This document shows, one piece after another, positions 1 to 64,000 of a stretch of DNA of 64,000 nt; position 1 is the stretch's first letter, and every line of letters begins with the position of its first letter. The position numbers and the translations under genes were made by a program. The notes below the pieces were generated by a model. The model did no database searches. It was not told the origin of the DNA and was given only the letters and a program-made list of their open reading frames with translations. Source of the DNA: a virus; IMG/VR virus record IMGVR_UViG_3300028840_001747, positions 40,926 to 104,925 of that record. The stretch is one strand, 5' to 3'.

Positions 1-1060
1 TTATGGCCGTTGACGCTTGACTTGATGATATAGCGGTATCAGCAAATGATGAACTAATTGACCAATCACTATATGAAGATGATAAAGAATTTTCAGCAAA
101 TGAAGCACTTATAGAACGATCACTATATGATGAACTTTCAGCCCAACTTGCAGTTCCATACATCCTATTATCAGATCCACTTATATAAAAACTACCACTA
201 ACTTTTACGTCACCAAATCTCTCAATATGACCGTCAATACTTGATGTCCAATATGTATTAAGAGCATAAGATGCGGTAGTAGCATATGATGAACTTATAG
301 CCCAATCAGCATGACTTGCAGAACTTATCGTTCCAAGAACAACACTTGCTGTTTGAGAATAACTTGAACTTTCAGCCCAACTCGCAGTACCATATACTCT
401 ATTATCCGATCCACTAATATATAAACTTCCACTAATTTTTACGTCACCATAATGAGATATTGAACCATCCGCACTCGATGTCCATTGTGAAATTGTTCCA
501 CTAATAGAACTACTTGGAATGGCTCCAGGATCAGCAAGAGTTAATCCCGTATATTTATATACCGTTACACTATATGGAGTTGGATAAGAACCACTCGCAG
601 CATCAGCAACGTGAAGAACACCCGTCTTGTAATCAAATATCCAACTTATCGCATCAGTTTTGAAAATTTGACTTCCTGAAGCATCATAAAGTTTTACTTC
701 ATACGATGAACCATATTTATCACTTATAAAGTCGCCAATGAAATAACTCTGGGATGCTTCGTTGACCAACCAACCACTATTTATTGAGTCAGTTCCTGGT
801 GTAAATCCACTACCAGAAATAAAATAAAAGGCTTGATCGTTGAATGTTGGATCGGCAGTTAACGTGAATTGTTCGTAATATTCAGCATATCCGGATGTGA
901 TAGCAGACGCGGAATCCGTAGGAATAGTATTCATCCACACTTCGCGCATATGTGTGTTGATCGTATCTTTCCCTATCTCTTGAAAGAAATTCCTGTCAGG
1001 AGTCGTAAATCTTTTATTAATTAAAGTCTTAAATGACTTGTCAGTTTTATTTAAAGCCAC
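1..1060 (-). CDS. Tail-fibre-like structural protein, 3' part outside window
   Basis: The frame is open from a GTG at 1060 to the left edge, about 353 residues, with no stop, so the C-terminus is missing. GGAG lies eight bases before the GTG, 13 bases after the previous gene ends, which decides the start. The first ~170 residues are of no family I recognise. They are followed by two diverged copies of a ~75-residue unit that contain GDVKISGSLYISGSDN and GDVKVSGSFYISGSDN, and by Ser/Ala/Tyr-rich runs of the ASWAESSSYS, SSSYATTASYA type. Such runs are common in shafts of phage fibres, and proteins of this kind often end in a trimerising chaperone domain, which would lie outside the window. Function as a fibre or baseplate appendage is inferred from composition and from the position after neck and structural genes. 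Confidence 0.7.
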   Translation of the reverse strand, partial: MALNKTDKSFKTLINKRFTTPDRNFFQEIGKDTINTHMREVWMNTIPTDSASAITSGYAEYYEQFTLTADPTFNDQAFYFISGSGFTPGTDSINSGWLVNEASQSYFIGDFISDKYGSSYEVKLYDASGSQIFKTDAISWIFDYKTGVLHVADAASGSYPTPYSVTVYKYTGLTLADPGAIPSSSISGTISQWTSSADGSISHYGDVKISGSLYISGSDNRVYGTASWAESSSYSQTASVVLGTISSASHADWAISSSYATTASYALNTYWTSSIDGHIERFGDVKVSGSFYISGSDNRMYGTASWAESSSYSDRSISASFAENSLSSSYSDWSISSSFADTAISSSQASTAI

Positions 1061-1073
1061 TTACTTATCTCCA

Positions 1074-2783
1074 TTATCCATTATCAAATGTCACGGTTAA
1101 TTGTGTCAAATAATCCGTATTCGATGTATCATTAAATCTTACCATTAAAACTAATGGATTACTATTCGTTGTTTGTTTACCACTTGGCAATCCCCACGTT
1201 ATAGTATCTCCACTTACCGCACCATTCCTTATTCCATATATACTACCACTGTCGTCGCCAACCTCGCGTCCTAAATCATAAATACTCGACCCACTTTCGT
1301 TGGCGAGAACGAAAGCCATTTGTAAATCATCACTGCCAGACCAAACACCTACTATGTCACTCAATCCACTAAAACCATTCCTCGCAATTACTATCGTTCC
1401 ATTCTCGTTAGCATTTGTCGGTGTAAATGGACGATAATAAAACTGCTCCCCATCAGTAAATAAAACTCCACCATAACTACCCCACTTACCACTTATCAAA
1501 CGACCATTATTTACTTCCAAACGACCATCTATAAGCGTTTGTTGATTGTTCCATGAACCGGAATCAATAGCAAACCAACGTTTATCTTCATCGTCAAAAT
1601 ATTCCAGTAACACAGTACTTCTCGTCAAATATGTATTTATTGGACGATAACCAATATTTACATTAGCACTCGTTACATCACTTTTACCATCTTTTCTCAA
1701 TCTCACATTAAATGTTCCTAAATCATTATATGAAGTCTTTACATCATTACTCAATGTTATTGATTGTGTTACCGTCAAATCCCATGAATGTGTAGGAACA
1801 GTCAATGATGAAGTTGACACCGTCGTATTTGAGAAATACGAACTTTGTATTCTCGATTCATCACCATTACTATAAATAGGATTGTACAAATCTTGACCTA
1901 CATAATTTACATCAAATTGTGTTGTCCTACCATAATAATGCATTCCACTCATATATTTCCACGCAGGAGTCAACGAAGATGTATATGGATTTGTGGCAAA
2001 TGACTGATTTGGAAAATGATCAGCATTCGTTCCTACAAAATACATCGTTGTTACATCACTCTCTCCTGCACTATTGTCCGCTAACATCTTATATCTATAT
2101 GATCCCGTACTAACAAATGTTCCTGTTATCTCAGCATTTACTTTCAACCAAATGTTACTATATGTCGATATATCTGTTATATTTATTCCACCTGTCGCCC
2201 CAACTCCACTCGATAAGGCTCTCTCACCAAATGAAATGAAGTTTTGTTGACTTCCACTTGATACTGAAGCAGACACTCCACCAACTATACTGGCGAAACT
2301 GGCAGAAGTTCCACCAGTAAATGTATCACTTTGATCAGGTGATACTAATACAATAGCATTAGCAGAATCATCGTTTGATAATGTTGTTAAATTATCACCT
2401 GGTGACGCAAATGAATACCACGATCCACTTGTTAACCCAGCAGAAAGATAACCACTAAATAAACTTGGCGAACTTAAAGTTAAATCTTGTCCCGTTAACG
2501 CTTCGGGACTACTTGGAGCTATTTGTAATAATAATTCATTTACATCGTCAAACGCATTTGGTATTCTCGTATCAGGTGTCCAATAACTAAAATATCCATC
2601 CGTATAAGTTCCGTCATCTGGATTTCCTATTGTACCACTACCTTGTATCGCAACCACATTCAACGCATCGGCTATCGACATCGAAGGATTTAGGGCGCCA
2701 ATGTTATACCCGCCTGCGGTCGGTATACCTGCTTGTAAATCACTTCCACTTACTCTTAATTGTTTTGGATATATTAGTGCCAT
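1074..2783 (-). CDS. Structural protein, probable fibre or baseplate component
   Basis: 569 residues, rich in Ser, Thr, Gly and Asn, without transmembrane segments or signal peptide. It opens with MALIYPKQLRVSGSDLQAG and has many short beta-strand-like stretches with the SGS/GSG turns seen in the other fibre proteins of this genome, for example 38294-41152. No enzyme motif is visible and there is no capsid-type leader. It begins one base inside the end of the preceding small gene and is followed after 13 bases by the partial fibre gene, so the three are probably co-transcribed. Assignment as a virion surface protein is inferred from composition and context only. Confidence 0.6.
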   Translation of the reverse strand: MALIYPKQLRVSGSDLQAGIPTAGGYNIGALNPSMSIADALNVVAIQGSGTIGNPDDGTYTDGYFSYWTPDTRIPNAFDDVNELLLQIAPSSPEALTGQDLTLSSPSLFSGYLSAGLTSGSWYSFASPGDNLTTLSNDDSANAIVLVSPDQSDTFTGGTSASFASIVGGVSASVSSGSQQNFISFGERALSSGVGATGGINITDISTYSNIWLKVNAEITGTFVSTGSYRYKMLADNSAGESDVTTMYFVGTNADHFPNQSFATNPYTSSLTPAWKYMSGMHYYGRTTQFDVNYVGQDLYNPIYSNGDESRIQSSYFSNTTVSTSSLTVPTHSWDLTVTQSITLSNDVKTSYNDLGTFNVRLRKDGKSDVTSANVNIGYRPINTYLTRSTVLLEYFDDEDKRWFAIDSGSWNNQQTLIDGRLEVNNGRLISGKWGSYGGVLFTDGEQFYYRPFTPTNANENGTIVIARNGFSGLSDIVGVWSGSDDLQMAFVLANESGSSIYDLGREVGDDSGSIYGIRNGAVSGDTITWGLPSGKQTTNSNPLVLMVRFNDTSNTDYLTQLTVTFDNG

Positions 2784-3130
2784 TATTTCTCAAATACCCT
2801 TTTCTTGTTGTGTACCCATTTATCCATTTGATAAATAAATCCACCATTTTCTTTTTCAATTATTTCTAATCCATAAATAGGCTCTTTTCCTGGCGTCCCA
2901 GCAAAAAATAGTCCATTATTATCTCTATCTAAATCACTTTCACCAGGTTTTAACAAGTCTGATAGCTTAGTCCAACCAATGAGATTTATTTTATTCATTG
3001 ATTCAAGTCGCCATTGTTCCCACTTTTTATCAATAATATTATTCGGGGCATGCGACCACGCTAATTCGCCCATCGCCATGTCGGTTTCCGCATTGGATAC
3101 TTCCTTTAATAATTTCTTTAAACTAATCAT
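2783..3130 (-). CDS. Small protein with capsid-type leader
   Basis: 115 residues starting MISLKKLLKE, the short amphipathic leader ending in L-x-E that recurs in this genome and resembles T4 capsid-targeting sequences. The rest (residues 11-115) is soluble, charged, with NGLFFAGTPGKEPIYGLEI in the middle; I do not recognise the family. It overlaps the genes on both sides by a single base. Predicted cleavage by the prohead protease would be after Glu10. Packaging in the head is an inference from the leader; the body gives no hint of activity. Confidence 0.7.
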   Translation of the reverse strand: MISLKKLLKEVSNAETDMAMGELAWSHAPNNIIDKKWEQWRLESMNKINLIGWTKLSDLLKPGESDLDRDNNGLFFAGTPGKEPIYGLEIIEKENGGFIYQMDKWVHNKKRVFEK

Positions 3131-3489
3131 TAATATTCTATCTTTTTCATTACAAATTTATATTTTGGATTTTTTCTTTCTACTTTCTTTACATATTTCT
3201 CAGGTACATCAACATTAGATAACCCTAACATAAATGTATCTGTATCTTGATACCGTTCCCAAGCAATATATCCCTTTCTACTATCTAATGGAATATCTAA
3301 CCATTGAGATAAATGTAAATGTAATGTTTTCCACGCATCGTCAACAACATATAAATCTCCGTTAGGCATACTCATTCCTCTCAACCCAGGTTCCATTCTT
3401 CTAATAGATTTAGGGTTTTTATATACGTCAAATTCATCGAAAATTTGACCAATTAAATCTTCTTTTATTAATTTTTTTAACTTAATCAT
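3130..3489 (-). CDS. Leader-bearing YKNPKS-family protein, paralogue 1
   Basis: 119 residues. Leader MIKLKKLIKE, identical to those of 44143-44592 and 44597-45043, with which the whole protein is homologous: all three have V/IYKNPKS(I/V)(R/K)RM, then (L/I)(R/K)G(M/L/V)S.P.G(D/N)(L/F)YV(V/M)D, a KGYI.W segment, and a C-terminal KNP.(Y/L)KF. The family looks like a small one-domain protein of 100-140 residues; similar YKNP-type domains occur in phage polyvalent proteins, but I cannot give a function. This copy lies 41 kb from the other two, inside the neck/fibre region. The start overlaps the stop of the upstream gp15-like gene as ATGA. Packaging is inferred from the leader. Confidence 0.75.
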   Translation of the reverse strand: MIKLKKLIKEDLIGQIFDEFDVYKNPKSIRRMEPGLRGMSMPNGDLYVVDDAWKTLHLHLSQWLDIPLDSRKGYIAWERYQDTDTFMLGLSNVDVPEKYVKKVERKNPKYKFVMKKIEY

Positions 3490-4766
3490 TCAAATTTACC
3501 CCACGTTACTATTTCATCGTCACTCGTTAGCGCGTATCCTAAACTACCGGTGTCGGCGATAACTACAAACGCACTTCCACTTTGTTTTATTGTAAAAGCA
3601 TCATGTTCCATATATTGACCATTTATAAATACCAAAAAATCATCTTCGTCAGTTGGAGTCATTGTAGATGTACTCGGTAAATCAGATGGAATTGACGCTG
3701 TGTATACATTTGGATAAGTTACTATTGATTCTCCTACACTTGAACTCACCACCGTTGATCCCACCGTTGTAAATGATGAATATACTGCTAATTTATTTTG
3801 GTAATTCACTTGATGTTGTAATTTCAATATTTTAGCATCAACCATATCCGATATTGTTTGATTACCACTTACTGCTGGTTGTTTTCTTGACGAAACAATA
3901 ATCTTTTCACAAAATGGATCAGGTTGTGTTACACTCAATACGTCTACTTCCGTTTCCGTATCTAAAATTATTTGTTGTGTTGTATACGTCTTTTGAGTTG
4001 TTATTAAGTCATTCGCCTCTTCCGGAATCAAAAATCCTTGTATATCTAAAGTAAAATTAGACCTAACCATTCTACCCTTTTCCGTACTCAACTCCGTATT
4101 CATGTCAAAATTGTCGATCTTAGCTTTAAACTTAAACTTTTCATCGTCGCCCCAATAATCGCCCTCGGCGAACTGCATTTGCTCAACAATCTTGTTCATT
4201 TGGGTTACAAACGATGTCCATATAATACACTCATACGTTATAATAACATAGTCCGGTACAACAATGTTATACATTTCATATGTTGGTTTTATATTATTTT
4301 TTAACGAAAATCTATCATACTTGTTATGTTCGTTTGACCACTTTTTAGGAAAATAATGAACTAAATTCCGGTCAACCTTGTCAATAGGTATATTATCATC
4401 ACGACCTACATTTGTACGACGGTACATTACAATAGGTGCTATGATCTTCCCTTTACGATCACGTAAATAACCATCCTTTTGAGATGAAACCCACATCTCA
4501 GGATCGCCATATTTGATCGGAACATCTATCAATATTCCATTCTCTAATACTCTCGGTTTTATTATATTTTTAAAGTAAAAAATTATCGCTTCATCAATGT
4601 CTTGTAAACCAATGGAAATATCTTTAAATGTATCATCACTTCGTTTTATTTGTTCTTCGCGTTTTTCACGAGCGGGTTTACCAGAATACCTGAGTGTTCC
4701 GTCAAAATTTTCCCTTCTTGTTCTTGGCAAAGGTTTTTGTCTTTTAGGTGTGTTACTAATAGCCAT
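3486..4766 (-). CDS. gp15-like tail completion protein, second copy with C-terminal extension
   Basis: 426 residues. Residues 1-~260 are clearly homologous to the adjacent 281-residue protein: TPKRQ near the start, RREEQIKRSDDTFK, LQDIDEAI.FYFKN, IDVP(I/V)KYGDPE.W, Q(S/T)KDGY.RD+KGK, P..W.SFVTQMN.IVEQ, E.G.YWGD, STEKGRMVRSNF and GFLIPEE. The order of conserved elements (VP.TY, a long SIF/ITR-type helix with IVEQ, a final strand ending in NG(F/W).(I/Y)P) matches T4 gp15, the protein that caps the tail tube and sheath and joins tail to head. The C-terminal ~165 residues are an extra beta-rich domain ending in DDEIVTWGKFE. It starts in a TAATG overlap with the first copy. Two different gp15-type proteins may form a mixed terminator, or one may have taken a new role. 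Confidence 0.65.
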   Translation of the reverse strand: MAISNTPKRQKPLPRTRRENFDGTLRYSGKPAREKREEQIKRSDDTFKDISIGLQDIDEAIIFYFKNIIKPRVLENGILIDVPIKYGDPEMWVSSQKDGYLRDRKGKIIAPIVMYRRTNVGRDDNIPIDKVDRNLVHYFPKKWSNEHNKYDRFSLKNNIKPTYEMYNIVVPDYVIITYECIIWTSFVTQMNKIVEQMQFAEGDYWGDDEKFKFKAKIDNFDMNTELSTEKGRMVRSNFTLDIQGFLIPEEANDLITTQKTYTTQQIILDTETEVDVLSVTQPDPFCEKIIVSSRKQPAVSGNQTISDMVDAKILKLQHQVNYQNKLAVYSSFTTVGSTVVSSSVGESIVTYPNVYTASIPSDLPSTSTMTPTDEDDFLVFINGQYMEHDAFTIKQSGSAFVVIADTGSLGYALTSDDEIVTWGKFE

Positions 4767-5611
4767 TATTTCATATCCTCAGCACTTACAACAGTTTCTA
4801 CTCCAAGAACTACTTGTTGTTTTGTTCGTGTCTTTTGTGTCGTTACTAAATCGTCATATGTTTCCGGTATCAAGAATCCATTTATCAATAATGTAAAGTT
4901 TGACCTTACTAATCGACCTTTCTCCGTATTCACATCTACATTTTGATCAAATGAATCTATCTTTGACCTAAATTTATATTTGTTTTTGTCGCCCCAATAG
5001 GCGCCTTCACTGTATACAAGCTGTTCCACTATCGAATTCATTTGGGTTACAAATGATGTCCAAATTATACTCTCATATGTCACAGTTATATAGTCAGGTT
5101 GGATCACGGTGAAAACCTCATATTCCTTTTTCCTGTCTATACCGGTCAATAACGAAAATCGATCATATGAATTTTTCTTAGACCACTTTTTAGGAAATTG
5201 GTGTACTATATTCCTATCCGTTTTGTCCACGGGCATCCCGTCGTCACGAGCAATGTTCGTCCTACGTACCATTATGATTGGCGAAATCATTTTACCCTTC
5301 TTGTCTCGTACATACCCATCCTTTTGTGTCGCTCGCCATAACTCCGGATCGCCGTACTTCACCGGTACGTCAATGATTTCTTCATTCTCAATGACAGTTG
5401 GTTTTATGACATTCTTGAAATAAAATAGGATCGCCTCGTCAATGTCTTGAAGTTTTATGGATACATTTTTGAATGTATCATCACTTCTCTTGACTTGTTC
5501 TTCTCTTCGGTGGGGCACAGGTGGATTGTCTATGTCTTTGTGATATTCGTGCTCGCCCAAACGAGTCTTGACTAAAGGATTTTGTCTTTTTGGAGTTTTA
5601 TCAATCGCCAT
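4766..5611 (-). CDS. 15: gp15-like tail completion (tail terminator) protein, first copy
   Basis: 281 residues, close to the 272 of T4 gp15. Features seen: IDVPVKYGDPELW (residues ~80-95), a KDGYVRDKKGK loop, ITVTYESIIWTSFVTQMNSI followed by VEQ, then VRSNFTLLINGFLIPE near the C-terminus, which parallels the gp15 pattern of VPITYA, FTRYEDDMFQIVEQ and TFEVNGWMYPP. In T4 gp15 binds the end of the tail and docks on gp13/gp14. Here the gene follows gp13- and gp14-like genes in the same order as T4. The start ATG has GGAGAGACAAC in front. The gene directly downstream is its paralogue. The family call rests on pattern matching by eye and gene order. Confidence 0.68.
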   Translation of the reverse strand: MAIDKTPKRQNPLVKTRLGEHEYHKDIDNPPVPHRREEQVKRSDDTFKNVSIKLQDIDEAILFYFKNVIKPTVIENEEIIDVPVKYGDPELWRATQKDGYVRDKKGKMISPIIMVRRTNIARDDGMPVDKTDRNIVHQFPKKWSKKNSYDRFSLLTGIDRKKEYEVFTVIQPDYITVTYESIIWTSFVTQMNSIVEQLVYSEGAYWGDKNKYKFRSKIDSFDQNVDVNTEKGRLVRSNFTLLINGFLIPETYDDLVTTQKTRTKQQVVLGVETVVSAEDMK

Positions 5612-5623
5612 GTTGTCTCTCCA

Positions 5624-6106
5624 TTATATTCTTTCATTCCTGTCACCTACCCTTACATTCTCAATTTGTAATTTGTCTCGTTGAGTCATTGCAGCGGTAG
5701 CAACGATGGAAAAGTTTTTATATACTTGTCCACCAATGAGTTGATTTTCTACTACGGTGTTAATCTCAAAATACGCTTCATTAAACTCAACAATGTCGCC
5801 GGTTTCAGGATAAAATCCCCTATCAGCTATCATTTCACGATGAAATGCTAATGTTATTGATTGATCGACAACAGGACCAAATCCTTCAGTTGAATCAGTT
5901 GTTTGATCTTCACGGGAAATTAAACAGCCAATTTGAATACCTTTCGTGTATGTCTTTGTGACTGATTCACCGTATATATTATCTTCACTTTCTGTACTAA
6001 TCTTATATACTATAACGGGAGTTTGGATAATCCTATTCAATAGTTCATTACTATAAGAATTAAATAATTTTATATCCCGCCTACGATTGAATAATGGTTT
6101 TACCAT
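5624..6106 (-). CDS. 14: gp14-like neck / head-closure protein
   Basis: 160 residues, shorter than T4 gp14 (256). It starts MVKPLFNRRRDIKLFNSYSN and has a compact beta-barrel-like body with IYGES (residues ~45), GCLISRED, a Q.ITLAFHREM strand and TGDIVEFNEAYFEI, the pattern of head-tail connector or closure proteins that check the tail interface. The position between gp13-like and gp15-like genes is the T4 order and is the main reason for the name. GGGAGATTAGA precedes the ATG. I am less sure of the exact family than of the role in the neck. Confidence 0.5.
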   Translation of the reverse strand: MVKPLFNRRRDIKLFNSYSNELLNRIIQTPVIVYKISTESEDNIYGESVTKTYTKGIQIGCLISREDQTTDSTEGFGPVVDQSITLAFHREMIADRGFYPETGDIVEFNEAYFEINTVVENQLIGGQVYKNFSIVATAAMTQRDKLQIENVRVGDRNERI

Positions 6107-6125
6107 TCTAATCTCCCTTTAAAAA

Positions 6126-7328
6126 TTAAGCAACATATATACCATGTTCAAACGGAACATTCTTTAAACTACTTATCATGGCTTCCTCTTGAGCCGTCTT
6201 TTTCTCCCACTGGCTTTGCATACTTGCATCTTCTAATGTCTCGCGAAGTTGTGTAATTAAAGCTTCTTTTTCAGTTTGTGCTTCACTTCTCATTGTTTCA
6301 CCATCAAGTGTTACCTCAGCATTTGGAATAGGAATTTGTTGATACTTTGACCTAATCATACCTAATGTCTCTTTAGCACAAGCAAGTGCGTATGTCCTAA
6401 TCCATTGTAAACCAGGTTGATTCAAACTACTATAAGGCATATCTTGATAACCAATATTTGAAAAGTCGCCTTGTGTTTGTGATCCGGTTGATTGTGAATA
6501 TTCTTCCTCACTTGATCCACTTGGCGTTTGAATAACGTTATTATCTCTATCCTCAACAAAAATATATTCAAACCATAAATTGAATGTAGATGTCGGTCTT
6601 GGAAATAATCTTAGTTGATTGTTGACTATCTCAAATGAATACGCTGAACGTCTTATTTGATCATTTAATTCAACACTTTGTACCCTCAATAAATCTTCAT
6701 AAATAGGAAATAAAACATATTCAATAGCTGGTTGCCATCCGCCCCAACCGAATTCATCCATCAAATTGTTTCTCGCCAGTCCGGTCTCTACAAATGGATC
6801 ATAATAACGAGATACCGCTGGGCGACCTTCATGAAATACCCTCTTGATTTCTATCGCTTTTCCATCAACATTGTCAGCAGCCCATTGATTCAAATCGTAA
6901 TTTTGACCTTGTGCTTGCGATACTTCAACAGATCCTTTTCGCCAGGTTATGTTTCCACCCGCTCCAGCTTCAGCACCATACTCGTGTGCTAATCTGATGA
7001 TTTGATTTAATCCGGTAGATGTTATATTCTTTTGAGTTAGATTTACGTTTTTATCCAACCCTTGAGCAGCTAACCTGTTTTCTCGTATGTTGAATTGATT
7101 GACCTGGTTCGCGAAGTCACTTACCGCTTGTTCGTATGCTGCATAAAAATTGTAGTCCGTCATTTCGATTTCTACAACAGGAAATCCTAATCTACGAGCC
7201 GACCACTTGGCGAAATTTGGCGCGTCCTCTTGAAACTTTGGATCATTGTCATACAATCCAAAAGGTGTACTACCTGATACCGCTCCGGGAGTATCTTCCC
7301 ATACTGGAGCTTCTTCAAATACTGCCAT
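6126..7328 (-). CDS. 13: gp13-like neck protein
   Basis: 400 residues (T4 gp13: 309). The N-terminal part has YNFYAAYEQAVSDFANQVNQ and FNIRENRLAAQG, and later NNQLRLFPRPTSTFNLWFEY, the hallmarks of the gp13 family of marine T4-like phages, with a helical bundle followed by a beta section. It forms the ring that closes the portal and receives the tail with gp14. It is the first gene of the 13-14-15-15' block. GGAGAGGATAA precedes the ATG and the AT-rich motif at 7359-7374 lies about 30 bases upstream, so the block probably has its own late transcript. No anomalies seen. Confidence 0.75.
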   Translation of the reverse strand: MAVFEEAPVWEDTPGAVSGSTPFGLYDNDPKFQEDAPNFAKWSARRLGFPVVEIEMTDYNFYAAYEQAVSDFANQVNQFNIRENRLAAQGLDKNVNLTQKNITSTGLNQIIRLAHEYGAEAGAGGNITWRKGSVEVSQAQGQNYDLNQWAADNVDGKAIEIKRVFHEGRPAVSRYYDPFVETGLARNNLMDEFGWGGWQPAIEYVLFPIYEDLLRVQSVELNDQIRRSAYSFEIVNNQLRLFPRPTSTFNLWFEYIFVEDRDNNVIQTPSGSSEEEYSQSTGSQTQGDFSNIGYQDMPYSSLNQPGLQWIRTYALACAKETLGMIRSKYQQIPIPNAEVTLDGETMRSEAQTEKEALITQLRETLEDASMQSQWEKKTAQEEAMISSLKNVPFEHGIYVA

Positions 7329-7358
7329 TTATCCTCTCCTATAATGAATGTTTCTTTA

Positions 7359-7374
7359 CACATATAAATATAAA
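7359..7374 (-). promoter_or_regulatory. Candidate late promoter motif before the neck block
   Basis: Coding-strand sequence TATATTTATATGTG, about 31 bases upstream of the gp13-like start. It is one of ten copies of a recurrent motif (ATATTTATATGT-like) found in front of gene blocks in this window and always in the orientation of the following gene. Confidence 0.5.
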
Positions 7375-7476
7375 AGATTAGGAAAATTAGGTAAGTTGTA
7401 AGGTGTGTATTTTTTAAGCTGTTCCCTGACCCCGTTAGTAGTTTTACTATCTTCGGACAATAAAGTTCCCAACTTT

Positions 7477-7490
7477 TTTATATTTATATA
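7477..7490 (+). promoter_or_regulatory. Candidate late promoter motif before the only plus-strand gene
   Basis: TTATATTTATATAT on the plus strand, about 19 bases before the ATG at 7509, with GGAG in between. It is the same motif as in front of the minus-strand blocks but turned round with its gene. This copy is the strongest argument that the motif is directional on the coding strand. Confidence 0.5.
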
Positions 7491-7508
7491 TACTAACGGA
7501 GAAATAAT

Positions 7509-7823
7509 ATGAGTTATATTTATCTAATAAAATGTGAAGTAGATGAAACTATATTGTATAAAATAGGATATTCTAAAGATGTGAAAAGACGATTGAAAGA
7601 GTTAAAAACAAGTAATCCTAACCCTCTTGAGATTGTCGCCACTTTCGAAACTAAACATAATCGAAAACTTGAAACATCATTCCATAACTATTATAAACAT
7701 AAAAATGTCAATGGTGAATGGTTTTCACTATCATCAAATGAAGTCGAAAGATTTTTGGAAAATTGTCGCCAAATGGAAAGAAATTTTGATATAATGGTGA
7801 AAATGGGAAATCCTTTTGTGTAA
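7509..7823 (+). CDS. GIY-YIG-type nuclease-like protein (T5orf172/MUG113 family)
   Basis: 104 residues. It begins with YIYLIKCE, then LYKIGYSKDVKRRLKEL (residues ~18-34), NP..LEIVATFE, KLETSFHNYY, and GEWFSL near residue 75, which is the full signature of the T5orf172 branch of the GIY-YIG superfamily. Arg in RRL and Glu in LETSFH are the expected active-site positions. Such genes are frequent small mobile or accessory nucleases in large phages. It is the only plus-strand gene here, sits between the capsid and neck genes, has GGAG six bases before the ATG, its own upstream motif and a terminator directly after. Whether it is an intergenic homing nuclease or a host-directed nuclease cannot be told. 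Confidence 0.8.
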   Translation: MSYIYLIKCEVDETILYKIGYSKDVKRRLKELKTSNPNPLEIVATFETKHNRKLETSFHNYYKHKNVNGEWFSLSSNEVERFLENCRQMERNFDIMVKMGNPFV

Positions 7824-7826
7824 AAT

Positions 7827-7854
7827 AAAAAACCCGACCGAAGTCGGGTTCTTT
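7827..7854. terminator. Bidirectional intrinsic terminator
   Basis: Perfect 8-bp stem AACCCGAC / GTCGGGTT with a CGAA loop. On the minus strand it is followed by TTTTTTATTTT and closes 7867-8475; on the plus strand it is followed by CTTT and closes the GIY-YIG gene. The same CCCGAC/GTCGGG stem is used in the two terminators at 8582 and 9772. Confidence 0.85.
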
Positions 7855-7866
7855 AAAAATTAAATA

Positions 7867-8475
7867 TTAACCTGCATCATCGAAAAATTCAAATGATATT
7901 GATGTGGTTAAATAACTAAATGCTCTATCTTGACTTCTATCTCCACTAAAAGTATTATATACTATACATTTATATGTATAGAAATTCATACTTTGTAATC
8001 CCCAACTTGAAGATACCGTTAATATCGGATTATCCGAATACACAGAATGAATCACCGTTGAACCATTTTTAATTTCATGTTTATATTTAACGGCTTCATT
8101 TTTCCAAGAAGATGAAATTGCATTAACACTTAAAGTTTGACCAATTTGACGCATAATACCATTAGATTGTTGTATAGAAGATTGATACGTTGCTTTCCCA
8201 ACCTCAATAGCAAATTCATTTAAAATCGTTGTACCTGCACTATCAGTTACTCTACAAAAATTTAAACCACCTTGAAAACAATAATCTTTTAATTCGTCCG
8301 GTACATTAAGATTTGTTGAACTTATTTCACCAATTTGTAAAGAAAATCCAGGATCCCTAAAAATTTTTAGTTTAATACTTCCAAATATTAAATTCCAAAT
8401 CTCAGGAATATCAGTATCATTTAAAACTTTATCATGTACTTGAGTAAATGTGTTGGCCCCAGAAAATATTTTCAT
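7867..8475 (-). CDS. Unknown protein, possibly a virion decoration or fibre-type protein
   Basis: 202 residues from the ATG at 8475, chosen because AGGAGAAATTTA stands right before it; the frame is open further upstream but without a ribosome site. The product, starting MKIFSGANTFTQVHDKVL, has no signal peptide or transmembrane segment, many Ser/Thr strands (SSSWKNEA, VSSSWGLQSM) and ends SISFEFFDDAG. I do not recognise the family. It is a single-gene unit: a terminator follows at 7827 and the terminator of the previous gene lies upstream at 8582. The upstream 100 bases are AT-rich and contain a TATAAT-like element but no copy of the late motif. Confidence 0.65.
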   Translation of the reverse strand: MKIFSGANTFTQVHDKVLNDTDIPEIWNLIFGSIKLKIFRDPGFSLQIGEISSTNLNVPDELKDYCFQGGLNFCRVTDSAGTTILNEFAIEVGKATYQSSIQQSNGIMRQIGQTLSVNAISSSWKNEAVKYKHEIKNGSTVIHSVYSDNPILTVSSSWGLQSMNFYTYKCIVYNTFSGDRSQDRAFSYLTTSISFEFFDDAG

Positions 8476-8581
8476 TAAATTTCTCCTAATTAAAATTATA
8501 TTATAATAAAATATAAGAACCTTTTCCACCTATAAGTATTGATATATATGTAAATAAAACAACAATATATACATATAAGCC

Positions 8582-8611
8582 AAAAAACCCGACTCAAATT
8601 AATGAGTCGGG
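8582..8611 (-). terminator. Intrinsic terminator of 8635-8967
   Basis: Stem CCCGACTCA / TGAGTCGGG with an AATTAA-type loop; on the minus strand followed by TTTTTTGG. It shares its CCCGAC stem base with the terminators at 7827 and 9772. Confidence 0.85.
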
Positions 8612-8634
8612 CTTAGTTTTAAATTCTCCTTGTT

Positions 8635-8967
8635 TTATAAAGATTCTCCATTAAAAGTAATACCAAAATTCAAATCATCACTATGACTTAATTCTTCGGG
8701 CATTTCCAATCCATCATCCTTGACAGATTTTTCGAATAAAAACCATTCGTGATATAAACCACTACCATAAAGTATTCTACTTACATTGTGTGACCCAAAT
8801 ATGTTCGGTCTATCAACCATGTATCGTATGACCGCATATTTCTTCGCACTCAGTATACCCTTTTCACCGGATTCAAAATTCGCTATTGATGCGTAATCTT
8901 TAACTAAAACAGTTCCGTCACCATTTCCGGTATCTACAAGTTCAAAATCTAAAAATTTAATTCTCAT
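8635..8967 (-). CDS. Small soluble protein of unknown function
   Basis: 110 residues from the ATG at 8967 (MRIKFLDFELVDTGNGDG), preferred over an upstream in-frame ATG because AAAGGAAAAAGTT precedes it and it leaves 16 bases after the previous gene. Acidic, no membrane segment; VRYMVDRPNIFGSHNVSRI-like central part reads as a compact alpha/beta domain (MVDRPN, FGSHNVSRIL, GSGLYHEWFLFE). Family not recognised. It forms a pair with 8984-9667 and is followed by a terminator. Confidence 0.65.
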   Translation of the reverse strand: MRIKFLDFELVDTGNGDGTVLVKDYASIANFESGEKGILSAKKYAVIRYMVDRPNIFGSHNVSRILYGSGLYHEWFLFEKSVKDDGLEMPEELSHSDDLNFGITFNGESL

Positions 8968-8983
8968 AACTTTTTCCTTTATT

Positions 8984-9667
8984 TTAAGAAAGTTCACTTT
9001 TTACATAATTCTCAAACCATTTTTCCCATTCTTCATTTACTTCATAATAACGAGTATCAAGTGAATCCCATTCAGAAGTATTATAAGGATGTCCATAATT
9101 TTCATTATAATTTTCTTCAGTACCAGATCCATCACAATTTGAACAAGTTACATATTCATCATTTTCAGGATCATCATAATCAGCCATTTCACCAGATCCA
9201 CCACACTCATAACAATAATCTTCAGTATATTCTTCGTCGTCTATTTCAACTTTAAAATCTTTCACAACATTATAAACTTTTTCAGTCAGATCATTGACAC
9301 CTGGCAAAGCAAATTCATTCATTAATTCAGCTATTTCTTCGTGAAGAGCAATTTGTTCACCATGACTATGACCAAAACCACCTCTATAACTTCCATCGTC
9401 GTCGCGAGAAGCATAACCATTATCGTAATACTGCATATGTCCACCATTACAAACTTGTTGGTTGAACTTTCCAAGTAAAATGACCATAACGGCGAAGTCA
9501 CCATACTTTTCTCTTGTCCATTCAATCATCGAAGTATAAGAATTTACTTCTTTATTTTTATCATCTTGCCATTCGTTATAGGCTAAATCAAGTATCGTTT
9601 GCCAGTAACCATCTTCTTTATTAAAGTTTTCTTTTACGTCTTTTGAAAGTTTTTCTAACTTAGTCAT
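8984..9667 (-). CDS. DMP19/DUF4375-like protein with zinc-ribbon insertion
   Basis: 227 residues from the ATG at 9667, chosen for AAGGAGTAAAGTT immediately before it. Residues ~55-115 carry the DMP19-like signature: a helix ending LLGKFNQQVCNGGHMQYYDNG followed later by HEEIAELMNEF. The C-terminal third contains CYECGGSGE and, about 20 residues on, CSNCDGSGTE, two CxxCxGxG knuckles like those of the DnaJ zinc domain, which should bind one zinc. DMP19-like proteins have been described as DNA mimics or nucleic-acid regulators, but function here is open. The late-type motif lies 43 bases upstream. The gene belongs to the terminator-separated island between the capsid and neck genes. Confidence 0.65.
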   Translation of the reverse strand: MTKLEKLSKDVKENFNKEDGYWQTILDLAYNEWQDDKNKEVNSYTSMIEWTREKYGDFAVMVILLGKFNQQVCNGGHMQYYDNGYASRDDDGSYRGGFGHSHGEQIALHEEIAELMNEFALPGVNDLTEKVYNVVKDFKVEIDDEEYTEDYCYECGGSGEMADYDDPENDEYVTCSNCDGSGTEENYNENYGHPYNTSEWDSLDTRYYEVNEEWEKWFENYVKSELS

Positions 9668-9707
9668 AACTTTACTCCTTTTAAGGTTTTTTCTTTTCTC
9701 AATCAAC

Positions 9708-9721
9708 ATTATAAATATACG
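9708..9721 (-). promoter_or_regulatory. Candidate late promoter motif before 8984-9667
   Basis: Coding-strand GTATATTTATAATG, about 41 bases before the ATG at 9667, directly after the capsid terminator. It is the least perfect copy of the motif (AA instead of AT after TATTTAT). Confidence 0.4.
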
Positions 9722-9771
9722 AAATTTCAGAGTAAATGTCAACTGTTTTCTGTTTTTTTTTCACTTTTTTT

Positions 9772-9804
9772 CAAAAAAAAAACCCGACTACCGAAGTAGT
9801 CGGG
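9772..9804 (-). terminator. Intrinsic terminator of the capsid gene
   Basis: Stem CCCGACTAC / GTAGTCGGG with a CGAA-type tetraloop, followed on the minus strand by ten T residues. It lies 66 bases after the stop of the major capsid gene and should end the highly expressed scaffold-capsid transcript. Confidence 0.9.
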
Positions 9805-9869
9805 CTTTCATCAGCGTTTAAATTAAGAATTTAACAGCTTATTGTTAATCTTTATTCTAAGAATTCAGA

Positions 9870-11507
9870 TTAAACTTGATCAATATGACCCACATATATC
9901 TTCCCGTAAAATTCTGGCCTTACGATTTTCTTCGCGTAACGAGTCATAACGCCTCTGCGAGGAGTAAAATTATCAGGATCATAAATCAATGGAGTCATAA
10001 TAAGTGGAATGTAAGGTGAATACACAGCACCAGTTTCCAAGAAATTACTTCCTCTAAATCCGACCAAAGCGATATTTTCAGTAAGGTAAGGATTTTTGTA
10101 AACGGTGAAACGTGAATTCAACATACCAACTTTTTGTACACCCATTGCGAATGATTGTTGGTTTCCATCAGTATCAGCAGCATATCCAGGAATAGATTCA
10201 ATAACGGTAGCAACGTCAGGACTAACAACGATGAAGTTAGCTCCACCGCGAAGTGTTAATTGATGAATTTTGTTACTTACTTTTTGAATCTTATTTCCAA
10301 GAGTTTGATACCATTCATTCTTTGTACCAGTATGAGAACCAGCATCATAGAAATTGGTTTTACCATTGTTAATTTCATATCCAGGAAGAGCTGACCAGTA
10401 ATCAGTAGTAATAGCGTTAGAAATAAGCATGTCAAGGATTTCTAAGTCAATTTCCATTCCAATATATTCACTCAAGAGAGCAGTTAACTCAGCTTCAGCG
10501 TCAATAGAGTGATATGCGTTCAAGTCTTGAGCCAATTCAGGAGTCCAAATAGCTTTCAACTTACGAGTTTTGGCGACGATAGGTTCTTGAGCAACCGACA
10601 AGTCGATTTCAGGAATATCAAGTTTAACAAGACTTCCAGACTCAGAAGTATCTTCGAAGTCACCACGAGTATCAGCAGTAGGTTGTTTGTGATAACGAAT
10701 ATCATATTCACTTGCTGAGAAGTTAGCGAATGCAGCAGCACTACCAGAAACGATCCATCTTACTGTAGCACCAACTTGAGTTGTGTAAGCAGACAAATAA
10801 GATTGAATACCACTACCACTAACAGAAAAAGCACGAACACCTTCGACATCAAGGTCAGATAAGTTACCAGTGTTATATGAAAGAGCGAAAAGTGTACCGG
10901 CAGCCATAGAAGCACTAATATGACCATCGTCAAAACCAACATCAGCCCATGTGACAGAAGCAGTAGCGAAAGCGTCACCACTTGGAGTAGTATCAAGATC
11001 AGCAGTTCCGCCATATCCATAATCATTAATTGAGTATCCGAAACGTCCACCACCGTAAAGACCACCAGTAGCTTCATCAGTCGTTCCAGGAGTTTTACCA
11101 CCACCAGTTCCACCAAAAACAGATTGATTTTGGGTAAAACCAGGTTGTGTACCACTACCATACTTAAAGTCAATGTAAAATACAAGACCGGATGGTAAGT
11201 TCATAGGTTGAATCGATACGAATTCTTTAGCGGCAACTTCACCGAAAATTCTACGTACCAAAGGAAGAGCGACACCAGACCATTGTTCAGCACCACTACC
11301 ACCAGTTTGAGAAACTTCGTCCAATAATTGGCGAGCTTGATTCTCTAATAGAATAGCCATTCCATAAATTTCATGTTCTTCGTTCATACCATCAAGAAGA
11401 CCTGTTGGCTCCCATTTTTTCACGAGTCCACGAGTTTGCTCTAAAAGAGCATCATATGGATTTTGACCTTCCATTAATTTGTTTAAATTAAATAAGGTTT
11501 TACTCAT
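9870..11507 (-). CDS. 23: Major capsid protein (gp23-like)
   Basis: 545 residues (T4 gp23: 521). The N-terminal propeptide is followed by QWSGVALPLVRRIFGEVAAK and SIQPMNLPSGLVFYIDFKYG, the classical gp23 entry into the HK97-type fold; the C-terminus has ENIALVGFRGSN, YSPYIPLIMTPL and RRGVMTRYAKK, as in other gp23. A Gly-rich insertion around residues 110-165 (GGTGGG, GGLYGGGRFG) and a long beta insertion to ~residue 290 are extra. Residues 61-64 read LLDE followed by VSQTGG: this fits the [LI]-x-E cleavage rule of the gp21 protease and the position of T4 gp23 processing (after residue 65). It follows the scaffold gene after 30 bases without a promoter motif and has a strong terminator. Confidence 0.94.
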   Translation of the reverse strand: MSKTLFNLNKLMEGQNPYDALLEQTRGLVKKWEPTGLLDGMNEEHEIYGMAILLENQARQLLDEVSQTGGSGAEQWSGVALPLVRRIFGEVAAKEFVSIQPMNLPSGLVFYIDFKYGSGTQPGFTQNQSVFGGTGGGKTPGTTDEATGGLYGGGRFGYSINDYGYGGTADLDTTPSGDAFATASVTWADVGFDDGHISASMAAGTLFALSYNTGNLSDLDVEGVRAFSVSGSGIQSYLSAYTTQVGATVRWIVSGSAAAFANFSASEYDIRYHKQPTADTRGDFEDTSESGSLVKLDIPEIDLSVAQEPIVAKTRKLKAIWTPELAQDLNAYHSIDAEAELTALLSEYIGMEIDLEILDMLISNAITTDYWSALPGYEINNGKTNFYDAGSHTGTKNEWYQTLGNKIQKVSNKIHQLTLRGGANFIVVSPDVATVIESIPGYAADTDGNQQSFAMGVQKVGMLNSRFTVYKNPYLTENIALVGFRGSNFLETGAVYSPYIPLIMTPLIYDPDNFTPRRGVMTRYAKKIVRPEFYGKIYVGHIDQV

Positions 11508-11537
11508 TTTATTTCTCCATAATCATTTTAATTATCA

Positions 11538-12659
11538 TTACTTTTTGTTGTGATTAATAAGTTTGTGAATGCGGCTTTTCACTTCATTATCTTCATTGAC
11601 GATTTGTTCTTTATCAACTTTCTTTTCAGAATCAGTTGATTGAACAACAGAAGAAGCACCTTCAACTAAACGTTGTGTTCTTTTGTTTTCTTTCTTTTCG
11701 CCAACCGCAAGGTTTTCCATAAGTGTAGCAAAAATAAGTTTTACTTCACGTACATTCTTAGCACGATCAAAATTCTCAATGACTTTAACCTTGGCTTTGT
11801 TGTCAAGATTATAACCACGAAATACTTTATTCGTGAAAAGAAGTTTTGCATTCAAAATGTTCGTTTCGTTAATGACTTTACGTTGTTTTTTGATTGCAGA
11901 TACAGCTTCACCAAGTTGAGCTTTAAGTTCAGCTATTTGATTTTCAAGAGCAGCAATTTGTCCAGGATAATCGATTTCATCAGCTTCATCAACAAGACCT
12001 TCTAAGTCTAATTCTTCATCGTCCTCAACTTCATCTTCAACTTCAGGTTCTACTTCAACTTCAGGTTCTACATCAACTTCAGGTTCCGCTTCAACTTCGG
12101 CTTCAGGTTCAACTTCAATGTCAAGTTCTTCATCTTCGTCGTCGTCTTCTGTTACTTCCATTTCCATTTCATCTTCCGGTTCCATTTCCATTTCTACCTC
12201 GTCGTCAACTTCAACTTCATCGTCGGCTTCTTCTTCTAATTCACTAATAACGGAATCAAGATCAAAATCCTCGTCCAACTCAACATCTTCAGTCAATCCA
12301 GAATCTTCTTGAGCTTTTTCACCAGCTTTAACTTCAGTTTCACCACCAGGATCTTCAGTAGTTTCTTCAGAAGAGGCTTTTGAAGGCTCTTTGTTATCAC
12401 CTTGTCCAATATCAGACGAATCTGCAACTTCCTCTAAAGATTCATCTTCAGTGAGACCGGAATCTTCTTGAGCCATTTCAAATTCTTCCTCTAATTCGAC
12501 ATCTTCCTCAACTTCATCCATCTCGGATTGAATTTTTTTGGTGATGACAGAATGAATTTGCGGTTCAAACGCTTCTTCAAGAGCAGCTTTAGCTTGTGCT
12601 ACAGCCATTTCTCTCATAGCTTTTGCGTCTGCAATCGCTTCTTTAATTAAATTACTCAT
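11538..12659 (-). CDS. 22: Prohead core / scaffolding protein (gp22-like)
   Basis: 373 residues from the ATG at 12659 (GGAGAAACGTA before it; an in-frame codon 12 positions upstream lacks one). It begins MSNLIKEAIADAKAM, an I/L-x-K-E leader, then a helical part, then an extreme acidic low-complexity stretch (residues ~40-230, with tandem EVEPEVEVE, EMEMEPEDE and DLDSVISELEEE blocks), and finally a coiled-coil C-terminal part with AALENQIAELKAQL. Place directly before the capsid gene, acidity, helicity and abundance of potential L-x-E sites fit a core protein that is degraded by gp21 on maturation. Sequence similarity to T4 gp22 itself is weak; the name is by role. The acidic repeats produce a Ser-only shadow frame on the other strand. 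Confidence 0.75.
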   Translation of the reverse strand: MSNLIKEAIADAKAMREMAVAQAKAALEEAFEPQIHSVITKKIQSEMDEVEEDVELEEEFEMAQEDSGLTEDESLEEVADSSDIGQGDNKEPSKASSEETTEDPGGETEVKAGEKAQEDSGLTEDVELDEDFDLDSVISELEEEADDEVEVDDEVEMEMEPEDEMEMEVTEDDDEDEELDIEVEPEAEVEAEPEVDVEPEVEVEPEVEDEVEDDEELDLEGLVDEADEIDYPGQIAALENQIAELKAQLGEAVSAIKKQRKVINETNILNAKLLFTNKVFRGYNLDNKAKVKVIENFDRAKNVREVKLIFATLMENLAVGEKKENKRTQRLVEGASSVVQSTDSEKKVDKEQIVNEDNEVKSRIHKLINHNKK

Positions 12660-12782
12660 TACGTTTCTCCAATATTTTAATATGGAATTTAACACTATTC
12701 GGTGAGTGTCAATGACATTATAATAGTTACTACGTGACGTTATATAAGATAACGTATTTAGGTAGGTCTGATTTTTTCAAAT
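12660..12782 (-). promoter_or_regulatory. Long 5' leader of the scaffold-capsid transcript
   Basis: About 125 bases lie between the late-type motif and the scaffold start, much more than for other genes here. They hold no open frame but contain an inverted repeat ACGTTAT-ATAAG-ATAACGT (12737-12755) and a shorter ACACT/AGTGT pair, so the mRNA can fold. A role in mRNA stability or translation of these abundant proteins is possible but not shown. Confidence 0.3.
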
Positions 12783-12798
12783 CATATATAAATATATA
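12783..12798 (-). promoter_or_regulatory. Candidate late promoter motif before scaffold-capsid
   Basis: Coding-strand TATATATTTATATATG, the same extended motif as upstream of the neck, portal and fibre genes. It begins directly after the terminator of 12855-13178 and would give a separate transcript for scaffold and capsid. Confidence 0.5.
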
Positions 12799-12833
12799 GA
12801 AAAAAGCGAAACGTGCCATTTTTCACGTTCCGC
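12799..12833 (-). terminator. Intrinsic terminator after the core-gene cluster
   Basis: On the minus strand GCGGAACGTG and CACGTTTCGC pair over ten positions with one G-T wobble around a short AT-rich loop and are followed by TTTTTTCT. It ends the long 22-13 kb cluster right before the capsid promoter motif. Confidence 0.85.
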
Positions 12834-12854
12834 TAAAGAAAATAAAGAAACTTT

Positions 12855-13178
12855 TTATTTTAAAGAGTCCGTTTTAGAAATATTACCTTTACCAATAGTA
12901 CCTTTTACTACTACAGCGTTTCCTTTAGGAGTTATTTCTAAACCCTTTGGTTTTACGTGATGAATAACTATATCACTTTTCTTTTTCGCCAATCCTTTTT
13001 TCATGGCGGCCATGATCGCGTCCTCTTTTGATTTCGCTAACCAAATGTTCTTGTCCTTCGTCTTTGAAGAATCTAATGGAAGTTTTACATCACTTGTAGT
13101 TCCATGATACAGCGTCGCTTCGTTTAAAAATTTATTAACTTCCTCTTTAATGATTTCTTTGAGTCTTTCCATTTTCAC
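12855..13178 (-). CDS. Leader-bearing small ADP-ribosyltransferase-like protein
   Basis: 107 residues. The first 20, MKMERLKEIIKEEVNKFLNE, form the amphipathic leader with two possible protease sites, IKE and LNE; after the second comes ATLYHGTTSDV. LYHGT(S/T) is the first NAD-binding strand motif of the H-Y-E class of ADP-ribosyltransferases, and NIWLAKSKEDAIMAAMKKG fits the second (an aromatic-x-[ST/A]-x..A.xA pattern). The domain of ~85 residues is short for a full transferase and a clear catalytic Glu is not obvious, so it may be a minimal or inactive form. In T4, Alt is an ADP-ribosyltransferase packaged in the head and injected to modify host RNA polymerase; a similar role is an attractive inference. 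GTG start with GGAG seven bases before; an ATG two codons on is an alternative. Confidence 0.55.
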   Translation of the reverse strand: MKMERLKEIIKEEVNKFLNEATLYHGTTSDVKLPLDSSKTKDKNIWLAKSKEDAIMAAMKKGLAKKKSDIVIHHVKPKGLEITPKGNAVVVKGTIGKGNISKTDSLK

Positions 13179-13191
13179 TTTATTTCTCCAA

Positions 13192-13434
13192 TTATAATGA
13201 TTGTCGCCGTGTCTCGTGTCTCTGACGAGCCTTAGCTTTAGAAAGTTTGTCTCGTTTGATTGCAGATGGTTTTGTGTATTGTTGTGTCTTTTGTATGTCC
13301 AACATTAACTCACTATCTTTTATTATTCTCTTTAATTTCTTTAACGCATACTCTAAGGCTCGATCCTTATCAATCTTTTTATTTAATTCAACATAATAAC
13401 CTCTTAACCGTATGTTATCTACATTCTCTGGCAT
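13192..13434 (-). CDS. rpsU: Ribosomal protein bS21 homologue
   Basis: 80 residues from the ATG at 13434, which has an excellent AGGAGG six bases upstream; an in-frame ATG at 13467 with AAAGG also exists. Residues ~12-75 follow bS21: VELNKKIDKDRALEYALKKL (equivalent to the E-x-x-D/E-x-ALRRFKR start), KRIIKDSELMLDIQ, then YTKPSAIKRDKLSKAKAR, matching YEKPS..RKRK..A..KR, and a basic tail ending RHETRRQSL. bS21 sits at the anti-Shine-Dalgarno side of the 30S subunit and acts in initiation. Phage-borne bS21 genes are known from aquatic phages and are thought to exchange into host ribosomes. Here it stands in the late head cluster without a capsid leader, between leader-bearing genes, so it is probably made late and used in the infected cell. 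Confidence 0.8.
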   Translation of the reverse strand: MPENVDNIRLRGYYVELNKKIDKDRALEYALKKLKRIIKDSELMLDIQKTQQYTKPSAIKRDKLSKAKARQRHETRRQSL

Positions 13435-13478
13435 AATACCTCCTGTTGTTTTGCTTCTTTGTGACATTTATATTACCT

Positions 13479-13781
13479 TTATTTTTTTAATCCTCGTGCT
13501 AATTCACGATAAAATTTTGCTATTTTTTGAGCAGCCATAATGTCAAGAGACGCAAAAGCATCATGATAATCACTACTTTTAGGCTCCCTACTCGGCAACG
13601 CAGCAATTAATTTTTCTTTCATTTCATCAGTATCATTTTGATCTAATAAATCAGTTACTGATACTATATCGTCAGCTATTCTTAATAAATAACTACTCAC
13701 CACTCCAGCTACTCTATCAACTTTATCTTCCGTTATTAGAGTATTCTCATTTAAAATCTTGTTCCATTGTTCTTTTTTCAT
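13479..13781 (-). CDS. Leader-bearing small helical protein
   Basis: 100 residues. Leader MKKEQWNKILNENTLITED is a variant of the MDKKTWNKILNENTL leader of 20569-20823 and 20833-21042; predicted cut after ILNE (Glu12). The remainder is a helical domain (SYLLRIADDIVSVTDLLDQN, FASLDIMAAQKIAKFYREL). Family not recognised. It overlaps nothing and is followed after 12 bases of spacer by the extended frame of the bS21 gene. A head-internal location is inferred from the leader. Confidence 0.7.
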   Translation of the reverse strand: MKKEQWNKILNENTLITEDKVDRVAGVVSSYLLRIADDIVSVTDLLDQNDTDEMKEKLIAALPSREPKSSDYHDAFASLDIMAAQKIAKFYRELARGLKK

Positions 13782-13782
13782 A

Positions 13783-14652
13783 TTATTTCACCTTGTTATA
13801 TTCTCTCTCTTGAACAGAATCACCTAATACATAAGTGTTAAACAATACTTCTAATCCCGTTCCAGTTTTAAACTGAGCATTTAAGAACTTGTCTTTTTTG
13901 ACAAACTTTTCCATTTTTTTCTTATCAAATTTAGCAGCTTCACTCAATCGACCAATGACTTTTGTCAAAGAGTTTGTTGGTACTTCCACTTCAAACAAAC
14001 CAACATCCCCACCACCAACAGTCGCCATATTATCATTGATTTCATAAATCTTTACACTACCATTTCCTCTTGTTATTTCAGTATTAACTTTCTTAACATA
14101 TCTTGGAGTTGGATTGTGTTTTCTAATGACATTCATATTGACTTTCGCCCGATCACCTTGATATAAAGTTGTGTCGGCGTTTGCGGTAACAGGTGGAGCT
14201 TCTTCAGCAATCGAAGCAATCTCAAAATACCTGTTGAGAATATGACCCATATCTTCATATAAGGACGCCATACGATCTTGATGTTCTTGGACGGCAGACG
14301 CTACCTTACCAAATTCACCGGAAAAGGTTTTCAATTCTTTCATATTTCGTTGAATAGTTACACCGTCAAACCAATCGTTAGCACCTTCGATTGTGTATTG
14401 TTCGGCGAACGTAGCTATTTCACTTAACGATTTCGCTAAATCGACAAGATTTCCTTCACGATAAATCATTTTACCAAGTTTATTATATTCCTTAATAGAA
14501 TTCATTATACGTTCTTTTACATCAGCAGGAATTTCTTGTTTTTGTTCGAAATAGTTTTCCTCAATTAATTCTTTTCTCATTTCTTCTCTTGCTTCAAAAT
14601 CTTTTTGTTCTTCTTTAGAAAAGAAATGATCTACTAATTTCTTTTTCGCCAT
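13783..14652 (-). CDS. Conserved phage protein of the head cluster, unknown role
   Basis: 289 residues, starting MAKKKLVDHFFSKEEQKDFE; charged helical N-terminal half with two long helices (residues ~50-150), then a beta-rich C-terminal half (KIYEINDNMATVGGGDVGLF, LSEAAKFDKKKMEKFVKK). No leader at the N-terminus, no membrane segment, no enzyme motif. The position between the core genes suggests a head-assembly or core protein. It is one base away from 13479-13781. GGGAGTAATAAA precedes the ATG. Confidence 0.6.
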   Translation of the reverse strand: MAKKKLVDHFFSKEEQKDFEAREEMRKELIEENYFEQKQEIPADVKERIMNSIKEYNKLGKMIYREGNLVDLAKSLSEIATFAEQYTIEGANDWFDGVTIQRNMKELKTFSGEFGKVASAVQEHQDRMASLYEDMGHILNRYFEIASIAEEAPPVTANADTTLYQGDRAKVNMNVIRKHNPTPRYVKKVNTEITRGNGSVKIYEINDNMATVGGGDVGLFEVEVPTNSLTKVIGRLSEAAKFDKKKMEKFVKKDKFLNAQFKTGTGLEVLFNTYVLGDSVQEREYNKVK

Positions 14653-14695
14653 TTTATTACTCCCTTTATTTATTTACATTTTTTTCTTGACTTTT

Positions 14696-16507
14696 TCACT
14701 TTTTTTTCGTAAATTTCTTGATTTTCCCTTTTAAAATATTAACTAATTTATCTATATCTTCCTCAGTTTTTATCTTTTTCTTTGTTCCATATAATAACTC
14801 GGCATCAGATCGTCCTCTCTTATCAGTACCAACAACCGCTATTTCTACCTCAACAATATTACCATATATTGATACATCCAACACAGTTTTCCAATCATCC
14901 GATTGTATAGATGTCCCTTTACCAGGAACTAAAGTTAAATTCCAACCTCTTTTTCCATAACGTCTAATTTTATTGTCTAATGTCTTTAGTTTTTTATCTA
15001 AAAGAGTACCTATTCTTCTTTCACTTAATTCATTTTCTTCTGTTACTAATGTATTCTCTTTTAACTTATTTGGTTTAAACTGTATTCGTTGTCTCATTTT
15101 TCCTGGATATGGTTCTAATTCAAGTGTATAACTACCATCATTGTTTTTATGTAACCACACACCATCATGTCCAGTCCCCAAACCAAAACCAGCTTTATTT
15201 AATTTAGCAACCAACTTACCAGCATTCTTTAATGTCAATTCACCTTTAGATACCACTACTTCACCATCACCATTATCAGCAACATATTTAGACGCTTCAT
15301 TCATCATTATTTCTTTCACTACACTACGAATAACTTCTTTTATTTCGCCCATCATCATTTCATCATGGCGAAAATCTATGTACGCTTCCATACTTGGTTG
15401 ATCATCAATTTCACCGGATTGAATGTACATCAATGTATCTTTAGCTAATTCCTTCATTTCCTTAGCGTTATATTTATACTTTTTCTTAGCATACTTGAGT
15501 CCATCTTTTACCATATCCTTGTCAGATTTGATTTCATTCACTCCCTCTCTGCGGGCTTTCTCTCCAGCAGATGCTTGAGCAAAATGTTTGTATTGTTTTT
15601 TAGTCATTCCACCTTTTTTACCACCTTTTTCTCCAGCACTGGCTTTAGCAAAATGTTTGTATTGTTTTGGAGTCATTTTTTCGTCAAGTATGTCGCCTTC
15701 TTTTAACTCGGATAAATCGGGCGCGTATATCATTTGAAACTTTGATCCAGGATTTTTTATCCGGTCTGCTTTCATCCTCGTCAAACAAGTATTCTTGGAC
15801 GCAATACATTGTACCACTCCATCACGAGTATATCCGTATTCAGCGTCAGTTGGTAAATCAGTTACAGTATTTTCCTCAACACTCTCTTTTATAGTTTTCA
15901 ACATATCAACAGGAATTACCATTTCACTACCCTTCATATGTCCAGTCAATATTTCAACATCGGCTAATTTGTCAGTCGAATAATTCATAATTCTTCCAGT
16001 GTCGCCTTTCAAACTTGTAAAGTTCTTAAAAAATTGTTTTGGAATATATTTCGATGTTACTTTATATATTTTTACTTTATCTCCGATACCTTCATTCATT
16101 GTACTCTCCTTTACAAGTAAATCTGCATTGTTGATATATCCTTTTTCTTTTCCAACTTTTACTATAGCGTACCCGCTCGCTGGAGCTTCGTCACTTACTT
16201 TACCCATTTTACCTTTATGTTTTCCATACATTACTTTAACTTTCGATCCAACAGGTATTTCACTATCAGGATATTCCTTAGAATAGTTTATCCAACCTTC
16301 ATTTACACTCTCAGGAACTTCCTCAGGTAATCCCTTATGTTTTGTCTTAGCAAACTTTTCAGTATCCTTGTCTTTCATTGTTTTAGCAATACCTTTGATT
16401 TTATCCTGCAACGCCTTAGGAAGTTTACCCATTTCTAACTCACCCTTTTCATAGGCATGTACCATACCCATTAATCGTTGCTGCGATTTACTCACTGCTG
16501 GACACAT
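14696..16507 (-). CDS. Modular head-cluster protein with repeated protease-like sites (cargo polyprotein candidate)
   Basis: 603 residues; start at ATG 16507 with AGGAGATAAAAT. Modules seen: residues 1-~65 a DUF3008-like segment (SKSQQRLMGMVHAYEKGELE); after SVNE a KOW/SH3-like segment (VGSKVKVMYGKHKGKMGKV); after TMNE a second one (IGDKVKIYKV... GDTGRIM); two copies of a ~22-residue unit (TPKQYKHFAKASAGEK and TKKQYKHFAQASAGEK); after GVNE a helical part; then an internal leader-like helix EIKEVIRSVVKEIMMNE followed by ASKYVADNGDGEVVVSKGEL; and a last module after KENTLVTEENELSE. The recurring [VM]-N-E/[GAI] and leader signatures at module borders suggest processing by the prohead protease into several cargo peptides. 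Function of the modules is unknown. Confidence 0.6.
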   Translation of the reverse strand: MCPAVSKSQQRLMGMVHAYEKGELEMGKLPKALQDKIKGIAKTMKDKDTEKFAKTKHKGLPEEVPESVNEGWINYSKEYPDSEIPVGSKVKVMYGKHKGKMGKVSDEAPASGYAIVKVGKEKGYINNADLLVKESTMNEGIGDKVKIYKVTSKYIPKQFFKNFTSLKGDTGRIMNYSTDKLADVEILTGHMKGSEMVIPVDMLKTIKESVEENTVTDLPTDAEYGYTRDGVVQCIASKNTCLTRMKADRIKNPGSKFQMIYAPDLSELKEGDILDEKMTPKQYKHFAKASAGEKGGKKGGMTKKQYKHFAQASAGEKARREGVNEIKSDKDMVKDGLKYAKKKYKYNAKEMKELAKDTLMYIQSGEIDDQPSMEAYIDFRHDEMMMGEIKEVIRSVVKEIMMNEASKYVADNGDGEVVVSKGELTLKNAGKLVAKLNKAGFGLGTGHDGVWLHKNNDGSYTLELEPYPGKMRQRIQFKPNKLKENTLVTEENELSERRIGTLLDKKLKTLDNKIRRYGKRGWNLTLVPGKGTSIQSDDWKTVLDVSIYGNIVEVEIAVVGTDKRGRSDAELLYGTKKKIKTEEDIDKLVNILKGKIKKFTKKK

Positions 16508-16520
16508 ATTTTATCTCCTA

Positions 16521-17081
16521 TTATCTTACACTATTTACAAGTTTATACGCTTGTTTCAACGCTTTAGCTGCGTGTTTAGCACTTTGAAATACTTCGTAAT
16601 CTTCACCAATGTTTACCAACTCATTCAATCCATCTTCAACATCGGCTAATAGATTTTTGTAGTATTTGTAATCAGGTTTTTCTTTCTCTTGTAATGGCTG
16701 TCCTTGTTCATCAAGAAATTTTTCGCCTTTTTCATTAAATTGTCCAGGAAGTCCTTTAAACTCAAAATTATCTTCCCTTTTTGGCGACAATCCTACAACT
16801 TGACCCACTGGTAATAAACTTGAAATCATTACCATTCCTTCATCTAACTTTTCTTTTTTAGATGTTTTGTTTTCACCTACATTTTCTTTTAAAGGTTGTA
16901 TTACATCAATAGGTACAACAATCGTAGCACCTTTCCATTCACCATCTAACATTTTAATGGTTACAGAATCTTCAGGTTGAACTACTCCAGAATCACCTAC
17001 AAATTTTTTAAAAGTGCTTCCCGAAATCTTCCCTTTGGCGCGATGAATTTTTACTTTATCACCGGGTTTAAATTTAGCCAT
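16521..17081 (-). CDS. KOW-like protein sharing a cassette with its neighbour
   Basis: 186 residues. N-terminal SH3/KOW-like part (FKPGDKVKIHRAKGKISGS, then VVPIDVIQPL). Residues ~78-130 carry KLDEGMVMISSLLPVGQVVG and, after a gap, DNFEFKGLPGQFNEKGEKF, a cassette of about 50 residues that occurs almost identically in the next gene (17095-17784). The cassette is preceded by L-D-E/G, a possible protease site. The C-terminal part is helical (YYKNLLADVEDGLNELVN, HAAKALKQAYKLV). Enzyme function not visible. GGAGAAATTAA precedes the ATG. Confidence 0.6.
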   Translation of the reverse strand: MAKFKPGDKVKIHRAKGKISGSTFKKFVGDSGVVQPEDSVTIKMLDGEWKGATIVVPIDVIQPLKENVGENKTSKKEKLDEGMVMISSLLPVGQVVGLSPKREDNFEFKGLPGQFNEKGEKFLDEQGQPLQEKEKPDYKYYKNLLADVEDGLNELVNIGEDYEVFQSAKHAAKALKQAYKLVNSVR

Positions 17082-17094
17082 TTAATTTCTCCAT

Positions 17095-17784
17095 TTATTT
17101 AAAAGGTTGTATCTTTCCTAATTTTGACATTTCTTTTTCAAATGCTTTAAAAGCATCTTCAACTGTTTTTTCAATTTTCTTCGGATCGGCTTCTTTCATT
17201 TTGATAGTCCACGTATGATCATTACCAAAACCAAAACTAACTTGATAATAATCCCAAAGTTTTGTTATTCGAACAGGAAAATATGTATTTATTATATTTT
17301 TTGGACGAGGGCTTAAATATTCAGTATCCCTTTTTTCGTTTATAGTTTCTTCCTCAATCTTATTACCCATTTCATCTAATACCTTTACGCCTTCTTCGTT
17401 GAATTGACCAGGTAATCCCTTAAACTCAAAATTGTCTTTTCGTTCTGGCATTAAACCAATGACACCACCAACAGGTAAAAGGCTCGACATCATTACCATA
17501 CCTTCATCAAGTTTTTGCTTACTTTCACTTACAACTTTTTTCGCAGCAGCAAGCACATCTTTTTGATTTGTTTCAATCTCCTTTACAGCAGCTACAAAGA
17601 ATTTTTGAGCGACACCCTTTTCACTCTTAGCTTTTTTCTTCGCTTCCTCATACATATCAAGAAACATCTGTGACGCTTCTTTTTTGTCTTTAGCTTTCTC
17701 AATACTCTTTGCACGAATTGTCCAATCTTTAGTCAATTTTGCTACAGTAGCAATATCTTTAAAGAATCCTTCATCTAATTTCAT
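17095..17784 (-). CDS. Helical protein sharing the GMVM-LPVG cassette
   Basis: 229 residues, starting MKLDEGFFKDIATVAK, so the very start repeats the K-L-D-E/G signature that precedes its internal cassette KLDEGMVMMSSLLPVGGVIG, which is shared with 16521-17081. Residues ~15-90 are a charged helical bundle, the C-terminal ~75 residues (after ETINE) a small alpha/beta domain with YFPVRITKLWDYYQVSFGFG. The cassette duplication in adjacent genes and the L-D-E and I-N-E joints point to module shuffling and possible processing. Function unknown. Confidence 0.6.
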   Translation of the reverse strand: MKLDEGFFKDIATVAKLTKDWTIRAKSIEKAKDKKEASQMFLDMYEEAKKKAKSEKGVAQKFFVAAVKEIETNQKDVLAAAKKVVSESKQKLDEGMVMMSSLLPVGGVIGLMPERKDNFEFKGLPGQFNEEGVKVLDEMGNKIEEETINEKRDTEYLSPRPKNIINTYFPVRITKLWDYYQVSFGFGNDHTWTIKMKEADPKKIEKTVEDAFKAFEKEMSKLGKIQPFK

Positions 17785-17797
17785 TTTATATCTCCTA

Positions 17798-18103
17798 TTA
17801 TAAATTTTCTATTTTTAACGCGGCTTTCCGTAGCGCCATTGTGATTTCTTCTAATAATATTTTATGAGCTTCATCAAAATTCTCTGGGCTAACATATTTA
17901 CGAATATGATCTTGACCCTTTGTAATACCACTTAAACCAGCTTTATGATTACCTATAAGAGCAACAACAATCGCGTCAGCCAACCAAGCAAGTGCTCGTT
18001 TGTCTATTACTTCATTTACTTCATCTTTCATTTCTTGAAGGCGATAATCTCTCCATTTGAAACTCATATCGGTATATGTTTTTGCTTTCTTTTTATCTCT
18101 CAT
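17798..18103 (-). CDS. Small helical protein of the head cluster
   Basis: 101 residues, basic N-terminus (MRDKKKAKTYTDMSFKWRDY), then helical with ALAWLADAIVVALIGNHKAG, too polar overall for a clear membrane span. No leader of the recurrent kind, though RLQEMKDEVNEVIDK contains V-N-E. Family not recognised. It lies four bases after the two-span membrane protein gene. Confidence 0.55.
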   Translation of the reverse strand: MRDKKKAKTYTDMSFKWRDYRLQEMKDEVNEVIDKRALAWLADAIVVALIGNHKAGLSGITKGQDHIRKYVSPENFDEAHKILLEEITMALRKAALKIENL

Positions 18104-18107
18104 TGAA

Positions 18108-18323
18108 TTACCCCTTATATTTTTTCTTCAATACATAAGCAACAAAAATTAACCATAACGGAACGATCAACGCGAACGGCCATCCAAATACGGCAGCAAG
18201 AAGTCCGCCACCCGCAATCAATCCACACAACATTACAATCGTTTTCCAATGTTTGAATGAATATTCTTGAGCATCCTTGATCCACTCATTCCACTTTACC
18301 AAAAATTTTTCCCAAAAATTCAT
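18108..18323 (-). CDS. Small membrane protein with two spans
   Basis: 71 residues. A charged amphipathic N-terminus (MNFWEKFLVKWNEWIKDAQ) is followed by TIVMLCGLIAGGGLLAAVFG and FALIVPLWLIFVAYVL, two adjacent membrane helices with a tight turn, and a KKKYKG tail, so both ends should be cytoplasmic. It overlaps no gene but starts two bases after the prohead protease stop. T4 gp40 and related small membrane proteins help prohead initiation at the membrane; that role is only a positional guess. Holin activity is another option. Confidence 0.65.
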   Translation of the reverse strand: MNFWEKFLVKWNEWIKDAQEYSFKHWKTIVMLCGLIAGGGLLAAVFGWPFALIVPLWLIFVAYVLKKKYKG

Positions 18324-18325
18324 TT

Positions 18326-18934
18326 TTATTCTCCCATATCTATAAGAATATCAGTTACGATTTCTTGTACTTTACAATATTTGTTTACACATACTTGACC
18401 ATACTTATCAACACTTTCTTGAATAGGTTTCATAAACGCACCGTGTGTCGATGGATTACTTACCATATCAAAAGCAATCAACTCAAAATCGTCTTGGACG
18501 ACCGCACCATGTTCAGCAGATTCTTGAACCGATCCCAACCCACGAGAAGAAATACCTACAAGAATACCACCTTTCAATAATTCTTGAAGAATTTTTCCTG
18601 CAGGAGTATTCAACACTTCTATTGTACCGATTAAGTCTTTACCTTCCCAATGCATTTCAACTATATTATGACTTACATTAGCTAAGTTTACGACAGAAGA
18701 ATCGGGATGATCTAACTCACCCAATGCTCGTTTTTCGCCAATCAACTGTTCATATTTTTTCGCTTCCCTGGCGAGAATAGGTTGTGGATATACACGACCA
18801 TTTTGATTTTGTGCTTCTGCTCGTTGTAATATACCCTTGATCAAAATCTTACCATTGTGTACTTTCATTGATTCTCGTATTACACCACCCGCTATTTCTA
18901 AAGGCATATACTCCGCTAATATCTGCTTATTCAT
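18326..18934 (-). CDS. 21: Prohead core protease (gp21-like)
   Basis: 202 residues (T4 gp21: 212). Features of the herpesvirus-assemblin-like prohead protease: NQNGRVYPQPILAREAKKYE (residues 44-63), GELDHPDSS with His76, and GISSRGLGSV with Ser129/Ser130, then DFELIAFDMVSNPSTHGAFM. In T4 this enzyme sits in the core, is activated after shell assembly and cuts core, capsid, internal and Alt proteins after [LI]-x-E. Its presence next to many genes whose products carry [LI]-x-E leaders is the key context of this window. The extreme C-terminus has two Cys (VCVNKYC). GGAGAATAAAGA precedes the ATG. Confidence 0.92.
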   Translation of the reverse strand: MNKQILAEYMPLEIAGGVIRESMKVHNGKILIKGILQRAEAQNQNGRVYPQPILAREAKKYEQLIGEKRALGELDHPDSSVVNLANVSHNIVEMHWEGKDLIGTIEVLNTPAGKILQELLKGGILVGISSRGLGSVQESAEHGAVVQDDFELIAFDMVSNPSTHGAFMKPIQESVDKYGQVCVNKYCKVQEIVTDILIDMGE

Positions 18935-18950
18935 TCTTTATTCTCCACTA

Positions 18951-19607
18951 TTATTTTATAGGTTTTTTCAAATTTTTCAAGGCTTCTTGTTTCGCTTTAA
19001 TATCGTTTTCTAAATCTTTTATTGTAGAATTTAAATCACTTTTATTTGATTCAAGAGCAGTATACCAACTACCTTTTTTACCAATTTTTTCAAGAGATTC
19101 ATTCCGTGTACGAGCATATACAGCAAACAAAGGAGTTCCCATACTATTGCCTTCCATATCACTTTGATATATCAAAAATAATTTTTCAGGAACTACTTTT
19201 GGATCAATCTCAACTAATTCATCATCAGAAAAACTATATCTATAAACATTTCCTTTCTTTCCATTAAATAAATATACATCTCCGTAATCTTTATTCCTTT
19301 TCGCTTGAGAAAATAAAGATTTGATTTTATTTCCCGCAAATTCTACATACCAATCGGCTAATACACCAACTTCTTTCGGCTTTCTTGTTCTTGGATTACC
19401 ATAATTTTTCCAATTATCCATAGTCCAATCTGATACATCCAAGTTAGGAGTATTCTTTAGAGCATCCAAAAATTTATCTCTATTTTTCAAAGTAAGTTTG
19501 ACGGCTTTCTTACCATATTTCTTAAAAAACGCACCACCAACATTTTCATTCAATAAAAAATTTTGAACTTCCTCTTTAATTATTTCATTCAATCTTGAAC
19601 GTTTCAT
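18951..19607 (-). CDS. Leader-bearing protein of unknown function
   Basis: 218 residues. The first 21 residues form a leader (KRSRLNEIIKEEVQNFLLNE from position 2) closely like that of 12855-13178, with sites at IKE and LNE. The body includes WYVEFAGNKIKSLFSQAKRN, YLFNGKKGNVYRYSFSDDEL and GTPLFAVYARTRNES, a mixed alpha/beta domain, and ends in a coiled coil (STIKDLENDIKAKQEALKNL). Family not recognised. It lies directly upstream of the protease gene. GGAGAAAAA precedes the ATG. Confidence 0.65.
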   Translation of the reverse strand: MKRSRLNEIIKEEVQNFLLNENVGGAFFKKYGKKAVKLTLKNRDKFLDALKNTPNLDVSDWTMDNWKNYGNPRTRKPKEVGVLADWYVEFAGNKIKSLFSQAKRNKDYGDVYLFNGKKGNVYRYSFSDDELVEIDPKVVPEKLFLIYQSDMEGNSMGTPLFAVYARTRNESLEKIGKKGSWYTALESNKSDLNSTIKDLENDIKAKQEALKNLKKPIK

Positions 19608-19616
19608 TTTTTCTCC

Positions 19617-19994
19617 TTATACCCACATTTGACGTTTCTTAAATAAATCAAAAAAGACGGCAGCAATCTCGGCTCGTATTATATCTTTAATCTCTGCAAA
19701 ATCTTTTCTACTCAATGCTTCATCTAATCTTTGTTGTTGTAATTGTCTTTCCTCATAAAGAATAAGTAAATTGTTGTCTAACTCCGCTACCGTCTTATTT
19801 TTATCATACCATGTAAAACCATGCACCTCTTTTTCTTCGTCAGTATATTTTACTTTCATTCTTTTAAGTTGTTTAAGAGCTTCTGCTTTGTCTTTTACTC
19901 TAATAAATACTTTACCTTGAGAAGGCAATCCCTTAAACTCTTTTATCATTTCTTCACGAATAATTTCTTTTATTCTATCTTTTGAAATTTTCAT
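19617..19994 (-). CDS. Leader-bearing small protein
   Basis: 125 residues; leader MKISKDRIKEIIREEMIKE, followed by FKGLPSQGKVFIRVKDKAEA. The FKGLP-Q element echoes the FEFKGLPGQF cassette of 16521 and 17095. The middle is a small alpha/beta segment (ALKQLKRMKVKYTDEE, FTWYDKNKTVAEL), the C-terminus a helix with LDEALSRKDFAEIKDIIRAE, which looks like a second leader-like helix. Function unknown; head packaging inferred. Confidence 0.65.
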   Translation of the reverse strand: MKISKDRIKEIIREEMIKEFKGLPSQGKVFIRVKDKAEALKQLKRMKVKYTDEEKEVHGFTWYDKNKTVAELDNNLLILYEERQLQQQRLDEALSRKDFAEIKDIIRAEIAAVFFDLFKKRQMWV

Positions 19995-19998
19995 ATCT

Positions 19999-20562
19999 TT
20001 ACCTTATCTTTTTGGCGGCCGCATTCATTTTACCTGAATCCAACACTTGTTGTATCAAATGATATGTATCTAATGGATTAGCATATCCAAGTTTTTTATG
20101 TTCCGTACTTAAAAAATCTAATATGTCTTTCCTTACTTGATTTAGTGTTTCGCCAGTGAAATGTAATTCATTGACCCTCTCACCACCTAAATTATCCTCA
20201 CCAGGTTCCTCAGTCAAATCTATTAAATCCCACGACATAGGCCAGTTGTATTTTATGTTCTTTATCTTTTCACCACTTAATCGGGCTGCTTCATCTCGTT
20301 TCATTGTCGTTGTCGGTGTGTGAATGTTTCCACCTTTGTAATACTCGCCCGTTGTCTTTCGTTGTAATAAATAATATTTATTCTTATCAACATCAATACT
20401 ATTTGGAGTCATTTGTTGCCCAACTGGCTTTATCGCTTCTTGTCTAATTTTAGGATTAAGAAGTTCTTTCATTTTTATAGGATTTTCATTCAATCTATAA
20501 TATGTTGAACGATCATACGCATCCTCTTTTCCTAACATTTTATACCAAAGTTTTTTATCCAT
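19999..20562 (-). CDS. Protein with degenerate MDKK-W leader
   Basis: 187 residues. It starts MDKKLWYKMLGKEDAYDRS, matching the MDKKTWNKILNE leader in the first half but lacking the I-L-N-E end, so processing is uncertain; YRLNENPIKMKELLNP just after supplies L-N-E at residue 27. The body has NKYYLLQRKTTGEYYKGGNI and NYKW-type elements (NIKYNWPMSWDLIDLTEEPG). Family not recognised. It lies between leader-bearing genes in the core cluster. Confidence 0.6.
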   Translation of the reverse strand: MDKKLWYKMLGKEDAYDRSTYYRLNENPIKMKELLNPKIRQEAIKPVGQQMTPNSIDVDKNKYYLLQRKTTGEYYKGGNIHTPTTTMKRDEAARLSGEKIKNIKYNWPMSWDLIDLTEEPGEDNLGGERVNELHFTGETLNQVRKDILDFLSTEHKKLGYANPLDTYHLIQQVLDSGKMNAAAKKIR

Positions 20563-20568
20563 TTCGTT

Positions 20569-20823
20569 TTATCCCTTTTGAGCATCCATTATACGAGCCC
20601 TTACCCATTCTTGTAATTCTCTAAGCATTAACAACTTGATCATTTTATGATCATATGGTACATTCACTCTTTTTTTGATAAAATCCATTTGTTTCATTTC
20701 AGCTTTAACCGCAGCATTTATCACTTTATTTAGAACTTCTTTAGCAGCTTTCGCATCATGATTTTTATCTTCACTAACTAAAGTGTTTTCATTTAATATT
20801 TTGTTCCAAGTTTTTTTATCCAT
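20569..20823 (-). CDS. Leader-bearing small helical protein
   Basis: 84 residues with leader MDKKTWNKILNENTLVSED, the same to residue 15 as in the upstream gene 20833-21042. The remainder is a helical, mostly basic domain (AAKEVLNKVINAAVKAEMKQ, KMIKLLMLRELQEWVRARIM). Predicted mature form begins at Asn13. No family recognised; small basic mature product fits an internal head protein. Confidence 0.7.
   Translation of the reverse strand: MDKKTWNKILNENTLVSEDKNHDAKAAKEVLNKVINAAVKAEMKQMDFIKKRVNVPYDHKMIKLLMLRELQEWVRARIMDAQKG
20780..20823 (-). repeat. Duplicated leader-coding DNA (partner at 20999-21042)
   Basis: The leader-coding ends of the two adjacent small genes are almost the same at DNA level over about 44 bases (plus-strand TTTCATTTAA.ATTTT and TTCCAAGTTTT.TTATCCAT in both), while the bodies are unrelated. 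A third, more diverged copy is at 13737-13781. This shows leaders being attached to new bodies by recombination. Confidence 0.7.
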
Positions 20824-20832
20824 GATTCTTCC

Positions 20833-21042
20833 TTAAAAAGTAATTTCAATTTTCTTAGGCTTATTTTTCATTTTTTTTATTAACGCAACTAACTTATCAT
20901 ATAATTTTTGATCGTGATCGTGTTTTTTATCAGATGTATTATTAAAAATAATAACTGTACCTTGATAAGACGCAACAAAATCATTCCCACCTTCATTTAA
21001 AGTATTTTCATTTAAAATTTTATTCCAAGTTTTCTTATCCAT
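20833..21042 (-). CDS. Leader-bearing very small protein
   Basis: 69 residues: leader MDKKTWNKILNENTLNEGG, with two consecutive sites (ILNE, TLNE), then a ~50-residue body (DFVASYQGTVIIFNNTSDKK, ending KKIEITF) that looks like a beta-alpha-beta unit. The first ~45 bases of the gene are nearly the same as those of 20569-20823. Its start overlaps the stop of the upstream gene by one base. Confidence 0.65.
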   Translation of the reverse strand: MDKKTWNKILNENTLNEGGNDFVASYQGTVIIFNNTSDKKHDHDQKLYDKLVALIKKMKNKPKKIEITF

Positions 21043-22166
21043 TAGAATCTCCGTATCTTATTAATGATCCTTGTCATTTTTTCATTTATCTTGTTCAAGG
21101 CTCTATGAGTATTTTTCCAATATTTTTGTGAATCAATTCCGGTCTCTTGTTTCAAACGAAGATTCAAGTCAATCGTTTTTTCTATCGATTCAAGTTGATT
21201 TCTTACGTCTCTAATGGCGACACCGATTTTTTGTTTGTTGTTCATTGTATCATCGTCACGATAATTTTGATAAGCTCCACGGCGACCCTCTTTGACCACT
21301 TTTATTACTTGACCAGAAGAATCTTCTACAGATATTTTAGCCCCTTTGTTATCCTTTTTCATCACACTAATAACATCGTCTATCTCTTTGTGATCAGTTG
21401 TATGAAATTGATCCACTACCTTATTATTCTTTATAGCAACTATTGAATAACTTTTTCTCGCTTCATTTACACTTTCATTCGTTGATCCCATATATGATTT
21501 TATTTCATTTAAAAAATAAGTTAAATCGGACAACTCAGCTAATCCCCAACTCTCATTTCGCCGTCTCGCTAAATTTAACTTTTTAATATAAGAATCTAAC
21601 TTTTTCATCATTCCTTTTTTGTCGGCTTTCGCTTCATTTATAATACCTTCCTCTAACTTGTCGCCACCACCGGTAAATGGACGCTTACCACCAAAATTAC
21701 CAAAATCTTGTTTATCAGATTGAGTTACTTCTTGATATAATTCAATCGTTATTTCTTCATTCAATCCACTTCTTACTTTCATTTCAGCAAACTTCTTACG
21801 ATATACTAATGATTCTTTACGAGCATTTGCTAAATCTTCCCAATCCCGATCCTCAGGATCATTTACAAGTTTATATCCAAGTTGTTGTGAAATTTCCCTT
21901 GTCCTATCCTTCAAACTCTTGGCGAAAGCATATGGAGTTTGGTATCCATCTTGACCGCCCATGGCAGTTACTGAACTCACTTCGTCAAGTTCTTCATCTT
22001 TTCGTTTATCACACGTTTCATTCTTTTCACATTTCTCACACGGCGTTCCACATTCGCCAATATCACATTTATCTTTTTCCTCGTCCTCAATGTCAAATTG
22101 ATCCATTTCTTGTTCAATCATTGTTCGTATCAATTCACGAATATCACTTTCATTTAAATTAGCCAT
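21042..22166 (-). CDS. Modular leader-bearing protein with Cys cluster (cargo polyprotein candidate)
   Basis: 374 residues from the ATG at 22166 (AAGGAGAAAGTCA before it). It begins with a leader-type helix, MANLNESDIRELIRTMIEQE, followed by a Cys cluster (CDIGECGTPCEKC then NETC, residues ~30-50) able to bind metal. Then DEVSSVTAMGGQDGYQTPYA and a helical part. Module joints read LEEGIINE/AKADKK (~residue 190) and STNESVNE/ARKSYSIVA (~residue 250), both [IV]-N-E/A. The module after the second joint is a small alpha/beta domain (KSYSIVAIKNNKVVDQFHTT) and the C-terminus a coiled coil. No catalytic motif. Processing into at least three pieces is inferred. Confidence 0.6.
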   Translation of the reverse strand: MANLNESDIRELIRTMIEQEMDQFDIEDEEKDKCDIGECGTPCEKCEKNETCDKRKDEELDEVSSVTAMGGQDGYQTPYAFAKSLKDRTREISQQLGYKLVNDPEDRDWEDLANARKESLVYRKKFAEMKVRSGLNEEITIELYQEVTQSDKQDFGNFGGKRPFTGGGDKLEEGIINEAKADKKGMMKKLDSYIKKLNLARRRNESWGLAELSDLTYFLNEIKSYMGSTNESVNEARKSYSIVAIKNNKVVDQFHTTDHKEIDDVISVMKKDNKGAKISVEDSSGQVIKVVKEGRRGAYQNYRDDDTMNNKQKIGVAIRDVRNQLESIEKTIDLNLRLKQETGIDSQKYWKNTHRALNKINEKMTRIINKIRRF

Positions 22167-23079
22167 TGACTTTCTCCTTGTTAGGACAATCAACAACTTT
22201 TTTGACTTCTTTCAATAACTCAAAATATCTCATAAGTTGAACAAGTTGTTCTTCACTTACTACTTTACCACGTTTTAGTTTTTCAATGTTTGGTATAACA
22301 CCTTCAACTTTTATTTGAGTCGCCTTATCTTCTATTTTAGGAATAAGTTGTGTTACTTCATCATTCACTCTATCAACTTCAGCATCAACGTATTCACGGA
22401 ATTGATTTGTGTTTGACACATTATAGATATATTCACGAAGTAAGTTCTTTTGAGCAGAATCTAAACCATCGTATTTCTCATTGAATTTTTCAGTCATAGT
22501 TTTATATGTGATCAATCTCAAATCTTCAGTCATCTTCTTATATTCTTCGATAGCTTTATCATTTTCACTAACTTCAGGTTTAGTAGGTTGAGTTTGTGTT
22601 CCAATGATATGTTCTATAAGAGTTGATTGACATTGAACTTTTTCGGCAGGTGGCAACTCACCATCTTCAGATGTAGCTGCTTCGAAAAGCTGATATATGG
22701 ATGCTAAATTTTTGTAATTAGGTAATTTACTCCTAAAAAATTCATCCACATTATAATTTTCTTTAATCTCTTTAATAAGATTATATTTTTCTTTACGTAA
22801 AGATGTATTGTTGATCTTCTTACGAGAATCAATAGATTCACTAATTAAATCTTTTGCTCGATTTTCAGATTGAAATTTGGTTTCCATTAATCCTTTGTAT
22901 AAAGACAACTCTTTAGATAATGGTTTTCCATTTCCATAATATCTTTTAATCAACTTTATCGCAAACGATTCATCGTTATCTTTACTTTCGTTTAACGCAT
23001 CCGCAGTAGTTTGTCTTACTAAAAGCTCAAATAATAGTCCCGTGTTTTTGAACTTAGAATGTTTGATTCTTTTCATCAA
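22159..23079 (-). CDS. Conserved protein next to portal, unknown role
   Basis: 306 residues, starting MMKRIKHSKFKNTGLLFELL and continuing VRQTTADALNES. This N-terminal block recurs next to portal genes of marine T4-like phages, to my memory, but has no assigned function. Mostly helical, charged (SLRKEKYNLIKEIKENYNVD, FFRSKLPNYKNLASIYQLFE), ending in a coiled coil with KEVKKVVDCPNKEKVNG. Head assembly or core role is inferred from position between portal and the core cluster. The late-type motif lies about 47 bases upstream. Confidence 0.6.
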   Translation of the reverse strand: MMKRIKHSKFKNTGLLFELLVRQTTADALNESKDNDESFAIKLIKRYYGNGKPLSKELSLYKGLMETKFQSENRAKDLISESIDSRKKINNTSLRKEKYNLIKEIKENYNVDEFFRSKLPNYKNLASIYQLFEAATSEDGELPPAEKVQCQSTLIEHIIGTQTQPTKPEVSENDKAIEEYKKMTEDLRLITYKTMTEKFNEKYDGLDSAQKNLLREYIYNVSNTNQFREYVDAEVDRVNDEVTQLIPKIEDKATQIKVEGVIPNIEKLKRGKVVSEEQLVQLMRYFELLKEVKKVVDCPNKEKVNG

Positions 23080-23123
23080 TATTCCCCTTATCAGATTTTT
23101 TCTTCTAATAAATCATATTCTAT

Positions 23124-23138
23124 CACATATAAATATAA
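23124..23138 (-). promoter_or_regulatory. Candidate late promoter motif before the core cluster
   Basis: Coding-strand TTATATTTATATGTG between the portal stop and the start of 22159-23079, about 45 bases upstream of the latter. It could start the long transcript through the core cluster and protease to the terminator at 12799. Confidence 0.5.
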
Positions 23139-23150
23139 TATAATTTTCTT

Positions 23151-25025
23151 TTACTCTTTATTTTCTTCAATTTCGTCGCCAGAACCACTATTTTCGGTTA
23201 TTTCTTGTCCTTCATCAACAAAATAGTTTTCTAACTTCTTAAAATCCACTTCCGTGATAACTTTTTTTGTTGTTAATATTTCTTTACCAAAAGCAGCTTC
23301 AGCTTTCCGTTTATTTCTTTGTAAATGTTTCTTTTTATTGGCGTCATATCCAACATCTTGATCCAATTTCATAATGTTTTGATAATCTTTTTTACCTATT
23401 GGATCATCACCAAATGGATCATCTTTTTTTCTTGTTCGAGCATTCCCGCTTTTACGACCATCTTCCGACGGCTTCACAGGAACATATTCTTTTTCTTCAT
23501 CGAATTGTAAATTAAAGTTTTTATTCTCACCAAATTGATCAGGATTACTTCCACCAAAACCTTGATCACTTTCAGCGGGATCATTACCCTCGTCCTCAAT
23601 TTGTTGTAATCTATAAACTCTCTTTTGATCGTCAATGACACCTTTCTTTTCTTCGGCGATTTCATCTTCCGTCATCTTCCATACATTTTTGTAAATCCAA
23701 TTATCACTCAACATTTTCAAATCTTTTATATCTCTCGCCAAACTTGTTTTTGAATTCCAAATCTCGATTTTTTCTTGTTCGTAAATCGTAGATGGATTTG
23801 TTAACTCAATCTCAAAATCAACTAAATCATTACCCTCAAATCCTTGAATGTATAAATGAACAAGGGCGACCTTTGTAAGCTCAGATACGATAATTTTTTG
23901 AATTCTCTCTATCGTTCGAGCAAATCGAACATCCTCAGCAGCCAACGTCGCTTTTCCACCGACTTCTTCCTCATATCCCAAGAACGCTTTAGGAATTTTA
24001 AGGGCAGCCATTAACTTGTTTCTCAAGTATTCAATATCATCTATTTGACCATCATTTGACAAACCACTCAAAGAATCAATGTCAGTTCCACTATCCCCAC
24101 CACGAACAGGAAGATAAAAATCTTCCGTCATATTTTGAAGATTGAACTTTAAGTTATATTCGCCAGTTTGTGGATCAATGTAAGGAACTTTCTTAACTTG
24201 TGAAATAATCTTTTTCATGTAGGCGTCAACTTCATTCGGAGCAATATTTCCTACATCAACTTTAAAAATTCTTCGTTCAGGAGCTCTCATGATTCTATGA
24301 ATCAACATAGCATCTTCCATAAGAATTAATTGTTTCCAAACCCTACGACCTGGCTCAATCATTGATTTTCCATATGGTAAAAAGTTTGAATCAGTCATCA
24401 TTCTAAAATGAGCAACTTCAAACATTTCCAATTCAGCCTTTCCGCTCGGCCCCTCAACTACAAATTGAACCGCAGTTGGTTTATTTGGATCAGCACCTTC
24501 CACACGTTTTACATCATAAACAGGTAATGGTAAAACATTCACTACTCCAAACTTTTCTGCTAACTCTAATTGTAAATAATAATCACCATATTTACACATT
24601 CCCCTTATCCATGTTGGTAAGGTGAATTCTACATTCATAATATCATAAAATAAATTCTCTAACACTTTTCTTACATTAGAACTTCCAGCTTTAATTCTAA
24701 TCATGTCGCCCATTTCATTCTTCGTTGTCGTTTCTTCAGAATAAATGTCAAGTGCTGACGCTATGATCGAATCACTGTCCATAACTTCATAATCACGAAA
24801 TAACTGCAGACGCTGTGCTTCCATTCCATATAACGCTTGTTGTTGACGAAGGGCGTAATTAACGGTTGAATACATCCTCGTGAATTTATCATTACGATGT
24901 GTCAAACCAAATCGTTGTATTTGCCCAGTATCAACAACCTTGAGTTGTTTTCCACCAATATTGCGAATAACAACATCGGAAGAAAACATCTTTTTTAATT
25001 GTGCAAATAATTTGTTGTCTGCCAT
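23151..25025 (-). CDS. 20: Portal vertex protein (gp20-like)
   Basis: 624 residues (T4 gp20: 524). Recognised by YEVMDSDSIIASALDIYSEE (residues ~75-95), IRGMCKYGDYYLQLEL, the PYGKSMIEPGRRVWKQLILM helix, MRAPERRIFKVDVGN, and the DDIEYLRNKLMAALKIPKAF stretch, all typical of T4-type portals. The dodecamer forms the DNA gate and nucleates the prohead. Compared with T4 it has a longer charged C-terminal tail (~residues 500-624, rich in Lys, Glu and Asp) with FGKEILTTKKVITEVDFKKL. It has its own late-type motif 37 bases upstream. Confidence 0.94.
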   Translation of the reverse strand: MADNKLFAQLKKMFSSDVVIRNIGGKQLKVVDTGQIQRFGLTHRNDKFTRMYSTVNYALRQQQALYGMEAQRLQLFRDYEVMDSDSIIASALDIYSEETTTKNEMGDMIRIKAGSSNVRKVLENLFYDIMNVEFTLPTWIRGMCKYGDYYLQLELAEKFGVVNVLPLPVYDVKRVEGADPNKPTAVQFVVEGPSGKAELEMFEVAHFRMMTDSNFLPYGKSMIEPGRRVWKQLILMEDAMLIHRIMRAPERRIFKVDVGNIAPNEVDAYMKKIISQVKKVPYIDPQTGEYNLKFNLQNMTEDFYLPVRGGDSGTDIDSLSGLSNDGQIDDIEYLRNKLMAALKIPKAFLGYEEEVGGKATLAAEDVRFARTIERIQKIIVSELTKVALVHLYIQGFEGNDLVDFEIELTNPSTIYEQEKIEIWNSKTSLARDIKDLKMLSDNWIYKNVWKMTEDEIAEEKKGVIDDQKRVYRLQQIEDEGNDPAESDQGFGGSNPDQFGENKNFNLQFDEEKEYVPVKPSEDGRKSGNARTRKKDDPFGDDPIGKKDYQNIMKLDQDVGYDANKKKHLQRNKRKAEAAFGKEILTTKKVITEVDFKKLENYFVDEGQEITENSGSGDEIEENKE

Positions 25026-25058
25026 TTTTTATCCTTTTCTATTATATCTAACTATCCT

Positions 25059-25072
25059 ACATATAAATATTT
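25059..25072 (-). promoter_or_regulatory. Candidate late promoter motif before portal
   Basis: Coding-strand AAATATTTATATGTAG, ending about 34 bases before the portal ATG, with AAAGGATAAAAA as ribosome site in between. The gap 25026-25094 holds nothing else. Confidence 0.5.
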
Positions 25073-25094
25073 ATTTATCAAATATTTGTTTTTT

Positions 25095-25454
25095 TTATAT
25101 GTCCACTACTTTTGTTCCGGGTTTCGGCTTAAATCCAACTTTTTTCATTACAGTTATAATCGTCAACTCTAATATATCACCTTTTTCTTTTAATATACCT
25201 ACAAGATTTAGTTTTGTCCTTGAATCTCGTATAAGAATATAATCTCCAACATTTATGTTGTCGCCAATTAATTCCCGACTTATCGGCTCAATCGCTCTCT
25301 GAGCAACCGCAAGAATCTCCTTGTCAGTAATTTCCTCAGCGTGTCTAAATTGACGCTGACCGGCATGAACAGTCTTGTCTAACTCAATCGTTACATTGAT
25401 CTTGCGAGATACTTTACCAATAGATTTTTCCATAAGTTGTTTTAGTTTTATCAT
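25095..25454 (-). CDS. Leader-bearing small protein
   Basis: 119 residues; begins MIKLKQLMEKSIGKVSRKIN, a leader whose L-M-E (Glu9) would be the site. The body is a compact alpha/beta domain: TIELDKTVHAGQRQFRHAEE, ITDKEILAVAQRAIEPISRE, VGDYILIRDSRTKLNLVGIL and LTIITVMKKVGFKPKPGTK. This domain recurs in phage genomes as an uncharacterised protein (I recall the HAGQRQ-RH element) but I cannot name a function. The start overlaps the stop of the gene before it by four bases. Confidence 0.65.
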   Translation of the reverse strand: MIKLKQLMEKSIGKVSRKINVTIELDKTVHAGQRQFRHAEEITDKEILAVAQRAIEPISRELIGDNINVGDYILIRDSRTKLNLVGILKEKGDILELTIITVMKKVGFKPKPGTKVVDI

Positions 25455-26335
25455 AATCCCGTAGCACCTTCACCTTTTTTCCAACCTTGTTTCGCCCGAA
25501 TGGCGAAAAGAAGTTGACCCATAAGTTTTTTATCGGCTTCAGTTGATGTCTTTTTCGCTTTAAGAGCAGCAACTTGTTTTTTAAGTTGTCCAATGGTTTT
25601 ATCGGCATGTTGTCCCGTACTCTTTACATCTACATCACCTTCCCATTTTTCCATCAATACCTCTCTAACCACTTTGCGAATCATTTCTTTCAATTCACTT
25701 TTCTTCATGGTTATTTCTCCCAAATGATCTTTTAATATAAGGGCATATTTTGACCAATCTTTAGGTAAAATCATACTCTTATCTTTTGGTTGTCCTTTTA
25801 ACACCTTTATTCCATCTGGCGTAAACAACATAAGTTTTTTAGATTTTGGTAATTGTCCAATAATACCTTTTCCACTAAGAAAGTTTTTTGTTAACTCTTT
25901 CTTTTGATCTTGTGGAATGGGCATTTTTTCTATTCTAAAATCTATTCCATCAATACCCTTTTCATCATAGTCGCCGTGTGGCAATTCACATATCAAACTT
26001 TCATTCACAATACTTTCTCCTATATTTCCAACAAACCCAATTTTCCAAGGCGTTGGCGAATATTCACTCCATTTTGACTTGTCTACCTCAACATCAAACA
26101 TCTTTCCCATAAATGTAAATCGACCCGCTAACTTGTCGATTGTTCCCGTTTTCGCCGAGTTCGCGATCTTCTTTATGATGTTTTTGTATTTTGGTACTTC
26201 GTCTGGCGATTTTTTCAAGGCTTCATATACTTTCTTCCAAATCTTACCAAACTCTTGTAAGGTTTTCCGGTCTTCTGGTAAATTGACAGTCCCTCTATCA
26301 ACCTGAACCTTGACCTTTTCTAATAATTTTTCCAT
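25451..26335 (-). CDS. Two-part protein with internal leader and internal start
   Basis: 294 residues. Part 1 (1-~208): MEKLLEKVKVQVDRGTVNLP, then a domain with FGKIWKKVYEALKKSPDEVP, ICELPHGDYDEKGIDGIDFR and KDWSKYALILKDHLGEITM. Part 2 (from Met210): KKSELKEMIRKVVREVLMEK, a leader-type helix, then TIGQLKKQVAALKAKKTSTE and GQLLFAIRAKQGWKKGEG, a short basic helical motif common in small phage proteins. At the joint the coding sequence contains GGGAGAAATAACC immediately before ATG 25708, a full ribosome site in frame, so an 85-residue protein 25451-25708 can be made alone as well as the fusion. Functions unknown. Confidence 0.6.
   Translation of the reverse strand: MEKLLEKVKVQVDRGTVNLPEDRKTLQEFGKIWKKVYEALKKSPDEVPKYKNIIKKIANSAKTGTIDKLAGRFTFMGKMFDVEVDKSKWSEYSPTPWKIGFVGNIGESIVNESLICELPHGDYDEKGIDGIDFRIEKMPIPQDQKKELTKNFLSGKGIIGQLPKSKKLMLFTPDGIKVLKGQPKDKSMILPKDWSKYALILKDHLGEITMKKSELKEMIRKVVREVLMEKWEGDVDVKSTGQHADKTIGQLKKQVAALKAKKTSTEADKKLMGQLLFAIRAKQGWKKGEGATGL
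25706..25721 (-). promoter_or_regulatory. In-frame internal ribosome binding site and start
   Basis: GGGAGAA, six bases, then ATG (start at 25708) inside the frame of 25451-26335, placed exactly where an internal capsid-type leader begins. It is equal or better in quality than the ribosome sites of ordinary genes here. Confidence 0.5.
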
Positions 26336-26499
26336 TACTTACTTTCTATCCCTAAAATGTTTTGTACATCTATTAAAGGAATGTCTAAAATCTTTGTAAG
26401 TGATTCCACACTAAGTTCCTTATCTTTATAAATAGTTTCCACTTCCAATTTAACCTTTTCTTCCACTTCCGTGACATTTTCCTTTACTTGATCGGCCAT
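26335..26499 (-). CDS. Small 54-residue protein
   Basis: Short gene with its ATG at 26499 (GGGGAATTAC before it), stop at 26335 overlapping the next start as TAATG. The product, MADQVKENVTEVEEKVKLEV and on to ILDIPLIDVQNILGIESK, is acidic and helical, with a possible small helix-turn-helix-like end (ELSVESLTKILDIPLIDVQN). The tight coupling to both neighbours, the ribosome site and good codon use support a real gene. Function unknown; a small acidic core protein or a terminase-associated helper is conceivable. Confidence 0.6.
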   Translation of the reverse strand: MADQVKENVTEVEEKVKLEVETIYKDKELSVESLTKILDIPLIDVQNILGIESK

Positions 26500-26510
26500 C
26501 GTAATTCCCC

Positions 26511-26786
26511 TTACTTCATTCCCATTGATTTTCGTTTTCTCATTGAAATTCTTCGTTTTCTATTTATTTGTGATTTTTTCGCCTTTCGTTTCTTGGCGGC
26601 TTTCCTCTGCGCGATCTTTCGCCTCATTTTCTCGCCCGCTGACATTTTTTTGTACTTACCACCTACTACCTTGAAGCCCTTTTTGGGTTTCTTCCGACGT
26701 ATCTTCTTACCCTTGCGGATTACATACTTGTACGCCTCACCTAAAATTTCCTCGTCTATGTCCTCTAATATATCAAATAGTTTCAT
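26511..26786 (-). CDS. Leader-bearing, extremely basic internal protein
   Basis: 91 residues with two opposite halves. Residues 1-17, MKLFDILEDIDEEILGE, are an acidic amphipathic leader ending in L-G-E; residues 18-91 start AYKYVIRKGKKIRRKKPKKG and contain over 30 Lys/Arg, e.g. KMRRKIAQRKAAKKRKAKKS. An acidic propeptide that masks a DNA-binding basic protein until the head protease removes it is the design of T4 internal proteins and gp67/68-type core peptides. The mature basic chain would neutralise packaged DNA. It lies between terminase (two bases away) and portal. Confidence 0.75.
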   Translation of the reverse strand: MKLFDILEDIDEEILGEAYKYVIRKGKKIRRKKPKKGFKVVGGKYKKMSAGEKMRRKIAQRKAAKKRKAKKSQINRKRRISMRKRKSMGMK

Positions 26787-26787
26787 A

Positions 26788-28419
26788 TTAATAAAATTGT
26801 TTTAAACTAATTACTTCTTTTCCAATGTCCATTTCATTAGGATCACGAGTTATTATTCCTGGCTTGTAAACACCTAAATCTAACTCAGATTTTCCTATCC
26901 TATCTAACGCCATCTTAGTCAACTCAATCCCTTCACTTCTTAGCCGTAACGCTGTGTCCCTGACCCATAATAAAATACCTAACGACATTACTAAATCGTC
27001 ATTTCGTCCACTTTGAGCCTCAGCTTTACCGTGATTCCAAATGAATACCTTTAATTCATTTATCAATCGTTGAGAATAAATTTTGAAGGCATTATCTTCA
27101 TTATTATTATCCTCAAAATATCTTTCTATTTTAGCAATTAATAGGGCTCTATTTCTATGTGTTGTGGCGAAACCTGGTTTCATCTTTTTCATGTCACGAT
27201 TTATTTTGTTGTTTATGTTTCGCATCGAATCAACATATTGTAAATCGTTACTTGAGTAAAATAAGTTTTGATAATTTATATCAATAAGTTCTTGAATAGT
27301 ATCCCAACCGACATTCTCACGTTCAACAACGATCAAAGCGTTGTTGTATTCCACTCCAACGGCAGCAAGGAGTCTACCATATTCACGAGTGTTAGCTTGA
27401 CCTTTATACTCAGCAACCTGAGTTAAACTTTCCGCATCAAATACATGGAACGCGGAATAATCACTCCCGTCGCCTCGAGCAACGTCAGCAGCTATAATGT
27501 AAGAACGAGAATAATCGGGATATTCCCAAATCCATAACCCTTTATCAATAGAACGTTTTTCATTAGGCTCTCTTACAAAAGAATCTTCATAAAATTTCAA
27601 TGTCATAAGATCAACAACATTATTACCTGAAGCAAGAAAGTCAGCATCACATTCCTGAGAGGCAAGTCTTACACCTAAATCAACATCTTGTTTGTCTCTC
27701 CATTTTTGATCTCTTTCCGGATGAACAGTCCATTTCAATGAAATAGTTTCGAAATTATTTTTCTTTTCTGTAGCGTCACTCCACATATCATAAAACCAAT
27801 TACCCATACCGTTAGGAGTTGATAATACAATACAATCTCCACCAGTATCAAGAGTTGATTTAGCAGCACCCCAGATTTCAACGATGTCACGAACGAACGC
27901 AGCTTCATCAATAATAAGAAGTGACAATGCTTCAGAACGACCAGCAGTTGGCGAACTTGAGACAGCTTTTATTTGTGATCCATTTTTAAAGGCAAGAGAC
28001 ATTTTGTTATCTTCCAATGTTTGAGTTTTTAACCAACTTGGAAGTCCATCATACATAACTCTTACTTTTGTTATTAAGTTTTTCGCCACTTCCTTTTTCG
28101 TGGCGATTACCAATATGTTTTGATCCTCGTTGAATAACATTAACCATAACGCGTAGGCAGCAGTCAACGTCGATAATCCTAACTGACGTGACTTTAAAAT
28201 AATAGTATAAGCAGCTTCCTCAGTCCCACGATTACGAGCAAATACATTCGTACAATCCTCTTGAAATGGATATAAAATGAACGGTACTTTCCCACGTTTC
28301 GGATGTTGAATAATACAATACTTCTTAAAGAAATAATTAGCTTCCCGAGCACAATGTTTATACTCACCAGCTATTATTTGTTTTAATGTCTTTTTCTTTA
28401 CAGGTAATTGTTGTACCAT
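26788..28419 (-). CDS. 17: Terminase large subunit (gp17-like)
   Basis: 543 residues (T4 gp17: 610). ATPase: Walker A variant KSRQLGLST (76-84), adenine-motif FQEDCTNVFARNRG before it, Walker B with catalytic Glu in SLLIIDEAAF (166-175), coupling motif LSTPNGMGNWF (199-209). RNase H-type nuclease: YIIAADVARGDGSDYSAFHV (308-327) with Asp312, LIVVERENVGWDT, and NDDLVMSLGILLW with the last acidic pair. It packages DNA through the portal. The start has no close Shine-Dalgarno of high quality (AGAGAATGAAATG) and follows the preceding gene by nine bases. No small terminase gene was recognised nearby. Confidence 0.96.
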   Translation of the reverse strand: MVQQLPVKKKTLKQIIAGEYKHCAREANYFFKKYCIIQHPKRGKVPFILYPFQEDCTNVFARNRGTEEAAYTIILKSRQLGLSTLTAAYALWLMLFNEDQNILVIATKKEVAKNLITKVRVMYDGLPSWLKTQTLEDNKMSLAFKNGSQIKAVSSSPTAGRSEALSLLIIDEAAFVRDIVEIWGAAKSTLDTGGDCIVLSTPNGMGNWFYDMWSDATEKKNNFETISLKWTVHPERDQKWRDKQDVDLGVRLASQECDADFLASGNNVVDLMTLKFYEDSFVREPNEKRSIDKGLWIWEYPDYSRSYIIAADVARGDGSDYSAFHVFDAESLTQVAEYKGQANTREYGRLLAAVGVEYNNALIVVERENVGWDTIQELIDINYQNLFYSSNDLQYVDSMRNINNKINRDMKKMKPGFATTHRNRALLIAKIERYFEDNNNEDNAFKIYSQRLINELKVFIWNHGKAEAQSGRNDDLVMSLGILLWVRDTALRLRSEGIELTKMALDRIGKSELDLGVYKPGIITRDPNEMDIGKEVISLKQFY

Positions 28420-28428
28420 TTCATTCTC

Positions 28429-28815
28429 TTATTTCAATAATAATACGGCTGCTACTACTAAAATTAGTCCACCACCACGAGTTACCCACAACTCAAGATT
28501 TTGTTTTTGTATCTTCCTATTCAATAGGGCAATTTGTTCTTTTCTCATTTCAAGTTGTTCGTCTTTCTTCGTCACAATCGAGTCACACAACATATTCGCT
28601 TGTGTTAAATCGCTCACTTCCATTTGAAATAAACTCATTCGTTGTTCATACATCGTATTCAATGTATCACAATCATCAAGGGCTTGTTCAAGTTCCTTTG
28701 TTGTTTCTTGAATGTAATTCCAATCTTCTTTCGCCACTTTTAATGAATCATCTTGAGCAAATACGATTGAAGATGTCATTAAAATAGTCAAAATAAATAT
28801 AATCGATAACCTCAT
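28429..28815 (-). CDS. Exported coiled-coil protein with C-terminal membrane anchor
   Basis: 128 residues. MRLSIIFILTILMTSSIVFA is a clear Sec signal peptide with an AxA-type site (VFA/QDD); then a coiled coil (residues ~30-105, with KELEQALDDCDTLNTMYEQR and KDEQLEMRKEQIALLNRKIQ); the C-terminus GGGLILVVAAVLLLK is a membrane span. The order signal, coiled coil, anchor would place the coiled coil in the periplasm. Together with the next gene (one span then coiled coil) it may be part of a lysis/spanin-type set, though no lipobox is present. Two Cys in the coiled coil may form disulfides. Confidence 0.65.
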   Translation of the reverse strand: MRLSIIFILTILMTSSIVFAQDDSLKVAKEDWNYIQETTKELEQALDDCDTLNTMYEQRMSLFQMEVSDLTQANMLCDSIVTKKDEQLEMRKEQIALLNRKIQKQNLELWVTRGGGLILVVAAVLLLK

Positions 28816-28817
28816 GA

Positions 28818-29144
28818 TTAACTCCCATTCTTTTTATTATACTTATCGAAGATGTTTTTCATCTTCTCTCTCTTGTCACTCAAATCAACCTTTTGAGATT
28901 TCTTCTTTTTAATTTCCTTATCTAACTTCTTTCCCTCTTTTGAAGTGGCGTCGGCAGAATCTAAATGTTTCTTCCGCTTGTCCTCTAAATCCTTGATCTC
29001 TTTTTCCTTTTCGCCAATCTTGTCCTCTAACGCTGCAACCTTCTCGTCGGTTTTGTCCTTCGATGTTAAAACATACAAAGCAACAGCTCCAACTATCGCC
29101 AGAGCGCCAAGAATCCACTTCCACGCGGTTTTTAACCAACTCAT
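28818..29144 (-). CDS. Membrane-anchored charged coiled-coil protein
   Basis: 108 residues: N-terminal span WILGALAIVGAVALYVLTSK (residues ~10-29) after MSWLKTAWK, then a long charged coiled coil (KVAALEDKIGEKEKEIKDLE, KRKKHLDSADATSKEGKKLD). It resembles inner-membrane spanins (Rz-like) or small anchored coiled-coil proteins in topology only; no proline-rich part is seen. The gene is two bases from 28429-28815. Role in lysis is a hypothesis from topology and pairing. Confidence 0.6.
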   Translation of the reverse strand: MSWLKTAWKWILGALAIVGAVALYVLTSKDKTDEKVAALEDKIGEKEKEIKDLEDKRKKHLDSADATSKEGKKLDKEIKKKKSQKVDLSDKREKMKNIFDKYNKKNGS

Positions 29145-29162
29145 AACTTTTCCCCTTTCTTT

Positions 29163-29840
29163 TTATAAGGATTTTTTAGTTGAACCAGTTTGTGCTATTC
29201 GTTTCTTGGCAACTTTACGAGAAATTGTACCAGGAACTTCATTAAACATAACAAATTTAAGCTCTTCGCGAACCAACTTACGTACATAATTCTCAACTTT
29301 TTCTTGAGCAAGAATTTGATCACGTTTTTTAGCTTTCAAGCGTTGTGTTGGATTGTGTTCAGGTTCACCAGCAGCTTGAGAAACAGGTTCTAATGTTTCC
29401 TCAACAGCTTCTTCACCACTACCACCTTCACCTTTTGCTTTCCATTCGGCATCAACATCAGCAAAAAAGGTTTTCTTTTCTTCGTCACTCATTTGACCTA
29501 AATTACGGCCACCAAGTTTTTCTTTGAAAAACTTTTGGTATTCGGTTTCTTCTTGTAAAACTTCTTTGATAAGTTCTACAAGTTGTGTTCTTGTCATCTT
29601 CATTGTGTTTTCTCCTTGTTTATTTTCAGCTAATCCCACTATATTTACGTGCGGGATTGTTATATTATTTATTAAATATTGAGGCTTCCCTGTAAAATCT
29701 TTAGTCCTCTTTGCGATACGGCCAACTTTCTCTTTACTCTTTTCGGCTTTCGATCCAGCTACCATCGGGCTTGCCCCGTAATCAATGTAGTATTTTACCT
29801 TGTCGCCTTTTTTGTACATCTTTTTAGTTTTTTCTGCCAT
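29163..29840 (-). CDS. Two-part protein with internal leader and internal start
   Basis: 225 residues. Part 1 (1-~78): SH3/KOW-like, MYKKGDKVKYYIDYGASPMV, GRIAKRTKDFTGKPQYLINN. Part 2 starts MKMTRTQLVELIKEVLQEET, a leader with L-I-K-E and L-Q-E, then YQKFFKEKLGGRNLGQMSDE and KKTFFADVDAEWKAKGEG (a short element common in marine phage proteins), and near the end a further leader-like helix, VENYVRKLVREELKFVMFNE, followed by VPGTISRKVAKKRIA, a basic tail. AAGGAGAAAACACA directly precedes ATG 29603 in frame, so a 146-residue protein can be made alone. Function unknown; leaders suggest packaged cargo. Confidence 0.6.
   Translation of the reverse strand: MAEKTKKMYKKGDKVKYYIDYGASPMVAGSKAEKSKEKVGRIAKRTKDFTGKPQYLINNITIPHVNIVGLAENKQGENTMKMTRTQLVELIKEVLQEETEYQKFFKEKLGGRNLGQMSDEEKKTFFADVDAEWKAKGEGGSGEEAVEETLEPVSQAAGEPEHNPTQRLKAKKRDQILAQEKVENYVRKLVREELKFVMFNEVPGTISRKVAKKRIAQTGSTKKSL
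29601..29617 (-). promoter_or_regulatory. In-frame internal ribosome binding site and start
   Basis: AAGGAGAA followed after six bases by ATG (start at 29603), inside the frame of 29163-29840 and exactly at the beginning of its internal leader MKMTRTQLVELIKE. One of three such cases in this window. Confidence 0.55.
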
Positions 29841-29850
29841 TGTATTACTC

Positions 29851-30378
29851 CTATCTTACCAATTCATGATCTTTACAATATTTTATTAATTTTTGTATAT
29901 CTTCATCAGGAAAATCTTTACCATATACATTTCCTGCTCTACCTTTTCTTAAAAAATTCTCAAACCCTTTGTCCACTCGACCTTGAGCAGCTTGAACAGC
30001 AAGAGCAACATAATTCCTCTCCGCATCGTCTAAAAGATTTCCATTACTCAATACAAAATTTCTCAACTCAGGATACGCATCTTCATAAAACTTTCCTTGT
30101 GTCTTGAAACTAATGTTTGGTTTTTTCTCAGGTTCCTTTTGACCTGGCTCACCTTTTTCCTTTTCCTTCTCTTGTTCGGCTTCCTCGCGATCTTCCTCTT
30201 TTTCTTCCTCATGATCAAATCGTTGTTTACTCAAATCTAACTTTTGTTGTTGTATGTCAGCTTTCTGTTTCGCAATGTCCTCTTTGTCCTTATCGATTTT
30301 TTCTTTTTCATCTTCAGGTTGTTCCATAATCCTATTTATTTCTTCTATAATGATTTCCCTTATTCTTTGTATATCCAT
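29851..30378 (-). CDS. Leader-bearing coiled-coil protein
   Basis: 175 residues. It starts MDIQRIREIIIEEINRIMEQ, the leader type, with sites I-I-E and I-M-E. A very charged coiled coil follows (residues ~20-85; KEDIAKQKADIQQQKLDLSK, EEEKEEDREEAEQEKEKEKG), then a folded C-terminal domain (YPELRNFVLSNGNLLDDAER, ALAVQAAQGRVDKGFENFLR, FPDEDIQKLIKYCKDHELVR). Domain not recognised. Internal head location is inferred from the leader. Confidence 0.65.
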   Translation of the reverse strand: MDIQRIREIIIEEINRIMEQPEDEKEKIDKDKEDIAKQKADIQQQKLDLSKQRFDHEEEKEEDREEAEQEKEKEKGEPGQKEPEKKPNISFKTQGKFYEDAYPELRNFVLSNGNLLDDAERNYVALAVQAAQGRVDKGFENFLRKGRAGNVYGKDFPDEDIQKLIKYCKDHELVR

Positions 30379-30382
30379 TTTA

Positions 30383-30652
30383 TTATTCCCCTATTTGAGA
30401 TTTTATTAACATCGCAATTACAACTCCCAAAAGTCCAGCAAGTAAACCCCACACACCGGATTTAACTTGTAGTTTAGTTATCTCTCTTTCTAACTCATTT
30501 AATTTCGGTACTATATCATCCTCTATCTTTTCCCTTATCTTGTCAACTTCTTTACGGAGTCGCCGTAAAGTTTCTATAACATATATCTTGTATCTGCCCC
30601 AACTCTTATCATCATTCTCGACATTTCCAAGATCGCCAAATTTTTCATCCAT
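30383..30652 (-). CDS. XhlA-like coiled-coil membrane protein
   Basis: 89 residues: N-terminal soluble part, coiled coil (YVIETLRRLRKEVDKIREKI, NELEREITKLQVKSG) and a C-terminal span VWGLLAGLLGVVIAMLIKSQ. This order is typical of haemolysin-XhlA-type proteins that accompany holins. It lies ten bases after the putative holin gene 30663-30935, which supports a membrane-lysis pair. Confidence 0.6.
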   Translation of the reverse strand: MDEKFGDLGNVENDDKSWGRYKIYVIETLRRLRKEVDKIREKIEDDIVPKLNELEREITKLQVKSGVWGLLAGLLGVVIAMLIKSQIGE

Positions 30653-30662
30653 GTTTCACCTT

Positions 30663-30935
30663 TTATTTTGCACTTTTGTTGAAAATACTATCTGCAGCAA
30701 ATCCTACTCCAAATGAAGCAACCCATCCTAAACCACCACTGGCAACTAACGCTCCAAACGCTACTATAGCAGCTATCACCGTTACTACAGATTCTTTTAA
30801 ATGAGTTTTAAAATATGTTTTAATATCGGCTAAAGTTTCACCTTTGATTTTTCTTTTCGCAAAGTGTGAAATAACACCTAATAACATAATAAAAAAGTTT
30901 AATAATACATACCAAAATGTATATTCACCAAACAT
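30663..30935 (-). CDS. Putative holin or small membrane protein
   Basis: 90 residues with membrane helices at ~6-24 (FWYVLLNFFIMLLGVISHFA) and ~48-80 (VVTVIAAIVAFGALVASGGL and GWVASFGVGFAADSIF, possibly two spans with a Gly turn), separated by a basic-acidic loop (KRKIKGETLADIKTYFKTHL). Size and topology fit holins that contain two or three spans. The M15 peptidase, the likely endolysin, lies 17 kb upstream, so the lysis genes would be split. Identification is by topology alone. Confidence 0.5.
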   Translation of the reverse strand: MFGEYTFWYVLLNFFIMLLGVISHFAKRKIKGETLADIKTYFKTHLKESVVTVIAAIVAFGALVASGGLGWVASFGVGFAADSIFNKSAK

Positions 30936-31519
30936 TAATCCTCTCCCTCTTTAAGTTTATCTAACTCTTTATTCACTTCCTCAAGTTCTTTTTCCCAAAA
31001 TTTGATCAAATCATTTATATCAACATCCATCTTTTTCACTTCACCTTCAGATGTTACATATTCCAAACATCCCTTTTCTTTCATTTGTTTTATGTAACTC
31101 TCAATCTCAAGTTTAGAATCTTCATAAAATCCATTTTTCTTGTTATTCATATACTTTTCTTGATAACCAATAAAAGTACCCTCTTTCTCCATCTGGGCGT
31201 CCCGATCAAGTAAACATTGTAAACAAAACCCAAACTTATAATATACTTCAGTATCCTTTGACCTTTTACCCATTATTCCACTACATTTTGGGCAAAACAA
31301 TGGTACTCTTACATCAGAAAACTTTGGAATACTTCTTACGATTCCATCTTTCATTTCCCACTCTTTACCATATTCATCTGTCCATGTGTCGCCTTCTTCG
31401 TGGCGCTCTTCTACCTTATCATAACCTATTTGAATCTTCTTGTCCGCTACACCGTGTAACGTCTCTTGAATCTTCTTTGGTTTTATGTAACCCATAGGCC
31501 TTAAACTTGACTTCGCCAT
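30935..31519 (-). CDS. Zinc-ribbon protein of unknown function
   Basis: 194 residues. A four-Cys zinc ribbon is seen at VPLFCPKCSGIMGKR and, 15 residues later, FGFCLQCLLDRDAQME, i.e. C-P-x-C ... C-x-x-C (residues ~77-103). It is preceded by a ~70-residue domain (GYDKVEERHEEGDTWTDEYG, KEWEMKDGIVRSIPKF) and followed by a helical C-terminus ending in a coiled coil (FWEKELEEVNKELDKLKEGE). Proteins of this architecture are frequent in T4-like phages without known role. It overlaps the holin-like gene by one base. Confidence 0.6.
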   Translation of the reverse strand: MAKSSLRPMGYIKPKKIQETLHGVADKKIQIGYDKVEERHEEGDTWTDEYGKEWEMKDGIVRSIPKFSDVRVPLFCPKCSGIMGKRSKDTEVYYKFGFCLQCLLDRDAQMEKEGTFIGYQEKYMNNKKNGFYEDSKLEIESYIKQMKEKGCLEYVTSEGEVKKMDVDINDLIKFWEKELEEVNKELDKLKEGED

Positions 31520-31527
31520 ACTGCCTC

Positions 31528-32037
31528 CTATAATTTATTTTTTATCAAATTTTTTAATTTTATTCTCGTCTCTACCAAACCAAATTCTTTGGCTAATTTT
31601 ATAGCTTCCGGTTCATCAGCCAAACCACTTTTTACAAGTTTTGTATAATACTCAGGATCTTCCACTAAATGATCAATGGCAATCTCTTTAGCAGCTTCAG
31701 GATCAGGAGTATGTTCCATTTCTACCGCAATACCAACTTTTAGTTGTTTTGGACAAACCTTTTCTTCAGGTGTCCCGCTTCCTTTACCACCAGGTATTAT
31801 ATCTTCTCTCGTCAAATGTTTTGGGAATGGAAACATCGGCTTACCACCAGCAGCTTTATTTTTTGGAGCATATTTATTCCATAATTTCTCAGCAACTTTC
31901 TTGTCCACTTGTCCTAATAAGCTGTGTATCTTCTTTTGAACTTCATTCCCTTTTCGCCATTGATGTCCACTCGCCGTATGATCATAATACCAATTATGAC
32001 CCTTCATTAACGATTCTAATTCTTGAGCAACTCCCAT
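31528..32037 (-). CDS. DUF5661-like protein with leader-like C-terminus
   Basis: 169 residues. Residues ~95-140 contain QLKVGIAVEMEHTPDPEAAK and EIAIDHLVEDPEYYTKLVKS, the signature of the DUF5661 domain found in large phages. The N-terminal half (YDHTASGHQWRKGNEVQKKI) is separate. The C-terminus RIKLKNLIKNKL copies the IKLKxLIK heart of the common leader but lacks the final Glu, so it may be a docking element at the other end. Function unknown. Confidence 0.6.
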   Translation of the reverse strand: MGVAQELESLMKGHNWYYDHTASGHQWRKGNEVQKKIHSLLGQVDKKVAEKLWNKYAPKNKAAGGKPMFPFPKHLTREDIIPGGKGSGTPEEKVCPKQLKVGIAVEMEHTPDPEAAKEIAIDHLVEDPEYYTKLVKSGLADEPEAIKLAKEFGLVETRIKLKNLIKNKL

Positions 32038-32048
32038 ATCATTACTCC

Positions 32049-32522
32049 TTATATTTTACCTTCATACCCAATAGCTTTATCACCAACAACTAATTCGGCA
32101 TCATCGGCATATTTTTTATTGACAATCACTAATGTTTTTCCACCATGTTTAATTCTAAAATGAGCAACAGGTGACATAACAAAATCAATGTCCTTTTTCT
32201 TGAAAATAGCTTCTAATGGTTTTCTCATACTCATTAAAGCATTATCTTTAGCTATTTCACCAACCTTAGCAATTATCGGGTCTGTCGCCTCATTTATATT
32301 TTTATCCTCTAAAACCTCAACAATCATTTCACGAATCTCTTGACGTATCACACCCTCTTTGATTTTTTTCTTCGCCGCTGGCCACTCTTTCTTGATACGA
32401 TTGAAAAATTCACTTCTCTTGTCGCCTAATTGAACAGGTGATTTCACTTCGTATTCGTCCATAAGAGCTTTGAAAAACTCCCGGTACGCTTGTTGTAATT
32501 TACTTAACTTTACTTTCGCCAT
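32049..32522 (-). CDS. Small protein with internal leader-like segment
   Basis: 157 residues. Residues 1-~52: KLSKLQQAYREFFKALMDEY and QLGDKRSEFFNRIKKEWPAA, similar in layout to the EYQKFFKEKL element of 29163-29840. Then VIRQEIREMIVEVLEDKNINE (shown in parts: IRQEIREMIVEVL, NINE) is a leader-type helix ending in I-N-E/A, followed by a small alpha/beta domain (PVAHFRIKHGGKTLVIVNKK). It overlaps the stop region of the preceding gene by 23 bases. Unlike the three fused genes it has no ribosome site at the internal leader. Function unknown. Confidence 0.6.
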   Translation of the reverse strand: MAKVKLSKLQQAYREFFKALMDEYEVKSPVQLGDKRSEFFNRIKKEWPAAKKKIKEGVIRQEIREMIVEVLEDKNINEATDPIIAKVGEIAKDNALMSMRKPLEAIFKKKDIDFVMSPVAHFRIKHGGKTLVIVNKKYADDAELVVGDKAIGYEGKI

Positions 32523-33429
32523 TGTTTATCTCCTTATAGCTCTTTTTATTTTTCATTTCTTCTTTATGATACCCCTTTTTGAGTCTCAAATGTTCCTTGT
32601 CAAAAATACCCTCTTTTACACCTTTTTTCAAATAATAACCTATTGACGAAATAGCATCACTTAAAAAATCTTCGTCAAATCTCAGATAATACCTGGCTCT
32701 CTTTTTACCCAAATCTTTTTCACTTTGAATGGCGATTTGTTTTATCATATCATCTTGTTTCATACCTTTTTTGACTTTTTTATCTTTAATCAACTTTTTC
32801 GCCAATTCTTCGTGATAATATTCCTCTTTCAATATATGTTGGTATTCCTCTACAATAATCTCATAAAGTCTTTCTCTTGTGATTCCCATTTTCACATTCT
32901 CCTTTTTGAGCCGTGATTTTTCTCGGCGACCCTTATTAGTTGATTCATCCTCAAATCCACTTATCTTGCCACCTTTATGTGACGCATCCTTTCCATCACC
33001 ATTTCCATATGTACCTTTATCCCTATTGTACTTATTCAACTCTGCTCGATATTTCTTCATCTTATCTGATGATTGAAATTTCTTGTATTCATCCTTGTAA
33101 TCTCGTTCTTTTTCTTCTTTCATCAACCCACGATTTACAAACCATTGTTTGTAAAATTGTGGAACATTGTTGAATTCCCTTATGGGAAATTCTTTGAGTA
33201 CCGTCCAATAGGCTTCCATTTGTAAAGATTGTCGTTCATTGTTTTGTGATGAAATAGGTACAATCTCATATTTGTCGCCAATCTTCTCGGCGCTCATCCA
33301 CGAGGCAAATGAGTTGTTTGTCTTGATCGCAATACGGTCACCATACGATTGTGTACCATATTTCTCAACCATCGCCTCATATAAAGCCTTGTCCGCATAT
33401 AATTTAAAATTTTTAAACTCTACAATCAT
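32500..33429 (-). CDS. Two-part protein with internal leader and internal start
   Basis: 309 residues. Part 1 (1-~180): alpha/beta domain (GDRIAIKTNNSFASWMSAEK), then an element widespread in phages, KMKKYRAELNKYNRDKGTYG followed by NGDGKDASHKGGKI and STNKGRREKSRLKK, basic and probably nucleic-acid binding. Part 2 starts MGITRERLYEIIVEEYQHIL and KEE, the leader type, then KLIKDKKVKKGMKQDDMIKQ and a helical end. AAAAAGGAGAATGTGAAA precedes ATG 32889 in frame, allowing a separate 129-residue product. The gene overlaps the previous stop by four bases. Function unknown. Confidence 0.6.
   Translation of the reverse strand: MIVEFKNFKLYADKALYEAMVEKYGTQSYGDRIAIKTNNSFASWMSAEKIGDKYEIVPISSQNNERQSLQMEAYWTVLKEFPIREFNNVPQFYKQWFVNRGLMKEEKERDYKDEYKKFQSSDKMKKYRAELNKYNRDKGTYGNGDGKDASHKGGKISGFEDESTNKGRREKSRLKKENVKMGITRERLYEIIVEEYQHILKEEYYHEELAKKLIKDKKVKKGMKQDDMIKQIAIQSEKDLGKKRARYYLRFDEDFLSDAISSIGYYLKKGVKEGIFDKEHLRLKKGYHKEEMKNKKSYKEINNGESKVK
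32887..32906 (-). promoter_or_regulatory. In-frame internal ribosome binding site and start
   Basis: AAAGGAG with nine bases to ATG 32889, inside the frame of 32500-33429 and at the start of the internal leader MGITRERLYEIIVEE. Third case of the same arrangement. Confidence 0.5.
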
Positions 33430-33692
33430 ACTTTCAACTCATTTATTCTTTTACCAATACGTGTAGATGATTCATACACTACTTGTTGTTTACCGGTTTC
33501 GGTGTTAATCACTTTGATGAATCCCCAATCTTTTTGATTCGCCCAACGATTGATAGTTTCAATAGCTTCCGTCATAGAAACAACATTATTGTGTCCACTG
33601 GCCCACTGTAATCTGTAGATTCTTGGATTATCTTCTTTGTTTTCATTTGTTTCGTCGATAATCTTTTGGACGATGTTTTCATAATCACTCAT
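33426..33692 (-). CDS. Small protein of unknown function
   Basis: 88 residues from the ATG at 33692, chosen because AGGAGAGATTAAA stands before it; the frame extends upstream into the end of the previous gene without a ribosome site. The product has an N-terminal helix (SDYENIVQKIIDETNENK) and a small alpha/beta fold (RIYRLQWASGHNNVVSMTEA, IETINRWANQKDWGFIKVIN, QQVVYESSTRIGKRINELKV). It looks like a DUF3892-type fold but I am not certain. The end overlaps the next start as ATGA. Confidence 0.6.
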   Translation of the reverse strand: MSDYENIVQKIIDETNENKEDNPRIYRLQWASGHNNVVSMTEAIETINRWANQKDWGFIKVINTETGKQQVVYESSTRIGKRINELKV

Positions 33693-33708
33693 TTTAATCT
33701 CTCCTATA

Positions 33709-34308
33709 TTATGTTGGTATCTTGTCAAATTCTAAACCATACTTTTCACACAACTTTATACAATTTCTGTACGCTGAAAAGGCTTCATGTTCATTATCAC
33801 TTTTTGACAATCTTTTTAATTTTTTTACTTTTTTAAATTCTTCATGAGTCATATTCCCATAAATAAAATTTTCCACCGTAGGAACATTATCTCGTTCTAT
33901 TTCTTCATGTAACAAACGACCGACTTTCCTATCATGTTCTTTCGTCGCAGTTAACGAATTTCCAAACATCATATTCGAAATGTTTTCATTACGTTGTGCG
34001 TCTTCATCTTTATATTCATACATCAAAAAATAAAGAAAATTCAATATTGGTGTATGTACCGTAGGAATAAACCCATGTTCCTTTACAACATCGGCTTCCG
34101 ATTTTCCTCGTCTTTTACCATCTTCAAGTAAAAGTTGTTGTTTTCGTGTTCCTTCCTCAATCCTTTTTTGGTATCGCTCATTATAATTATTAGCGACCTC
34201 ATTCAAACCCTCTTTTGATTTTTTGACCTTTTTGACCTGATCCACTATTCTATTACTCAAAATTGGATCATCTTTTAATATCGCCATGAGCGATGTACTC
34301 TTATTCAT
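33709..34308 (-). CDS. Unknown charged protein
   Basis: 199 residues, highly charged and helical (KKVKKSKEGLNEVANNYNER, KQQLLLEDGKRRGKSEADVV), with FIPTVHTPILNFLYFLMYEY in the middle and a C-terminal domain with YRNCIKLCEKYGLEFDKIPT. No signal, no span, no known motif. It is the first gene after the late-type motif at 34332 and has AAAGGTGACGT before its ATG. Confidence 0.6.
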   Translation of the reverse strand: MNKSTSLMAILKDDPILSNRIVDQVKKVKKSKEGLNEVANNYNERYQKRIEEGTRKQQLLLEDGKRRGKSEADVVKEHGFIPTVHTPILNFLYFLMYEYKDEDAQRNENISNMMFGNSLTATKEHDRKVGRLLHEEIERDNVPTVENFIYGNMTHEEFKKVKKLKRLSKSDNEHEAFSAYRNCIKLCEKYGLEFDKIPT

Positions 34309-34331
34309 ACGTCACCTTTCTATTATACACT

Positions 34332-34346
34332 ACATATAAATATATC
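34332..34346 (-). promoter_or_regulatory. Candidate late promoter motif before 33709-34308
   Basis: Coding-strand GATATATTTATATGTAG, ending about 24 bases upstream of the ATG at 34308, in the 60-base gap after the ligase-fusion gene. It would start the transcript through 34-28 kb, possibly to terminase. Confidence 0.5.
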
Positions 34347-34368
34347 TTTATTTTATTTACCCTCTTTT

Positions 34369-37167
34369 TTACCCAAATTTAATAGAACCAAGTATTTGAT
34401 TTATAGGGGCAAACGTTCCGGTCAACTTATAAAGTTTATCCTTATACATAAATGTAATTCCTTCAGTTGGCACTATAGCATCAAATCCACCGATTGCATT
34501 CAATCTATCAAGTTGTACTTTCAACTTTTCCATCTTCTTTACATCATTCGCCGTTTCAAGTTCCTTTATCGTAGAGTCCAATTCTTTCTTCATTCGTTGT
34601 TGTGACGATTCTGGGGCGACCGCAAGAAATTCATTCAAATTCTTTAACACCTGAGCACCTAACTCCAAAAATAATAATTCAAATGGTTGTAAATTCTTCT
34701 TAACTTGAACAGCATGTTTCGTCTTGTCATACTTTAACGCCCAATCCAAAAACTTCTTGTCGTCTATTTCCTTTTTCATATCGTTGACCTTGTATGACTT
34801 GTCATTGTACGCCCAACGTTTTATCAAATTCGTCAATACACTGTTTGGAAGTTTATATTTCTTCTTTTTCGCCTCTTTTGTAATAAAATCTTCCCACCAT
34901 TTTTGATGATACATAATGATTAAATCACTATCTTTTAATCCATATTTACTTTTTAACTTATTTAACCTATTATTGAACTTCGATTTTTGTTTTGAAAAAT
35001 CTTGTGACTTTGGTAATGTGATAATTGGATTTTTTGAAAGTTTGAAATTCTCTTGAACCTCTTGATTTATTTGACGTATCATTCCATCTAACATTCTCGC
35101 TGATTCAGTACTTCCGCCCACAGGATTTCCATCTTCATCATATTCAATCGATCCGTGAAAGATTAAAATAGGAAAATCATAAGGTACTACATTCGTTGTT
35201 GCTGGATAAACTACTTCAATGTTCATGAAATTTTTACCTTCATCAAATACTTTTCTTCGTTGTTTTTCACTCAACTTTGATATAGCATTTTCCATATCTT
35301 TCATAGCAAATGTAAACGCATCATGAATCGCACCACGTCCGGCAAACATATCACTTATTTGTTGTGTCGTAAGGGCTTCCGCTCCAAAATTTTTGATGTG
35401 TCCTTTGTTTCTTGCAGCGATTAATTTTCCATCTTTCCACGAAACCATAATGTTTTGACCATCTATTTTTTCTTGTACATTTTCAAGGCTTCCCTCAAGA
35501 GCCGTATCAATCATTGTTTTTAAGTCGCCAAAAGTTAAATCCCAATCATCAAATGGATGGGCAAGATGTCCAAACGCACCGCCTTCATTCAATACTTGTT
35601 TGTCGGTCATTACATTGTTTGTCCACCATTCTTTTGAAAAAATACTTTCCTCTAATGGTTGTGATGCGTCACTCGTATCTTGTACTAATGGTTCATGAGT
35701 CGCCATTTCTTTCTTTGGATCATCGATGATATTATCTTTCTTCTTATCACCTAATAACCAATCAACTACCTCATATCCCAAACGATTGGCGATGTGATCC
35801 ATGTGTGATTTGTATTTCGCTATTGGATCAGGATAAGTTGTGTCTCTTACTCCCACGTCACCAAATGAAACATCACTTACATGATCATATTTATATCTTT
35901 GATCAGCATATTCCTCTTTATCACCAGCTAAATAATCTACAATCTGCCATCCTAACTTGCCAGTTATTTCGTCCACGTCTCTATGATAATTGTTTGGATG
36001 TTTATAGAATGTGGCTGGCCCGTCGTCAACGGAAGCATCATCCGCTTGAGTTACCTCAAGTAATAGTTGTTTTACATTTACTTCACTTAAAAAATCCTCT
36101 ATTACGCTTGTCGCCAAGATTACACTCTCACTAAGTTTATTCGTGATCAAATCAAATGTTTTTTGATCAAATTTTCCATAAAGTTTTTTGTATAAAGCTT
36201 TCTTTCCCTTTTCACTTAATTGATCACTACCAAATAAATTTCTTAGTTGTGTTCCACTTATATTCTTTCCTGCTACATCTATCTTGAGTATAGGAGCAGT
36301 AATGTAATAACCCTCTTGATCAAATCCTTTTACATTTTTTCCGGTCCACGGTTTAAAATATTTTCCACCAAGGCGACCAGCATCTTTTTCACTAAATACC
36401 GTCACATAAGCAGTTTTACTTGGATCATATTTCTTTTTAATTTCTACAGGATTAAATGGATTTTTTACTTTAACTATATTACCCTTTGGTATATCAAAGT
36501 TTTTAGAAATTATTTGTTTCTTTTCCATAAAGTTAAAAGGCGATCTTCCTGGCTCAACTTTATCAGATGTACCGATAAAAGTATTCTTCTTTCCAAACTT
36601 TTTCGCTAATAAATCATACATAGAATAATGACCTTTATGAAATGGTTGAAATCGACCTGCAGTTACAGCAACTACGTCCTTTACTTCGTTTTCTTCCTCT
36701 TTCACTACCATTTTCTTCGGATTCGCCAACCATGAATCATTACCAAATCTACCCTCTCCAAGTTGTGAAGCACTATCATCAAAAGTCGTTAACGCTTGTT
36801 CTAATGGTAAATCTACTTTCGTTACTGGAATGGTGTAATCGTCGCCATGTACTTCTTTATAGGCTAACCATCTATGATGTCCATCAAGTATCTTTCCCTC
36901 TTTTGATACAAATAAAGGATGTGTTACCCAATCAGTTTCCTGTATTTTCTTTTTTAAACTCTCAAGTTTCTCCGGTATATAATCTTCTTGAGTCGGTTTT
37001 AAATCACTACATTTAGCATTTCCTTGTTCATATCCAATATCATTTTCATCAAAGATTTTCAATACCTCGTCCACATCCTTGCCCTTGACCTGAGGCATAT
37101 CTTTCCTCTCGATCTCTTGTATCATTTCTAAAATTATCGTTTCACTAAACTTCTTTATGTTATCCAT
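34369..37167 (-). CDS. Leader-bearing ParB-like / NMN-adenylyltransferase / nucleic-acid-ligase fusion
   Basis: 932 residues. 1-18: leader DNIKKFSETIILEMIQE. ~25-130: ParB/sulfiredoxin-like part with LDGHHRWLAYKE (94-105). ~164-345: nucleotidyltransferase of the NMNAT/cytidylyltransferase type, AGRFQPFHKGHYSMYDLL (170-187, the G-x-F-x-P-x-H-x-G-H motif) and ISGTQLRNLF (303-312). ~350-371: DFLSE and QLLLE joints. ~385-475: two copies of a ~60-residue unit (ITGKLGWQIVDYLAGDK, IANRLGYEVVDWLLGDK). After VLNE/GG (528): covalent nucleotidyltransferase of the RNA/DNA ligase class with EKIDGQN (566-572, Lys567 as the adenylated residue), RNKGHI, FMNIEVVYP and, near the end, PTEGITF and KLYKLTG. Activities would be NAD synthesis plus end joining. 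Joints end in [LV]-x-E, so it may be cut into separate enzymes in the head. Confidence 0.8.
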   Translation of the reverse strand: MDNIKKFSETIILEMIQEIERKDMPQVKGKDVDEVLKIFDENDIGYEQGNAKCSDLKPTQEDYIPEKLESLKKKIQETDWVTHPLFVSKEGKILDGHHRWLAYKEVHGDDYTIPVTKVDLPLEQALTTFDDSASQLGEGRFGNDSWLANPKKMVVKEEENEVKDVVAVTAGRFQPFHKGHYSMYDLLAKKFGKKNTFIGTSDKVEPGRSPFNFMEKKQIISKNFDIPKGNIVKVKNPFNPVEIKKKYDPSKTAYVTVFSEKDAGRLGGKYFKPWTGKNVKGFDQEGYYITAPILKIDVAGKNISGTQLRNLFGSDQLSEKGKKALYKKLYGKFDQKTFDLITNKLSESVILATSVIEDFLSEVNVKQLLLEVTQADDASVDDGPATFYKHPNNYHRDVDEITGKLGWQIVDYLAGDKEEYADQRYKYDHVSDVSFGDVGVRDTTYPDPIAKYKSHMDHIANRLGYEVVDWLLGDKKKDNIIDDPKKEMATHEPLVQDTSDASQPLEESIFSKEWWTNNVMTDKQVLNEGGAFGHLAHPFDDWDLTFGDLKTMIDTALEGSLENVQEKIDGQNIMVSWKDGKLIAARNKGHIKNFGAEALTTQQISDMFAGRGAIHDAFTFAMKDMENAISKLSEKQRRKVFDEGKNFMNIEVVYPATTNVVPYDFPILIFHGSIEYDEDGNPVGGSTESARMLDGMIRQINQEVQENFKLSKNPIITLPKSQDFSKQKSKFNNRLNKLKSKYGLKDSDLIIMYHQKWWEDFITKEAKKKKYKLPNSVLTNLIKRWAYNDKSYKVNDMKKEIDDKKFLDWALKYDKTKHAVQVKKNLQPFELLFLELGAQVLKNLNEFLAVAPESSQQRMKKELDSTIKELETANDVKKMEKLKVQLDRLNAIGGFDAIVPTEGITFMYKDKLYKLTGTFAPINQILGSIKFG

Positions 37168-37168
37168 A

Positions 37169-37723
37169 TTATTTTCCTACTTTTTGATACAACTTATCTT
37201 TTATCTTTGGATTTATTTCTATCTTTTTCGCCTCTAAATAATCCAAGGCTTTCTTGTATTTTAATTGTTGTTTTGGTGAAGGCTTATCACTCAAGTTGTC
37301 CTCTAAATCTAATAACTTTATATCAAACGCGGTTGGCGACATCTTAGCCAATTTGTAAAGATATGTAGAATAATCTATACCTTTATCATGTGACATAATC
37401 GTTACTAACTTAGCAATCGTTCCACCAAATAACTCTTTTATCCTCTTTAGAGTCCTTTGTGGATTTTTAGAATCTTCATACGTATCATGTAATATAGCAA
37501 GAATTTGATGTTTCTTTGATAACCCTCTCTTTTTTGCGCGGTGATACACCCGCATTGGATGTACCATATAGGGCAACGGAGATTTCTTTCTCCATTGACC
37601 GGAATGAACGTCACGAGCTAAATCAATAGCTTGTGTGACTTGATCTATTTCTACTAACGCAATATTGAAACGAAAGTCGTCATATTCTTCGCTTATTAAT
37701 TGACGTATCGATTCTCTTAACAA
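37169..37723 (-). CDS. Leader-bearing Mesh1/SpoT-type (p)ppGpp hydrolase
   Basis: 184 residues. Leader MLRESIRQLISE (Glu12), then an HD-fold domain of Mesh1 size. All metal and substrate positions known for Mesh1 can be placed: His40 in DVHSGQWRKKSPLPYMVHP, His79-Asp80 and Glu83-Asp84 in ILHDTYED, Asp139 and Asn143 in KLLDLEDNLSD. The domain lacks any synthetase part, so hydrolysis of the alarmone (or of NADPH, which Mesh1 also attacks) is the expected activity. Because of the leader I infer it is packed in the head and injected, where it could switch off the stringent response at once. It follows the fibre-side gene by 12 bases and lies one base before the ligase fusion. Confidence 0.82.
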   Translation of the reverse strand: MLRESIRQLISEEYDDFRFNIALVEIDQVTQAIDLARDVHSGQWRKKSPLPYMVHPMRVYHRAKKRGLSKKHQILAILHDTYEDSKNPQRTLKRIKELFGGTIAKLVTIMSHDKGIDYSTYLYKLAKMSPTAFDIKLLDLEDNLSDKPSPKQQLKYKKALDYLEAKKIEINPKIKDKLYQKVGK

Positions 37724-37735
37724 GAGTATTCTCCG

Positions 37736-38281
37736 TTATTGTAATATATTCTCCACTTGATACATGACCATTTTGGCTTGTATTGTATCTAAATCGTGAA
37801 ATCTCTTTTTCGCCCAAGCTTTGACTTTTGCACTCGGCTTGTAATCAAACTCAACATATTCCTTCAAAGTCTTTTTGTGTTTCTTTGGAAGTTTGTTGAA
37901 TTTCTCAATCAAGTTTTTGACCATCTTTTTGTCAGGTATTGAAATGTTCTCCGTAAATAATTGTTGTTTTGACTTCTCAACAACTTTTACTTCATTCACT
38001 AACACTTGACGTTTTTCAATCAAATATTCTTCTCTCAAAGGCTCAAATACTACATCCTTTACCTTTACTTCCATTGACGCCTTTCCCTTTGGATTTTTGA
38101 AATTGTCCATCGGTGGTAATTGGATTTTACAATTACCTAATACGTCAATCGTTCCTTCGAATACTCGATTTACATCCTCGTCTTGTAATACCAATCGCGC
38201 GGTCGCATCCTTTAATTCTGCTCCCTCAATCTTGATTTTACATTCCAAAACTTGTTTACGATCACTATGAAATCTTAACAT
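37736..38281 (-). CDS. Unknown protein following the beta-helix fibre
   Basis: 181 residues; the N-terminal half is beta-rich (LECKIKIEGAELKDATARLV, NCKIQLPPMDNFKNPKGKAS), the C-terminal half helical and basic (KKMVKNLIEKFNKLPKKHKK, KAWAKKRFHDLDTIQAKMVM). No leader and no span. A structural or fibre-assembly role is inferred only from position right after the fibre gene, 13 bases downstream. Family not recognised. Confidence 0.6.
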   Translation of the reverse strand: MLRFHSDRKQVLECKIKIEGAELKDATARLVLQDEDVNRVFEGTIDVLGNCKIQLPPMDNFKNPKGKASMEVKVKDVVFEPLREEYLIEKRQVLVNEVKVVEKSKQQLFTENISIPDKKMVKNLIEKFNKLPKKHKKTLKEYVEFDYKPSAKVKAWAKKRFHDLDTIQAKMVMYQVENILQ

Positions 38282-38293
38282 TATTTATCTCCA

Positions 38294-41152
38294 TTAAAAT
38301 TGATGTCCACCTTCACACCATTTTGTATATCTCGCAGTTAAATTTATAATAGCAACATTACCATCATACGGATCACCTACTGGACGTTCTATTGATACCC
38401 ACAACATATCACCAAATGAACCGCTTCCTCGACGAGAAACCATATCATCAACTGTCAAGTCAACATCATATGTTTTTTGTACATTGAGAGCAGATGGCGG
38501 AGGCACACTAATAGACATTGATTGTTGTGATCCATTTCCGGCATATGTTGGAGCATCACCCGTACCAGTATAAACACCATCACCATCACCAGAATATCCC
38601 CAACGAATATTCCAAGATATATTATTTGCTTCGGTTGTTGTTCCAATAACAGACCACCTTATTTGAATTGGACAACTTGTATCCAAATCTTCAGGTAAAT
38701 AGGCATTCAAACCAATCCTATCTGTTGCCCCATTGGCGAATAAGTTTTCAAGACGACCAACATCTAATGTGTCGCTCAAATAAACGTCTTGATTACCTGG
38801 TGAAGCTGCAGCAGCTTGAACCAAGTTTTGATCCCACGGTAATGTTCCCCACGGTCTTGCACGACCAAAATATTCCATAAATCCATCTTCATTTATTTCC
38901 ATTCTATTTGAATGTACCTTTACTTGATCTAACTTTACTGACCTTGATATAGGAGATGTTATTCTCCAGCGTGTCCAATATAAGTCAGTTCCATATCCAA
39001 CCGGATCATTCTTTTCCCAATCTTGACCCATTCTCCAATCAAATCTATATTGAAATGAACCAGTACGACCAGTTTGTGATAAACCTAATGGAAGATATTC
39101 GGCGGATGCTTCAGTTACCATATGATTATATTTCTTCCATCCACCTGCAGTATAATATTCACCAATAACAAGTCCACTACCAGTTTCTAATGCTTCTATT
39201 GAAGTCATTTTTTGACCAAATACTTTTTTGTAACCAACAGAATCCCGCATAGTAGAAGCAAAATAAAGCATATTGTCACTACCAGTATTAGTAAACTCAA
39301 CATATAAACCATCATCTATTGTACTTCCCGACACAGTTACATCTTTATATGTCAATGTTCCAGTATCAAAAGTATAAATCAACATTCCACGAGTATACGA
39401 ATCACCTTCACCAAGACAAGTTTCAGATGGAAATTCTGGTGAACCAACATGAAGTTCTCCAATAACATTTAATCCTTCATCACCTGTTACATCAGATAAA
39501 AATGATGTATATATGCCAGCACTTTGTGTTACGTCAAGTTTTGTACTATCAAACTCATTTCCATTACCAAAGAATTCGCCGGTCGGCGACAAAACTTGTA
39601 AATCATATTCGACAGAGTTTTGAGCGGAAATACTATTACCAACTAATTTAGAATTTGATCCGCTATTTCCTACTTGAGCTGAAATAAGCGCATATTCTAC
39701 ATCACAAGCCGTTATATGCATTTCTCCACCATCGTTTACAGAAAATGGGCGGTTCACATGATGAAATGACAAAGCAACTCCATCTACTTTTGATGCTGTA
39801 CCATTATATGAACCTTCACATAATATACCAAAACTATTTGTACCAGTATTTGTAGCCGGAACAATATGAAAAGTAGAAACATCCGCATGACTTCCACTTG
39901 TTACCCATAAACCTTTATTTATATTTTTACTTCTTGTTGATAAACCCGATACAATAAGATCTGATGCCGTACCTTCAGAAATAATAGCTGCCGTATCAAT
40001 GGGCGTTTGAAGTAATATTTCAAATCCAGTAACCCTAACCGTTCCATTTTTTAAGTGTAAAAATCTATCAGTAGAACCTCCACTATAATTAACATACGTC
40101 TTATACATTGTAACACCGATATTTGGATTATCTACCTCAATACAATAACTACAACTATTGAATAATATATTTTCTATTGGAATACCACCCGCTTCATTAA
40201 GTAAAATTACAGGTACAGTTCCATAATGTTCAAGTTGAAGATTCGCTATTGCTCCTCTATTACTGAATGTAAACAAATTTTCGCTATTATTATTAGCTCG
40301 TAAAACCGTCGAATACCAAGACCCTTGCCCCATTACAGATACATATGTTGGTATATGAATAGGATTATCTTCATAGTAAATACCAGGTCCTACGGAAACT
40401 ACATATCTATTTACATTTGAACTATCATTTATTGAAGCAACGGCACCACTAACATTTGTAAAATCGCCACCCGACGCTTCAACGCGAATGGTTTTTATAT
40501 TATATTCTTTCACTTCCCCAACATCCAACAAAAGCCTTCCCGTAAACGGATCGGATTTTAAAACATGACCTACTTGAATTGCATAATTTGGAGGCGTAGG
40601 CTTATCTCCAGTTAATTCACCAGCAACAGTAGGTGAAAGATATGCCACTTCACCTTCACTAATACCACTCGTATCTATATCATTTACTATACCAAATGAT
40701 GTTATATATCCAATAGAACCGGTTTCTATATCATGTGTTGCAACACCAACTACATTTTCTGACGTTTGAAGTTTATCAGCTTGAGCAAGATACGCATTTG
40801 GAATAGAGTCACCACCGGTTGAACCACTAATATAAACTGCTGATCCATTTGTAAGAGGCACACCATTATCATTATATACCCTTACCCACATTTCTTGACC
40901 AACTTGTAATGTTATGTCACTTTCATCATTGTATACTGCTAATGCTTTTGAACTACTATCGTAAAATATCAATCCCTCTTTCCATGATGGATTTGGCACA
41001 TCAGTAGCAAGTTGTATCTCACTCGCGGTCAATTCAATCGGAATAGGATCACCACGACCATCTAATAACTTATTACTTCCCGATTCATATTGTACAACTC
41101 TATGATAAGTAGCACTTATTCTTTGTCCTCTTAAATCATATTGTCCTGGCAT
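38294..41152 (-). CDS. Beta-helix tail fibre or tailspike
   Basis: 952 residues. N-terminal adaptor (1-~220) with IPIELTASEIQLATDVPNPS, a DSSSKALAVYNDESD segment and NGVPLTNGSAVYISGST, similar to fibre head-binding parts. From ~225 a right-handed beta-helix: IRVEASGGDFTNVSGAVASI, VGPGIYYEDNPIHIPTYVSV, MGQGSWYSTVL, then repeated short rungs up to ~residue 540. C-terminal beta-sandwich part with RVRW-type repeats and TYDVDLTVDDMVSRRGSGSF near the end. The helix could carry receptor binding or glycan depolymerase activity; I see no proven catalytic motif. It stands between enzymes of the cargo type, upstream of the hydrolase. Confidence 0.75.
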   Translation of the reverse strand: MPGQYDLRGQRISATYHRVVQYESGSNKLLDGRGDPIPIELTASEIQLATDVPNPSWKEGLIFYDSSSKALAVYNDESDITLQVGQEMWVRVYNDNGVPLTNGSAVYISGSTGGDSIPNAYLAQADKLQTSENVVGVATHDIETGSIGYITSFGIVNDIDTSGISEGEVAYLSPTVAGELTGDKPTPPNYAIQVGHVLKSDPFTGRLLLDVGEVKEYNIKTIRVEASGGDFTNVSGAVASINDSSNVNRYVVSVGPGIYYEDNPIHIPTYVSVMGQGSWYSTVLRANNNSENLFTFSNRGAIANLQLEHYGTVPVILLNEAGGIPIENILFNSCSYCIEVDNPNIGVTMYKTYVNYSGGSTDRFLHLKNGTVRVTGFEILLQTPIDTAAIISEGTASDLIVSGLSTRSKNINKGLWVTSGSHADVSTFHIVPATNTGTNSFGILCEGSYNGTASKVDGVALSFHHVNRPFSVNDGGEMHITACDVEYALISAQVGNSGSNSKLVGNSISAQNSVEYDLQVLSPTGEFFGNGNEFDSTKLDVTQSAGIYTSFLSDVTGDEGLNVIGELHVGSPEFPSETCLGEGDSYTRGMLIYTFDTGTLTYKDVTVSGSTIDDGLYVEFTNTGSDNMLYFASTMRDSVGYKKVFGQKMTSIEALETGSGLVIGEYYTAGGWKKYNHMVTEASAEYLPLGLSQTGRTGSFQYRFDWRMGQDWEKNDPVGYGTDLYWTRWRITSPISRSVKLDQVKVHSNRMEINEDGFMEYFGRARPWGTLPWDQNLVQAAAASPGNQDVYLSDTLDVGRLENLFANGATDRIGLNAYLPEDLDTSCPIQIRWSVIGTTTEANNISWNIRWGYSGDGDGVYTGTGDAPTYAGNGSQQSMSISVPPPSALNVQKTYDVDLTVDDMVSRRGSGSFGDMLWVSIERPVGDPYDGNVAIINLTARYTKWCEGGHQF

Positions 41153-41164
41153 AATTTATACCCC

Positions 41165-41569
41165 TCATATTATTTCAACGTTCTCTATCGTAACTTTATA
41201 CTTTTCGTATTCTTCTAAAACCAATTCCAAATCTTCTATCGTTACGTTGTATTCATTTATATCTTGTTCGGCAATATGGCGCACACCTTTAAGCGTCAAA
41301 ATGACCTTGACAACTTTTTTCTTATTTACATTGTCAATTTCATCCCACGCGTTCCAGGTATCTTGTTTCGTCCGGACGCCACCTCGGCTGCCACCATAGG
41401 CAACTTGTTTTAAAATCTCAACGACATCATCCGTCCACAAAGCAGCGGTTTCATTCCAAACTTCACCACTACTACCAGCTTGAACTTCTTTACCTTGATA
41501 CCTTATTACCGTTGTTTCAACTCCGTCCCACGTTAAAGGAGCATCAACCCATACATTTCTTTTCGCCAT
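41165..41569 (-). CDS. Small structural-region protein
   Basis: 134 residues starting MAKRNVWVDAPLTWDGVETT. The N-terminal part has TALWTDDVVEILKQVAYGGS (in fact AALWTDDVVEILKQ) and NAWDEIDNVNKKKVVKVILT, the C-terminus a Glu-rich helix (EYNVTIEDLELVLEEYEKYK). This looks like a small head or fibre-associated protein; family not recognised. The late-type motif lies just 14 bases upstream of the ATG. Confidence 0.6.
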   Translation of the reverse strand: MAKRNVWVDAPLTWDGVETTVIRYQGKEVQAGSSGEVWNETAALWTDDVVEILKQVAYGGSRGGVRTKQDTWNAWDEIDNVNKKKVVKVILTLKGVRHIAEQDINEYNVTIEDLELVLEEYEKYKVTIENVEII

Positions 41570-41580
41570 ACTTTACCTCA

Positions 41581-41594
41581 AGTATAAATATATA
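41581..41594 (-). promoter_or_regulatory. Candidate late promoter motif before the fibre gene block
   Basis: Coding-strand ATATATTTATACTT between the kinase stop and the ATG at 41569. It is the copy nearest to a start codon (14 bases), so if it is a -10-type element the transcript would begin very close to or at the ribosome site GAGGTAAAGT. Confidence 0.4.
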
Positions 41595-41595
41595 T

Positions 41596-42453
41596 TTATT
41601 TTACTTTCATCTTTTTTAGTCGCCTTTTTAAGGCAAATCTATAATCATCTTTCTTTACCCACGTTCCTTTGATTGGCGATTTTCCTGAAGGCTCCCATTT
41701 GAAGTATAATAATCTATCAACTACTCCATCATCTTTTTGACCATCAGCAACATAATTGTGAAACGCATTACTCATTTCTTTAGCATAGTTTACTATAATA
41801 GGAACACCTACGCTACGTCCTTCATGTTCCTTTCTCCATTGATCACGCTGTATCGCTAACTCCGGAGATATGTGTAAACAAATAATCGTATTATGAAACC
41901 CTTTCTCTTTTGTTTTTTCTAATCGGGCTAACATCTTGTCAGATTTAGCACCGACAGTATCAATGATTAAAATATTTCCTGCACTCACTATTTTTGTTTT
42001 GAATAAATCTTTTTCTTTAGATTTCGCCAAATCTCGTATGTCAAAATATGTGGCATAATACGGCCTATAAAATGACTTATAAAAATATCGTAATCCCTTT
42101 TTACCATTCATTTGCCACCACTCAAATGTTAAAGGAAATACTACTTTTTTTCCATCATTATCTTTATATTGAGTTTGTTTTACAAAAAGATCAATGTCTT
42201 GTGGCGATCCTTTAGATTTTTCCAACCAATTAAAATGTTTCTTCGCCGTTTCATACTGGGCAGCTAAAACTTGTTTGTCCGAATTAGTCACCTTATATCC
42301 ACTAAAACCGGGAATATATCTCGTTATCTCATTATTAATGAATGTAGATTTTCCGGCGCCAGGAAGCCCCATGAGAACAATACATTGTTTTCCAATGTCC
42401 TCTTTGAACTCATTGAGAACTTCATTTATCAACTCTCGTATTAGTTCCCGCAT
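41596..42453 (-). CDS. Leader-bearing P-loop kinase (zeta-toxin/PNK-like)
   Basis: 285 residues from the ATG at 42453 (GGGGAATAAT before it; a second ATG four codons upstream forms that ribosome site and is less likely). Leader MRELIRELINEVLNE with sites I-N-E and L-N-E. Then CIVLMGLPGAGKSTFIN (Walker A, residues ~29-38), a distal NILIIDTVGAKSD strand, and CLHISPELAIQRDQWRKEHE with an Arg-rich lid. The fold matches small-molecule or nucleic-acid kinases of the zeta-toxin/polynucleotide-kinase group; the substrate cannot be read. With the leader, it is a candidate packaged kinase alongside the ligase and phosphatase genes, so an injected RNA or DNA repair set is conceivable. Confidence 0.72.
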   Translation of the reverse strand: MRELIRELINEVLNEFKEDIGKQCIVLMGLPGAGKSTFINNEITRYIPGFSGYKVTNSDKQVLAAQYETAKKHFNWLEKSKGSPQDIDLFVKQTQYKDNDGKKVVFPLTFEWWQMNGKKGLRYFYKSFYRPYYATYFDIRDLAKSKEKDLFKTKIVSAGNILIIDTVGAKSDKMLARLEKTKEKGFHNTIICLHISPELAIQRDQWRKEHEGRSVGVPIIVNYAKEMSNAFHNYVADGQKDDGVVDRLLYFKWEPSGKSPIKGTWVKKDDYRFALKRRLKKMKVK

Positions 42454-42464
42454 ATTATTCCCCA

Positions 42465-42692
42465 TTATCTATTATATTTTTCACGATATTTAGCATGTAA
42501 AAATGCTATATACATTGATCCACTACCACCAGTATTACTTACCGTCATTCCATCAAGAATATACCCACCAGAAATTAAATCAGTTAATTCCTCAGAAAAA
42601 CTTCCTGCTCCATTCAAAGTAGCATTGGATATTGTTGCGGTTGTGAAGTCACTTGCAGCATCATATGATCCTGTTTGAAAAGTTATCGACAT
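42465..42692 (-). CDS. Small Ser/Gly-rich structural protein
   Basis: 75 residues: MSITFQTGSYDAASDFTTAT, then SNATLNGAGSFSEELTDLIS and GGSGSMYIAFLHAKYREKYN. Beta-rich, no leader, composition like the virion surface proteins of this genome. It sits between two leader-bearing enzymes. GGAGAATAATA precedes the ATG. Function unknown. Confidence 0.55.
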   Translation of the reverse strand: MSITFQTGSYDAASDFTTATISNATLNGAGSFSEELTDLISGGYILDGMTVSNTGGSGSMYIAFLHAKYREKYNR

Positions 42693-42694
42693 TA

Positions 42695-44143
42695 TTATTC
42701 TCCTATTGTTTTATACATTCTATCTGTTATAGCAAAAGCTTGTTTTTTCGTCAATCCGGGATTTCCTAACAACTCACTATCTATTGCTTTTAATAATTGT
42801 CCTATTATCATCCCGTGTGTTTTATTATTTATTTTATATCGTTTCATTATATCATTTCCATCTATCGGGCGTTTCAGCACATCTGGCTCACTTTCAAGGG
42901 CTTTCAATCTATCCTTCAACTTTGGGATTTGTAACGGCATATTATAATCATCCGCATGACTTATATTGTCAGCATGAATTAAATCCAATGTTGTTTGTAA
43001 GTGATCTTTCATATCATTTTTTAACTTCCTCAAAGTCTTATCAGTTACTCCCTCACTCTCTCCACCATATTGTTTTGTCCTCATATGATTTTGTATAGCT
43101 TTTTTAACCTTAATGACAACTTCTTTTGGATATTTTAATCGTCGTAAAATAGCTTCCGCCATTTCCGCACTCACATCTTCGTGTTCGTAAAAATGAACTT
43201 CGTTATCAACTACCTTTTTGGTTGTCGCCTTTCCAATGTCGTGAAATAGGGCGGCGAGGCGAGTCTCTAACTCAGGTGGAGTATTCTTCAATACTTCCAA
43301 TGTGTGCTTCATTGCGTCAAATTTGTGATACTTATTTTGTTCTAATCCCTTCAACTCGTCTAACTCATGAGCAACATACTTATTCAAGTTAGTCATTTGT
43401 AATAAACGAACCGCTTTGTCAGGAGCTTTACTTATCATCATTTTACTTAACTCACTCATTACCCTCTCAGCACTTATCGTCTTTAACATATGTGAGTTAC
43501 GCTTTAACGCTTTGATCATGAACATAGGTAAATCCCAACCATACTTTACGGTAAACCGGATCGCTCTTAACATCCTCAATGGATCATCTTTGAAGATGAC
43601 ATCAGGATCTAATGGAGTTTGGACAACACCTTTCTTTAGATCAGTTTTACCCATTCCTGTAAGATCAAGGATTTCGCCAGTCGTTAAATCTTTCAGGAGT
43701 GAGTTTACTGTAAAGTCTCGGCGTTCAACGTCATCCTTCAGGGATCCTGGAGAAACCTTTGGTTTTCTATCTCCAAGTTTATATTGTTCCTTACGAGTCA
43801 TTACGGCTTCAATCTCAATCTTACTCAAATCATATCCTTTATGATTCACTCCATATAAACGAAACGCAGCAGTACCGAATTTAGGATATACAACAGGATT
43901 CGAACCTTTCTTGTATATCTTTAGTTCCTTTGTAATCCACTCGGCAAACTTTATTCCACCTTGCGGAAACTCGATAACAATGTCTATGTCCTTTGGATTA
44001 AGACCGAGTAACTCGTCTCTTACATATCCACCTGCAAGAAATACTTTTCCTTTCCACTTTGATTTCTTTACCATTTTAGAAAGAAAATCTACCGCAGCTC
44101 GATCTATCGCTCCCTCTTGTAATAAGTTTTTTAGTTTAATCAT
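42695..44143 (-). CDS. cca: Leader-bearing CCA-adding tRNA nucleotidyltransferase with HD domain
   Basis: 482 residues. Leader MIKLKNLLQE (Glu10/Gly11). Class II nucleotidyltransferase head: VFLAGGYVRDELLGLNPKDI (34-53) with the catalytic DIDIV, then DDVERRDFTVNSLLKDL, VIFKDDPLRMLRAIRFTVKY and the EDD/R-type template region. C-terminal HD phosphohydrolase domain with AALFHDIGKATTK and FYEHEDVSAEMAEAILRRLK, as in gamma-proteobacterial Cca. Role: repair or completion of tRNA 3' ends, possibly against host tRNA-cleaving defence. The leader predicts that the enzyme is carried in the head, which would be unprecedented to my knowledge. The stop overlaps nothing; the start overlaps the previous stop by one base. 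Confidence 0.9.
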   Translation of the reverse strand: MIKLKNLLQEGAIDRAAVDFLSKMVKKSKWKGKVFLAGGYVRDELLGLNPKDIDIVIEFPQGGIKFAEWITKELKIYKKGSNPVVYPKFGTAAFRLYGVNHKGYDLSKIEIEAVMTRKEQYKLGDRKPKVSPGSLKDDVERRDFTVNSLLKDLTTGEILDLTGMGKTDLKKGVVQTPLDPDVIFKDDPLRMLRAIRFTVKYGWDLPMFMIKALKRNSHMLKTISAERVMSELSKMMISKAPDKAVRLLQMTNLNKYVAHELDELKGLEQNKYHKFDAMKHTLEVLKNTPPELETRLAALFHDIGKATTKKVVDNEVHFYEHEDVSAEMAEAILRRLKYPKEVVIKVKKAIQNHMRTKQYGGESEGVTDKTLRKLKNDMKDHLQTTLDLIHADNISHADDYNMPLQIPKLKDRLKALESEPDVLKRPIDGNDIMKRYKINNKTHGMIIGQLLKAIDSELLGNPGLTKKQAFAITDRMYKTIGE

Positions 44144-44592
44144 TAAAATATTCTCTTTAATATAAATTTATATTGTGGATTTTTTTGTTGAACTTTCTTT
44201 ACACTTTTTTTAAGATATTTCATTAATTGCATTTCTTTAAACCAATCAACATCAGGATAAGTTGATTCACTCAAATAAAATGTATTAGAATCACCTTTTC
44301 TTTGCCAGTAAATATATCCCTTTTTAATCATGTCGCCAAACGCTTTCGGCCAATTCCGTGTATCCCAATCAGCAGACTTATCCTTTGTATGACCCTTATT
44401 TTTTAACCATCTTTCTAAATCCATATGAATAGCAAAATATTGATCGTCCATTACATATAAATTACCTTGTGGATCGCTCAATCCTCTCAATGCAGGCGCC
44501 ATACGTTTTATGGATTTGGGATTTTTGTATACTTCTATACTACCAAGATTACCAAGTAATTCTTCTTTTATTAATTTTTTTAGTTTAATCAT
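44143..44592 (-). CDS. Leader-bearing YKNPKS-family protein, paralogue 2
   Basis: 149 residues. Leader MIKLKKLIKEELLG, then the family core: VYKNPKSIKRMAPALRGLSD, PQGNLYVMDDQYFAIHMDLE, KKGYIYWQRKGDSNTFYLSE and a KNPQYKFILKRIF end. It is closest to the adjacent paralogue 44597-45043 (both have TFYLSES/KFYLSES) and further from 3130-3489. Tandem duplication with conserved leader. No catalytic signature seen. Confidence 0.72.
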   Translation of the reverse strand: MIKLKKLIKEELLGNLGSIEVYKNPKSIKRMAPALRGLSDPQGNLYVMDDQYFAIHMDLERWLKNKGHTKDKSADWDTRNWPKAFGDMIKKGYIYWQRKGDSNTFYLSESTYPDVDWFKEMQLMKYLKKSVKKVQQKNPQYKFILKRIF

Positions 44593-44596
44593 AATT

Positions 44597-45043
44597 TTAC
44601 CAATATGGTGGCTCAGGTATAAACTTCAAGCCAGGATTTTTCGCCTTTATTTTCGGTATATGCTGTTTTATTATCTTTTGGTATTCCTTCCAATCATATC
44701 CGCCATCTTGCATTACCACATTGACAGATTCACTCAAATAAAACTTATTCGTATTTCCGTTACGTATCCAACCAATGTAACCTCTTTTCATTCCTTTCGC
44801 TATTTTATCCATGTAATAAAATATTTCAGATGGAATTTTTACTCCAAATGGTTTTAGGTATTTCTCTATATCTGCGTGAATTATATTGTAATAATCAACT
44901 ACATAAAAATCTCCACTTGGAACACTAACACCTTTTATATCATCATCCATTCGTTTTACACTTTTAGGATTTTTATATATCTCATATCCATCTTTAGTTG
45001 TTCCTACAAAATCCTCTTTTATTAATTTTTTTAGTTTAATCAT
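44597..45043 (-). CDS. Leader-bearing YKNPKS-family protein, paralogue 3
   Basis: 148 residues from the ATG at 45043, chosen for AAGGAGTTTGGCG before it and because it starts directly with the leader MIKLKKLIKEDFVG. Family core: IYKNPKSVKRMDDDIKGVSV, PSGDFYVVDYYNIIHADIEK, KRGYIGWIRNGNTNKFYLSE, and a KNPGLKFIPEPPYW end. It overlaps the stop of the polyprotein-like gene by eight bases. Function unknown; packaging inferred. Confidence 0.72.
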   Translation of the reverse strand: MIKLKKLIKEDFVGTTKDGYEIYKNPKSVKRMDDDIKGVSVPSGDFYVVDYYNIIHADIEKYLKPFGVKIPSEIFYYMDKIAKGMKRGYIGWIRNGNTNKFYLSESVNVVMQDGGYDWKEYQKIIKQHIPKIKAKNPGLKFIPEPPYW

Positions 45044-46793
45044 CGCCAAACTCCTTCTTTCCATATCTCGCTGATTGTGGTTTTCTTATCATAAACTCAC
45101 TCTTGTATACTTTTATTGGACGTTTTTCAACAGACTCGGCGAAAATTACGATGTCGTCTAATAATTTCTTGTGTCGTTGTAATGATTTTTTGGTAGCAGT
45201 AAATCCTATTTCCCCTTTTCTACCGGAAATTCTTACCCAACCGTCCTTCATCGCTTCGTTGATAACCGCTTCATATATTATAGACCACTCATTAGCATCA
45301 GCATGAGCTAATCGAGATTTGAATGGCTTAAACTTACCTACATTTTTTACTAACCAATCAACGTGTTCTAATTCCGGAACAGCATGAACTTGACCCTTTG
45401 GATCAACTAAACCATTTCTACCTTTAGCAATTTTTACCAACTCGTCCGATTGATCTTCATATAAAATAATTATTTCACGTATCAAATCTTTGAATCTAAT
45501 TACTCCATCACCTAAACCCTTACGCATTCTATGACGAGCTGCGGCAGGAAGTTCGCCTTTCTTGGCGCCCCGTACATCTTTCTTCGATCCCATTCCTTTA
45601 GGTACTTGCTTGTCCTTTTTAAGCATTGGTGAAACCGCATGAGATTTTCCCTTTCCAACTTGTTTTTCACTTCCTTGATAATCTTCTAACGGTATTAATT
45701 TTTGAGCCGTTCCTGCAGGAAAATCATCCCACGCGCCCCAGCGTTTATCTTTTGGATCATATATTTTTCCACCTTTATCTAAAATTTCTATCTTATATCC
45801 ATTATTCCAAATCTTTATCGTTTTTCCATGTTCTTCTTTAAATGCATCTTCAATCTTAGATACAATAGATTTCATTTGGTTCTTTTTTGGAAATTCCCAG
45901 AATGTAATAACTTTCTTTTTATACCAAAGGCGACCCGGAAATTTCAATGATTTTCGTGATAACCAACCATCTGGCGATTGCATGTCTCCGTGTGTATATC
46001 CTTCACTACCGACATACATTTTATTTTTCCACATACCAAAAGGTACGGCATTTCTATGCCATTCTAAATTATATTTTCCTATACTTACTCCATCAGGATT
46101 TTCTAATAATAATTCTCCAAGTTTTATTGTTCCATCACCTAAACCTTTACGAATACGATGTCTGGCAGCAGCAGGTGTCTCTCCCTTTCGTTGTCCTTTT
46201 ACCTTTTTCTTTGATCCCATGCCCATAGGAACTTCGCGTCTACCTTTCTTGAGTAACGGAGATTTCATATGTGAGATTTCTTTACCACGTTGTTTTTGAC
46301 TTCCCTCATACTTCTCTATTGGAATTAACATCAAATCACCTTGTACATCGTATGCATCCCATGAAGGCTCTCTCGGATCGTCTTCTCGTGAATCCGGACG
46401 ATATATTTTTCCACCTTTATCTATTACCTCTACTTGCCATCCGTTATTCCAAATCTTTAACCCTGACCCACGTTCTAACTTAGATATAATACTCTTGATT
46501 TGATTTTGTTTTGGAAATTCCCAAAATGATATGACTTTATCCTCGGCCCATAACCTACCGGGATATTTGTAATCTCCCCGCAAATATGGGAAATCATCAT
46601 AATCTTTTTCCTTTATTTCGCCACGATCTAATAAATGATCACGGATCGCGAAATGAACTCCACCAGGATCACTGAAATAGGCTTTACCTTTGTGTATTCC
46701 AAATGCGTGAGCGTCACCTTCAGTATAACTTAAACGTGTATTACCTACATATACACCATCAGGGTTCTCTCTCAACAATTTTTTTAGTTTCAT
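45036..46793 (-). CDS. Three-module leader-bearing protein (cargo polyprotein candidate)
   Basis: 585 residues built of two homologous modules and a third unrelated one, each opened by a leader. Module 1 (1-~221) starts MKLKKLLRE/NPDGVYVGN; module 2 (~222-430) starts IKLGELLLE/NPDGVSIGK; module 3 (~431-585) starts IRFKDLIRE/IIILYED. Modules 1 and 2 share (V/I)I(S/T)FWEFPK, a GGKIY segment, IP(I/L)E.Y.GS.KQ.GK and identical linkers of the type GETPAAARHRIRKGLGDG. Module 3 has GRNGLVDPKGQVHAVPELEH and ends KSEFMIRKPQSARYGKKEFG; DPKGQVHAVP resembles the DPQGNLYVMD element of the YKNPKS family. Repetition of the leader at each border argues for cleavage after L-R-E9, L-L-E231 and I-R-E440. Confidence 0.75.
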   Translation of the reverse strand: MKLKKLLRENPDGVYVGNTRLSYTEGDAHAFGIHKGKAYFSDPGGVHFAIRDHLLDRGEIKEKDYDDFPYLRGDYKYPGRLWAEDKVISFWEFPKQNQIKSIISKLERGSGLKIWNNGWQVEVIDKGGKIYRPDSREDDPREPSWDAYDVQGDLMLIPIEKYEGSQKQRGKEISHMKSPLLKKGRREVPMGMGSKKKVKGQRKGETPAAARHRIRKGLGDGTIKLGELLLENPDGVSIGKYNLEWHRNAVPFGMWKNKMYVGSEGYTHGDMQSPDGWLSRKSLKFPGRLWYKKKVITFWEFPKKNQMKSIVSKIEDAFKEEHGKTIKIWNNGYKIEILDKGGKIYDPKDKRWGAWDDFPAGTAQKLIPLEDYQGSEKQVGKGKSHAVSPMLKKDKQVPKGMGSKKDVRGAKKGELPAAARHRMRKGLGDGVIRFKDLIREIIILYEDQSDELVKIAKGRNGLVDPKGQVHAVPELEHVDWLVKNVGKFKPFKSRLAHADANEWSIIYEAVINEAMKDGWVRISGRKGEIGFTATKKSLQRHKKLLDDIVIFAESVEKRPIKVYKSEFMIRKPQSARYGKKEFGDD

Positions 46794-46990
46794 TACTTGA
46801 TCTCTCTTGATAGTTTAGCTATATCAATCATATATGGTTTTAACATTTCTAAAGCTTTCTTATATGTCTCAGGATCTTTATCCTTTAACGCTCTCTTAAT
46901 AAGTGATAAAGATAATTCGGCTTTTTGATTTATCACTTTTATATGACCTTTCGCCTTTCCACTTACCAAATCTTTTAATTTAGGTATCAT
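46793..46990 (-). CDS. Small helical protein with leader-like start
   Basis: 65 residues from the ATG at 46990, which overlaps the stop of the HAD gene as ATGA and is preceded by AAGGAGTTAGGACT lying inside that gene. Product starts MIPKLKDLVSGKAKGHIKVI, a leader-like helix without the final Glu, and continues NQKAELSLSLIKRALKDKDP with a helical end. Function unknown. Confidence 0.55.
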   Translation of the reverse strand: MIPKLKDLVSGKAKGHIKVINQKAELSLSLIKRALKDKDPETYKKALEMLKPYMIDIAKLSREIK

Positions 46991-47505
46991 AGTCCTAACT
47001 CCTTGAGTTTCTTTATCGTTGATGAGGCAGACTTGTGTAAAATCCCAATTCCACCACGTGCCTTCCATTGTTTTATATTTTCATCCATATCGTCAATCAA
47101 TATAGCATCTTTCTTAGCAAAATCTTGTTTATCTCTCGCCCGTCGAAGTATCAACTCAACATTACCAAGATTACCCTTGACCCACATATGCTTGCCACGT
47201 GGGCTCTCAGGTATTGTCCTTGCAGGAGCGGATAAAATTTTTACATTCTTGTTCTTGATGTAATCCCATAATTTTTTACCGTCCTTCATCCAAGGCATTT
47301 CACTCCAATACTTGAGTCCACCTTTACCGATTTCGCTCCAAAAGGCTTCCGTTCCCTCTTTCTTCTCATATTTTCGACCATCTTTTATTCCAGTAAAATT
47401 CTCAAGTTGTTTGTCGAAATCAGTAAGTACGCCATCCATATCACAATAAACGGTATACTTATATTGATAAATATATTCTTTTATTAGTTTCGATAATTTA
47501 AGCAT
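46987..47505 (-). CDS. Leader-bearing HAD-family phosphatase
   Basis: 172 residues. Leader MLKLSKLIKE (Glu10), then a small HAD domain: VYCDMDGVLTDF (19-30, nucleophile Asp22 and acid Asp24), a cap with EAFWSEIGKGGLKYWSEMPW, VKILSAPARTIPESPRGKHM (motif II Ser and following), KKDAILIDDMDENIKQWKAR (motif IV DD). It resembles 5'-nucleotidase or polynucleotide 3'-phosphatase type HADs; the substrate is open. Together with the P-loop kinase and the ligase module it could complete an end-healing set, all three with leaders. It overlaps the M15 peptidase stop by eight bases. Confidence 0.75.
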   Translation of the reverse strand: MLKLSKLIKEYIYQYKYTVYCDMDGVLTDFDKQLENFTGIKDGRKYEKKEGTEAFWSEIGKGGLKYWSEMPWMKDGKKLWDYIKNKNVKILSAPARTIPESPRGKHMWVKGNLGNVELILRRARDKQDFAKKDAILIDDMDENIKQWKARGGIGILHKSASSTIKKLKELGL

Positions 47506-48031
47506 AGTCTAACCCTTCCATTACTTGCTCTTTTTTGTAATGTGTATAAACAGTTTTATTATTTTCATTCTTTTTCGCCAATGTATTCTTTCTTCTATTC
47601 GTTCCTACCCTTTTATGTGATATATGAATCCATCGACCAAACTCCCAAATGATCTGATCATAGGGCAAGCCCGAGTCGAGCACAACCCATTCGAAAATTT
47701 CCTGAATCGTGTTGGGCGGTATCTTGATGTCCGCAGCTTGACCAAACCTGTGTTGTGATCGAGTCGATCCACCAACGGCTGTGTTGAGTTTTTTATTCCG
47801 GAATCCTGAATGAATCTCTACGTATGTTCCGTAATGAGTCCGTATTGGTTCTAAAATGATGCTGCATAACGCCTCAAGGTTTCTCATTTCATCTTCATTT
47901 GGTTGATTATTTATATTCTTACGAATAGCTGTTTGACTTATCGTAAATTCGCCATATGTAAAATGTGGCGATAACCTATATGAATCCTTATACCCTATTA
48001 CTTCAATGGGCTCTATATGTTCATTACTCAT
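47498..48031 (-). CDS. M15-type peptidase, probable endolysin
   Basis: 177 residues. Core LSPHFTYGEFTISQTAIRKN (20-39), EIHSGFRNKKLNTAVGGSTR (72-91), SQHRFGQAADIKIPPNTI (92-109) with zinc ligands His94 and Asp101, and WIHISHK with His136/His139 as third ligand and base. This is the peptidase_M15_3 (D-Ala-D-Ala carboxypeptidase/L-Ala-D-Glu endopeptidase) family used by many phages to degrade peptidoglycan. It lacks a leader, signal peptide or wall-binding domain. It overlaps its two neighbours by 8 bases each. Lysis or, less likely, virion-associated wall opening is the expected role. Confidence 0.85.
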   Translation of the reverse strand: MSNEHIEPIEVIGYKDSYRLSPHFTYGEFTISQTAIRKNINNQPNEDEMRNLEALCSIILEPIRTHYGTYVEIHSGFRNKKLNTAVGGSTRSQHRFGQAADIKIPPNTIQEIFEWVVLDSGLPYDQIIWEFGRWIHISHKRVGTNRRKNTLAKKNENNKTVYTHYKKEQVMEGLDYA

Positions 48032-48518
48032 TTTCTCTCTCCCTAATATTCAATTTTTGTGACCAAATACTACCACTTTGTATAATTTCAACATAATAAT
48101 GATCTTCAGCTTCTAATTTATCTTTATCTTTTTTACACTTTATTGCTTTATCTCTAAATCTTTTATCCGATGATAATATATACTCTATATCAAAACTTGG
48201 AGTGGTAAATCCATCAGGATAATGATAAACAAAACCCCAATTACCAGGCCCATATATTTCATCACCTTTTTGTTCTAAATAAGGAAGCATTTCAAAATAA
48301 TATCTATCAGCATATCCATCTACAACTATTCCATGACCACTTGCTTCAGTTGTAGCTTTTGTTAGATCGGTTTTAGTAAAACAACCTATAATTAAATCTT
48401 TATTATTTTTACCTTTCCAATTAAGAACGATTGAGCCGTTACTACCTGTTGGGCTTCCATAAATCCACTCGTTTATTTTACTTGCTTTTAATTCACATAA
48501 TGGACAATCTTTAGCCAT
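48024..48518 (-). CDS. Small protein with N-terminal Cys pair
   Basis: 164 residues. It starts MAKDCPLCELKASKINEWIY; the CPLC pair could bind metal, but a second pair is not evident (GCF and IKCKK stand far apart). Middle part IGCFTKTDLTKATTEASGHG and GNWGFVYHYPDGFTTPSFDI is beta-rich. No leader at the very start. Family not recognised. It lies between the Hint protein and the endolysin. Confidence 0.55.
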   Translation of the reverse strand: MAKDCPLCELKASKINEWIYGSPTGSNGSIVLNWKGKNNKDLIIGCFTKTDLTKATTEASGHGIVVDGYADRYYFEMLPYLEQKGDEIYGPGNWGFVYHYPDGFTTPSFDIEYILSSDKRFRDKAIKCKKDKDKLEAEDHYYVEIIQSGSIWSQKLNIRERENE

Positions 48519-48534
48519 TTTTTACTCCTATCTA

Positions 48535-49461
48535 TTATGGTTCTTCATTCTTTTCTGCATTTTTCGCCCATATTCCATTGGCAAAATATGCATCTATATC
48601 CTCAACATCTAAACATATTGTATTTACTTTCTCATTATGAAATGTTATACTTTGTATTTCCCATTCCGTTTCATCTTCTTTAAATAATTTGTCGCCAACT
48701 CTAAGATTTATTACCCTTATCCACGACCATTTATTATCTCTTTTTGTAAATATTCTATGTTCAAATGTTACCTTTAACTCATTTAATGACCCAGAATTTA
48801 TTGTAAAATATCCTTGCCAAATACTTGGCTTAACTTGTCTAACTTCAGAATAATCTATATGCCCATCAAAACTTTCCGTTGACCAAGTATTTAAAAATTC
48901 TCTCCCTTCAGGATGTTTATCAGCTGGAGTTGGTATTCCGGCATTATAAGTTTTTATCCAATCTCCAACTTTTACATCTTCCATATTTATTATTGAACCA
49001 TCTTGTTTCTCAACTTTTGTTCCATACAAAAAACATCCACCACCTGCTGGTTGAACTGATACACCCAATGACAAATCAAATGTTGTATAATTACTCATAT
49101 TACCGGCATCAGTAACATAAACCGTATCCGCAAATTGATCATCCCAATTATATACTGCTTGATCACCTTGATTTAGTATTGTACAAGATGATTCTCCAAT
49201 TTGATTTGTCCACGAATAATATTGTGTAGCATCAAAAACTCCAGACGCAATCCAACCGCCTTGTAGAGTCCACACTATAGCATATGTTGTATTTTGTAAT
49301 TCCGTAGGAGTTGTGTCTCCTGTTATACTTCCTGCAGTCAAACCAAAATTACCTTCATTTAATTCAATTTCGCCGGAAATCCAACCGCCTTCTGTGGCGA
49401 CACTTATAAAATCAGCCGCACTTTGTTGTAAATCTGCTAACTCGCTAAGACCGATCGCCAT
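48535..49461 (-). CDS. Structural protein with C-terminal Hint (intein/hedgehog-like) domain
   Basis: 308 residues. Residues 1-~145 are a beta-rich virion-type domain (GWISGEIELNEGNFGLTAGS, TYAIVWTLQGGWIASGVFDA). From GGGCFLYGTKV (~148) a Hint domain begins: Cys at the +1 splice position, MEDVKVGDWIKTYN (block A/B), KVTFEHRIFTKRDNKW (His of block B), INLRVGDKLFKEDETEWEIQ, and DIDAYFANGIWAKNAEKNEE at the end. The usual terminal His-Asn followed by Cys/Ser/Thr is here Lys-Asn-Ala with ten residues after it, so full protein splicing is unlikely; N-terminal cleavage or ester formation remains possible. Its start lies inside the end of the giant fibre gene (17-base overlap). Confidence 0.8.
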   Translation of the reverse strand: MAIGLSELADLQQSAADFISVATEGGWISGEIELNEGNFGLTAGSITGDTTPTELQNTTYAIVWTLQGGWIASGVFDATQYYSWTNQIGESSCTILNQGDQAVYNWDDQFADTVYVTDAGNMSNYTTFDLSLGVSVQPAGGGCFLYGTKVEKQDGSIINMEDVKVGDWIKTYNAGIPTPADKHPEGREFLNTWSTESFDGHIDYSEVRQVKPSIWQGYFTINSGSLNELKVTFEHRIFTKRDNKWSWIRVINLRVGDKLFKEDETEWEIQSITFHNEKVNTICLDVEDIDAYFANGIWAKNAEKNEEP

Positions 49462-52400
49462 CTTCCAAGTCCTTTATTCGTTTTTCTAAATCACTTATCT
49501 TTTCATTTTGTTCCTTTATCGCTTCTACTAACAATGGAACAAGTTTTTCATAATGTATACCTTTATATCCATCGCCCATCTTTACAACGGCTTCAGGTAT
49601 TACCTTTTCTACATCTTGTGCGATGAGTCCTACATCATGTTTTCCATCTTCATGCGGGATACCTGAATCCTTCTTATCCCAATCAAACTCAACTCCACGA
49701 AGTTGTATCACTTTTTGTAGTGGATTTAATAGTTGTGATATATTCTTTTTAAGATTTATATCAGATGTCGTTAACGCTGTTATATTTCCACTCGCACCTA
49801 TATTTCCACCTACATAAAGTTTGAATGTTCCTGTCCATCCAGTATTAGCAAGAACTCCAATACCAACATCACCACCGTGATGTATATTCAATCTTGAATC
49901 GGCCCTCGTCACTTCACCTGCAGAACCACTTGAATTCAACGCAAAGTGTAATCTACCACGACCCCACGAATCTATATCTTGAAATAAAATCGCACCTTTA
50001 TACGTATTTGCAGTAGTTCCGTTTTGGAAGATAAATCCACTTTGAACATTAGTACTGGTATTAGTATTGTTTAATCGTTGATATGTACCATCAGTTCCGT
50101 CAGTAGTTGCAACATTAAATTGTACCAATGGTTCAGCTTCAAAAGTAGCGACATTTTCAAAAGTAGATGTACCTGCAAAGTTAGCACTACTTGTTACTCC
50201 TAATTGAATAGTATTAACCATACTACTTGATATTACTCCGCGAACATCTAATTTCGTTTGTGGCACCCAAACTCCAAGTCCTACTCTACCTGCTATATCA
50301 TCATTCGCTACGTTTTTATAACCTGCTGGTGCAGCACCCGCACCTTTTTTATAAGCTGAAAATTCAGGTGGATAAATAATCAATCCACAATGTTTATCTT
50401 CTATTGTTGTAACTGCATGAAAATTAGATCCAGGACTTGTCCACAAATCATTCAATGAACCGGTCCACGGATTACCAAATACTGACGGTCTAAAACGAGT
50501 CACAAAAGCCCAAGCAGAAGAACCTGGATTACCCGCACCACCACTAATATCTTTTACTACTCCATCTGCAAGAATACCACAAGAAAAATAATGATCATTA
50601 CAACTACCCCAAATACCAGATTTTATTGAATCTCCACCACCACGACCTTGATACCCTTTTATTGCTGCGTTCACATTTGAACCTGTATAATCACCCCAAC
50701 CTGCAGCAGATTGTGTCGTTACCGGCCATATTTCTCCACTTAAATTATCGTTTTGAGCATATAACGTATATGAATGTTGATCAGGTTCCATTCCGGAAAT
50801 ATTTCCAGTATTATTTTCTTTATAATAATTGTACGCTGTCCATCGTCCAACCGGAGATTCTCGTTGTTCTACATGGAATTGAACTTCGTCAAGTTTCATT
50901 CTATCACCAGTAACCACTGTATGTCCTATTATTTCCGTTGTTTCCGCATCAGCATCAACAGTTACAGCAGCAGTTGATGCGGAAATTCTAAGTATTTCAA
51001 AATCAGAAACTAAATCTGCCGATCTTGAAACAAAAACAATAGAAGCTTCATCAGGATCAAATCTTATAGCCGTATTACGACCACCAGGACTTGTATAACT
51101 TCCAATTAACGCATCTTCATCAATCGTAAAACCCGCAATTCGTCCTGCACTCGCACTTATTACTCCATTTGCACCTACTTGAAATTCCGATGAAGATATA
51201 AATAATGTTTCCTTCAACGTTCCACCGGTCACAGCTGCGCCACTAATAAAGAAATTAGGACAACATTGATCATCACCAGAATAAAGAGCATCAGGACTTA
51301 AATTAAATCCACCTATTTTACCATATGTAGCATCAACAGAACCTGTAATTTTCAATGTGGTACTATCCCACTCCATATTATTAGTAGAATTACCAACTTT
51401 GAAGTCGCCATTGTCATACCAATAATTGTTGTTGTTGATAAAAATACCATGATTTGAACTACTAACATTTGATCCAATAAGTAAATTACCAGCATGAACT
51501 TTTCCGGTAAACGATCCCGTTGTAGCAGTAATTTTACCAGTCAAATAAACATTTTCAGTAAAGAGTCCAAATCCAGGTTGTGTATCACCATAAAGAAGTC
51601 CAGGAGATAATCCACTCAAATCTCCAAGTCTTACTTTCAAATCTAAATCATATACTCCACTACCAGTTCTTTCTACTATATCTATATAAGGTGTATACGG
51701 ATCGCGTGGATTCGCATTCAATCTAATATATCCACTTTGACTTATACCAGTTGAAACAACTACTTGTCCAGGTTCATAACTAAACGCACCACTTCCGCTA
51801 TCACCAATAATTGAGTCGCCACTTGGATCGGCGAGCTGTCCAAAATTCCACGGTTCATCACTCTGCCAACTTCTCGTTACGTAAATGTAACCCCGAAAAT
51901 CTGTTGAACTCGCGGGATCAAGTCGAGACGAACTCGTTACTAAAACATATTCCGTTGTAAAACCGGTGTCGGTTACTTTCTTGACCTTCGCCACTTCACC
52001 ATTCGTCCAACCTGAAGCATTTTCTACAGGCCACTCATTATACGTTTGATCCGCAGGATTTGCGGACATCGTTACACTTCCACTTATCGTTGTCGAATTG
52101 GCGACCCATAATTGACCACCAACCGCATTGACGGTCTCTTTCTCAAATACGGTCGTCCTCAACGTTCCACGAATACGTACATTCTCAAACTCACCATATC
52201 CATTAAACGCACTCGTTATTCTCCATCCCCGTTCGCCAGATACATAGTCAGCAGTTTGTAACGTTCCATTACTATCTATTATTATGTTACTCGCAGATAA
52301 GAAATAATGTCCTATCTTCCATCCACCTATTGAACCCGTACCAGCAACCAACGTTCCATAAATCGTTGCGTTTGACGCGGTCAAGGCTCCGGCTTCATTT

Positions 52401-54718
52401 ACATAAAAATTTGACGATGATATAATACCACTACCACTTAACATAAATGTTTGGTTGGGCGCCATTAACTTGCCTTCAGGTTGAATCTGCCATCCACCTA
52501 TCGAACCACTCATAAAATGAGCATATCCAACTTGTGTGATAGCAGCTCGATAATAGTTACCAGTGTCCGGATCATAATAAGCATGTGGATCAGGAGAAAT
52601 ACCACCAAGCGGTACTTTGATTTGATTAGCTTCAATCGATCCACTAAAGAAACCATCAGTAGCATAAATCGAACCGGTTACCTCAAGTCGTCCAGTATCC
52701 GTTCTAAATCGAATAGCGTGTGGGCGATCAGACCCTGATGGTATTTTTTGACCACCATGTATTTCTAATCCCACTCCATCATAGCCACCAGGATTATCTA
52801 CCGTTAAAACTGATCCACTCCACAACATAAATCCACTTGGACCTGTACCATCAATAGCATGCGACCAACCACGATAACCTACGTTTCTCAAATAAGCAGA
52901 CCTTACACCCGCCATTTCAATACCTTCGCCAATAGCATTTCCAATATATACCGATCCCGTAAGAACGTTATCAGTTCCCTCTATATAAATGTTACTTCCT
53001 CTAAAACTAAACTCAGATGAAGTAGCAAAAGTATCAGCTCTTTTACCCTCAAAATCATAAAACTCTGCTTTAAACTCTAACTTGTCGTCTCTTTGCCAGT
53101 CAAGTATTGGTATAGTAAGTATAGCATTATCGGGCGAAAATCCGGTCTCTTGTGATGGTTTTATAGACATTTGAGATATATACCAATCACCAGATGGAAT
53201 AACAAATCGTATGTGTCCCGTTCCAGTATTATCAGCTATAAAGGATGCTTCTACTTCACCAAAATTTTTCTCGTCGCCAGATATGTTTTGTAAATCAACC
53301 TTCCCTACTAACTTTCCTAATCCACCAACTAAATCAGTCTCGGAATCATTGAAAGCAGAACCTGACATATAAATTTGAAATTCACCTTCACTTCCGGTAA
53401 TCGTCTCGCCAACCATTTCAACTATCTTTGGTTTTCTAACACCAACAAGTCTCGCGGTAAAAGTGTATTCACTTCCTTCATTGAAATTTATATCTTGAAC
53501 CGGGAATACGGTATAAAAGAAATCTTTGGGGCGACCCGTTTGACTTCCACTAATATAAATAGCATCCCTTATCTTAGAACTATCCCTTGATAAACTTGGA
53601 AACGCATCATTTGAACTAAATCTTGAAGATGTCCAAAATGAATCTATTATTGTTTCATTATATATCAATCCATAATGTATATCATAATTAACAGTATTTT
53701 CGTCAATCATTAAATCTGGGCTCTCAAGAACAACGTCACCCATTAAATCAAAATCTCGATCACTACCTGCAGACTTCATAAAAAGTTTGAGAGCATAAAC
53801 ATCGCCAGAGAATGTTTCCATATCCGCAATGTTTACTTTAGCAAAAGATTTATAATTTTCAGTAGCTGAATAAGTTGGTTCTATCTCATATCGTAATGAA
53901 TAAGGACTGTTTATAAAATCTTTTGTATTACCTTTTGTTCCTATCGCCAGTGTACGATCTATAAATGATTCAGGTAAATATGAACGTTGTGTATCCGGTG
54001 GGCTATATGGTTCACCTGCAATAGCAGAATTAACATTTACCACTTCCTTTATTGTCGTTTGATATTCATCATTGTCGCCTGCGATAACATATGGAGTTGG
54101 TACGGTTAACGTTCCACCTTCCATCTGGCGTATAAATGCTCCACCGGAAATGGATAACATATAATCACTTCCTACCATTTGTCCCGCAACAGAACCACTC
54201 GTATAATCAACCGATTCAGGACTTGAACTTGTAGTATATGACCTAACTAAATAAGGTGTATATAATTCCTGTGCGGATATAATAGGAGGCTTATAAAATT
54301 TTATCGGAGATACATTTCTTAAGGCAGGATCAACGGTAATCGTCTTTTGCCATCTTACATTTAGATGATTTTCCCATTCAGGAGGAACATTCTTTGCTTC
54401 CCCTGCAATGGTTAATGTCGCAGCACCATAAAGTTCATCGGAATACACATAAATAGAAACCACCCTGGATGAACCTTCAATATAATCAGGATACTCTGAA
54501 TATATTACATTCCCTTCAGCATTCAATACCTCAACTTTTACTTCACTATTCAGCTTGAGTAAATCAGAGCCATCGATGCGGAAAGCGGTCTTACCACCTG
54601 GGAAAACTTCAGGAATACCTGATACACGAAAATATTGAGAATTTGGGTCGGTATCTTCTATAAAAACATCGATAAGGTGTAACCCAATGTATTGATTACT
54701 CTTTCTTTTGATCGCCAT
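49445..54718 (-). CDS. Giant tail fibre with S74 intramolecular chaperone
   Basis: 1757 residues from the ATG at 54718, chosen because GGAGATTTTT stands before it; the frame opens four codons earlier with an ATG that is part of this ribosome site. It starts MAIKRKSNQYIGLHLIDVFI. The N-terminal ~550 residues are Ig-like or lectin-like beta domains, then a long shaft with repeated GSIGGW, GSGIISSSNFYV and TGSFTGKVHAG-type elements. C-terminus: TTSDINLKKNISQLLNPLQK, VGLIAQDVEKVIPEAVVKMG, YEKLVPLLVEAIKEQNEKIS, the peptidase S74 chaperone with Ser and Lys of the self-cleavage site in SDINLKK. The chaperone trims itself off after trimer folding. Probably the main receptor-binding long fibre. Confidence 0.85.
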   Translation of the reverse strand: MAIKRKSNQYIGLHLIDVFIEDTDPNSQYFRVSGIPEVFPGGKTAFRIDGSDLLKLNSEVKVEVLNAEGNVIYSEYPDYIEGSSRVVSIYVYSDELYGAATLTIAGEAKNVPPEWENHLNVRWQKTITVDPALRNVSPIKFYKPPIISAQELYTPYLVRSYTTSSSPESVDYTSGSVAGQMVGSDYMLSISGGAFIRQMEGGTLTVPTPYVIAGDNDEYQTTIKEVVNVNSAIAGEPYSPPDTQRSYLPESFIDRTLAIGTKGNTKDFINSPYSLRYEIEPTYSATENYKSFAKVNIADMETFSGDVYALKLFMKSAGSDRDFDLMGDVVLESPDLMIDENTVNYDIHYGLIYNETIIDSFWTSSRFSSNDAFPSLSRDSSKIRDAIYISGSQTGRPKDFFYTVFPVQDINFNEGSEYTFTARLVGVRKPKIVEMVGETITGSEGEFQIYMSGSAFNDSETDLVGGLGKLVGKVDLQNISGDEKNFGEVEASFIADNTGTGHIRFVIPSGDWYISQMSIKPSQETGFSPDNAILTIPILDWQRDDKLEFKAEFYDFEGKRADTFATSSEFSFRGSNIYIEGTDNVLTGSVYIGNAIGEGIEMAGVRSAYLRNVGYRGWSHAIDGTGPSGFMLWSGSVLTVDNPGGYDGVGLEIHGGQKIPSGSDRPHAIRFRTDTGRLEVTGSIYATDGFFSGSIEANQIKVPLGGISPDPHAYYDPDTGNYYRAAITQVGYAHFMSGSIGGWQIQPEGKLMAPNQTFMLSGSGIISSSNFYVNEAGALTASNATIYGTLVAGTGSIGGWKIGHYFLSASNIIIDSNGTLQTADYVSGERGWRITSAFNGYGEFENVRIRGTLRTTVFEKETVNAVGGQLWVANSTTISGSVTMSANPADQTYNEWPVENASGWTNGEVAKVKKVTDTGFTTEYVLVTSSSRLDPASSTDFRGYIYVTRSWQSDEPWNFGQLADPSGDSIIGDSGSGAFSYEPGQVVVSTGISQSGYIRLNANPRDPYTPYIDIVERTGSGVYDLDLKVRLGDLSGLSPGLLYGDTQPGFGLFTENVYLTGKITATTGSFTGKVHAGNLLIGSNVSSSNHGIFINNNNYWYDNGDFKVGNSTNNMEWDSTTLKITGSVDATYGKIGGFNLSPDALYSGDDQCCPNFFISGAAVTGGTLKETLFISSSEFQVGANGVISASAGRIAGFTIDEDALIGSYTSPGGRNTAIRFDPDEASIVFVSRSADLVSDFEILRISASTAAVTVDADAETTEIIGHTVVTGDRMKLDEVQFHVEQRESPVGRWTAYNYYKENNTGNISGMEPDQHSYTLYAQNDNLSGEIWPVTTQSAAGWGDYTGSNVNAAIKGYQGRGGGDSIKSGIWGSCNDHYFSCGILADGVVKDISGGAGNPGSSAWAFVTRFRPSVFGNPWTGSLNDLWTSPGSNFHAVTTIEDKHCGLIIYPPEFSAYKKGAGAAPAGYKNVANDDIAGRVGLGVWVPQTKLDVRGVISSSMVNTIQLGVTSSANFAGTSTFENVATFEAEPLVQFNVATTDGTDGTYQRLNNTNTSTNVQSGFIFQNGTTANTYKGAILFQDIDSWGRGRLHFALNSSGSAGEVTRADSRLNIHHGGDVGIGVLANTGWTGTFKLYVGGNIGASGNITALTTSDINLKKNISQLLNPLQKVIQLRGVEFDWDKKDSGIPHEDGKHDVGLIAQDVEKVIPEAVVKMGDGYKGIHYEKLVPLLVEAIKEQNEKISDLEKRIKDLEDGDRS

Positions 54719-54745
54719 AAAAATCTCCATTACACATAGTTATTC

Positions 54746-54760
54746 ACATATAAATATATG
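54746..54760 (-). promoter_or_regulatory. Candidate late promoter motif before the giant fibre
   Basis: Coding-strand CATATATTTATATGTG, ending 28 bases before the ATG at 54718, in the short gap after the recombination gene. It fits the switch from replication genes (right) to late structural genes (left). Confidence 0.5.
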
Positions 54761-54777
54761 TAACGAAGATTATTACA

Positions 54778-57700
54778 TTAATTTACGATCTTACTAAAAC
54801 CATTTTCTTTTTTGATTTCTAATGCGGAATCAACCATGTCTTTTACATAATCTAAGTGAGAAATGATCAAAACAAAATCAAATTGTGTCTTGAGATAATC
54901 AAATAACATATATAAATTATTGGCGTTGTCGGCATCCAAGCTTCCAAAACCTTCATCAATAACTAAAAAGTTTGGACGAGGCAAACTCGATACGCCGATA
55001 AGAGCAACCCGAATCGCTACGTTGACGATAAACCTTTCCATTCCACTTATCAACTCAATGGGCCAGACATCTTCCTCACTATATACTATCTTTCCATATA
55101 TGTCTTTATCGTCTACATCAACTCCGAGTATAATACCAAAATCAACCATTTGAGATAATATGTTGTTTACTTCACTCTCTACAACAGGTAAAATCCTCTC
55201 CATCAAATCAAGTGGAATACCATTCTTTTCTACAGCTTCCATGTAAAACCGGTACGCTGTACTTCTTTGTTCCAAATCTTTTACATAATCTATTTCTTTG
55301 TTTATCTTCTTTATTTGATCTTCATACACTTTTATTTTGGCATGGATGTCCATAATTTCTTGATTTATTTCACTAATACCATTTTCAACAACTACAAGTT
55401 TACTTTCCCAATCATCTATTTTGTCTTGTGTTTCTCGATTCTTCTTTATCGTCTTTTCATTTTTCTCATATGTCTTTATACTTTTTTCTACATCCTTTAA
55501 TTCTATTTTCGCCTCTTTTAATGACGATTCTCTACTAAATTTTGACTTTTCTTCGTCACTCAATTCCATCGAGTAGGCATTTATGTTTCCATTGAGTTGG
55601 TTGTAATGAGTATATTTAGTTTCTACATAACTACCCTTTTCTAACATCTTATCAAACTCAGAGATTTTATCCTCAAAGGTTTTCATAATCATTCTATTTT
55701 CTTCAATATCATCTTCCTCTAACTTTGAGTTGACAAAAACTTTATTGTCACCACAAACATTACATTCATCATTGTATTGTATCTTGGCGAAATCTCCTAA
55801 CTCTTTTGTTTTTGATTCTACCTTTATCTTGTATTTGTCAAAATCATGTTTCGCCTCATGTCGATGTTTTTTTATCTCCATGATAAGTTCATACTTCTCT
55901 ACAATATCACTATCTATATCCTTGAGTAATGTTTTGTTCTCTTTTATTTCCTCTTTCAAATTATTTATCTTTTCCTTGATCTCAACTATTTCTTGTTCAT
56001 ATGTTTCTATATCCGTTCCAAGATTTATTCGTTTTCGTCGTAAACCCTCTATATCGGATATACTATCAAATCGAACAAGTTTACTCGTAAGTTTCTTTAT
56101 TTCATTATTAATTTGTTTGTATAACTTGTCATATTCTTTTTTACGAGCAGTTCTTTCTTTATATTCTTTATTATGTTTCTTCAATGATAATTCTGCACCA
56201 GACAACTCTTTACTAAACTCTCGTCTCTCAAAATCTTTCAAAACCGCATTTGTTTCTCTAACCGCTTCAAAGGCTAAATCATATAGTTGACCAAATACAT
56301 TGAAATCTAAGAAGTTAGCCAGATGTTCCTTACGATCAGATTGTTTCATTGTTGTAAAGTTTTTGTGATTACTAATAAATTGTGGGATAAGAGCAGTTGT
56401 TTGAAAATCGTCATAATCTCCTAAATAACTTCTTATACTGGCGTTCGTTGAACTTCGTCTATCTCCATTCAATGATTTTCTCTCTCCATTTAACATTCGT
56501 ACAGAAAAGTCAGTCTTTACATTTACCATTCCCCTTTTATTTGTAGTCGCCTTTCGTTTGATACGATATATCTTGTCGTCAATGTCAAACTCAAACTTCG
56601 AATCAAAATTATCCCTCTTACTATTGAGTGCGTTCTTGGCCTTCCATGCACGCGCAGACTTGTCGAAAATAGTGAATGATAACGATTCTATAAAATTACT
56701 CTTTCCACTCGCATTCGGAGCAAATAAGCCGACAACACCTTTGAGATTTGTGAAATCTACTTTGTTGCCGTCTCCATATGAAAATAAGTTGGAAAATGTA
56801 AATGTCTGCGGTTTCCAAACTACATTCCGTGCAATGTCACGCGGTGGTAACTTTCCATTTAACTCGGTGTTGATTTCAAATATCTTTGTTATTGTCGATT
56901 CATCAAGAAAATGTTTCTTTTCTAAAAATTCTCGTATCAACTCATTTTGAAAATTTATATCCCTAACATCCCCAATATCTATTTTCTTCAATACCGATGA
57001 TCCATTCTTATTCAATAAATCATGAATCTTTACTTCAGATACTTCATGTATATGTGGATATTGTTTTCGAATCACCGTCATTATTTCCGTGATCCGTGAT
57101 GGAAGTGTATCTTTTATTTTTAATCGGAGGCGAGCTTTCTCAGGTAATCCTTGTATATCTGGTATCACACCTTTATCAATGAATAATGTTCTATATCCAT
57201 AATCATTGTGTACCTTGATGAACTCCGCTTTCCTCTTTGACACATCCCATTTCAATATACCCTTGTTATCATCTTCGCCATGATTTTGTTGTATCAACGA
57301 GCCAGGGAACGCCATTGTCTTTTGTTTATTCATATATTGATGTTTATGAATGTCACCTAATAATACAATGTCATATCCCTTGAATATGTCTTGTTTTACC
57401 TTGTCATTGTGTAACTTGAAGCCAGTGTCGGCGACCGCCTGGTGTATCGTGCCGTGATATAAAGCTATTTTCGTGCTGTCGCCCTCTACCTGATCCGCCG
57501 ATATGAAGTTCTCCACTTTGTCAAATACGGACATTACAACAAATTTTGTGTTCGCTATGTCGTAGACGCCAGAATGTTTGAGATAAAATAGATTGTGACT
57601 GTCAAGATTTTTTACTATCGATGTCAATGTGTCCATTCTACTCATATTATTCAAATTACAATCATGATTACCTGCTATCACGATTGTAGGTATAATATTT

Positions 57701-57945
57701 GTCAATCTCTTGAATAACTCAAATGTCAAATCAACTAACTCAGGTGACATTTCTAACTTAGCATGTACGATGTCACCAGCTAAAACAACTACTGCATTCT
57801 CGGTGTCCTTTTGTACTTCATAATACAATCTTTCAAATACTTGTCGATATTCCTTGTGACGCCTGACATTACGTATATGAATGTCCGCCGTATGATAAAT
57901 GGTTTTCAACTCGTCGAAGTTTACCGGTATCTTGTCTTTCATCAT
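54778..57945 (-). CDS. Single-chain Mre11-Rad50 (gp47-gp46) recombination nuclease
   Basis: 1055 residues. N-terminal ~340: calcineurin-like phosphoesterase with HTADIHIR (18-25), VLAGDIVHAK (54-63), AGNHDCN (91-97), ALYHGT (161-166) and LLGDIHKHQ (195-203), i.e. all Mre11/SbcD/gp47 motifs. From ~380: ABC-ATPase of Rad50/SbcC/gp46 type with FSNLFSYGDGNKVDF, Walker A GLFAPNASGKSNF (406-418), two long coiled-coil arms with a zinc hook NDECNVCGDNK between them, signature ISGMERFIVNVAIRVAL and Walker B FLVIDEGFGSLDADN. In T4 and bacteria these are two proteins; here they are joined without a stop. The enzyme processes DNA ends for recombination-dependent replication and host DNA degradation. Its start overlaps the glycosyltransferase end by 77 bases. 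Confidence 0.93.
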   Translation of the reverse strand: MMKDKIPVNFDELKTIYHTADIHIRNVRRHKEYRQVFERLYYEVQKDTENAVVVLAGDIVHAKLEMSPELVDLTFELFKRLTNIIPTIVIAGNHDCNLNNMSRMDTLTSIVKNLDSHNLFYLKHSGVYDIANTKFVVMSVFDKVENFISADQVEGDSTKIALYHGTIHQAVADTGFKLHNDKVKQDIFKGYDIVLLGDIHKHQYMNKQKTMAFPGSLIQQNHGEDDNKGILKWDVSKRKAEFIKVHNDYGYRTLFIDKGVIPDIQGLPEKARLRLKIKDTLPSRITEIMTVIRKQYPHIHEVSEVKIHDLLNKNGSSVLKKIDIGDVRDINFQNELIREFLEKKHFLDESTITKIFEINTELNGKLPPRDIARNVVWKPQTFTFSNLFSYGDGNKVDFTNLKGVVGLFAPNASGKSNFIESLSFTIFDKSARAWKAKNALNSKRDNFDSKFEFDIDDKIYRIKRKATTNKRGMVNVKTDFSVRMLNGERKSLNGDRRSSTNASIRSYLGDYDDFQTTALIPQFISNHKNFTTMKQSDRKEHLANFLDFNVFGQLYDLAFEAVRETNAVLKDFERREFSKELSGAELSLKKHNKEYKERTARKKEYDKLYKQINNEIKKLTSKLVRFDSISDIEGLRRKRINLGTDIETYEQEIVEIKEKINNLKEEIKENKTLLKDIDSDIVEKYELIMEIKKHRHEAKHDFDKYKIKVESKTKELGDFAKIQYNDECNVCGDNKVFVNSKLEEDDIEENRMIMKTFEDKISEFDKMLEKGSYVETKYTHYNQLNGNINAYSMELSDEEKSKFSRESSLKEAKIELKDVEKSIKTYEKNEKTIKKNRETQDKIDDWESKLVVVENGISEINQEIMDIHAKIKVYEDQIKKINKEIDYVKDLEQRSTAYRFYMEAVEKNGIPLDLMERILPVVESEVNNILSQMVDFGIILGVDVDDKDIYGKIVYSEEDVWPIELISGMERFIVNVAIRVALIGVSSLPRPNFLVIDEGFGSLDADNANNLYMLFDYLKTQFDFVLIISHLDYVKDMVDSALEIKKENGFSKIVN

Positions 57946-58828
57946 ATTCCTTTACCACTCCTATAATTATTCGTTCAAATGTATCTCCCATAATCTCTAA
58001 TGATAAGTTTTCCTCTATCAATCGTTTATTTATTTTTCCTTGTCGCCAGTCATATTTTTGTATTAGATTTTGTAAACCATTCAAATCATATTTACATTGT
58101 GTATACCAACCTGAACAATTACCCCTAAGAAATTCTTTGAAATTCCATTCATTTACCCAACCGTCACAACCATTCACACCATAAACCAATGATGGGCGAC
58201 CACACGCCATTCCCTCATATATTGATCGTCCATAACCTATTACAAAATCAACCATGTTGATCGCCTCACTTACATTGGGCATCAACCTACCATGATGTAA
58301 CTCTATTCCCAAATTTTCACATACAATATTTAAAGCCGTTGGTACATCACCACGATAAAGATATAACGCAGAAAATGGTTTTACACTTATACTTGTGTTT
58401 GAATAAAATTCATTTATGTTTACTCCATTATAAACAACTTTGTCACAACCTAAATCCTCTTTTACTCTATCACTTATTCCAACATGACATTCATGTTTGT
58501 ATTTTGGAAAATACCATTCTTCCATTGATCCATGACTTACAAATATAACAGGTACATTTACATTCTTTATCATATCTTCATGAATACTATAATTCAATAT
58601 AATTACATCATAATCACCAAACCATGTTCCTTTATCATCAAACATATTATTGATTATTTTTTCATAAAAGACAGTATATCCTGGCACATAATTTATTTCA
58701 TTATCTTTATCAGGTGAAATGTGAAAATGAACTTGATGTCCTTTCTTTATCAACTCATTTGATAAATCGTTAGCCCATAAATTAACACCGGTTAACCTAT
58801 TATGTCCTAATATAATCAATATTCTCAA
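57869..58828 (-). CDS. Glycosyltransferase, GT-B type
   Basis: 319 residues. MRILIILGHNRLTGVNLWAN is the first Rossmann strand of a GT4-like fold; VIFVSHGSMEEWYFPKYKHE, HVGISDRVKEDLGCDKVVYN and GVNINEFY follow, and the donor-binding signature is seen in GRSIYEGMACGRPSLVYGVN (E-x7-E type with the second Glu in YEGMACG). Such enzymes in T4-like phages glucosylate DNA or modify virion or host surface sugars; substrate is not visible. The last 26 codons overlap the recombination gene. It overlaps the primase stop by four bases, so it is in the replication operon. Confidence 0.8.
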   Translation of the reverse strand: MRILIILGHNRLTGVNLWANDLSNELIKKGHQVHFHISPDKDNEINYVPGYTVFYEKIINNMFDDKGTWFGDYDVIILNYSIHEDMIKNVNVPVIFVSHGSMEEWYFPKYKHECHVGISDRVKEDLGCDKVVYNGVNINEFYSNTSISVKPFSALYLYRGDVPTALNIVCENLGIELHHGRLMPNVSEAINMVDFVIGYGRSIYEGMACGRPSLVYGVNGCDGWVNEWNFKEFLRGNCSGWYTQCKYDLNGLQNLIQKYDWRQGKINKRLIEENLSLEIMGDTFERIIIGVVKEYDERQDTGKLRRVENHLSYGGHSYT

Positions 58829-59787
58829 ACTAATCCTACCTTATATTTCATTAATTCAGGAAAATCCATTCTCGTAGTTTGTTGTTTTATGACCCTAACC
58901 ATTTCCATAAATCCTAAATCCGCCGGGTCTTTCGCTCCAAGATTTACAACGTGTGTTTCTATTCCCTCTTTTAAAAATGTCTCAACTATTATAGCTATAT
59001 TTTTCTTAGCATCTTCGTCTAAAGATATATAAATTTTTGGTGGGCGATTTGTAAGTATTTTATCGTGTAGTTTCTCCATAATCGTTTTACCAAATAACGG
59101 TATCGCGTTCCGGCGAATGGCAATCGCATCGAACACTCCCTCAACTAAAACTATTGGTATGTTCCAATTTATCATATTCTCAAACCCTATTATGTCCTTT
59201 GTTATTTCAGGATTTTTATACTTGATATATGCGTCCTCATAATAACTACGAGCAGAAAAGAAATTCAATCTATTATCTTCATCATATGATGGAATGATTA
59301 TTCTATTTTTATATTCGCCTTCTTTACAAAATCCTATTTGATACTTTATTATATCTCCCCAACTTATCTTCCTCTTATTCAAATAGACGGCAGCGCGGCG
59401 AAACTCTAAATCGTCAGGTGTCCCTGGGTAGCCCCAAATAGGTAAAAATTCTTGTGGTAAAGATAAAACTTTCTTCGTCTCGTCTTTCTTCTCAATACTA
59501 TAATGTCTCTCACCTAAAATGTCGCTGAGTTCCTCAAGCTGAACCGGAGTCGCTTTGAACCTCTTGAATAACGTCCAAAGATTTTTTCCTTTCGTGTTGT
59601 CATAATCTTGACAGACCCAACACGCCCATTTGCCGAACTTCGGCGATGATCTATTTATATTGATTGACAATTTCCTCTTGTAATGATTACAAGACGGACA
59701 AAAATATAAATAGTCGCCTTTTGATCCTTGTTTCTTGTTCGAACCTAAAAGGGATTCTAATAATTGTAATAACTTTATTTCACTCAT
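58825..59787 (-). CDS. 61: DNA primase (gp61/DnaG-like)
   Basis: 320 residues. Zinc domain with FCPSCNHYKRKLSININ (residues ~29-45) and WACWVCQDYD (~54-63), a CHC2-type ribbon using four Cys. After a linker the RNA-polymerase core: RIIIPSYDEDNRLNFFSARS, and TOPRIM motifs VLVEGVFDAIAIRRNAIPLF and KIYISLDEDAKKNIAIIVE. Length is close to T4 gp61 (342). It makes RNA primers at the fork with the phage helicase, which is not in this window. No leader. The stop overlaps the glycosyltransferase start by four bases. Confidence 0.9.
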   Translation of the reverse strand: MSEIKLLQLLESLLGSNKKQGSKGDYLYFCPSCNHYKRKLSININRSSPKFGKWACWVCQDYDNTKGKNLWTLFKRFKATPVQLEELSDILGERHYSIEKKDETKKVLSLPQEFLPIWGYPGTPDDLEFRRAAVYLNKRKISWGDIIKYQIGFCKEGEYKNRIIIPSYDEDNRLNFFSARSYYEDAYIKYKNPEITKDIIGFENMINWNIPIVLVEGVFDAIAIRRNAIPLFGKTIMEKLHDKILTNRPPKIYISLDEDAKKNIAIIVETFLKEGIETHVVNLGAKDPADLGFMEMVRVIKQQTTRMDFPELMKYKVGLV

Positions 59788-59798
59788 ATATTTTATAC

Positions 59799-60140
59799 TT
59801 ATTTCTTGTTTAGTAGTTCCAATAACTTTTCAAATTCCAATACAGCATATGTCTTTGACCTATTCCGCTTAAATACTAATAATGGAATTCGACCTTCTTT
59901 TTGATTTGATTCCGCTTGTTCTAAAGCAGACCATATAGATAATTTTTCTTGATTTTTGGCTTCAATGTCAAATGGTATCTCGTCTTCCGCTGCCGGAGAT
60001 AAAATTATATCTCTACCAGATTCGCCCATTACCGCGGTTTTTATGTCACCTTCTCGTAATGATGTGTAAGTTTCCATTAATAATTTCTTGACGGCGTCTT
60101 GTAACCGACGACCTTTAGCTTTCGCTGAACGTGTTTTCAT
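59799..60140 (-). CDS. PD-(D/E)xK nuclease, Holliday-junction-resolvase-like
   Basis: 113 residues. Motifs: an N-terminal helix RSAKAKGRRLQDAVKKLLME with Glu-free start, ESGRDIILSPAAEDEIPFDI with the first Asp, EAKNQEKLSIWSALEQAESN with the E-x-K pair (IEAKNQ), and PLLVFKRNRSKTYAVLEFEK. This is the Hjc/VRR-type restriction fold of short phage resolvases. Role: cutting branched DNA, either in recombination or before packaging; T4 uses gp49 of another family. It lies first in the replication gene set and has AAAGGAGTTTACGA before the ATG, with a TATAAT-like element ~25 bases upstream. Confidence 0.7.
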   Translation of the reverse strand: MKTRSAKAKGRRLQDAVKKLLMETYTSLREGDIKTAVMGESGRDIILSPAAEDEIPFDIEAKNQEKLSIWSALEQAESNQKEGRIPLLVFKRNRSKTYAVLEFEKLLELLNKK

Positions 60141-60190
60141 TCGTAAACTCCTTTGTCTTTATTATACTATTTTATGTTAGAAAAGTTCCA

Positions 60191-61537
60191 TTAAATGATG
60201 TATAACTCCATTGGTGAAATCTTTAATCCAATGTTATTCCTTATACGAAAATAACCGGTTGATGAACCAGGTGGTATTCTAAAACTCATATGTCTACGAT
60301 CATATATTTCTACTTGTCTCATATTTAATTCCGATCCCGTATCATTGATGTAACCACCAATCGTACCAAGAAATTGGCTTCCGGTTACATATATCCTATC
60401 TCCTGCAGAACCGGTTTTTGGATTGAAATCATTTATAGTCGCTTTCTTTGATGATACACCTGGCATCCAAATAAAATCTTCACCCGATGACGCTACCAAA
60501 CTTTGACTATTTTGTACTCTTATTCTATGTGGGCTCGCATTTTCAGGTAATGTAAATCGTATATGATTATCATTTACAATCGTAAATGATCCTGTTGTTT
60601 GGTGTACCGCAACAGCAGTAACTCCAAGAAATCTACTTCCCCAAATATGAAGTATGTCGCCATATGGGGCGTATGTTGGATAAAATGTTTGGATGTTTGT
60701 ATCGGCTTCCGGTTCAACATAAACTTCCTCAGGTGTTACAAATACATTATTATCAAAATCAACTAATCTTACCGGATTTGTTTGAGCACCAGCAGGAATA
60801 TAAAAAGTTATTTCGTGATTGTTATTCAATACCCATTGATTACGATTAACTATAACATTTCCTACTCTCAACCTTTTTGTATATTGAAGATTGTCGCCAA
60901 AAAGTGTTATTGGTGTGTAATATGATCCGGTTCGAGGCACAAATCGACCAAATGTTGGCGATTGTATCTGTGTGCCAGAAATCTGCATCCAACCATCAGC
61001 TTTATCAAACTCTTGATTGTAGTTGTATACCGTTAAAAACCCAGTCTCACTTCCACTTGGAACGCGAACCCGTATATTGTTGTTATCTAAAATTCTCAAC
61101 TCTTTCGTTTTACGCCAACTAAATCCTACCTTAGCAGTTCCAAGAAAATCACTACCACTTATCCTAACTATTTGACCCTCGGAAGCAGTTAATGGGGCGA
61201 AACTATGTATAATAGGATTTGTTTTTCTCCACCTACTTACATTCTTGGCGTCCTTTAATTCCTCTTTAGATGGAAATGGATATGAACCACTTATTTCTTC
61301 CATCAATCCATATACTCTCGGTGTTCCTGTATAAACTCCCCATCCTTGATAATCTTCGTAATCATCCCTTTCAAGTTGATCTATATCATAATACCCTTCC
61401 TCATGATCATCGGATATATCATCACTTCCACTATATGACCCACTTGTTATACGCCAAACATAAATGTCTCGGCGAGCCCAGTCAGGATCGCCAGGTTGTC
61501 CGTTTGGAATAAACTGCTTTATTACCCGAAACGCCAT
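60191..61537 (-). CDS. Structural protein with IPT/TIG repeats
   Basis: 448 residues from the ATG at 61537 (GGGGAGTTACGAT before it; an earlier in-frame codon has none). N-terminal ~100 residues include SYSGSDDISDDHEEGYYDID. Then four IPT/TIG (Ig-like) domains of ~85 residues, each with P.I..F.P.....G..V.I.G..F.GT and a following VP-G-TG: SFAPLTASEGQIVRISGSDF, GRFVPRTGSYYTPITLFGDN, TFYPTYAPYGDILHIWGSRF, DFNPKTGSAGDRIYVTGSQF. Such repeats form stalks or binding arms on virions. It is in line with 61551-62528. Confidence 0.8.
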   Translation of the reverse strand: MAFRVIKQFIPNGQPGDPDWARRDIYVWRITSGSYSGSDDISDDHEEGYYDIDQLERDDYEDYQGWGVYTGTPRVYGLMEEISGSYPFPSKEELKDAKNVSRWRKTNPIIHSFAPLTASEGQIVRISGSDFLGTAKVGFSWRKTKELRILDNNNIRVRVPSGSETGFLTVYNYNQEFDKADGWMQISGTQIQSPTFGRFVPRTGSYYTPITLFGDNLQYTKRLRVGNVIVNRNQWVLNNNHEITFYIPAGAQTNPVRLVDFDNNVFVTPEEVYVEPEADTNIQTFYPTYAPYGDILHIWGSRFLGVTAVAVHQTTGSFTIVNDNHIRFTLPENASPHRIRVQNSQSLVASSGEDFIWMPGVSSKKATINDFNPKTGSAGDRIYVTGSQFLGTIGGYINDTGSELNMRQVEIYDRRHMSFRIPPGSSTGYFRIRNNIGLKISPMELYII

Positions 61538-61550
61538 ATCGTAACTCCCC

Positions 61551-62528
61551 TTACCAATCAAGTCTCACTACAAATGTTATCGCTAAATCAGGATCATTTT
61601 TTATCGGTTGAGCGGTCTTTCCAACCGCCATAAGATTTAAGTTGTCGTCATATAACCCTATTGTCGTTACATAAGAAGAAAAGTCAGAACTCGTCACATA
61701 ACCTAACGGTTCTGCTAACATCAATGACCTACTTACTCTCGCACTTGGATTCATCGGCATATTAAACTCACCCGCTTTCGCTGTACAATACGCTTCTAAC
61801 TCATATATCCTTTGAATCGATTTAAACTTTACGGTGTATACACTTGAGCCAGTTCCAAAATACTGATACTGGGAACCTGTACTCGTTATGACCATATTAC
61901 CATGTTCGTAAAATACATTTCCTACCGTCCACGCTGATGCTGTTGCGGAAAAACTTGCTGAATTCGCATTGTCGTAAAGATTTCCCTTTCCATCGTCATA
62001 TAATGTAAATGATTGTGAAACACCAGCATATGAAGCAGAAACTTGTTCAATGTGTATCGTTCCCGGTTTCATACCATCACCAAAGCGTTCCTGTGGCACG
62101 GACACAACAACCGCACGATCACCTAACATTTTATATACATTGAGACTGTTTGGCCCGAAGTTTTTGAATGGTTCAAAATATTTCACTACAACAGCAGAAC
62201 CGGTCGTAAAATCTTGACTTCCTATTTGATGTAGTTTATCTTTTACTTGTAAACTCGTGTCAGGACGATATACAGATGAGCCAGTAAAACTTACTATACT
62301 TGTCTCATTATAGTACATATGTTTTATACTATCGTAAAGTGTCCTTGTAGGAATAACAGAACCACTTACCACTCCATCAACCGAAGGCGTATACCAACTT
62401 CCGGTACGCTGGAACGCACTTCTTACTTGTACTATATCCGTATCATCTTGAGTGAATGTCCATAATTTATTCGCCTCAAACTCACGAAAACTAACATTAT
62501 CAGGTGGTAATTCTTTATACGCGCTCAT
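61551..62528 (-). CDS. Structural protein, paralogue of the right-edge gene
   Basis: 325 residues, Ser/Thr/Tyr-rich, with YTPSVDGVVSGSVIPTRTLY, GTGSSVYTVKFKSIQRIYEL, and a C-terminal stretch FSSYVTTIGLYDDNLNLMAV ending FVVRLDW, which matches HSYITTVGLYNESNELLAVA and IKVKLDY of the gene at 63429. Probably a baseplate or fibre-attachment protein. Its ATG lies 14 bases inside the end of the homing endonuclease gene. No ribosome site of high quality is seen there except GAGAGAATAA. Confidence 0.7.
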   Translation of the reverse strand: MSAYKELPPDNVSFREFEANKLWTFTQDDTDIVQVRSAFQRTGSWYTPSVDGVVSGSVIPTRTLYDSIKHMYYNETSIVSFTGSSVYRPDTSLQVKDKLHQIGSQDFTTGSAVVVKYFEPFKNFGPNSLNVYKMLGDRAVVVSVPQERFGDGMKPGTIHIEQVSASYAGVSQSFTLYDDGKGNLYDNANSASFSATASAWTVGNVFYEHGNMVITSTGSQYQYFGTGSSVYTVKFKSIQRIYELEAYCTAKAGEFNMPMNPSARVSRSLMLAEPLGYVTSSDFSSYVTTIGLYDDNLNLMAVGKTAQPIKNDPDLAITFVVRLDW

Positions 62529-63324
62529 TTATTCTCTCTATAATTAAATTAGGATTTTTCTTAACTTCACTTTCCCATATTCGTATAACTTCAAATCCGT
62601 TTTCCATCGCAAGTTGTTCCTTAAACTTATCATTTTCTTTAACTTCATTTACCCCTTTAAAATAATCATGTTTATGTCCAGGACCACCATGCCAATAATC
62701 TCCATCTACTTCTATAAATAGTTTCTTATTTTTTATTTTGAAATCAAATGACTTACAAATACCGCCCCTCGTTAAAAAATATTGAAAATGATACTCTATA
62801 CTATTTTTCGCCAATTCGTCGGCAACCATTTTTTCAACACTATTCATTTCTTTATGAGAAAATATTTTTTTAATAACTTCAGGTGAATGTGTTTTTCCTT
62901 GCATTGGATTTATGTAATCCGGTTGTTGAGCTCGTTTTAATGCGGATTTACTCATATTATTACGTGCGTTTATTGTATTTTTCAAACCGATTCGCCAATG
63001 TCCTTCTTTTTCTATTTTATCTTTATGTGTTTTACTTATTTTTTCTTTTGATTTTTTTGATAATTTAGCTCCATATCGAGGCGCCTTTTCACCAACTAAA
63101 ATTGTTTTTCTATATTCATTACTACACTTCATCGAACAAGTTTTATGACCTTTTACTATCGTCTCACAAATTCTACATCTATACCAATTATTAAAATCAT
63201 TTGGAAATTGATCTATAAACTTTTCTACATATTGAATATATAACATTTGATGTTGTGATTTTATATGCCATCCAATAGCCTTGTTACCAATTTCTTTCCC
63301 ACATATTCTACATATTCTTTTCAT
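62515..63324 (-). CDS. Free-standing EDxHD (Vsr-like) homing endonuclease with zinc fingers
   Basis: 269 residues. N-terminus: two zinc-binding units, CRICGKEIGNKAIGWHIKSQ with a later His, and YRCRICETIVKGHKTCSMKC. Middle: GAKLSKKSKEKISKTHKDKI, NARNNMSKSALKRA and QGKTHSPEVIKKI, NUMOD3-like DNA-binding helices. C-terminal ~105 residues: EKMVADELAKNSIEYHFQYF, SFDFKIKNKKLFIEVDGDYW HGG, and FEVIRIWESEV, the Vsr-type nuclease with the EDxHD pattern known from I-Bth0305I. Codon use is more AT-rich than its neighbours. It lies between two paralogous structural genes and overlaps the downstream start, as expected for an intergenic homing gene. Confidence 0.85.
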   Translation of the reverse strand: MKRICRICGKEIGNKAIGWHIKSQHQMLYIQYVEKFIDQFPNDFNNWYRCRICETIVKGHKTCSMKCSNEYRKTILVGEKAPRYGAKLSKKSKEKISKTHKDKIEKEGHWRIGLKNTINARNNMSKSALKRAQQPDYINPMQGKTHSPEVIKKIFSHKEMNSVEKMVADELAKNSIEYHFQYFLTRGGICKSFDFKIKNKKLFIEVDGDYWHGGPGHKHDYFKGVNEVKENDKFKEQLAMENGFEVIRIWESEVKKNPNLIIERINERV

Positions 63325-63333
63325 AATAAAAAA

Positions 63334-63365
63334 CCGCCTTTCTATATATAAATATAAAAAAGCGG
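63334..63365 (-). promoter_or_regulatory. Hairpin covering the ribosome site of the homing endonuclease, with promoter motif in its loop
   Basis: On the minus strand CCGCTTTTTTATAT pairs with ATATAGAAAGGCGG: 14 bp with two G-U pairs and a 4-base loop. The 3' arm holds the Shine-Dalgarno (AAGG/GGCGG, 9-12 bases before the ATG at 63324), and T6 follows, so the same element can act as a terminator for the upstream gene. The late-type motif (TTATATTTATATATA, 63345-63357) occupies the top of the hairpin, so a transcript starting there would lack the 5' arm. Confidence 0.65.
63345..63358 (-). promoter_or_regulatory. Candidate late promoter motif before the homing endonuclease
   Basis: Coding-strand TTATATTTATATATA, about 21 bases upstream of the ATG at 63324, same consensus as the other copies in the window. 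Confidence 0.5.
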
Positions 63366-63428
63366 AATTTTTAATATATTCTATCTTTATTTTTAATAAA
63401 ACAACACAACTACAATAAAAACAATGTG

Positions 63429-64000
63429 CTAATAGTCAAGCTTCACCTTGATTAGCGCCTCGCGATCAAATGACTTCAATAATGGAACACTTACTTTAGC
63501 GACCGCAAGAAGTTCATTAGATTCATTATAAAGACCAACCGTAGTAATATATGAATGTGGATCACCAATAAATGTAGGTACTTTTAATGTACCATCAGAT
63601 GATGTATAATAAGTTGGATTATTACTTAAATTATAGTCTTTATTCTTTATTCTTACAAAATAATTCGTTGATGTTATTACTTCCTCGTTTCTCGCCGTAA
63701 AATATGAAGCAGATTTGATCATTTCATATAACTTGAAATGATTGTCGGCTAATGTAGTTGACGCAGAACCGGTCGAAACAAACGATCCCATATGTGCTTC
63801 TAATGCGTTTGGATTGAGAATAATAAGTCCACGATCAGGATAAAATAATCCATATCCACCGGACGCTTCACTTGCAGCATCCTTGTAAACAGTCGCTGTA
63901 GCACCAACATTCAAACTACCACTAACTACATTAAAAAGTCGTCCACCTTGAGATACCGCTTGATCAAATTTTTGAGCACTATCATCAATCAAACGAATCA
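63429..64000 (-). CDS. Structural protein, 5' part outside window
   Basis: The frame is open to the right edge (190 residues seen); a TTG near the edge should not be taken as the start because the frame continues through it. Product is Ser/Ala/Gly-rich with GGYGLFYPDRGLIILNPNAL, MIKSASYFTARNEEVITSTN and the C-terminal block HSYITTVGLYNESNELLAVA ... IKVKLDY shared with 61551-62528. Likely a baseplate or fibre-attachment protein. After its stop, ~60 AT-rich bases lead to the hairpin at 63334. Confidence 0.7.
   Translation of the reverse strand, partial: IRLIDDSAQKFDQAVSQGGRLFNVVSGSLNVGATATVYKDAASEASGGYGLFYPDRGLIILNPNALEAHMGSFVSTGSASTTLADNHFKLYEMIKSASYFTARNEEVITSTNYFVRIKNKDYNLSNNPTYYTSSDGTLKVPTFIGDPHSYITTVGLYNESNELLAVAKVSVPLLKSFDREALIKVKLDY

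What the first reader, a model, noticed from the sequence alone, without database searches (positions are those of the whole stretch)
2783..47505. A capsid-targeting-type leader on about twenty unrelated proteins: a large predicted packaged proteome
Seen: genes at 2783, 3130, 12855, 13479, 18951, 19617, 20569, 20833, 21042, 25095, 26511, 29851, 34369, 37169, 41596, 42695, 44143, 44597, 45036 and 46987 all start with a 9-20 residue amphipathic helix ending [LIVM]-x-E (MIKLKKLIKE, MLKLSKLIKE, MKLKKLLRE, MIKLKNLLQE, MRELIRELINE, MLRESIRQLISE, MDKKTWNKILNE). The bodies are unrelated. Replication genes, endolysin, fibres and neck proteins lack it. Known: in T4, internal proteins and Alt carry a short N-terminal capsid-targeting sequence ended by [LI]-x-E and cut by gp21. 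Inference: the leaders send cargo into the prohead, are removed by the gp21 homologue (18326-18934), and the cargo is injected. T4 has a handful of such proteins; here the set is several times larger and includes enzymes.
Basis: partly seen in the sequence, partly recalled or inferred. Interest (0 to 1): 0.96.

Follow-up and report, generated by a model that had tools for sequence, protein, structure and literature searches.

The report
Phage packing-tag on twenty proteins
A little-known phage puts the same kind of short, probably removable address tag on about twenty different proteins, most likely to load them into its head for delivery into the next bacterium; in distantly related phages, enzymes with such a tag have already been reported in purified virus particles.

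Summary
All 20 listed genes have [LI]-x-E in residues 1-20 and 17 fit a tighter pattern. Without that list, 22 of 102 contig genes fit, 3.3 expected by shuffling. Best reading: a T4-type capsid-targeting sequence. The MIKLKKLIKE class has hydrophobic residues at 4, 7, 8 and Glu at 10 like T4 IPIII, and a gp21-type protease is present. Three phages without that protease show no excess; 5 of 9 with it do, while RM378, Mel-JY01, P-SSM2 and G004 do not clearly. In cyanophage S-CREM2 the pattern marks 6 of 26 virion-detected non-structural proteins against 4 of 170 other genes; the virion-detected cytidylyltransferases of S-SM1 and S-CREM2 start MKKFSAFLNE and MKNFSSFLTE, and window gene 34369 belongs to that family. 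New: a 585-aa protein with three tandem tag-plus-body units, and relatives' chains of exchangeable modules joined by ESVNE spacers. Packaging, cleavage and injection in this phage are inferred. A new, enlarged variant of a known system.

The parts
18326..18934 (-). gp21-type prohead protease (Peptidase S77), 202 aa; H76 and S129 align with T4 gp21 H85 and S140; own N-terminal LAE site
   Evidence: PF03420 E 1.8e-31; alignment and numbering
2783..3130 (-). leader MISLKKLLKE + body of unknown function
3130..3489 (-). leader MIKLKKLIKE + body paralogous to 44143 and 44597
12855..13172 (-). leader MERLKEIIKEEVNKFLNE (several sites) + small body LYHGTT..., ADP-ribosyltransferase-like by eye only
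   Evidence: no Pfam or PHROG family, no significant PDB match
13479..13781 (-). leader MKKEQWNKILNENTLITE + unknown body
18951..19607 (-). leader MKRSRLNEIIKEEVQNFLLNE + unknown body, beside the protease
19617..19994 (-). leader MKISKDRIKEIIREE + unknown body
   Evidence: relatives L005, L006 keep it
20569..20823 (-). leader MDKKTWNKILNENTL, identical to that of 20833, unrelated body
20833..21042 (-). leader MDKKTWNKILNENTL + unknown body
21042..22166 (-). loose match MANLNESDIRELIRTMIEQE; body holds ESVNE and KLEEGIINE spacers
25095..25454 (-). Glu-9 variant leader MIKLKQLME
26511..26786 (-). loose match MKLFDILE...ILGE + very basic body
29851..30378 (-). leader MDIQRIREIIIEE
34369..37167 (-). 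leader MDNIKKFSETIILEMIQE + 932-aa cytidylyltransferase-family protein, same PHROG as virion-detected cyanophage enzymes
   Evidence: PF01467, phrog_395 E 5e-12
37169..37723 (-). leader MLRESIRQLISE + HD phosphohydrolase
   Evidence: PF13328 E 3.9e-7, phrog_990 E 1.5e-26
41596..42465 (-). leader MGNNMRELIRELINE + zeta-toxin/P-loop kinase-like protein
   Evidence: PF06414 E 1.6e-6
42695..44143 (-). leader MIKLKNLLQE + CCA-adding/poly(A) polymerase-like nucleotidyltransferase; leader kept in diverged orthologues
   Evidence: PF01743 E 1.3e-19, PDB 9ns4 E 3e-28
44143..44592 (-). leader MIKLKKLIKE + paralogue body; model has a short helix at 4-10, mean pLDDT 74 (residues 1-7 under 50)
44597..45043 (-). 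leader MIKLKKLIKE + paralogue body (start taken at the inner ATG)
45036..46793 (-). 585 aa with three leader+body units: MKLKKLLRE (1-9), IKLGELLLE (223-231), IRFKDLIRE (432-440)
46101..46127 (-). internal leader 2 of 45036 (IKLGELLLE), no start codon there (ACA ATA)
45474..45500 (-). internal leader 3 of 45036 (IRFKDLIRE), no start codon there (GTA ATT)
46987..47505 (-). leader MLKLSKLIKE + 5'(3')-deoxyribonucleotidase
   Evidence: PF06941, phrog_2643 E 5.3e-25, profile position 6 at residue 16
33426..33692 (-).
14696..16507 (-). 603-aa polyprotein-like chain with ESVNE, ESTMNE, ESVEE and ENTLVTEE spacers; shares a module with 16521
16298..16312 (-). ESVNE spacer in 14696 (residues 66-70)
16521..17784 (-). 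16521 and 17095: share a KLDEG-headed module (60% over 85 aa); 17095 itself starts MKLDEG
29163..29840 (-). 225 aa; inner leader MKMTRTQLVELIKEVLQEE at residue 80 resembles the N-terminus of stand-alone proteins in relatives (by eye); an inner start (GGAG then ATG) is possible
32500..33429 (-). 309 aa; inner leader RERLYEIIVEE after an ATG at residue 181; an inner start is possible
9870..11507 (-). gp23-like major head protein, N-terminus with KLME|G
   Evidence: phrog_138 E 2.8e-70

Best explanation
The leaders are T4-type capsid-targeting sequences of a distant, T4-related phage lineage. A short amphipathic helix at the N-terminus binds the prohead core, carries the attached body into the head, and ends in a site (hydrophobic, any residue, Glu) at which the phage's own gp21-type protease cuts during head maturation, leaving the body free inside the DNA-filled head; on infection the bodies enter the cell with the DNA. 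The leader is a portable module on late genes: it sits on small unknown proteins and on whole enzymes (cytidylyltransferase family, CCA-type nucleotidyltransferase, HD phosphohydrolase, P-loop kinase, deoxyribonucleotidase). Shown: the leaders, their excess and position, the protease, and their conservation on orthologues; and, from published lists, leader-bearing enzymes in purified virions of two other phages, one enzyme family being shared with the window. Inferred: targeting, cutting and injection in this phage.
For: Anatomy tested without asking for the Glu: of 38 distinct proteins starting M[ILV][KR][LM] in protease-bearing loci and genomes, residue 7 is hydrophobic in 38, residue 8 in 37, Glu is at 10 in 26 and at 9 in 5; 0 of 373 genes of three protease-less phages start so. 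T4 IPIII: residues 4 and 7 matter for targeting, 8 and 10 for processing (PMC9026906, passages); T4 IPII and IPIII start MKTYQEFIAE. Protease PF03420 E 1.8e-31 with aligned H and S. Controls without S77: phi14:2 3 of 113, crAss001 1 of 99, T5 6 of 180, all at the shuffled level. Late-region bias in G001: 22 of 101 vs 3 of 83. CCA-like orthologues at 50-62% identity keep M[IL]K[LM]xxL[LV]xE in five leader versions, the window's included. Virion data: S-CREM2 6 of 26 detected non-structural proteins vs 4 of 170 other genes, p = 4.5e-4 (6 of all 52 detected, p = 0.012); 3 of 4 detected enzymes. S-SM1 T4-GC190, reported in virions (PMC3037559, passages), starts MKKFSAFLNE, the only R hit among the 33 of 45 annotated features that I translated there. 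Window 34369 is in the same PHROG.
Against: No virion or cleavage data were found for this phage or its near relatives. The S-CREM2 authors themselves say that such enzymes may be highly expressed and not separated from the virions (passage). The pattern is not specific: large-terminase orthologues of relatives match it (LKEIIAEEYKKCA) though T4 terminase is not a head internal protein (recalled). Protease-bearing RM378 shows no excess (4 of 154, z -0.6); Mel-JY01 (z 1.0), P-SSM2 (z 1.5) and G004 genome-wide (z 1.7) little. In T4 only 4 of 19 R hits (IPII, IPIII, gp24, gp68) are known gp21 substrates, and IPI, Alt, gp22 and gp67 are missed. In S-CREM2, 20 of 26 detected non-structural and all 24 detected structural proteins lack R, and two of the six hits (ORF156, ORF165) look weak. 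In S-SM1 the neighbouring SSM1_191, also annotated cytidyltransferase, does not fit R. One of the two 34369 orthologues outside G001, L191, does not fit R (MSIKQLSKYIAEQ). G001's early part still has a mild [LI]-x-E excess at residues 7-13 (2.0-fold; controls 1.4; late part 5.5), and over whole proteins early and late G001 genes do not differ (1.27 and 1.29).
Confidence: 0.78

Rival explanations
1. The leader targets proteins to the head core but is not cut: a docking helix retained in the virion.
For: Targeting and cutting are separable in T4 (an Asp at position 10 still targets, PMC9026906 passages). Some listed leaders fit the tighter pattern only loosely (21042, 25095, 26511).
Against: Glu is at the position expected from T4 in 26 of 38 proteins chosen without regard to it; 11 of the 20 leaders carry two or more [LI]-x-E sites in residues 1-20, as giant-phage propeptides do (PMC9026906 passages).
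Confidence: 0.11
2. The leaders are traces of gene duplication: an old family whose first stretch survived while bodies diverged.
For: 3130, 44143 and 44597 are real paralogues; leader codons are more alike than codon usage predicts (0.65 vs 0.48 over 18 distinct genes).
Against: Bodies match unrelated Pfam families (nucleotidase, HD hydrolase, P-loop kinase, nucleotidyltransferases), and a third of identical leader residues use different codons. Copying may well spread the leader, but does not explain why it is kept.
Confidence: 0.04
3. The leader is a membrane-binding or other cell-localisation helix, or an RNA-level translation signal, unrelated to the capsid.
For: It is amphipathic and sits at the start codon; virion detection of enzymes elsewhere could be contamination (PMC10665884 passage).
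Against: No excess in three phages without the protease; the protein pattern is kept while codons vary; leader-bearing enzymes were reported in virions of two phages.
Confidence: 0.05
4. Much of the set is chance: [LI]-x-E is common in Lys/Glu/Leu-rich N-termini.
For: R has a background of about 2-5% per internal stretch, and several hits in T4, P-SSM2 and T5 look random.
Against: Excess of about 6.5-fold on the contig and 7-fold by family in relatives.
Confidence: 0.02

Closest known systems
T4 capsid-targeting sequence (IPI, IPII, IPIII, Alt) and gp21 processing
   Same: 10-residue class with hydrophobic 4, 7, 8 and Glu 10; [LI]-x-E end; shared leader on unrelated bodies; S77 protease
   Different: Here about 20 genes, Lys-rich helices (MIKLKKLIKE, MKKSELRQIIREE in relatives, MDKKTWNKILNE) instead of MKTYQEFIAE, metabolic and RNA enzymes as bodies, often several sites per leader, and tandem units
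T-even internal proteins found by their signal sequence (at least 10 reported; PMC12373910 passages)
   Same: A variable set of injected proteins that share only the leader
   Different: Those whose function is known there are anti-restriction proteins of close T4 relatives; this lineage is distant (major head protein 51-57% to its nearest records, 39% to RM378)
Virion-associated enzymes of cyanophages (S-SM1 T4-GC190; S-CREM2 SAM hydrolase, APH/ChoK kinase, cytidylyltransferase, Cas9)
   Same: Same cytidylyltransferase PHROG; T4-like leaders MKKFSAFLNE, MKNFSSFLTE, MKDFDSFLEE, [MV]KRFDAFLTE
   Different: The S-CREM2 main text does not mention capsid targeting (0 occurrences); the link to a leader is made here
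Giant-phage (phiKZ, SPN3US) propeptides
   Same: Related protease, propeptides with several sites, packaged cargo
   Different: Sites S/A-x-E and mostly long propeptides there; short leaders ending [LIVM]-x-E here
Polyvalent proteins of phages and mobile elements (PMC5512222, passages)
   Same: Mosaic multi-domain proteins thought to be delivered with the DNA; 34369 has a weak ParB-like match
   Different: The passages I read do not describe leader-plus-body units or repeated prohead-protease-type spacers

Membership tests
T4-type capsid-targeting sequence | Short N-terminal propeptide, about 10-19 residues | tested here: met
   Glu of the first R match at residues 9-18 in the 17 R-positive listed genes
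T4-type capsid-targeting sequence | Hydrophobic residues at 4 and 7 (targeting) and 8, Glu at 10 (processing), as in IPIII | tested here: met
   Met for the M[ILV][KR][LM] class: 38/38 at 7, 37/38 at 8, 26/38 Glu10 (residue 4 is fixed by the choice). Other classes keep the spacing shifted by -1 to +8 residues
T4-type capsid-targeting sequence | Same leader on unrelated proteins | tested here: met
   20569/20833 15 of 15 identical, bodies unrelated; 18 distinct bodies with MKKSEL-type leaders in L008, L013, L015
T4-type capsid-targeting sequence | Gene for a gp21-type S77 protease in the same genome, catalytic residues kept | tested here: met
T4-type capsid-targeting sequence | Excess of the leader goes with having that protease | tested here: inconclusive
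   3 of 3 phages without it show none; of 9 with it, 5 show z of 3.8 or more (G000 and G001 not independent), 4 do not
T4-type capsid-targeting sequence | Leader-bearing protein present in purified virions | not testable with these tools
   Not for this phage. In S-CREM2 and S-SM1 published virion lists contain leader-bearing enzymes, the cytidylyltransferase family among them
T4-type capsid-targeting sequence | Cut after the Glu by the protease | not testable with these tools
   No N-terminal data held
T4-type capsid-targeting sequence | Body injected into the host | not testable with these tools
   No data
Peptidase family S77 | Pfam model over its cut-off and H/S residues | tested here: met
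   105.1 bits against a cut-off of 27; H76, S129
Giant-phage propeptides | Cleavage motif S/A-x-E and mostly long propeptides | tested here: not met
   Leaders here are short and end in [LIVM]-x-E
Polyvalent proteins | Several effector domains in one late-expressed, delivered polypeptide | tested here: inconclusive
   34369 and 45036 are multi-unit; delivery untested

The most novel reading that the evidence does not exclude
This lineage builds its packaged proteome partly from polyproteins. Leader-plus-body units are fused in one reading frame (three in 45036), and in relatives long chains of small exchangeable modules are joined by the spacer (E)SVNE, which the prohead protease cuts inside the head to release a changing set of small effectors. 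Modules are gained, lost and swapped at the spacers, so the phage edits its injected arsenal like cassettes.
Probability: 0.4. Interest if true: 0.9.

Novelty: new variant of a known kind. Interest (0 to 1): 0.77.

Why it matters
If right, the N-terminal leader lets one read a packaged, injectable proteome from sequence in many uncultured phages that encode a gp21-type protease. It gives a reason why enzymes such as a cytidylyltransferase, a SAM hydrolase and perhaps a Cas9 were reported in cyanophage virions, and singles out dozens of unknown proteins as likely first-minute effectors. The tandem units and ESVNE chains would be a cassette system for delivered proteins. A short basic leader could also serve as a cargo-loading tag.

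Tried and rejected
Rejected or weakened. The motif as a stand-alone classifier: it also picks terminase orthologues and random N-termini, so single hits are not proof. Genome-wide excess as a test in every protease-bearing phage: fails in RM378 and is weak in Mel-JY01, P-SSM2 and G004. Internal leader sites as a general feature: a strict internal pattern is not in excess over all 3612 proteins (22 against 15.5, most 25 in 20 shuffles); only particular proteins show it. S[VIL]NE spacers as a general feature: 97 against 15.9 shuffled in the protease loci, but only 3 against 1.2 in G001 late genes, 7 against 3.8 in immuto, 6 against 2.5 in T4, 3 against 5.0 in Mel-JY01 and 3 against 3.9 in P-SSM2 (controls 6 against 4.5). 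An RNA-level signal: codons vary within conserved leaders. An ADP-ribosyltransferase identity for 12855: suggested only by eye; no Pfam or PHROG family and no significant PDB match.

Led nowhere. AlphaFold2 models of unit 2 of 45036 (mean pLDDT 58) and of 44143 (pLDDT 74): no Foldseek match at E 0.001; the best VIA-align row for 44143 was a yeast RQC chain at Z 5.4, rmsd 3.9 over 97 residues, within what the tool calls common. tblastn of these two bodies in named phages: no match. Homologue scans for 12855 and 45036 found only G001. The nucleotidase 46987 had no PDB match by sequence. The paper searches for virion data on immuto or Mel-JY01 found none (listings). Literature: capsid targeting with metagenom returned 0 papers and with cyanophage 1 review; polyprotein with prohead protease returned 4 papers, of which I read passages of one, PMC5512222. 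The library holds open-licence papers only.

Full report
What the window is. The window is part (40926-104925) of a 104,925-bp IMG/VR phage record, G000. The genes considered run on the minus strand. It has a gp23-like major head protein (phrog_138 E 2.8e-70) whose nearest records are an uncultured phage (57%), Microcystis phage Mel-JY01 (54%), Flavobacterium phage immuto (51%) and Rhodothermus phage RM378 (39%). A 168,383-bp contig, G001, carries the same protease at 100% identity and supplies further genes.

The observation. All 20 listed genes have [LI]-x-E in residues 1-20, and 17 of 20 fit R = [LIVMFYW]xx[LIVMF][LIVM]xE starting at residue 1-15, against 2 of 50 other window genes (circular, since the list was chosen for the leader). 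Free of the list: 22 of 102 contig genes fit R, 3.34 expected from shuffled N-termini, most 10 in 500 shuffles; internal stretches 30 of 1181. Three classes are seen: MIKLKKLIKE-type, MKRSRLNEIIKEE-type and MDKKTWNKILNENTL-type. Two genes with unrelated bodies (20569, 20833) share 15 of 15 leader residues; three bodies (3130, 44143, 44597) are paralogues.

Is it more than one genome's habit? In 80 IMG/VR loci around relatives of the protease (80 kept of 134), 223 of 855 distinct genes fit R against 29.8 shuffled, most 42 in 50. These include orthologues and one clear false-positive family, the large terminase. Reduced to one member per family (genes of 60 aa or more, single linkage, one cluster of 144) it is 46 of 227 against 6.4, most 12 in 200 shuffles. 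In loci L008, L013 and L015 a MKKSELRQIIREE-type leader sits on 18 distinct bodies (25 genes, 7 of L015 being copies of L013's); identical leader residues share a codon in 0.65 of comparisons against 0.48 expected from codon usage, so the leader has spread by copying yet is kept as protein.

A test that does not build in the Glu. I took distinct proteins of 60 aa or more from the 80 loci, G001 late, immuto and G002 (repeats by residues 29-52, and in the loci proteins with a terminase- or protease-like pattern, dropped first). Of the 38 that start M[ILV][KR][LM], residue 7 is hydrophobic in 38, residue 8 in 37, Glu is at 10 in 26 and at 9 in 5. None of 373 genes of T5, crAss001 and phi14:2 starts that way. 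Residues 4 and 7 are the targeting and 8 and 10 the processing positions of T4 IPIII (PMC9026906, passages), and T4 IPII and IPIII start MKTYQEFIAE. [LI]-x-E with Glu at residues 7-13 is enriched over residues 30-60 by 5.5-fold in G001 late genes, 3.3-fold in the loci, 2.0-fold in G001 early genes and 1.4-fold in the controls. Over whole proteins the excess of [LI]-x-E over shuffles is 1.53 in the loci and 1.10 in controls, but 1.27 and 1.29 in early and late G001 genes, so only the N-terminal position tells them apart.

Protease and co-occurrence. The S77 protease (PF03420 E 1.8e-31) keeps GELxHP, ISSRGxGS and the D-V--PS stretch; H76 and S129 align with T4 H85 and S140 (the catalytic role of H85 and S140 is recalled). 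Of 12 phages, the three without S77 show no excess (phi14:2 3 of 113, crAss001 1 of 99 over 99,999 of its 102,679 bases, T5 6 of 180). Of nine with S77, G000 (z 10.4), G001 (7.9), G002 (4.5), immuto (4.4) and T4 (3.8) do; G004 (1.7), P-SSM2 (1.5), Mel-JY01 (1.0) and RM378 (-0.6) do not clearly. G000 and G001 share the same leader genes and are not independent. In G004 12 of its 19 hits lie among 57 genes at 240-280 kb, around the protease. In G001 the part shared with G000 has 22 of 101, the rest 3 of 83. In T4, 4 of 19 hits are known gp21 substrates and several known ones are missed.

Cargo. Bodies include a cytidylyltransferase-family protein (34369), an HD phosphohydrolase (37169), a zeta-toxin/P-loop kinase (41596), a CCA-adding-type nucleotidyltransferase (42695) and a deoxyribonucleotidase (46987). 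In the nucleotidase the PHROG profile starts soon after the leader (profile position 6 at residue 16), and the immuto orthologue has a different leader, MKKVMGNLADLLLEE. The CCA-type orthologues (8 loci: L181 is G001; L182/L183, L184/L185 and L186/L188 are near-identical pairs; L187) at 50-62% identity outside G001 all keep the leader, in five versions with the window's: MIKLKNLLQE, MLKLTELLLE, MIKMKDLVME, MIKLKQLLTE, MIKLKKLLLE. Of two orthologues of 34369 outside G001, L190 fits R (MKLANWIVDQIIKE) and L191 does not (MSIKQLSKYIAEQ). Over the protease-bearing phages and loci, 315 R-positive proteins of 55 aa or more fall into 121 body clusters, chance hits included.

Published virion data. PMC3037559 (passages) reports the cyanophage core protein T4-GC190, a putative cytidylyltransferase, in purified S-SM1 virions. 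Its gene starts MKKFSAFLNEA, the only R hit among the 33 of 45 annotated features that I translated in that stretch; the neighbouring SSM1_191, also annotated cytidyltransferase, does not fit. PMC10665884 (section with Table 3, and passages) lists 52 S-CREM2 virion proteins. R marks 6 of the 26 non-structural ones (4 enzymes and 22 hypothetical) against 4 of 170 other genes by my caller (Fisher p = 4.5e-4; 6 of all 52, p = 0.012), 0 of 24 structural and 0 of 2 endolysins. Three of 4 enzymes fit: SAM hydrolase MKDFDSFLEE, APH/ChoK kinase [MV]KRFDAFLTE, cytidylyltransferase MKNFSSFLTE; also hypothetical ORF13 MKDLHSFLTE. Two of the six (ORF156, ORF165) look weak. Cas9 has RFASFMAE at about residues 18-25, outside my rule. 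The authors warn that these enzymes might be carried over rather than packaged, and the main text does not mention capsid targeting. S-CREM2 carries S77. ORF154, PSSM2_194 and window 34369 match phrog_395 (E 2e-59, 5e-101, 5e-12).

Tandem units. The 585-aa product of 45036 has leaders at residues 1-9, 223-231 and 432-440; units 1 and 2 are alike (55%). Each inner leader follows the same junction, KGLGDG[TV], with no start codon (ACA ATA, GTA ATT). A 283-aa relative in the 292-kb phage G004 has one such body with leader MIKLKKILE and then a second leader MKLKNLIKE after KKGLGDNI and a different short body. In 29163 and 32500 inner leaders follow an ATG with a GGAG-type site, so inner starts are an alternative there.

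Polyprotein-like chains. In distinct proteins of the protease loci the spacer ESVNE occurs 43 times against 0.6 shuffled, 0 in controls; ESV[NTKSE]E has 53 distinct contexts in 38 proteins of 29 loci, followed by Ala in 19 and Gly in 13. The 18 proteins with two or more ESVxE are 223-777 aa long. Three close relatives, L027 (644 aa), L028 (777) and L029 (699), differ by whole modules that begin and end at these or similar spacers (ESVNE, ESVEE, IVNE, SVMNE, QSVNE); one slot holds nothing, module X or module Y, and module Y recurs in L030 after an ESVNE (read by eye). L072 carries as an inner part what is a separate leader-bearing gene in L071 (E 2e-8). The window has milder forms: 14696 (ESVNE, ESTMNE, ESVEE, ENTLVTEE), 21042 (ESVNE), 16521/17095 (KLDEG). 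Against it: S[VIL]NE is hardly in excess in G001 late genes (3 against 1.2) and not in Mel-JY01 or P-SSM2; Val at the first position departs from T4's [LI]-x-E; no cutting has been shown; and the spacers could be mere linkers that help recombination.

How it most likely works. Core binding by the leader helix, cutting after Glu by the S77 protease, bodies left in the head, entry with DNA. All these steps are inferred for this phage by close analogy to T4, the last being the least supported. Confidence 0.78 for capsid targeting with proteolytic removal as the function of the leader set.

Novelty. The leader principle is known from T4 and its close relatives, where sets of at least 10 such proteins were found by their signal (PMC12373910, passages). 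New here, as far as the held library shows (searches; listings): its extension to a distant lineage with about 20 genes and whole enzymes, the link to enzymes already reported in cyanophage virions, and the tandem and spacer-joined forms. I file it as a new variant of a known kind.

Noticed in passing
L027:7803-9737, L028:7405-9738, L029:6066-8165, L030:3291-5800, L031:10390-11529: Polyprotein-like chains of small modules joined by ESVNE-type spacers, with whole-module gain, loss and exchange between close relatives; not found described in one search.
   Followed up: partly
L171:7704-10313 (S-CREM2 ORF12): A Cas9 reported in virions has a T4-like leader site RFASFMAE|A at about residues 18-25, which might explain its packaging.
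   Followed up: partly
12855-13172: Body with LYHGTT...NIWLAKSKEDA looks like a tiny ADP-ribosyltransferase by eye, the activity of T4 Alt; no database support.
   Followed up: partly
3486-5611: Two adjacent paralogues (62% over 276 aa) without a leader.
   Followed up: no
14696-17784: Three neighbouring genes share modules with one another (60% over 85 aa; 35% over 75 aa).
   Followed up: partly
L108:18966-19130 (T4 gene 61.1): T4 gp61.1 starts MKTFKEFIKED, very like the IPIII leader; a possible unrecognised internal protein.
   Followed up: no
L112:270-530 and L170:13238-14959 (P-SSM2): PSSM2_115 (MKSFKQFLEEA) and PSSM2_211 (MKSLSQFIIET) have T4-like leaders on hypothetical proteins.
   Followed up: no
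L132:12566-13510: In the 292-kb phage a 314-aa protein alike by eye to window 32500 also holds an inner leader (LKLREIIREE near residue 179).
   Followed up: no
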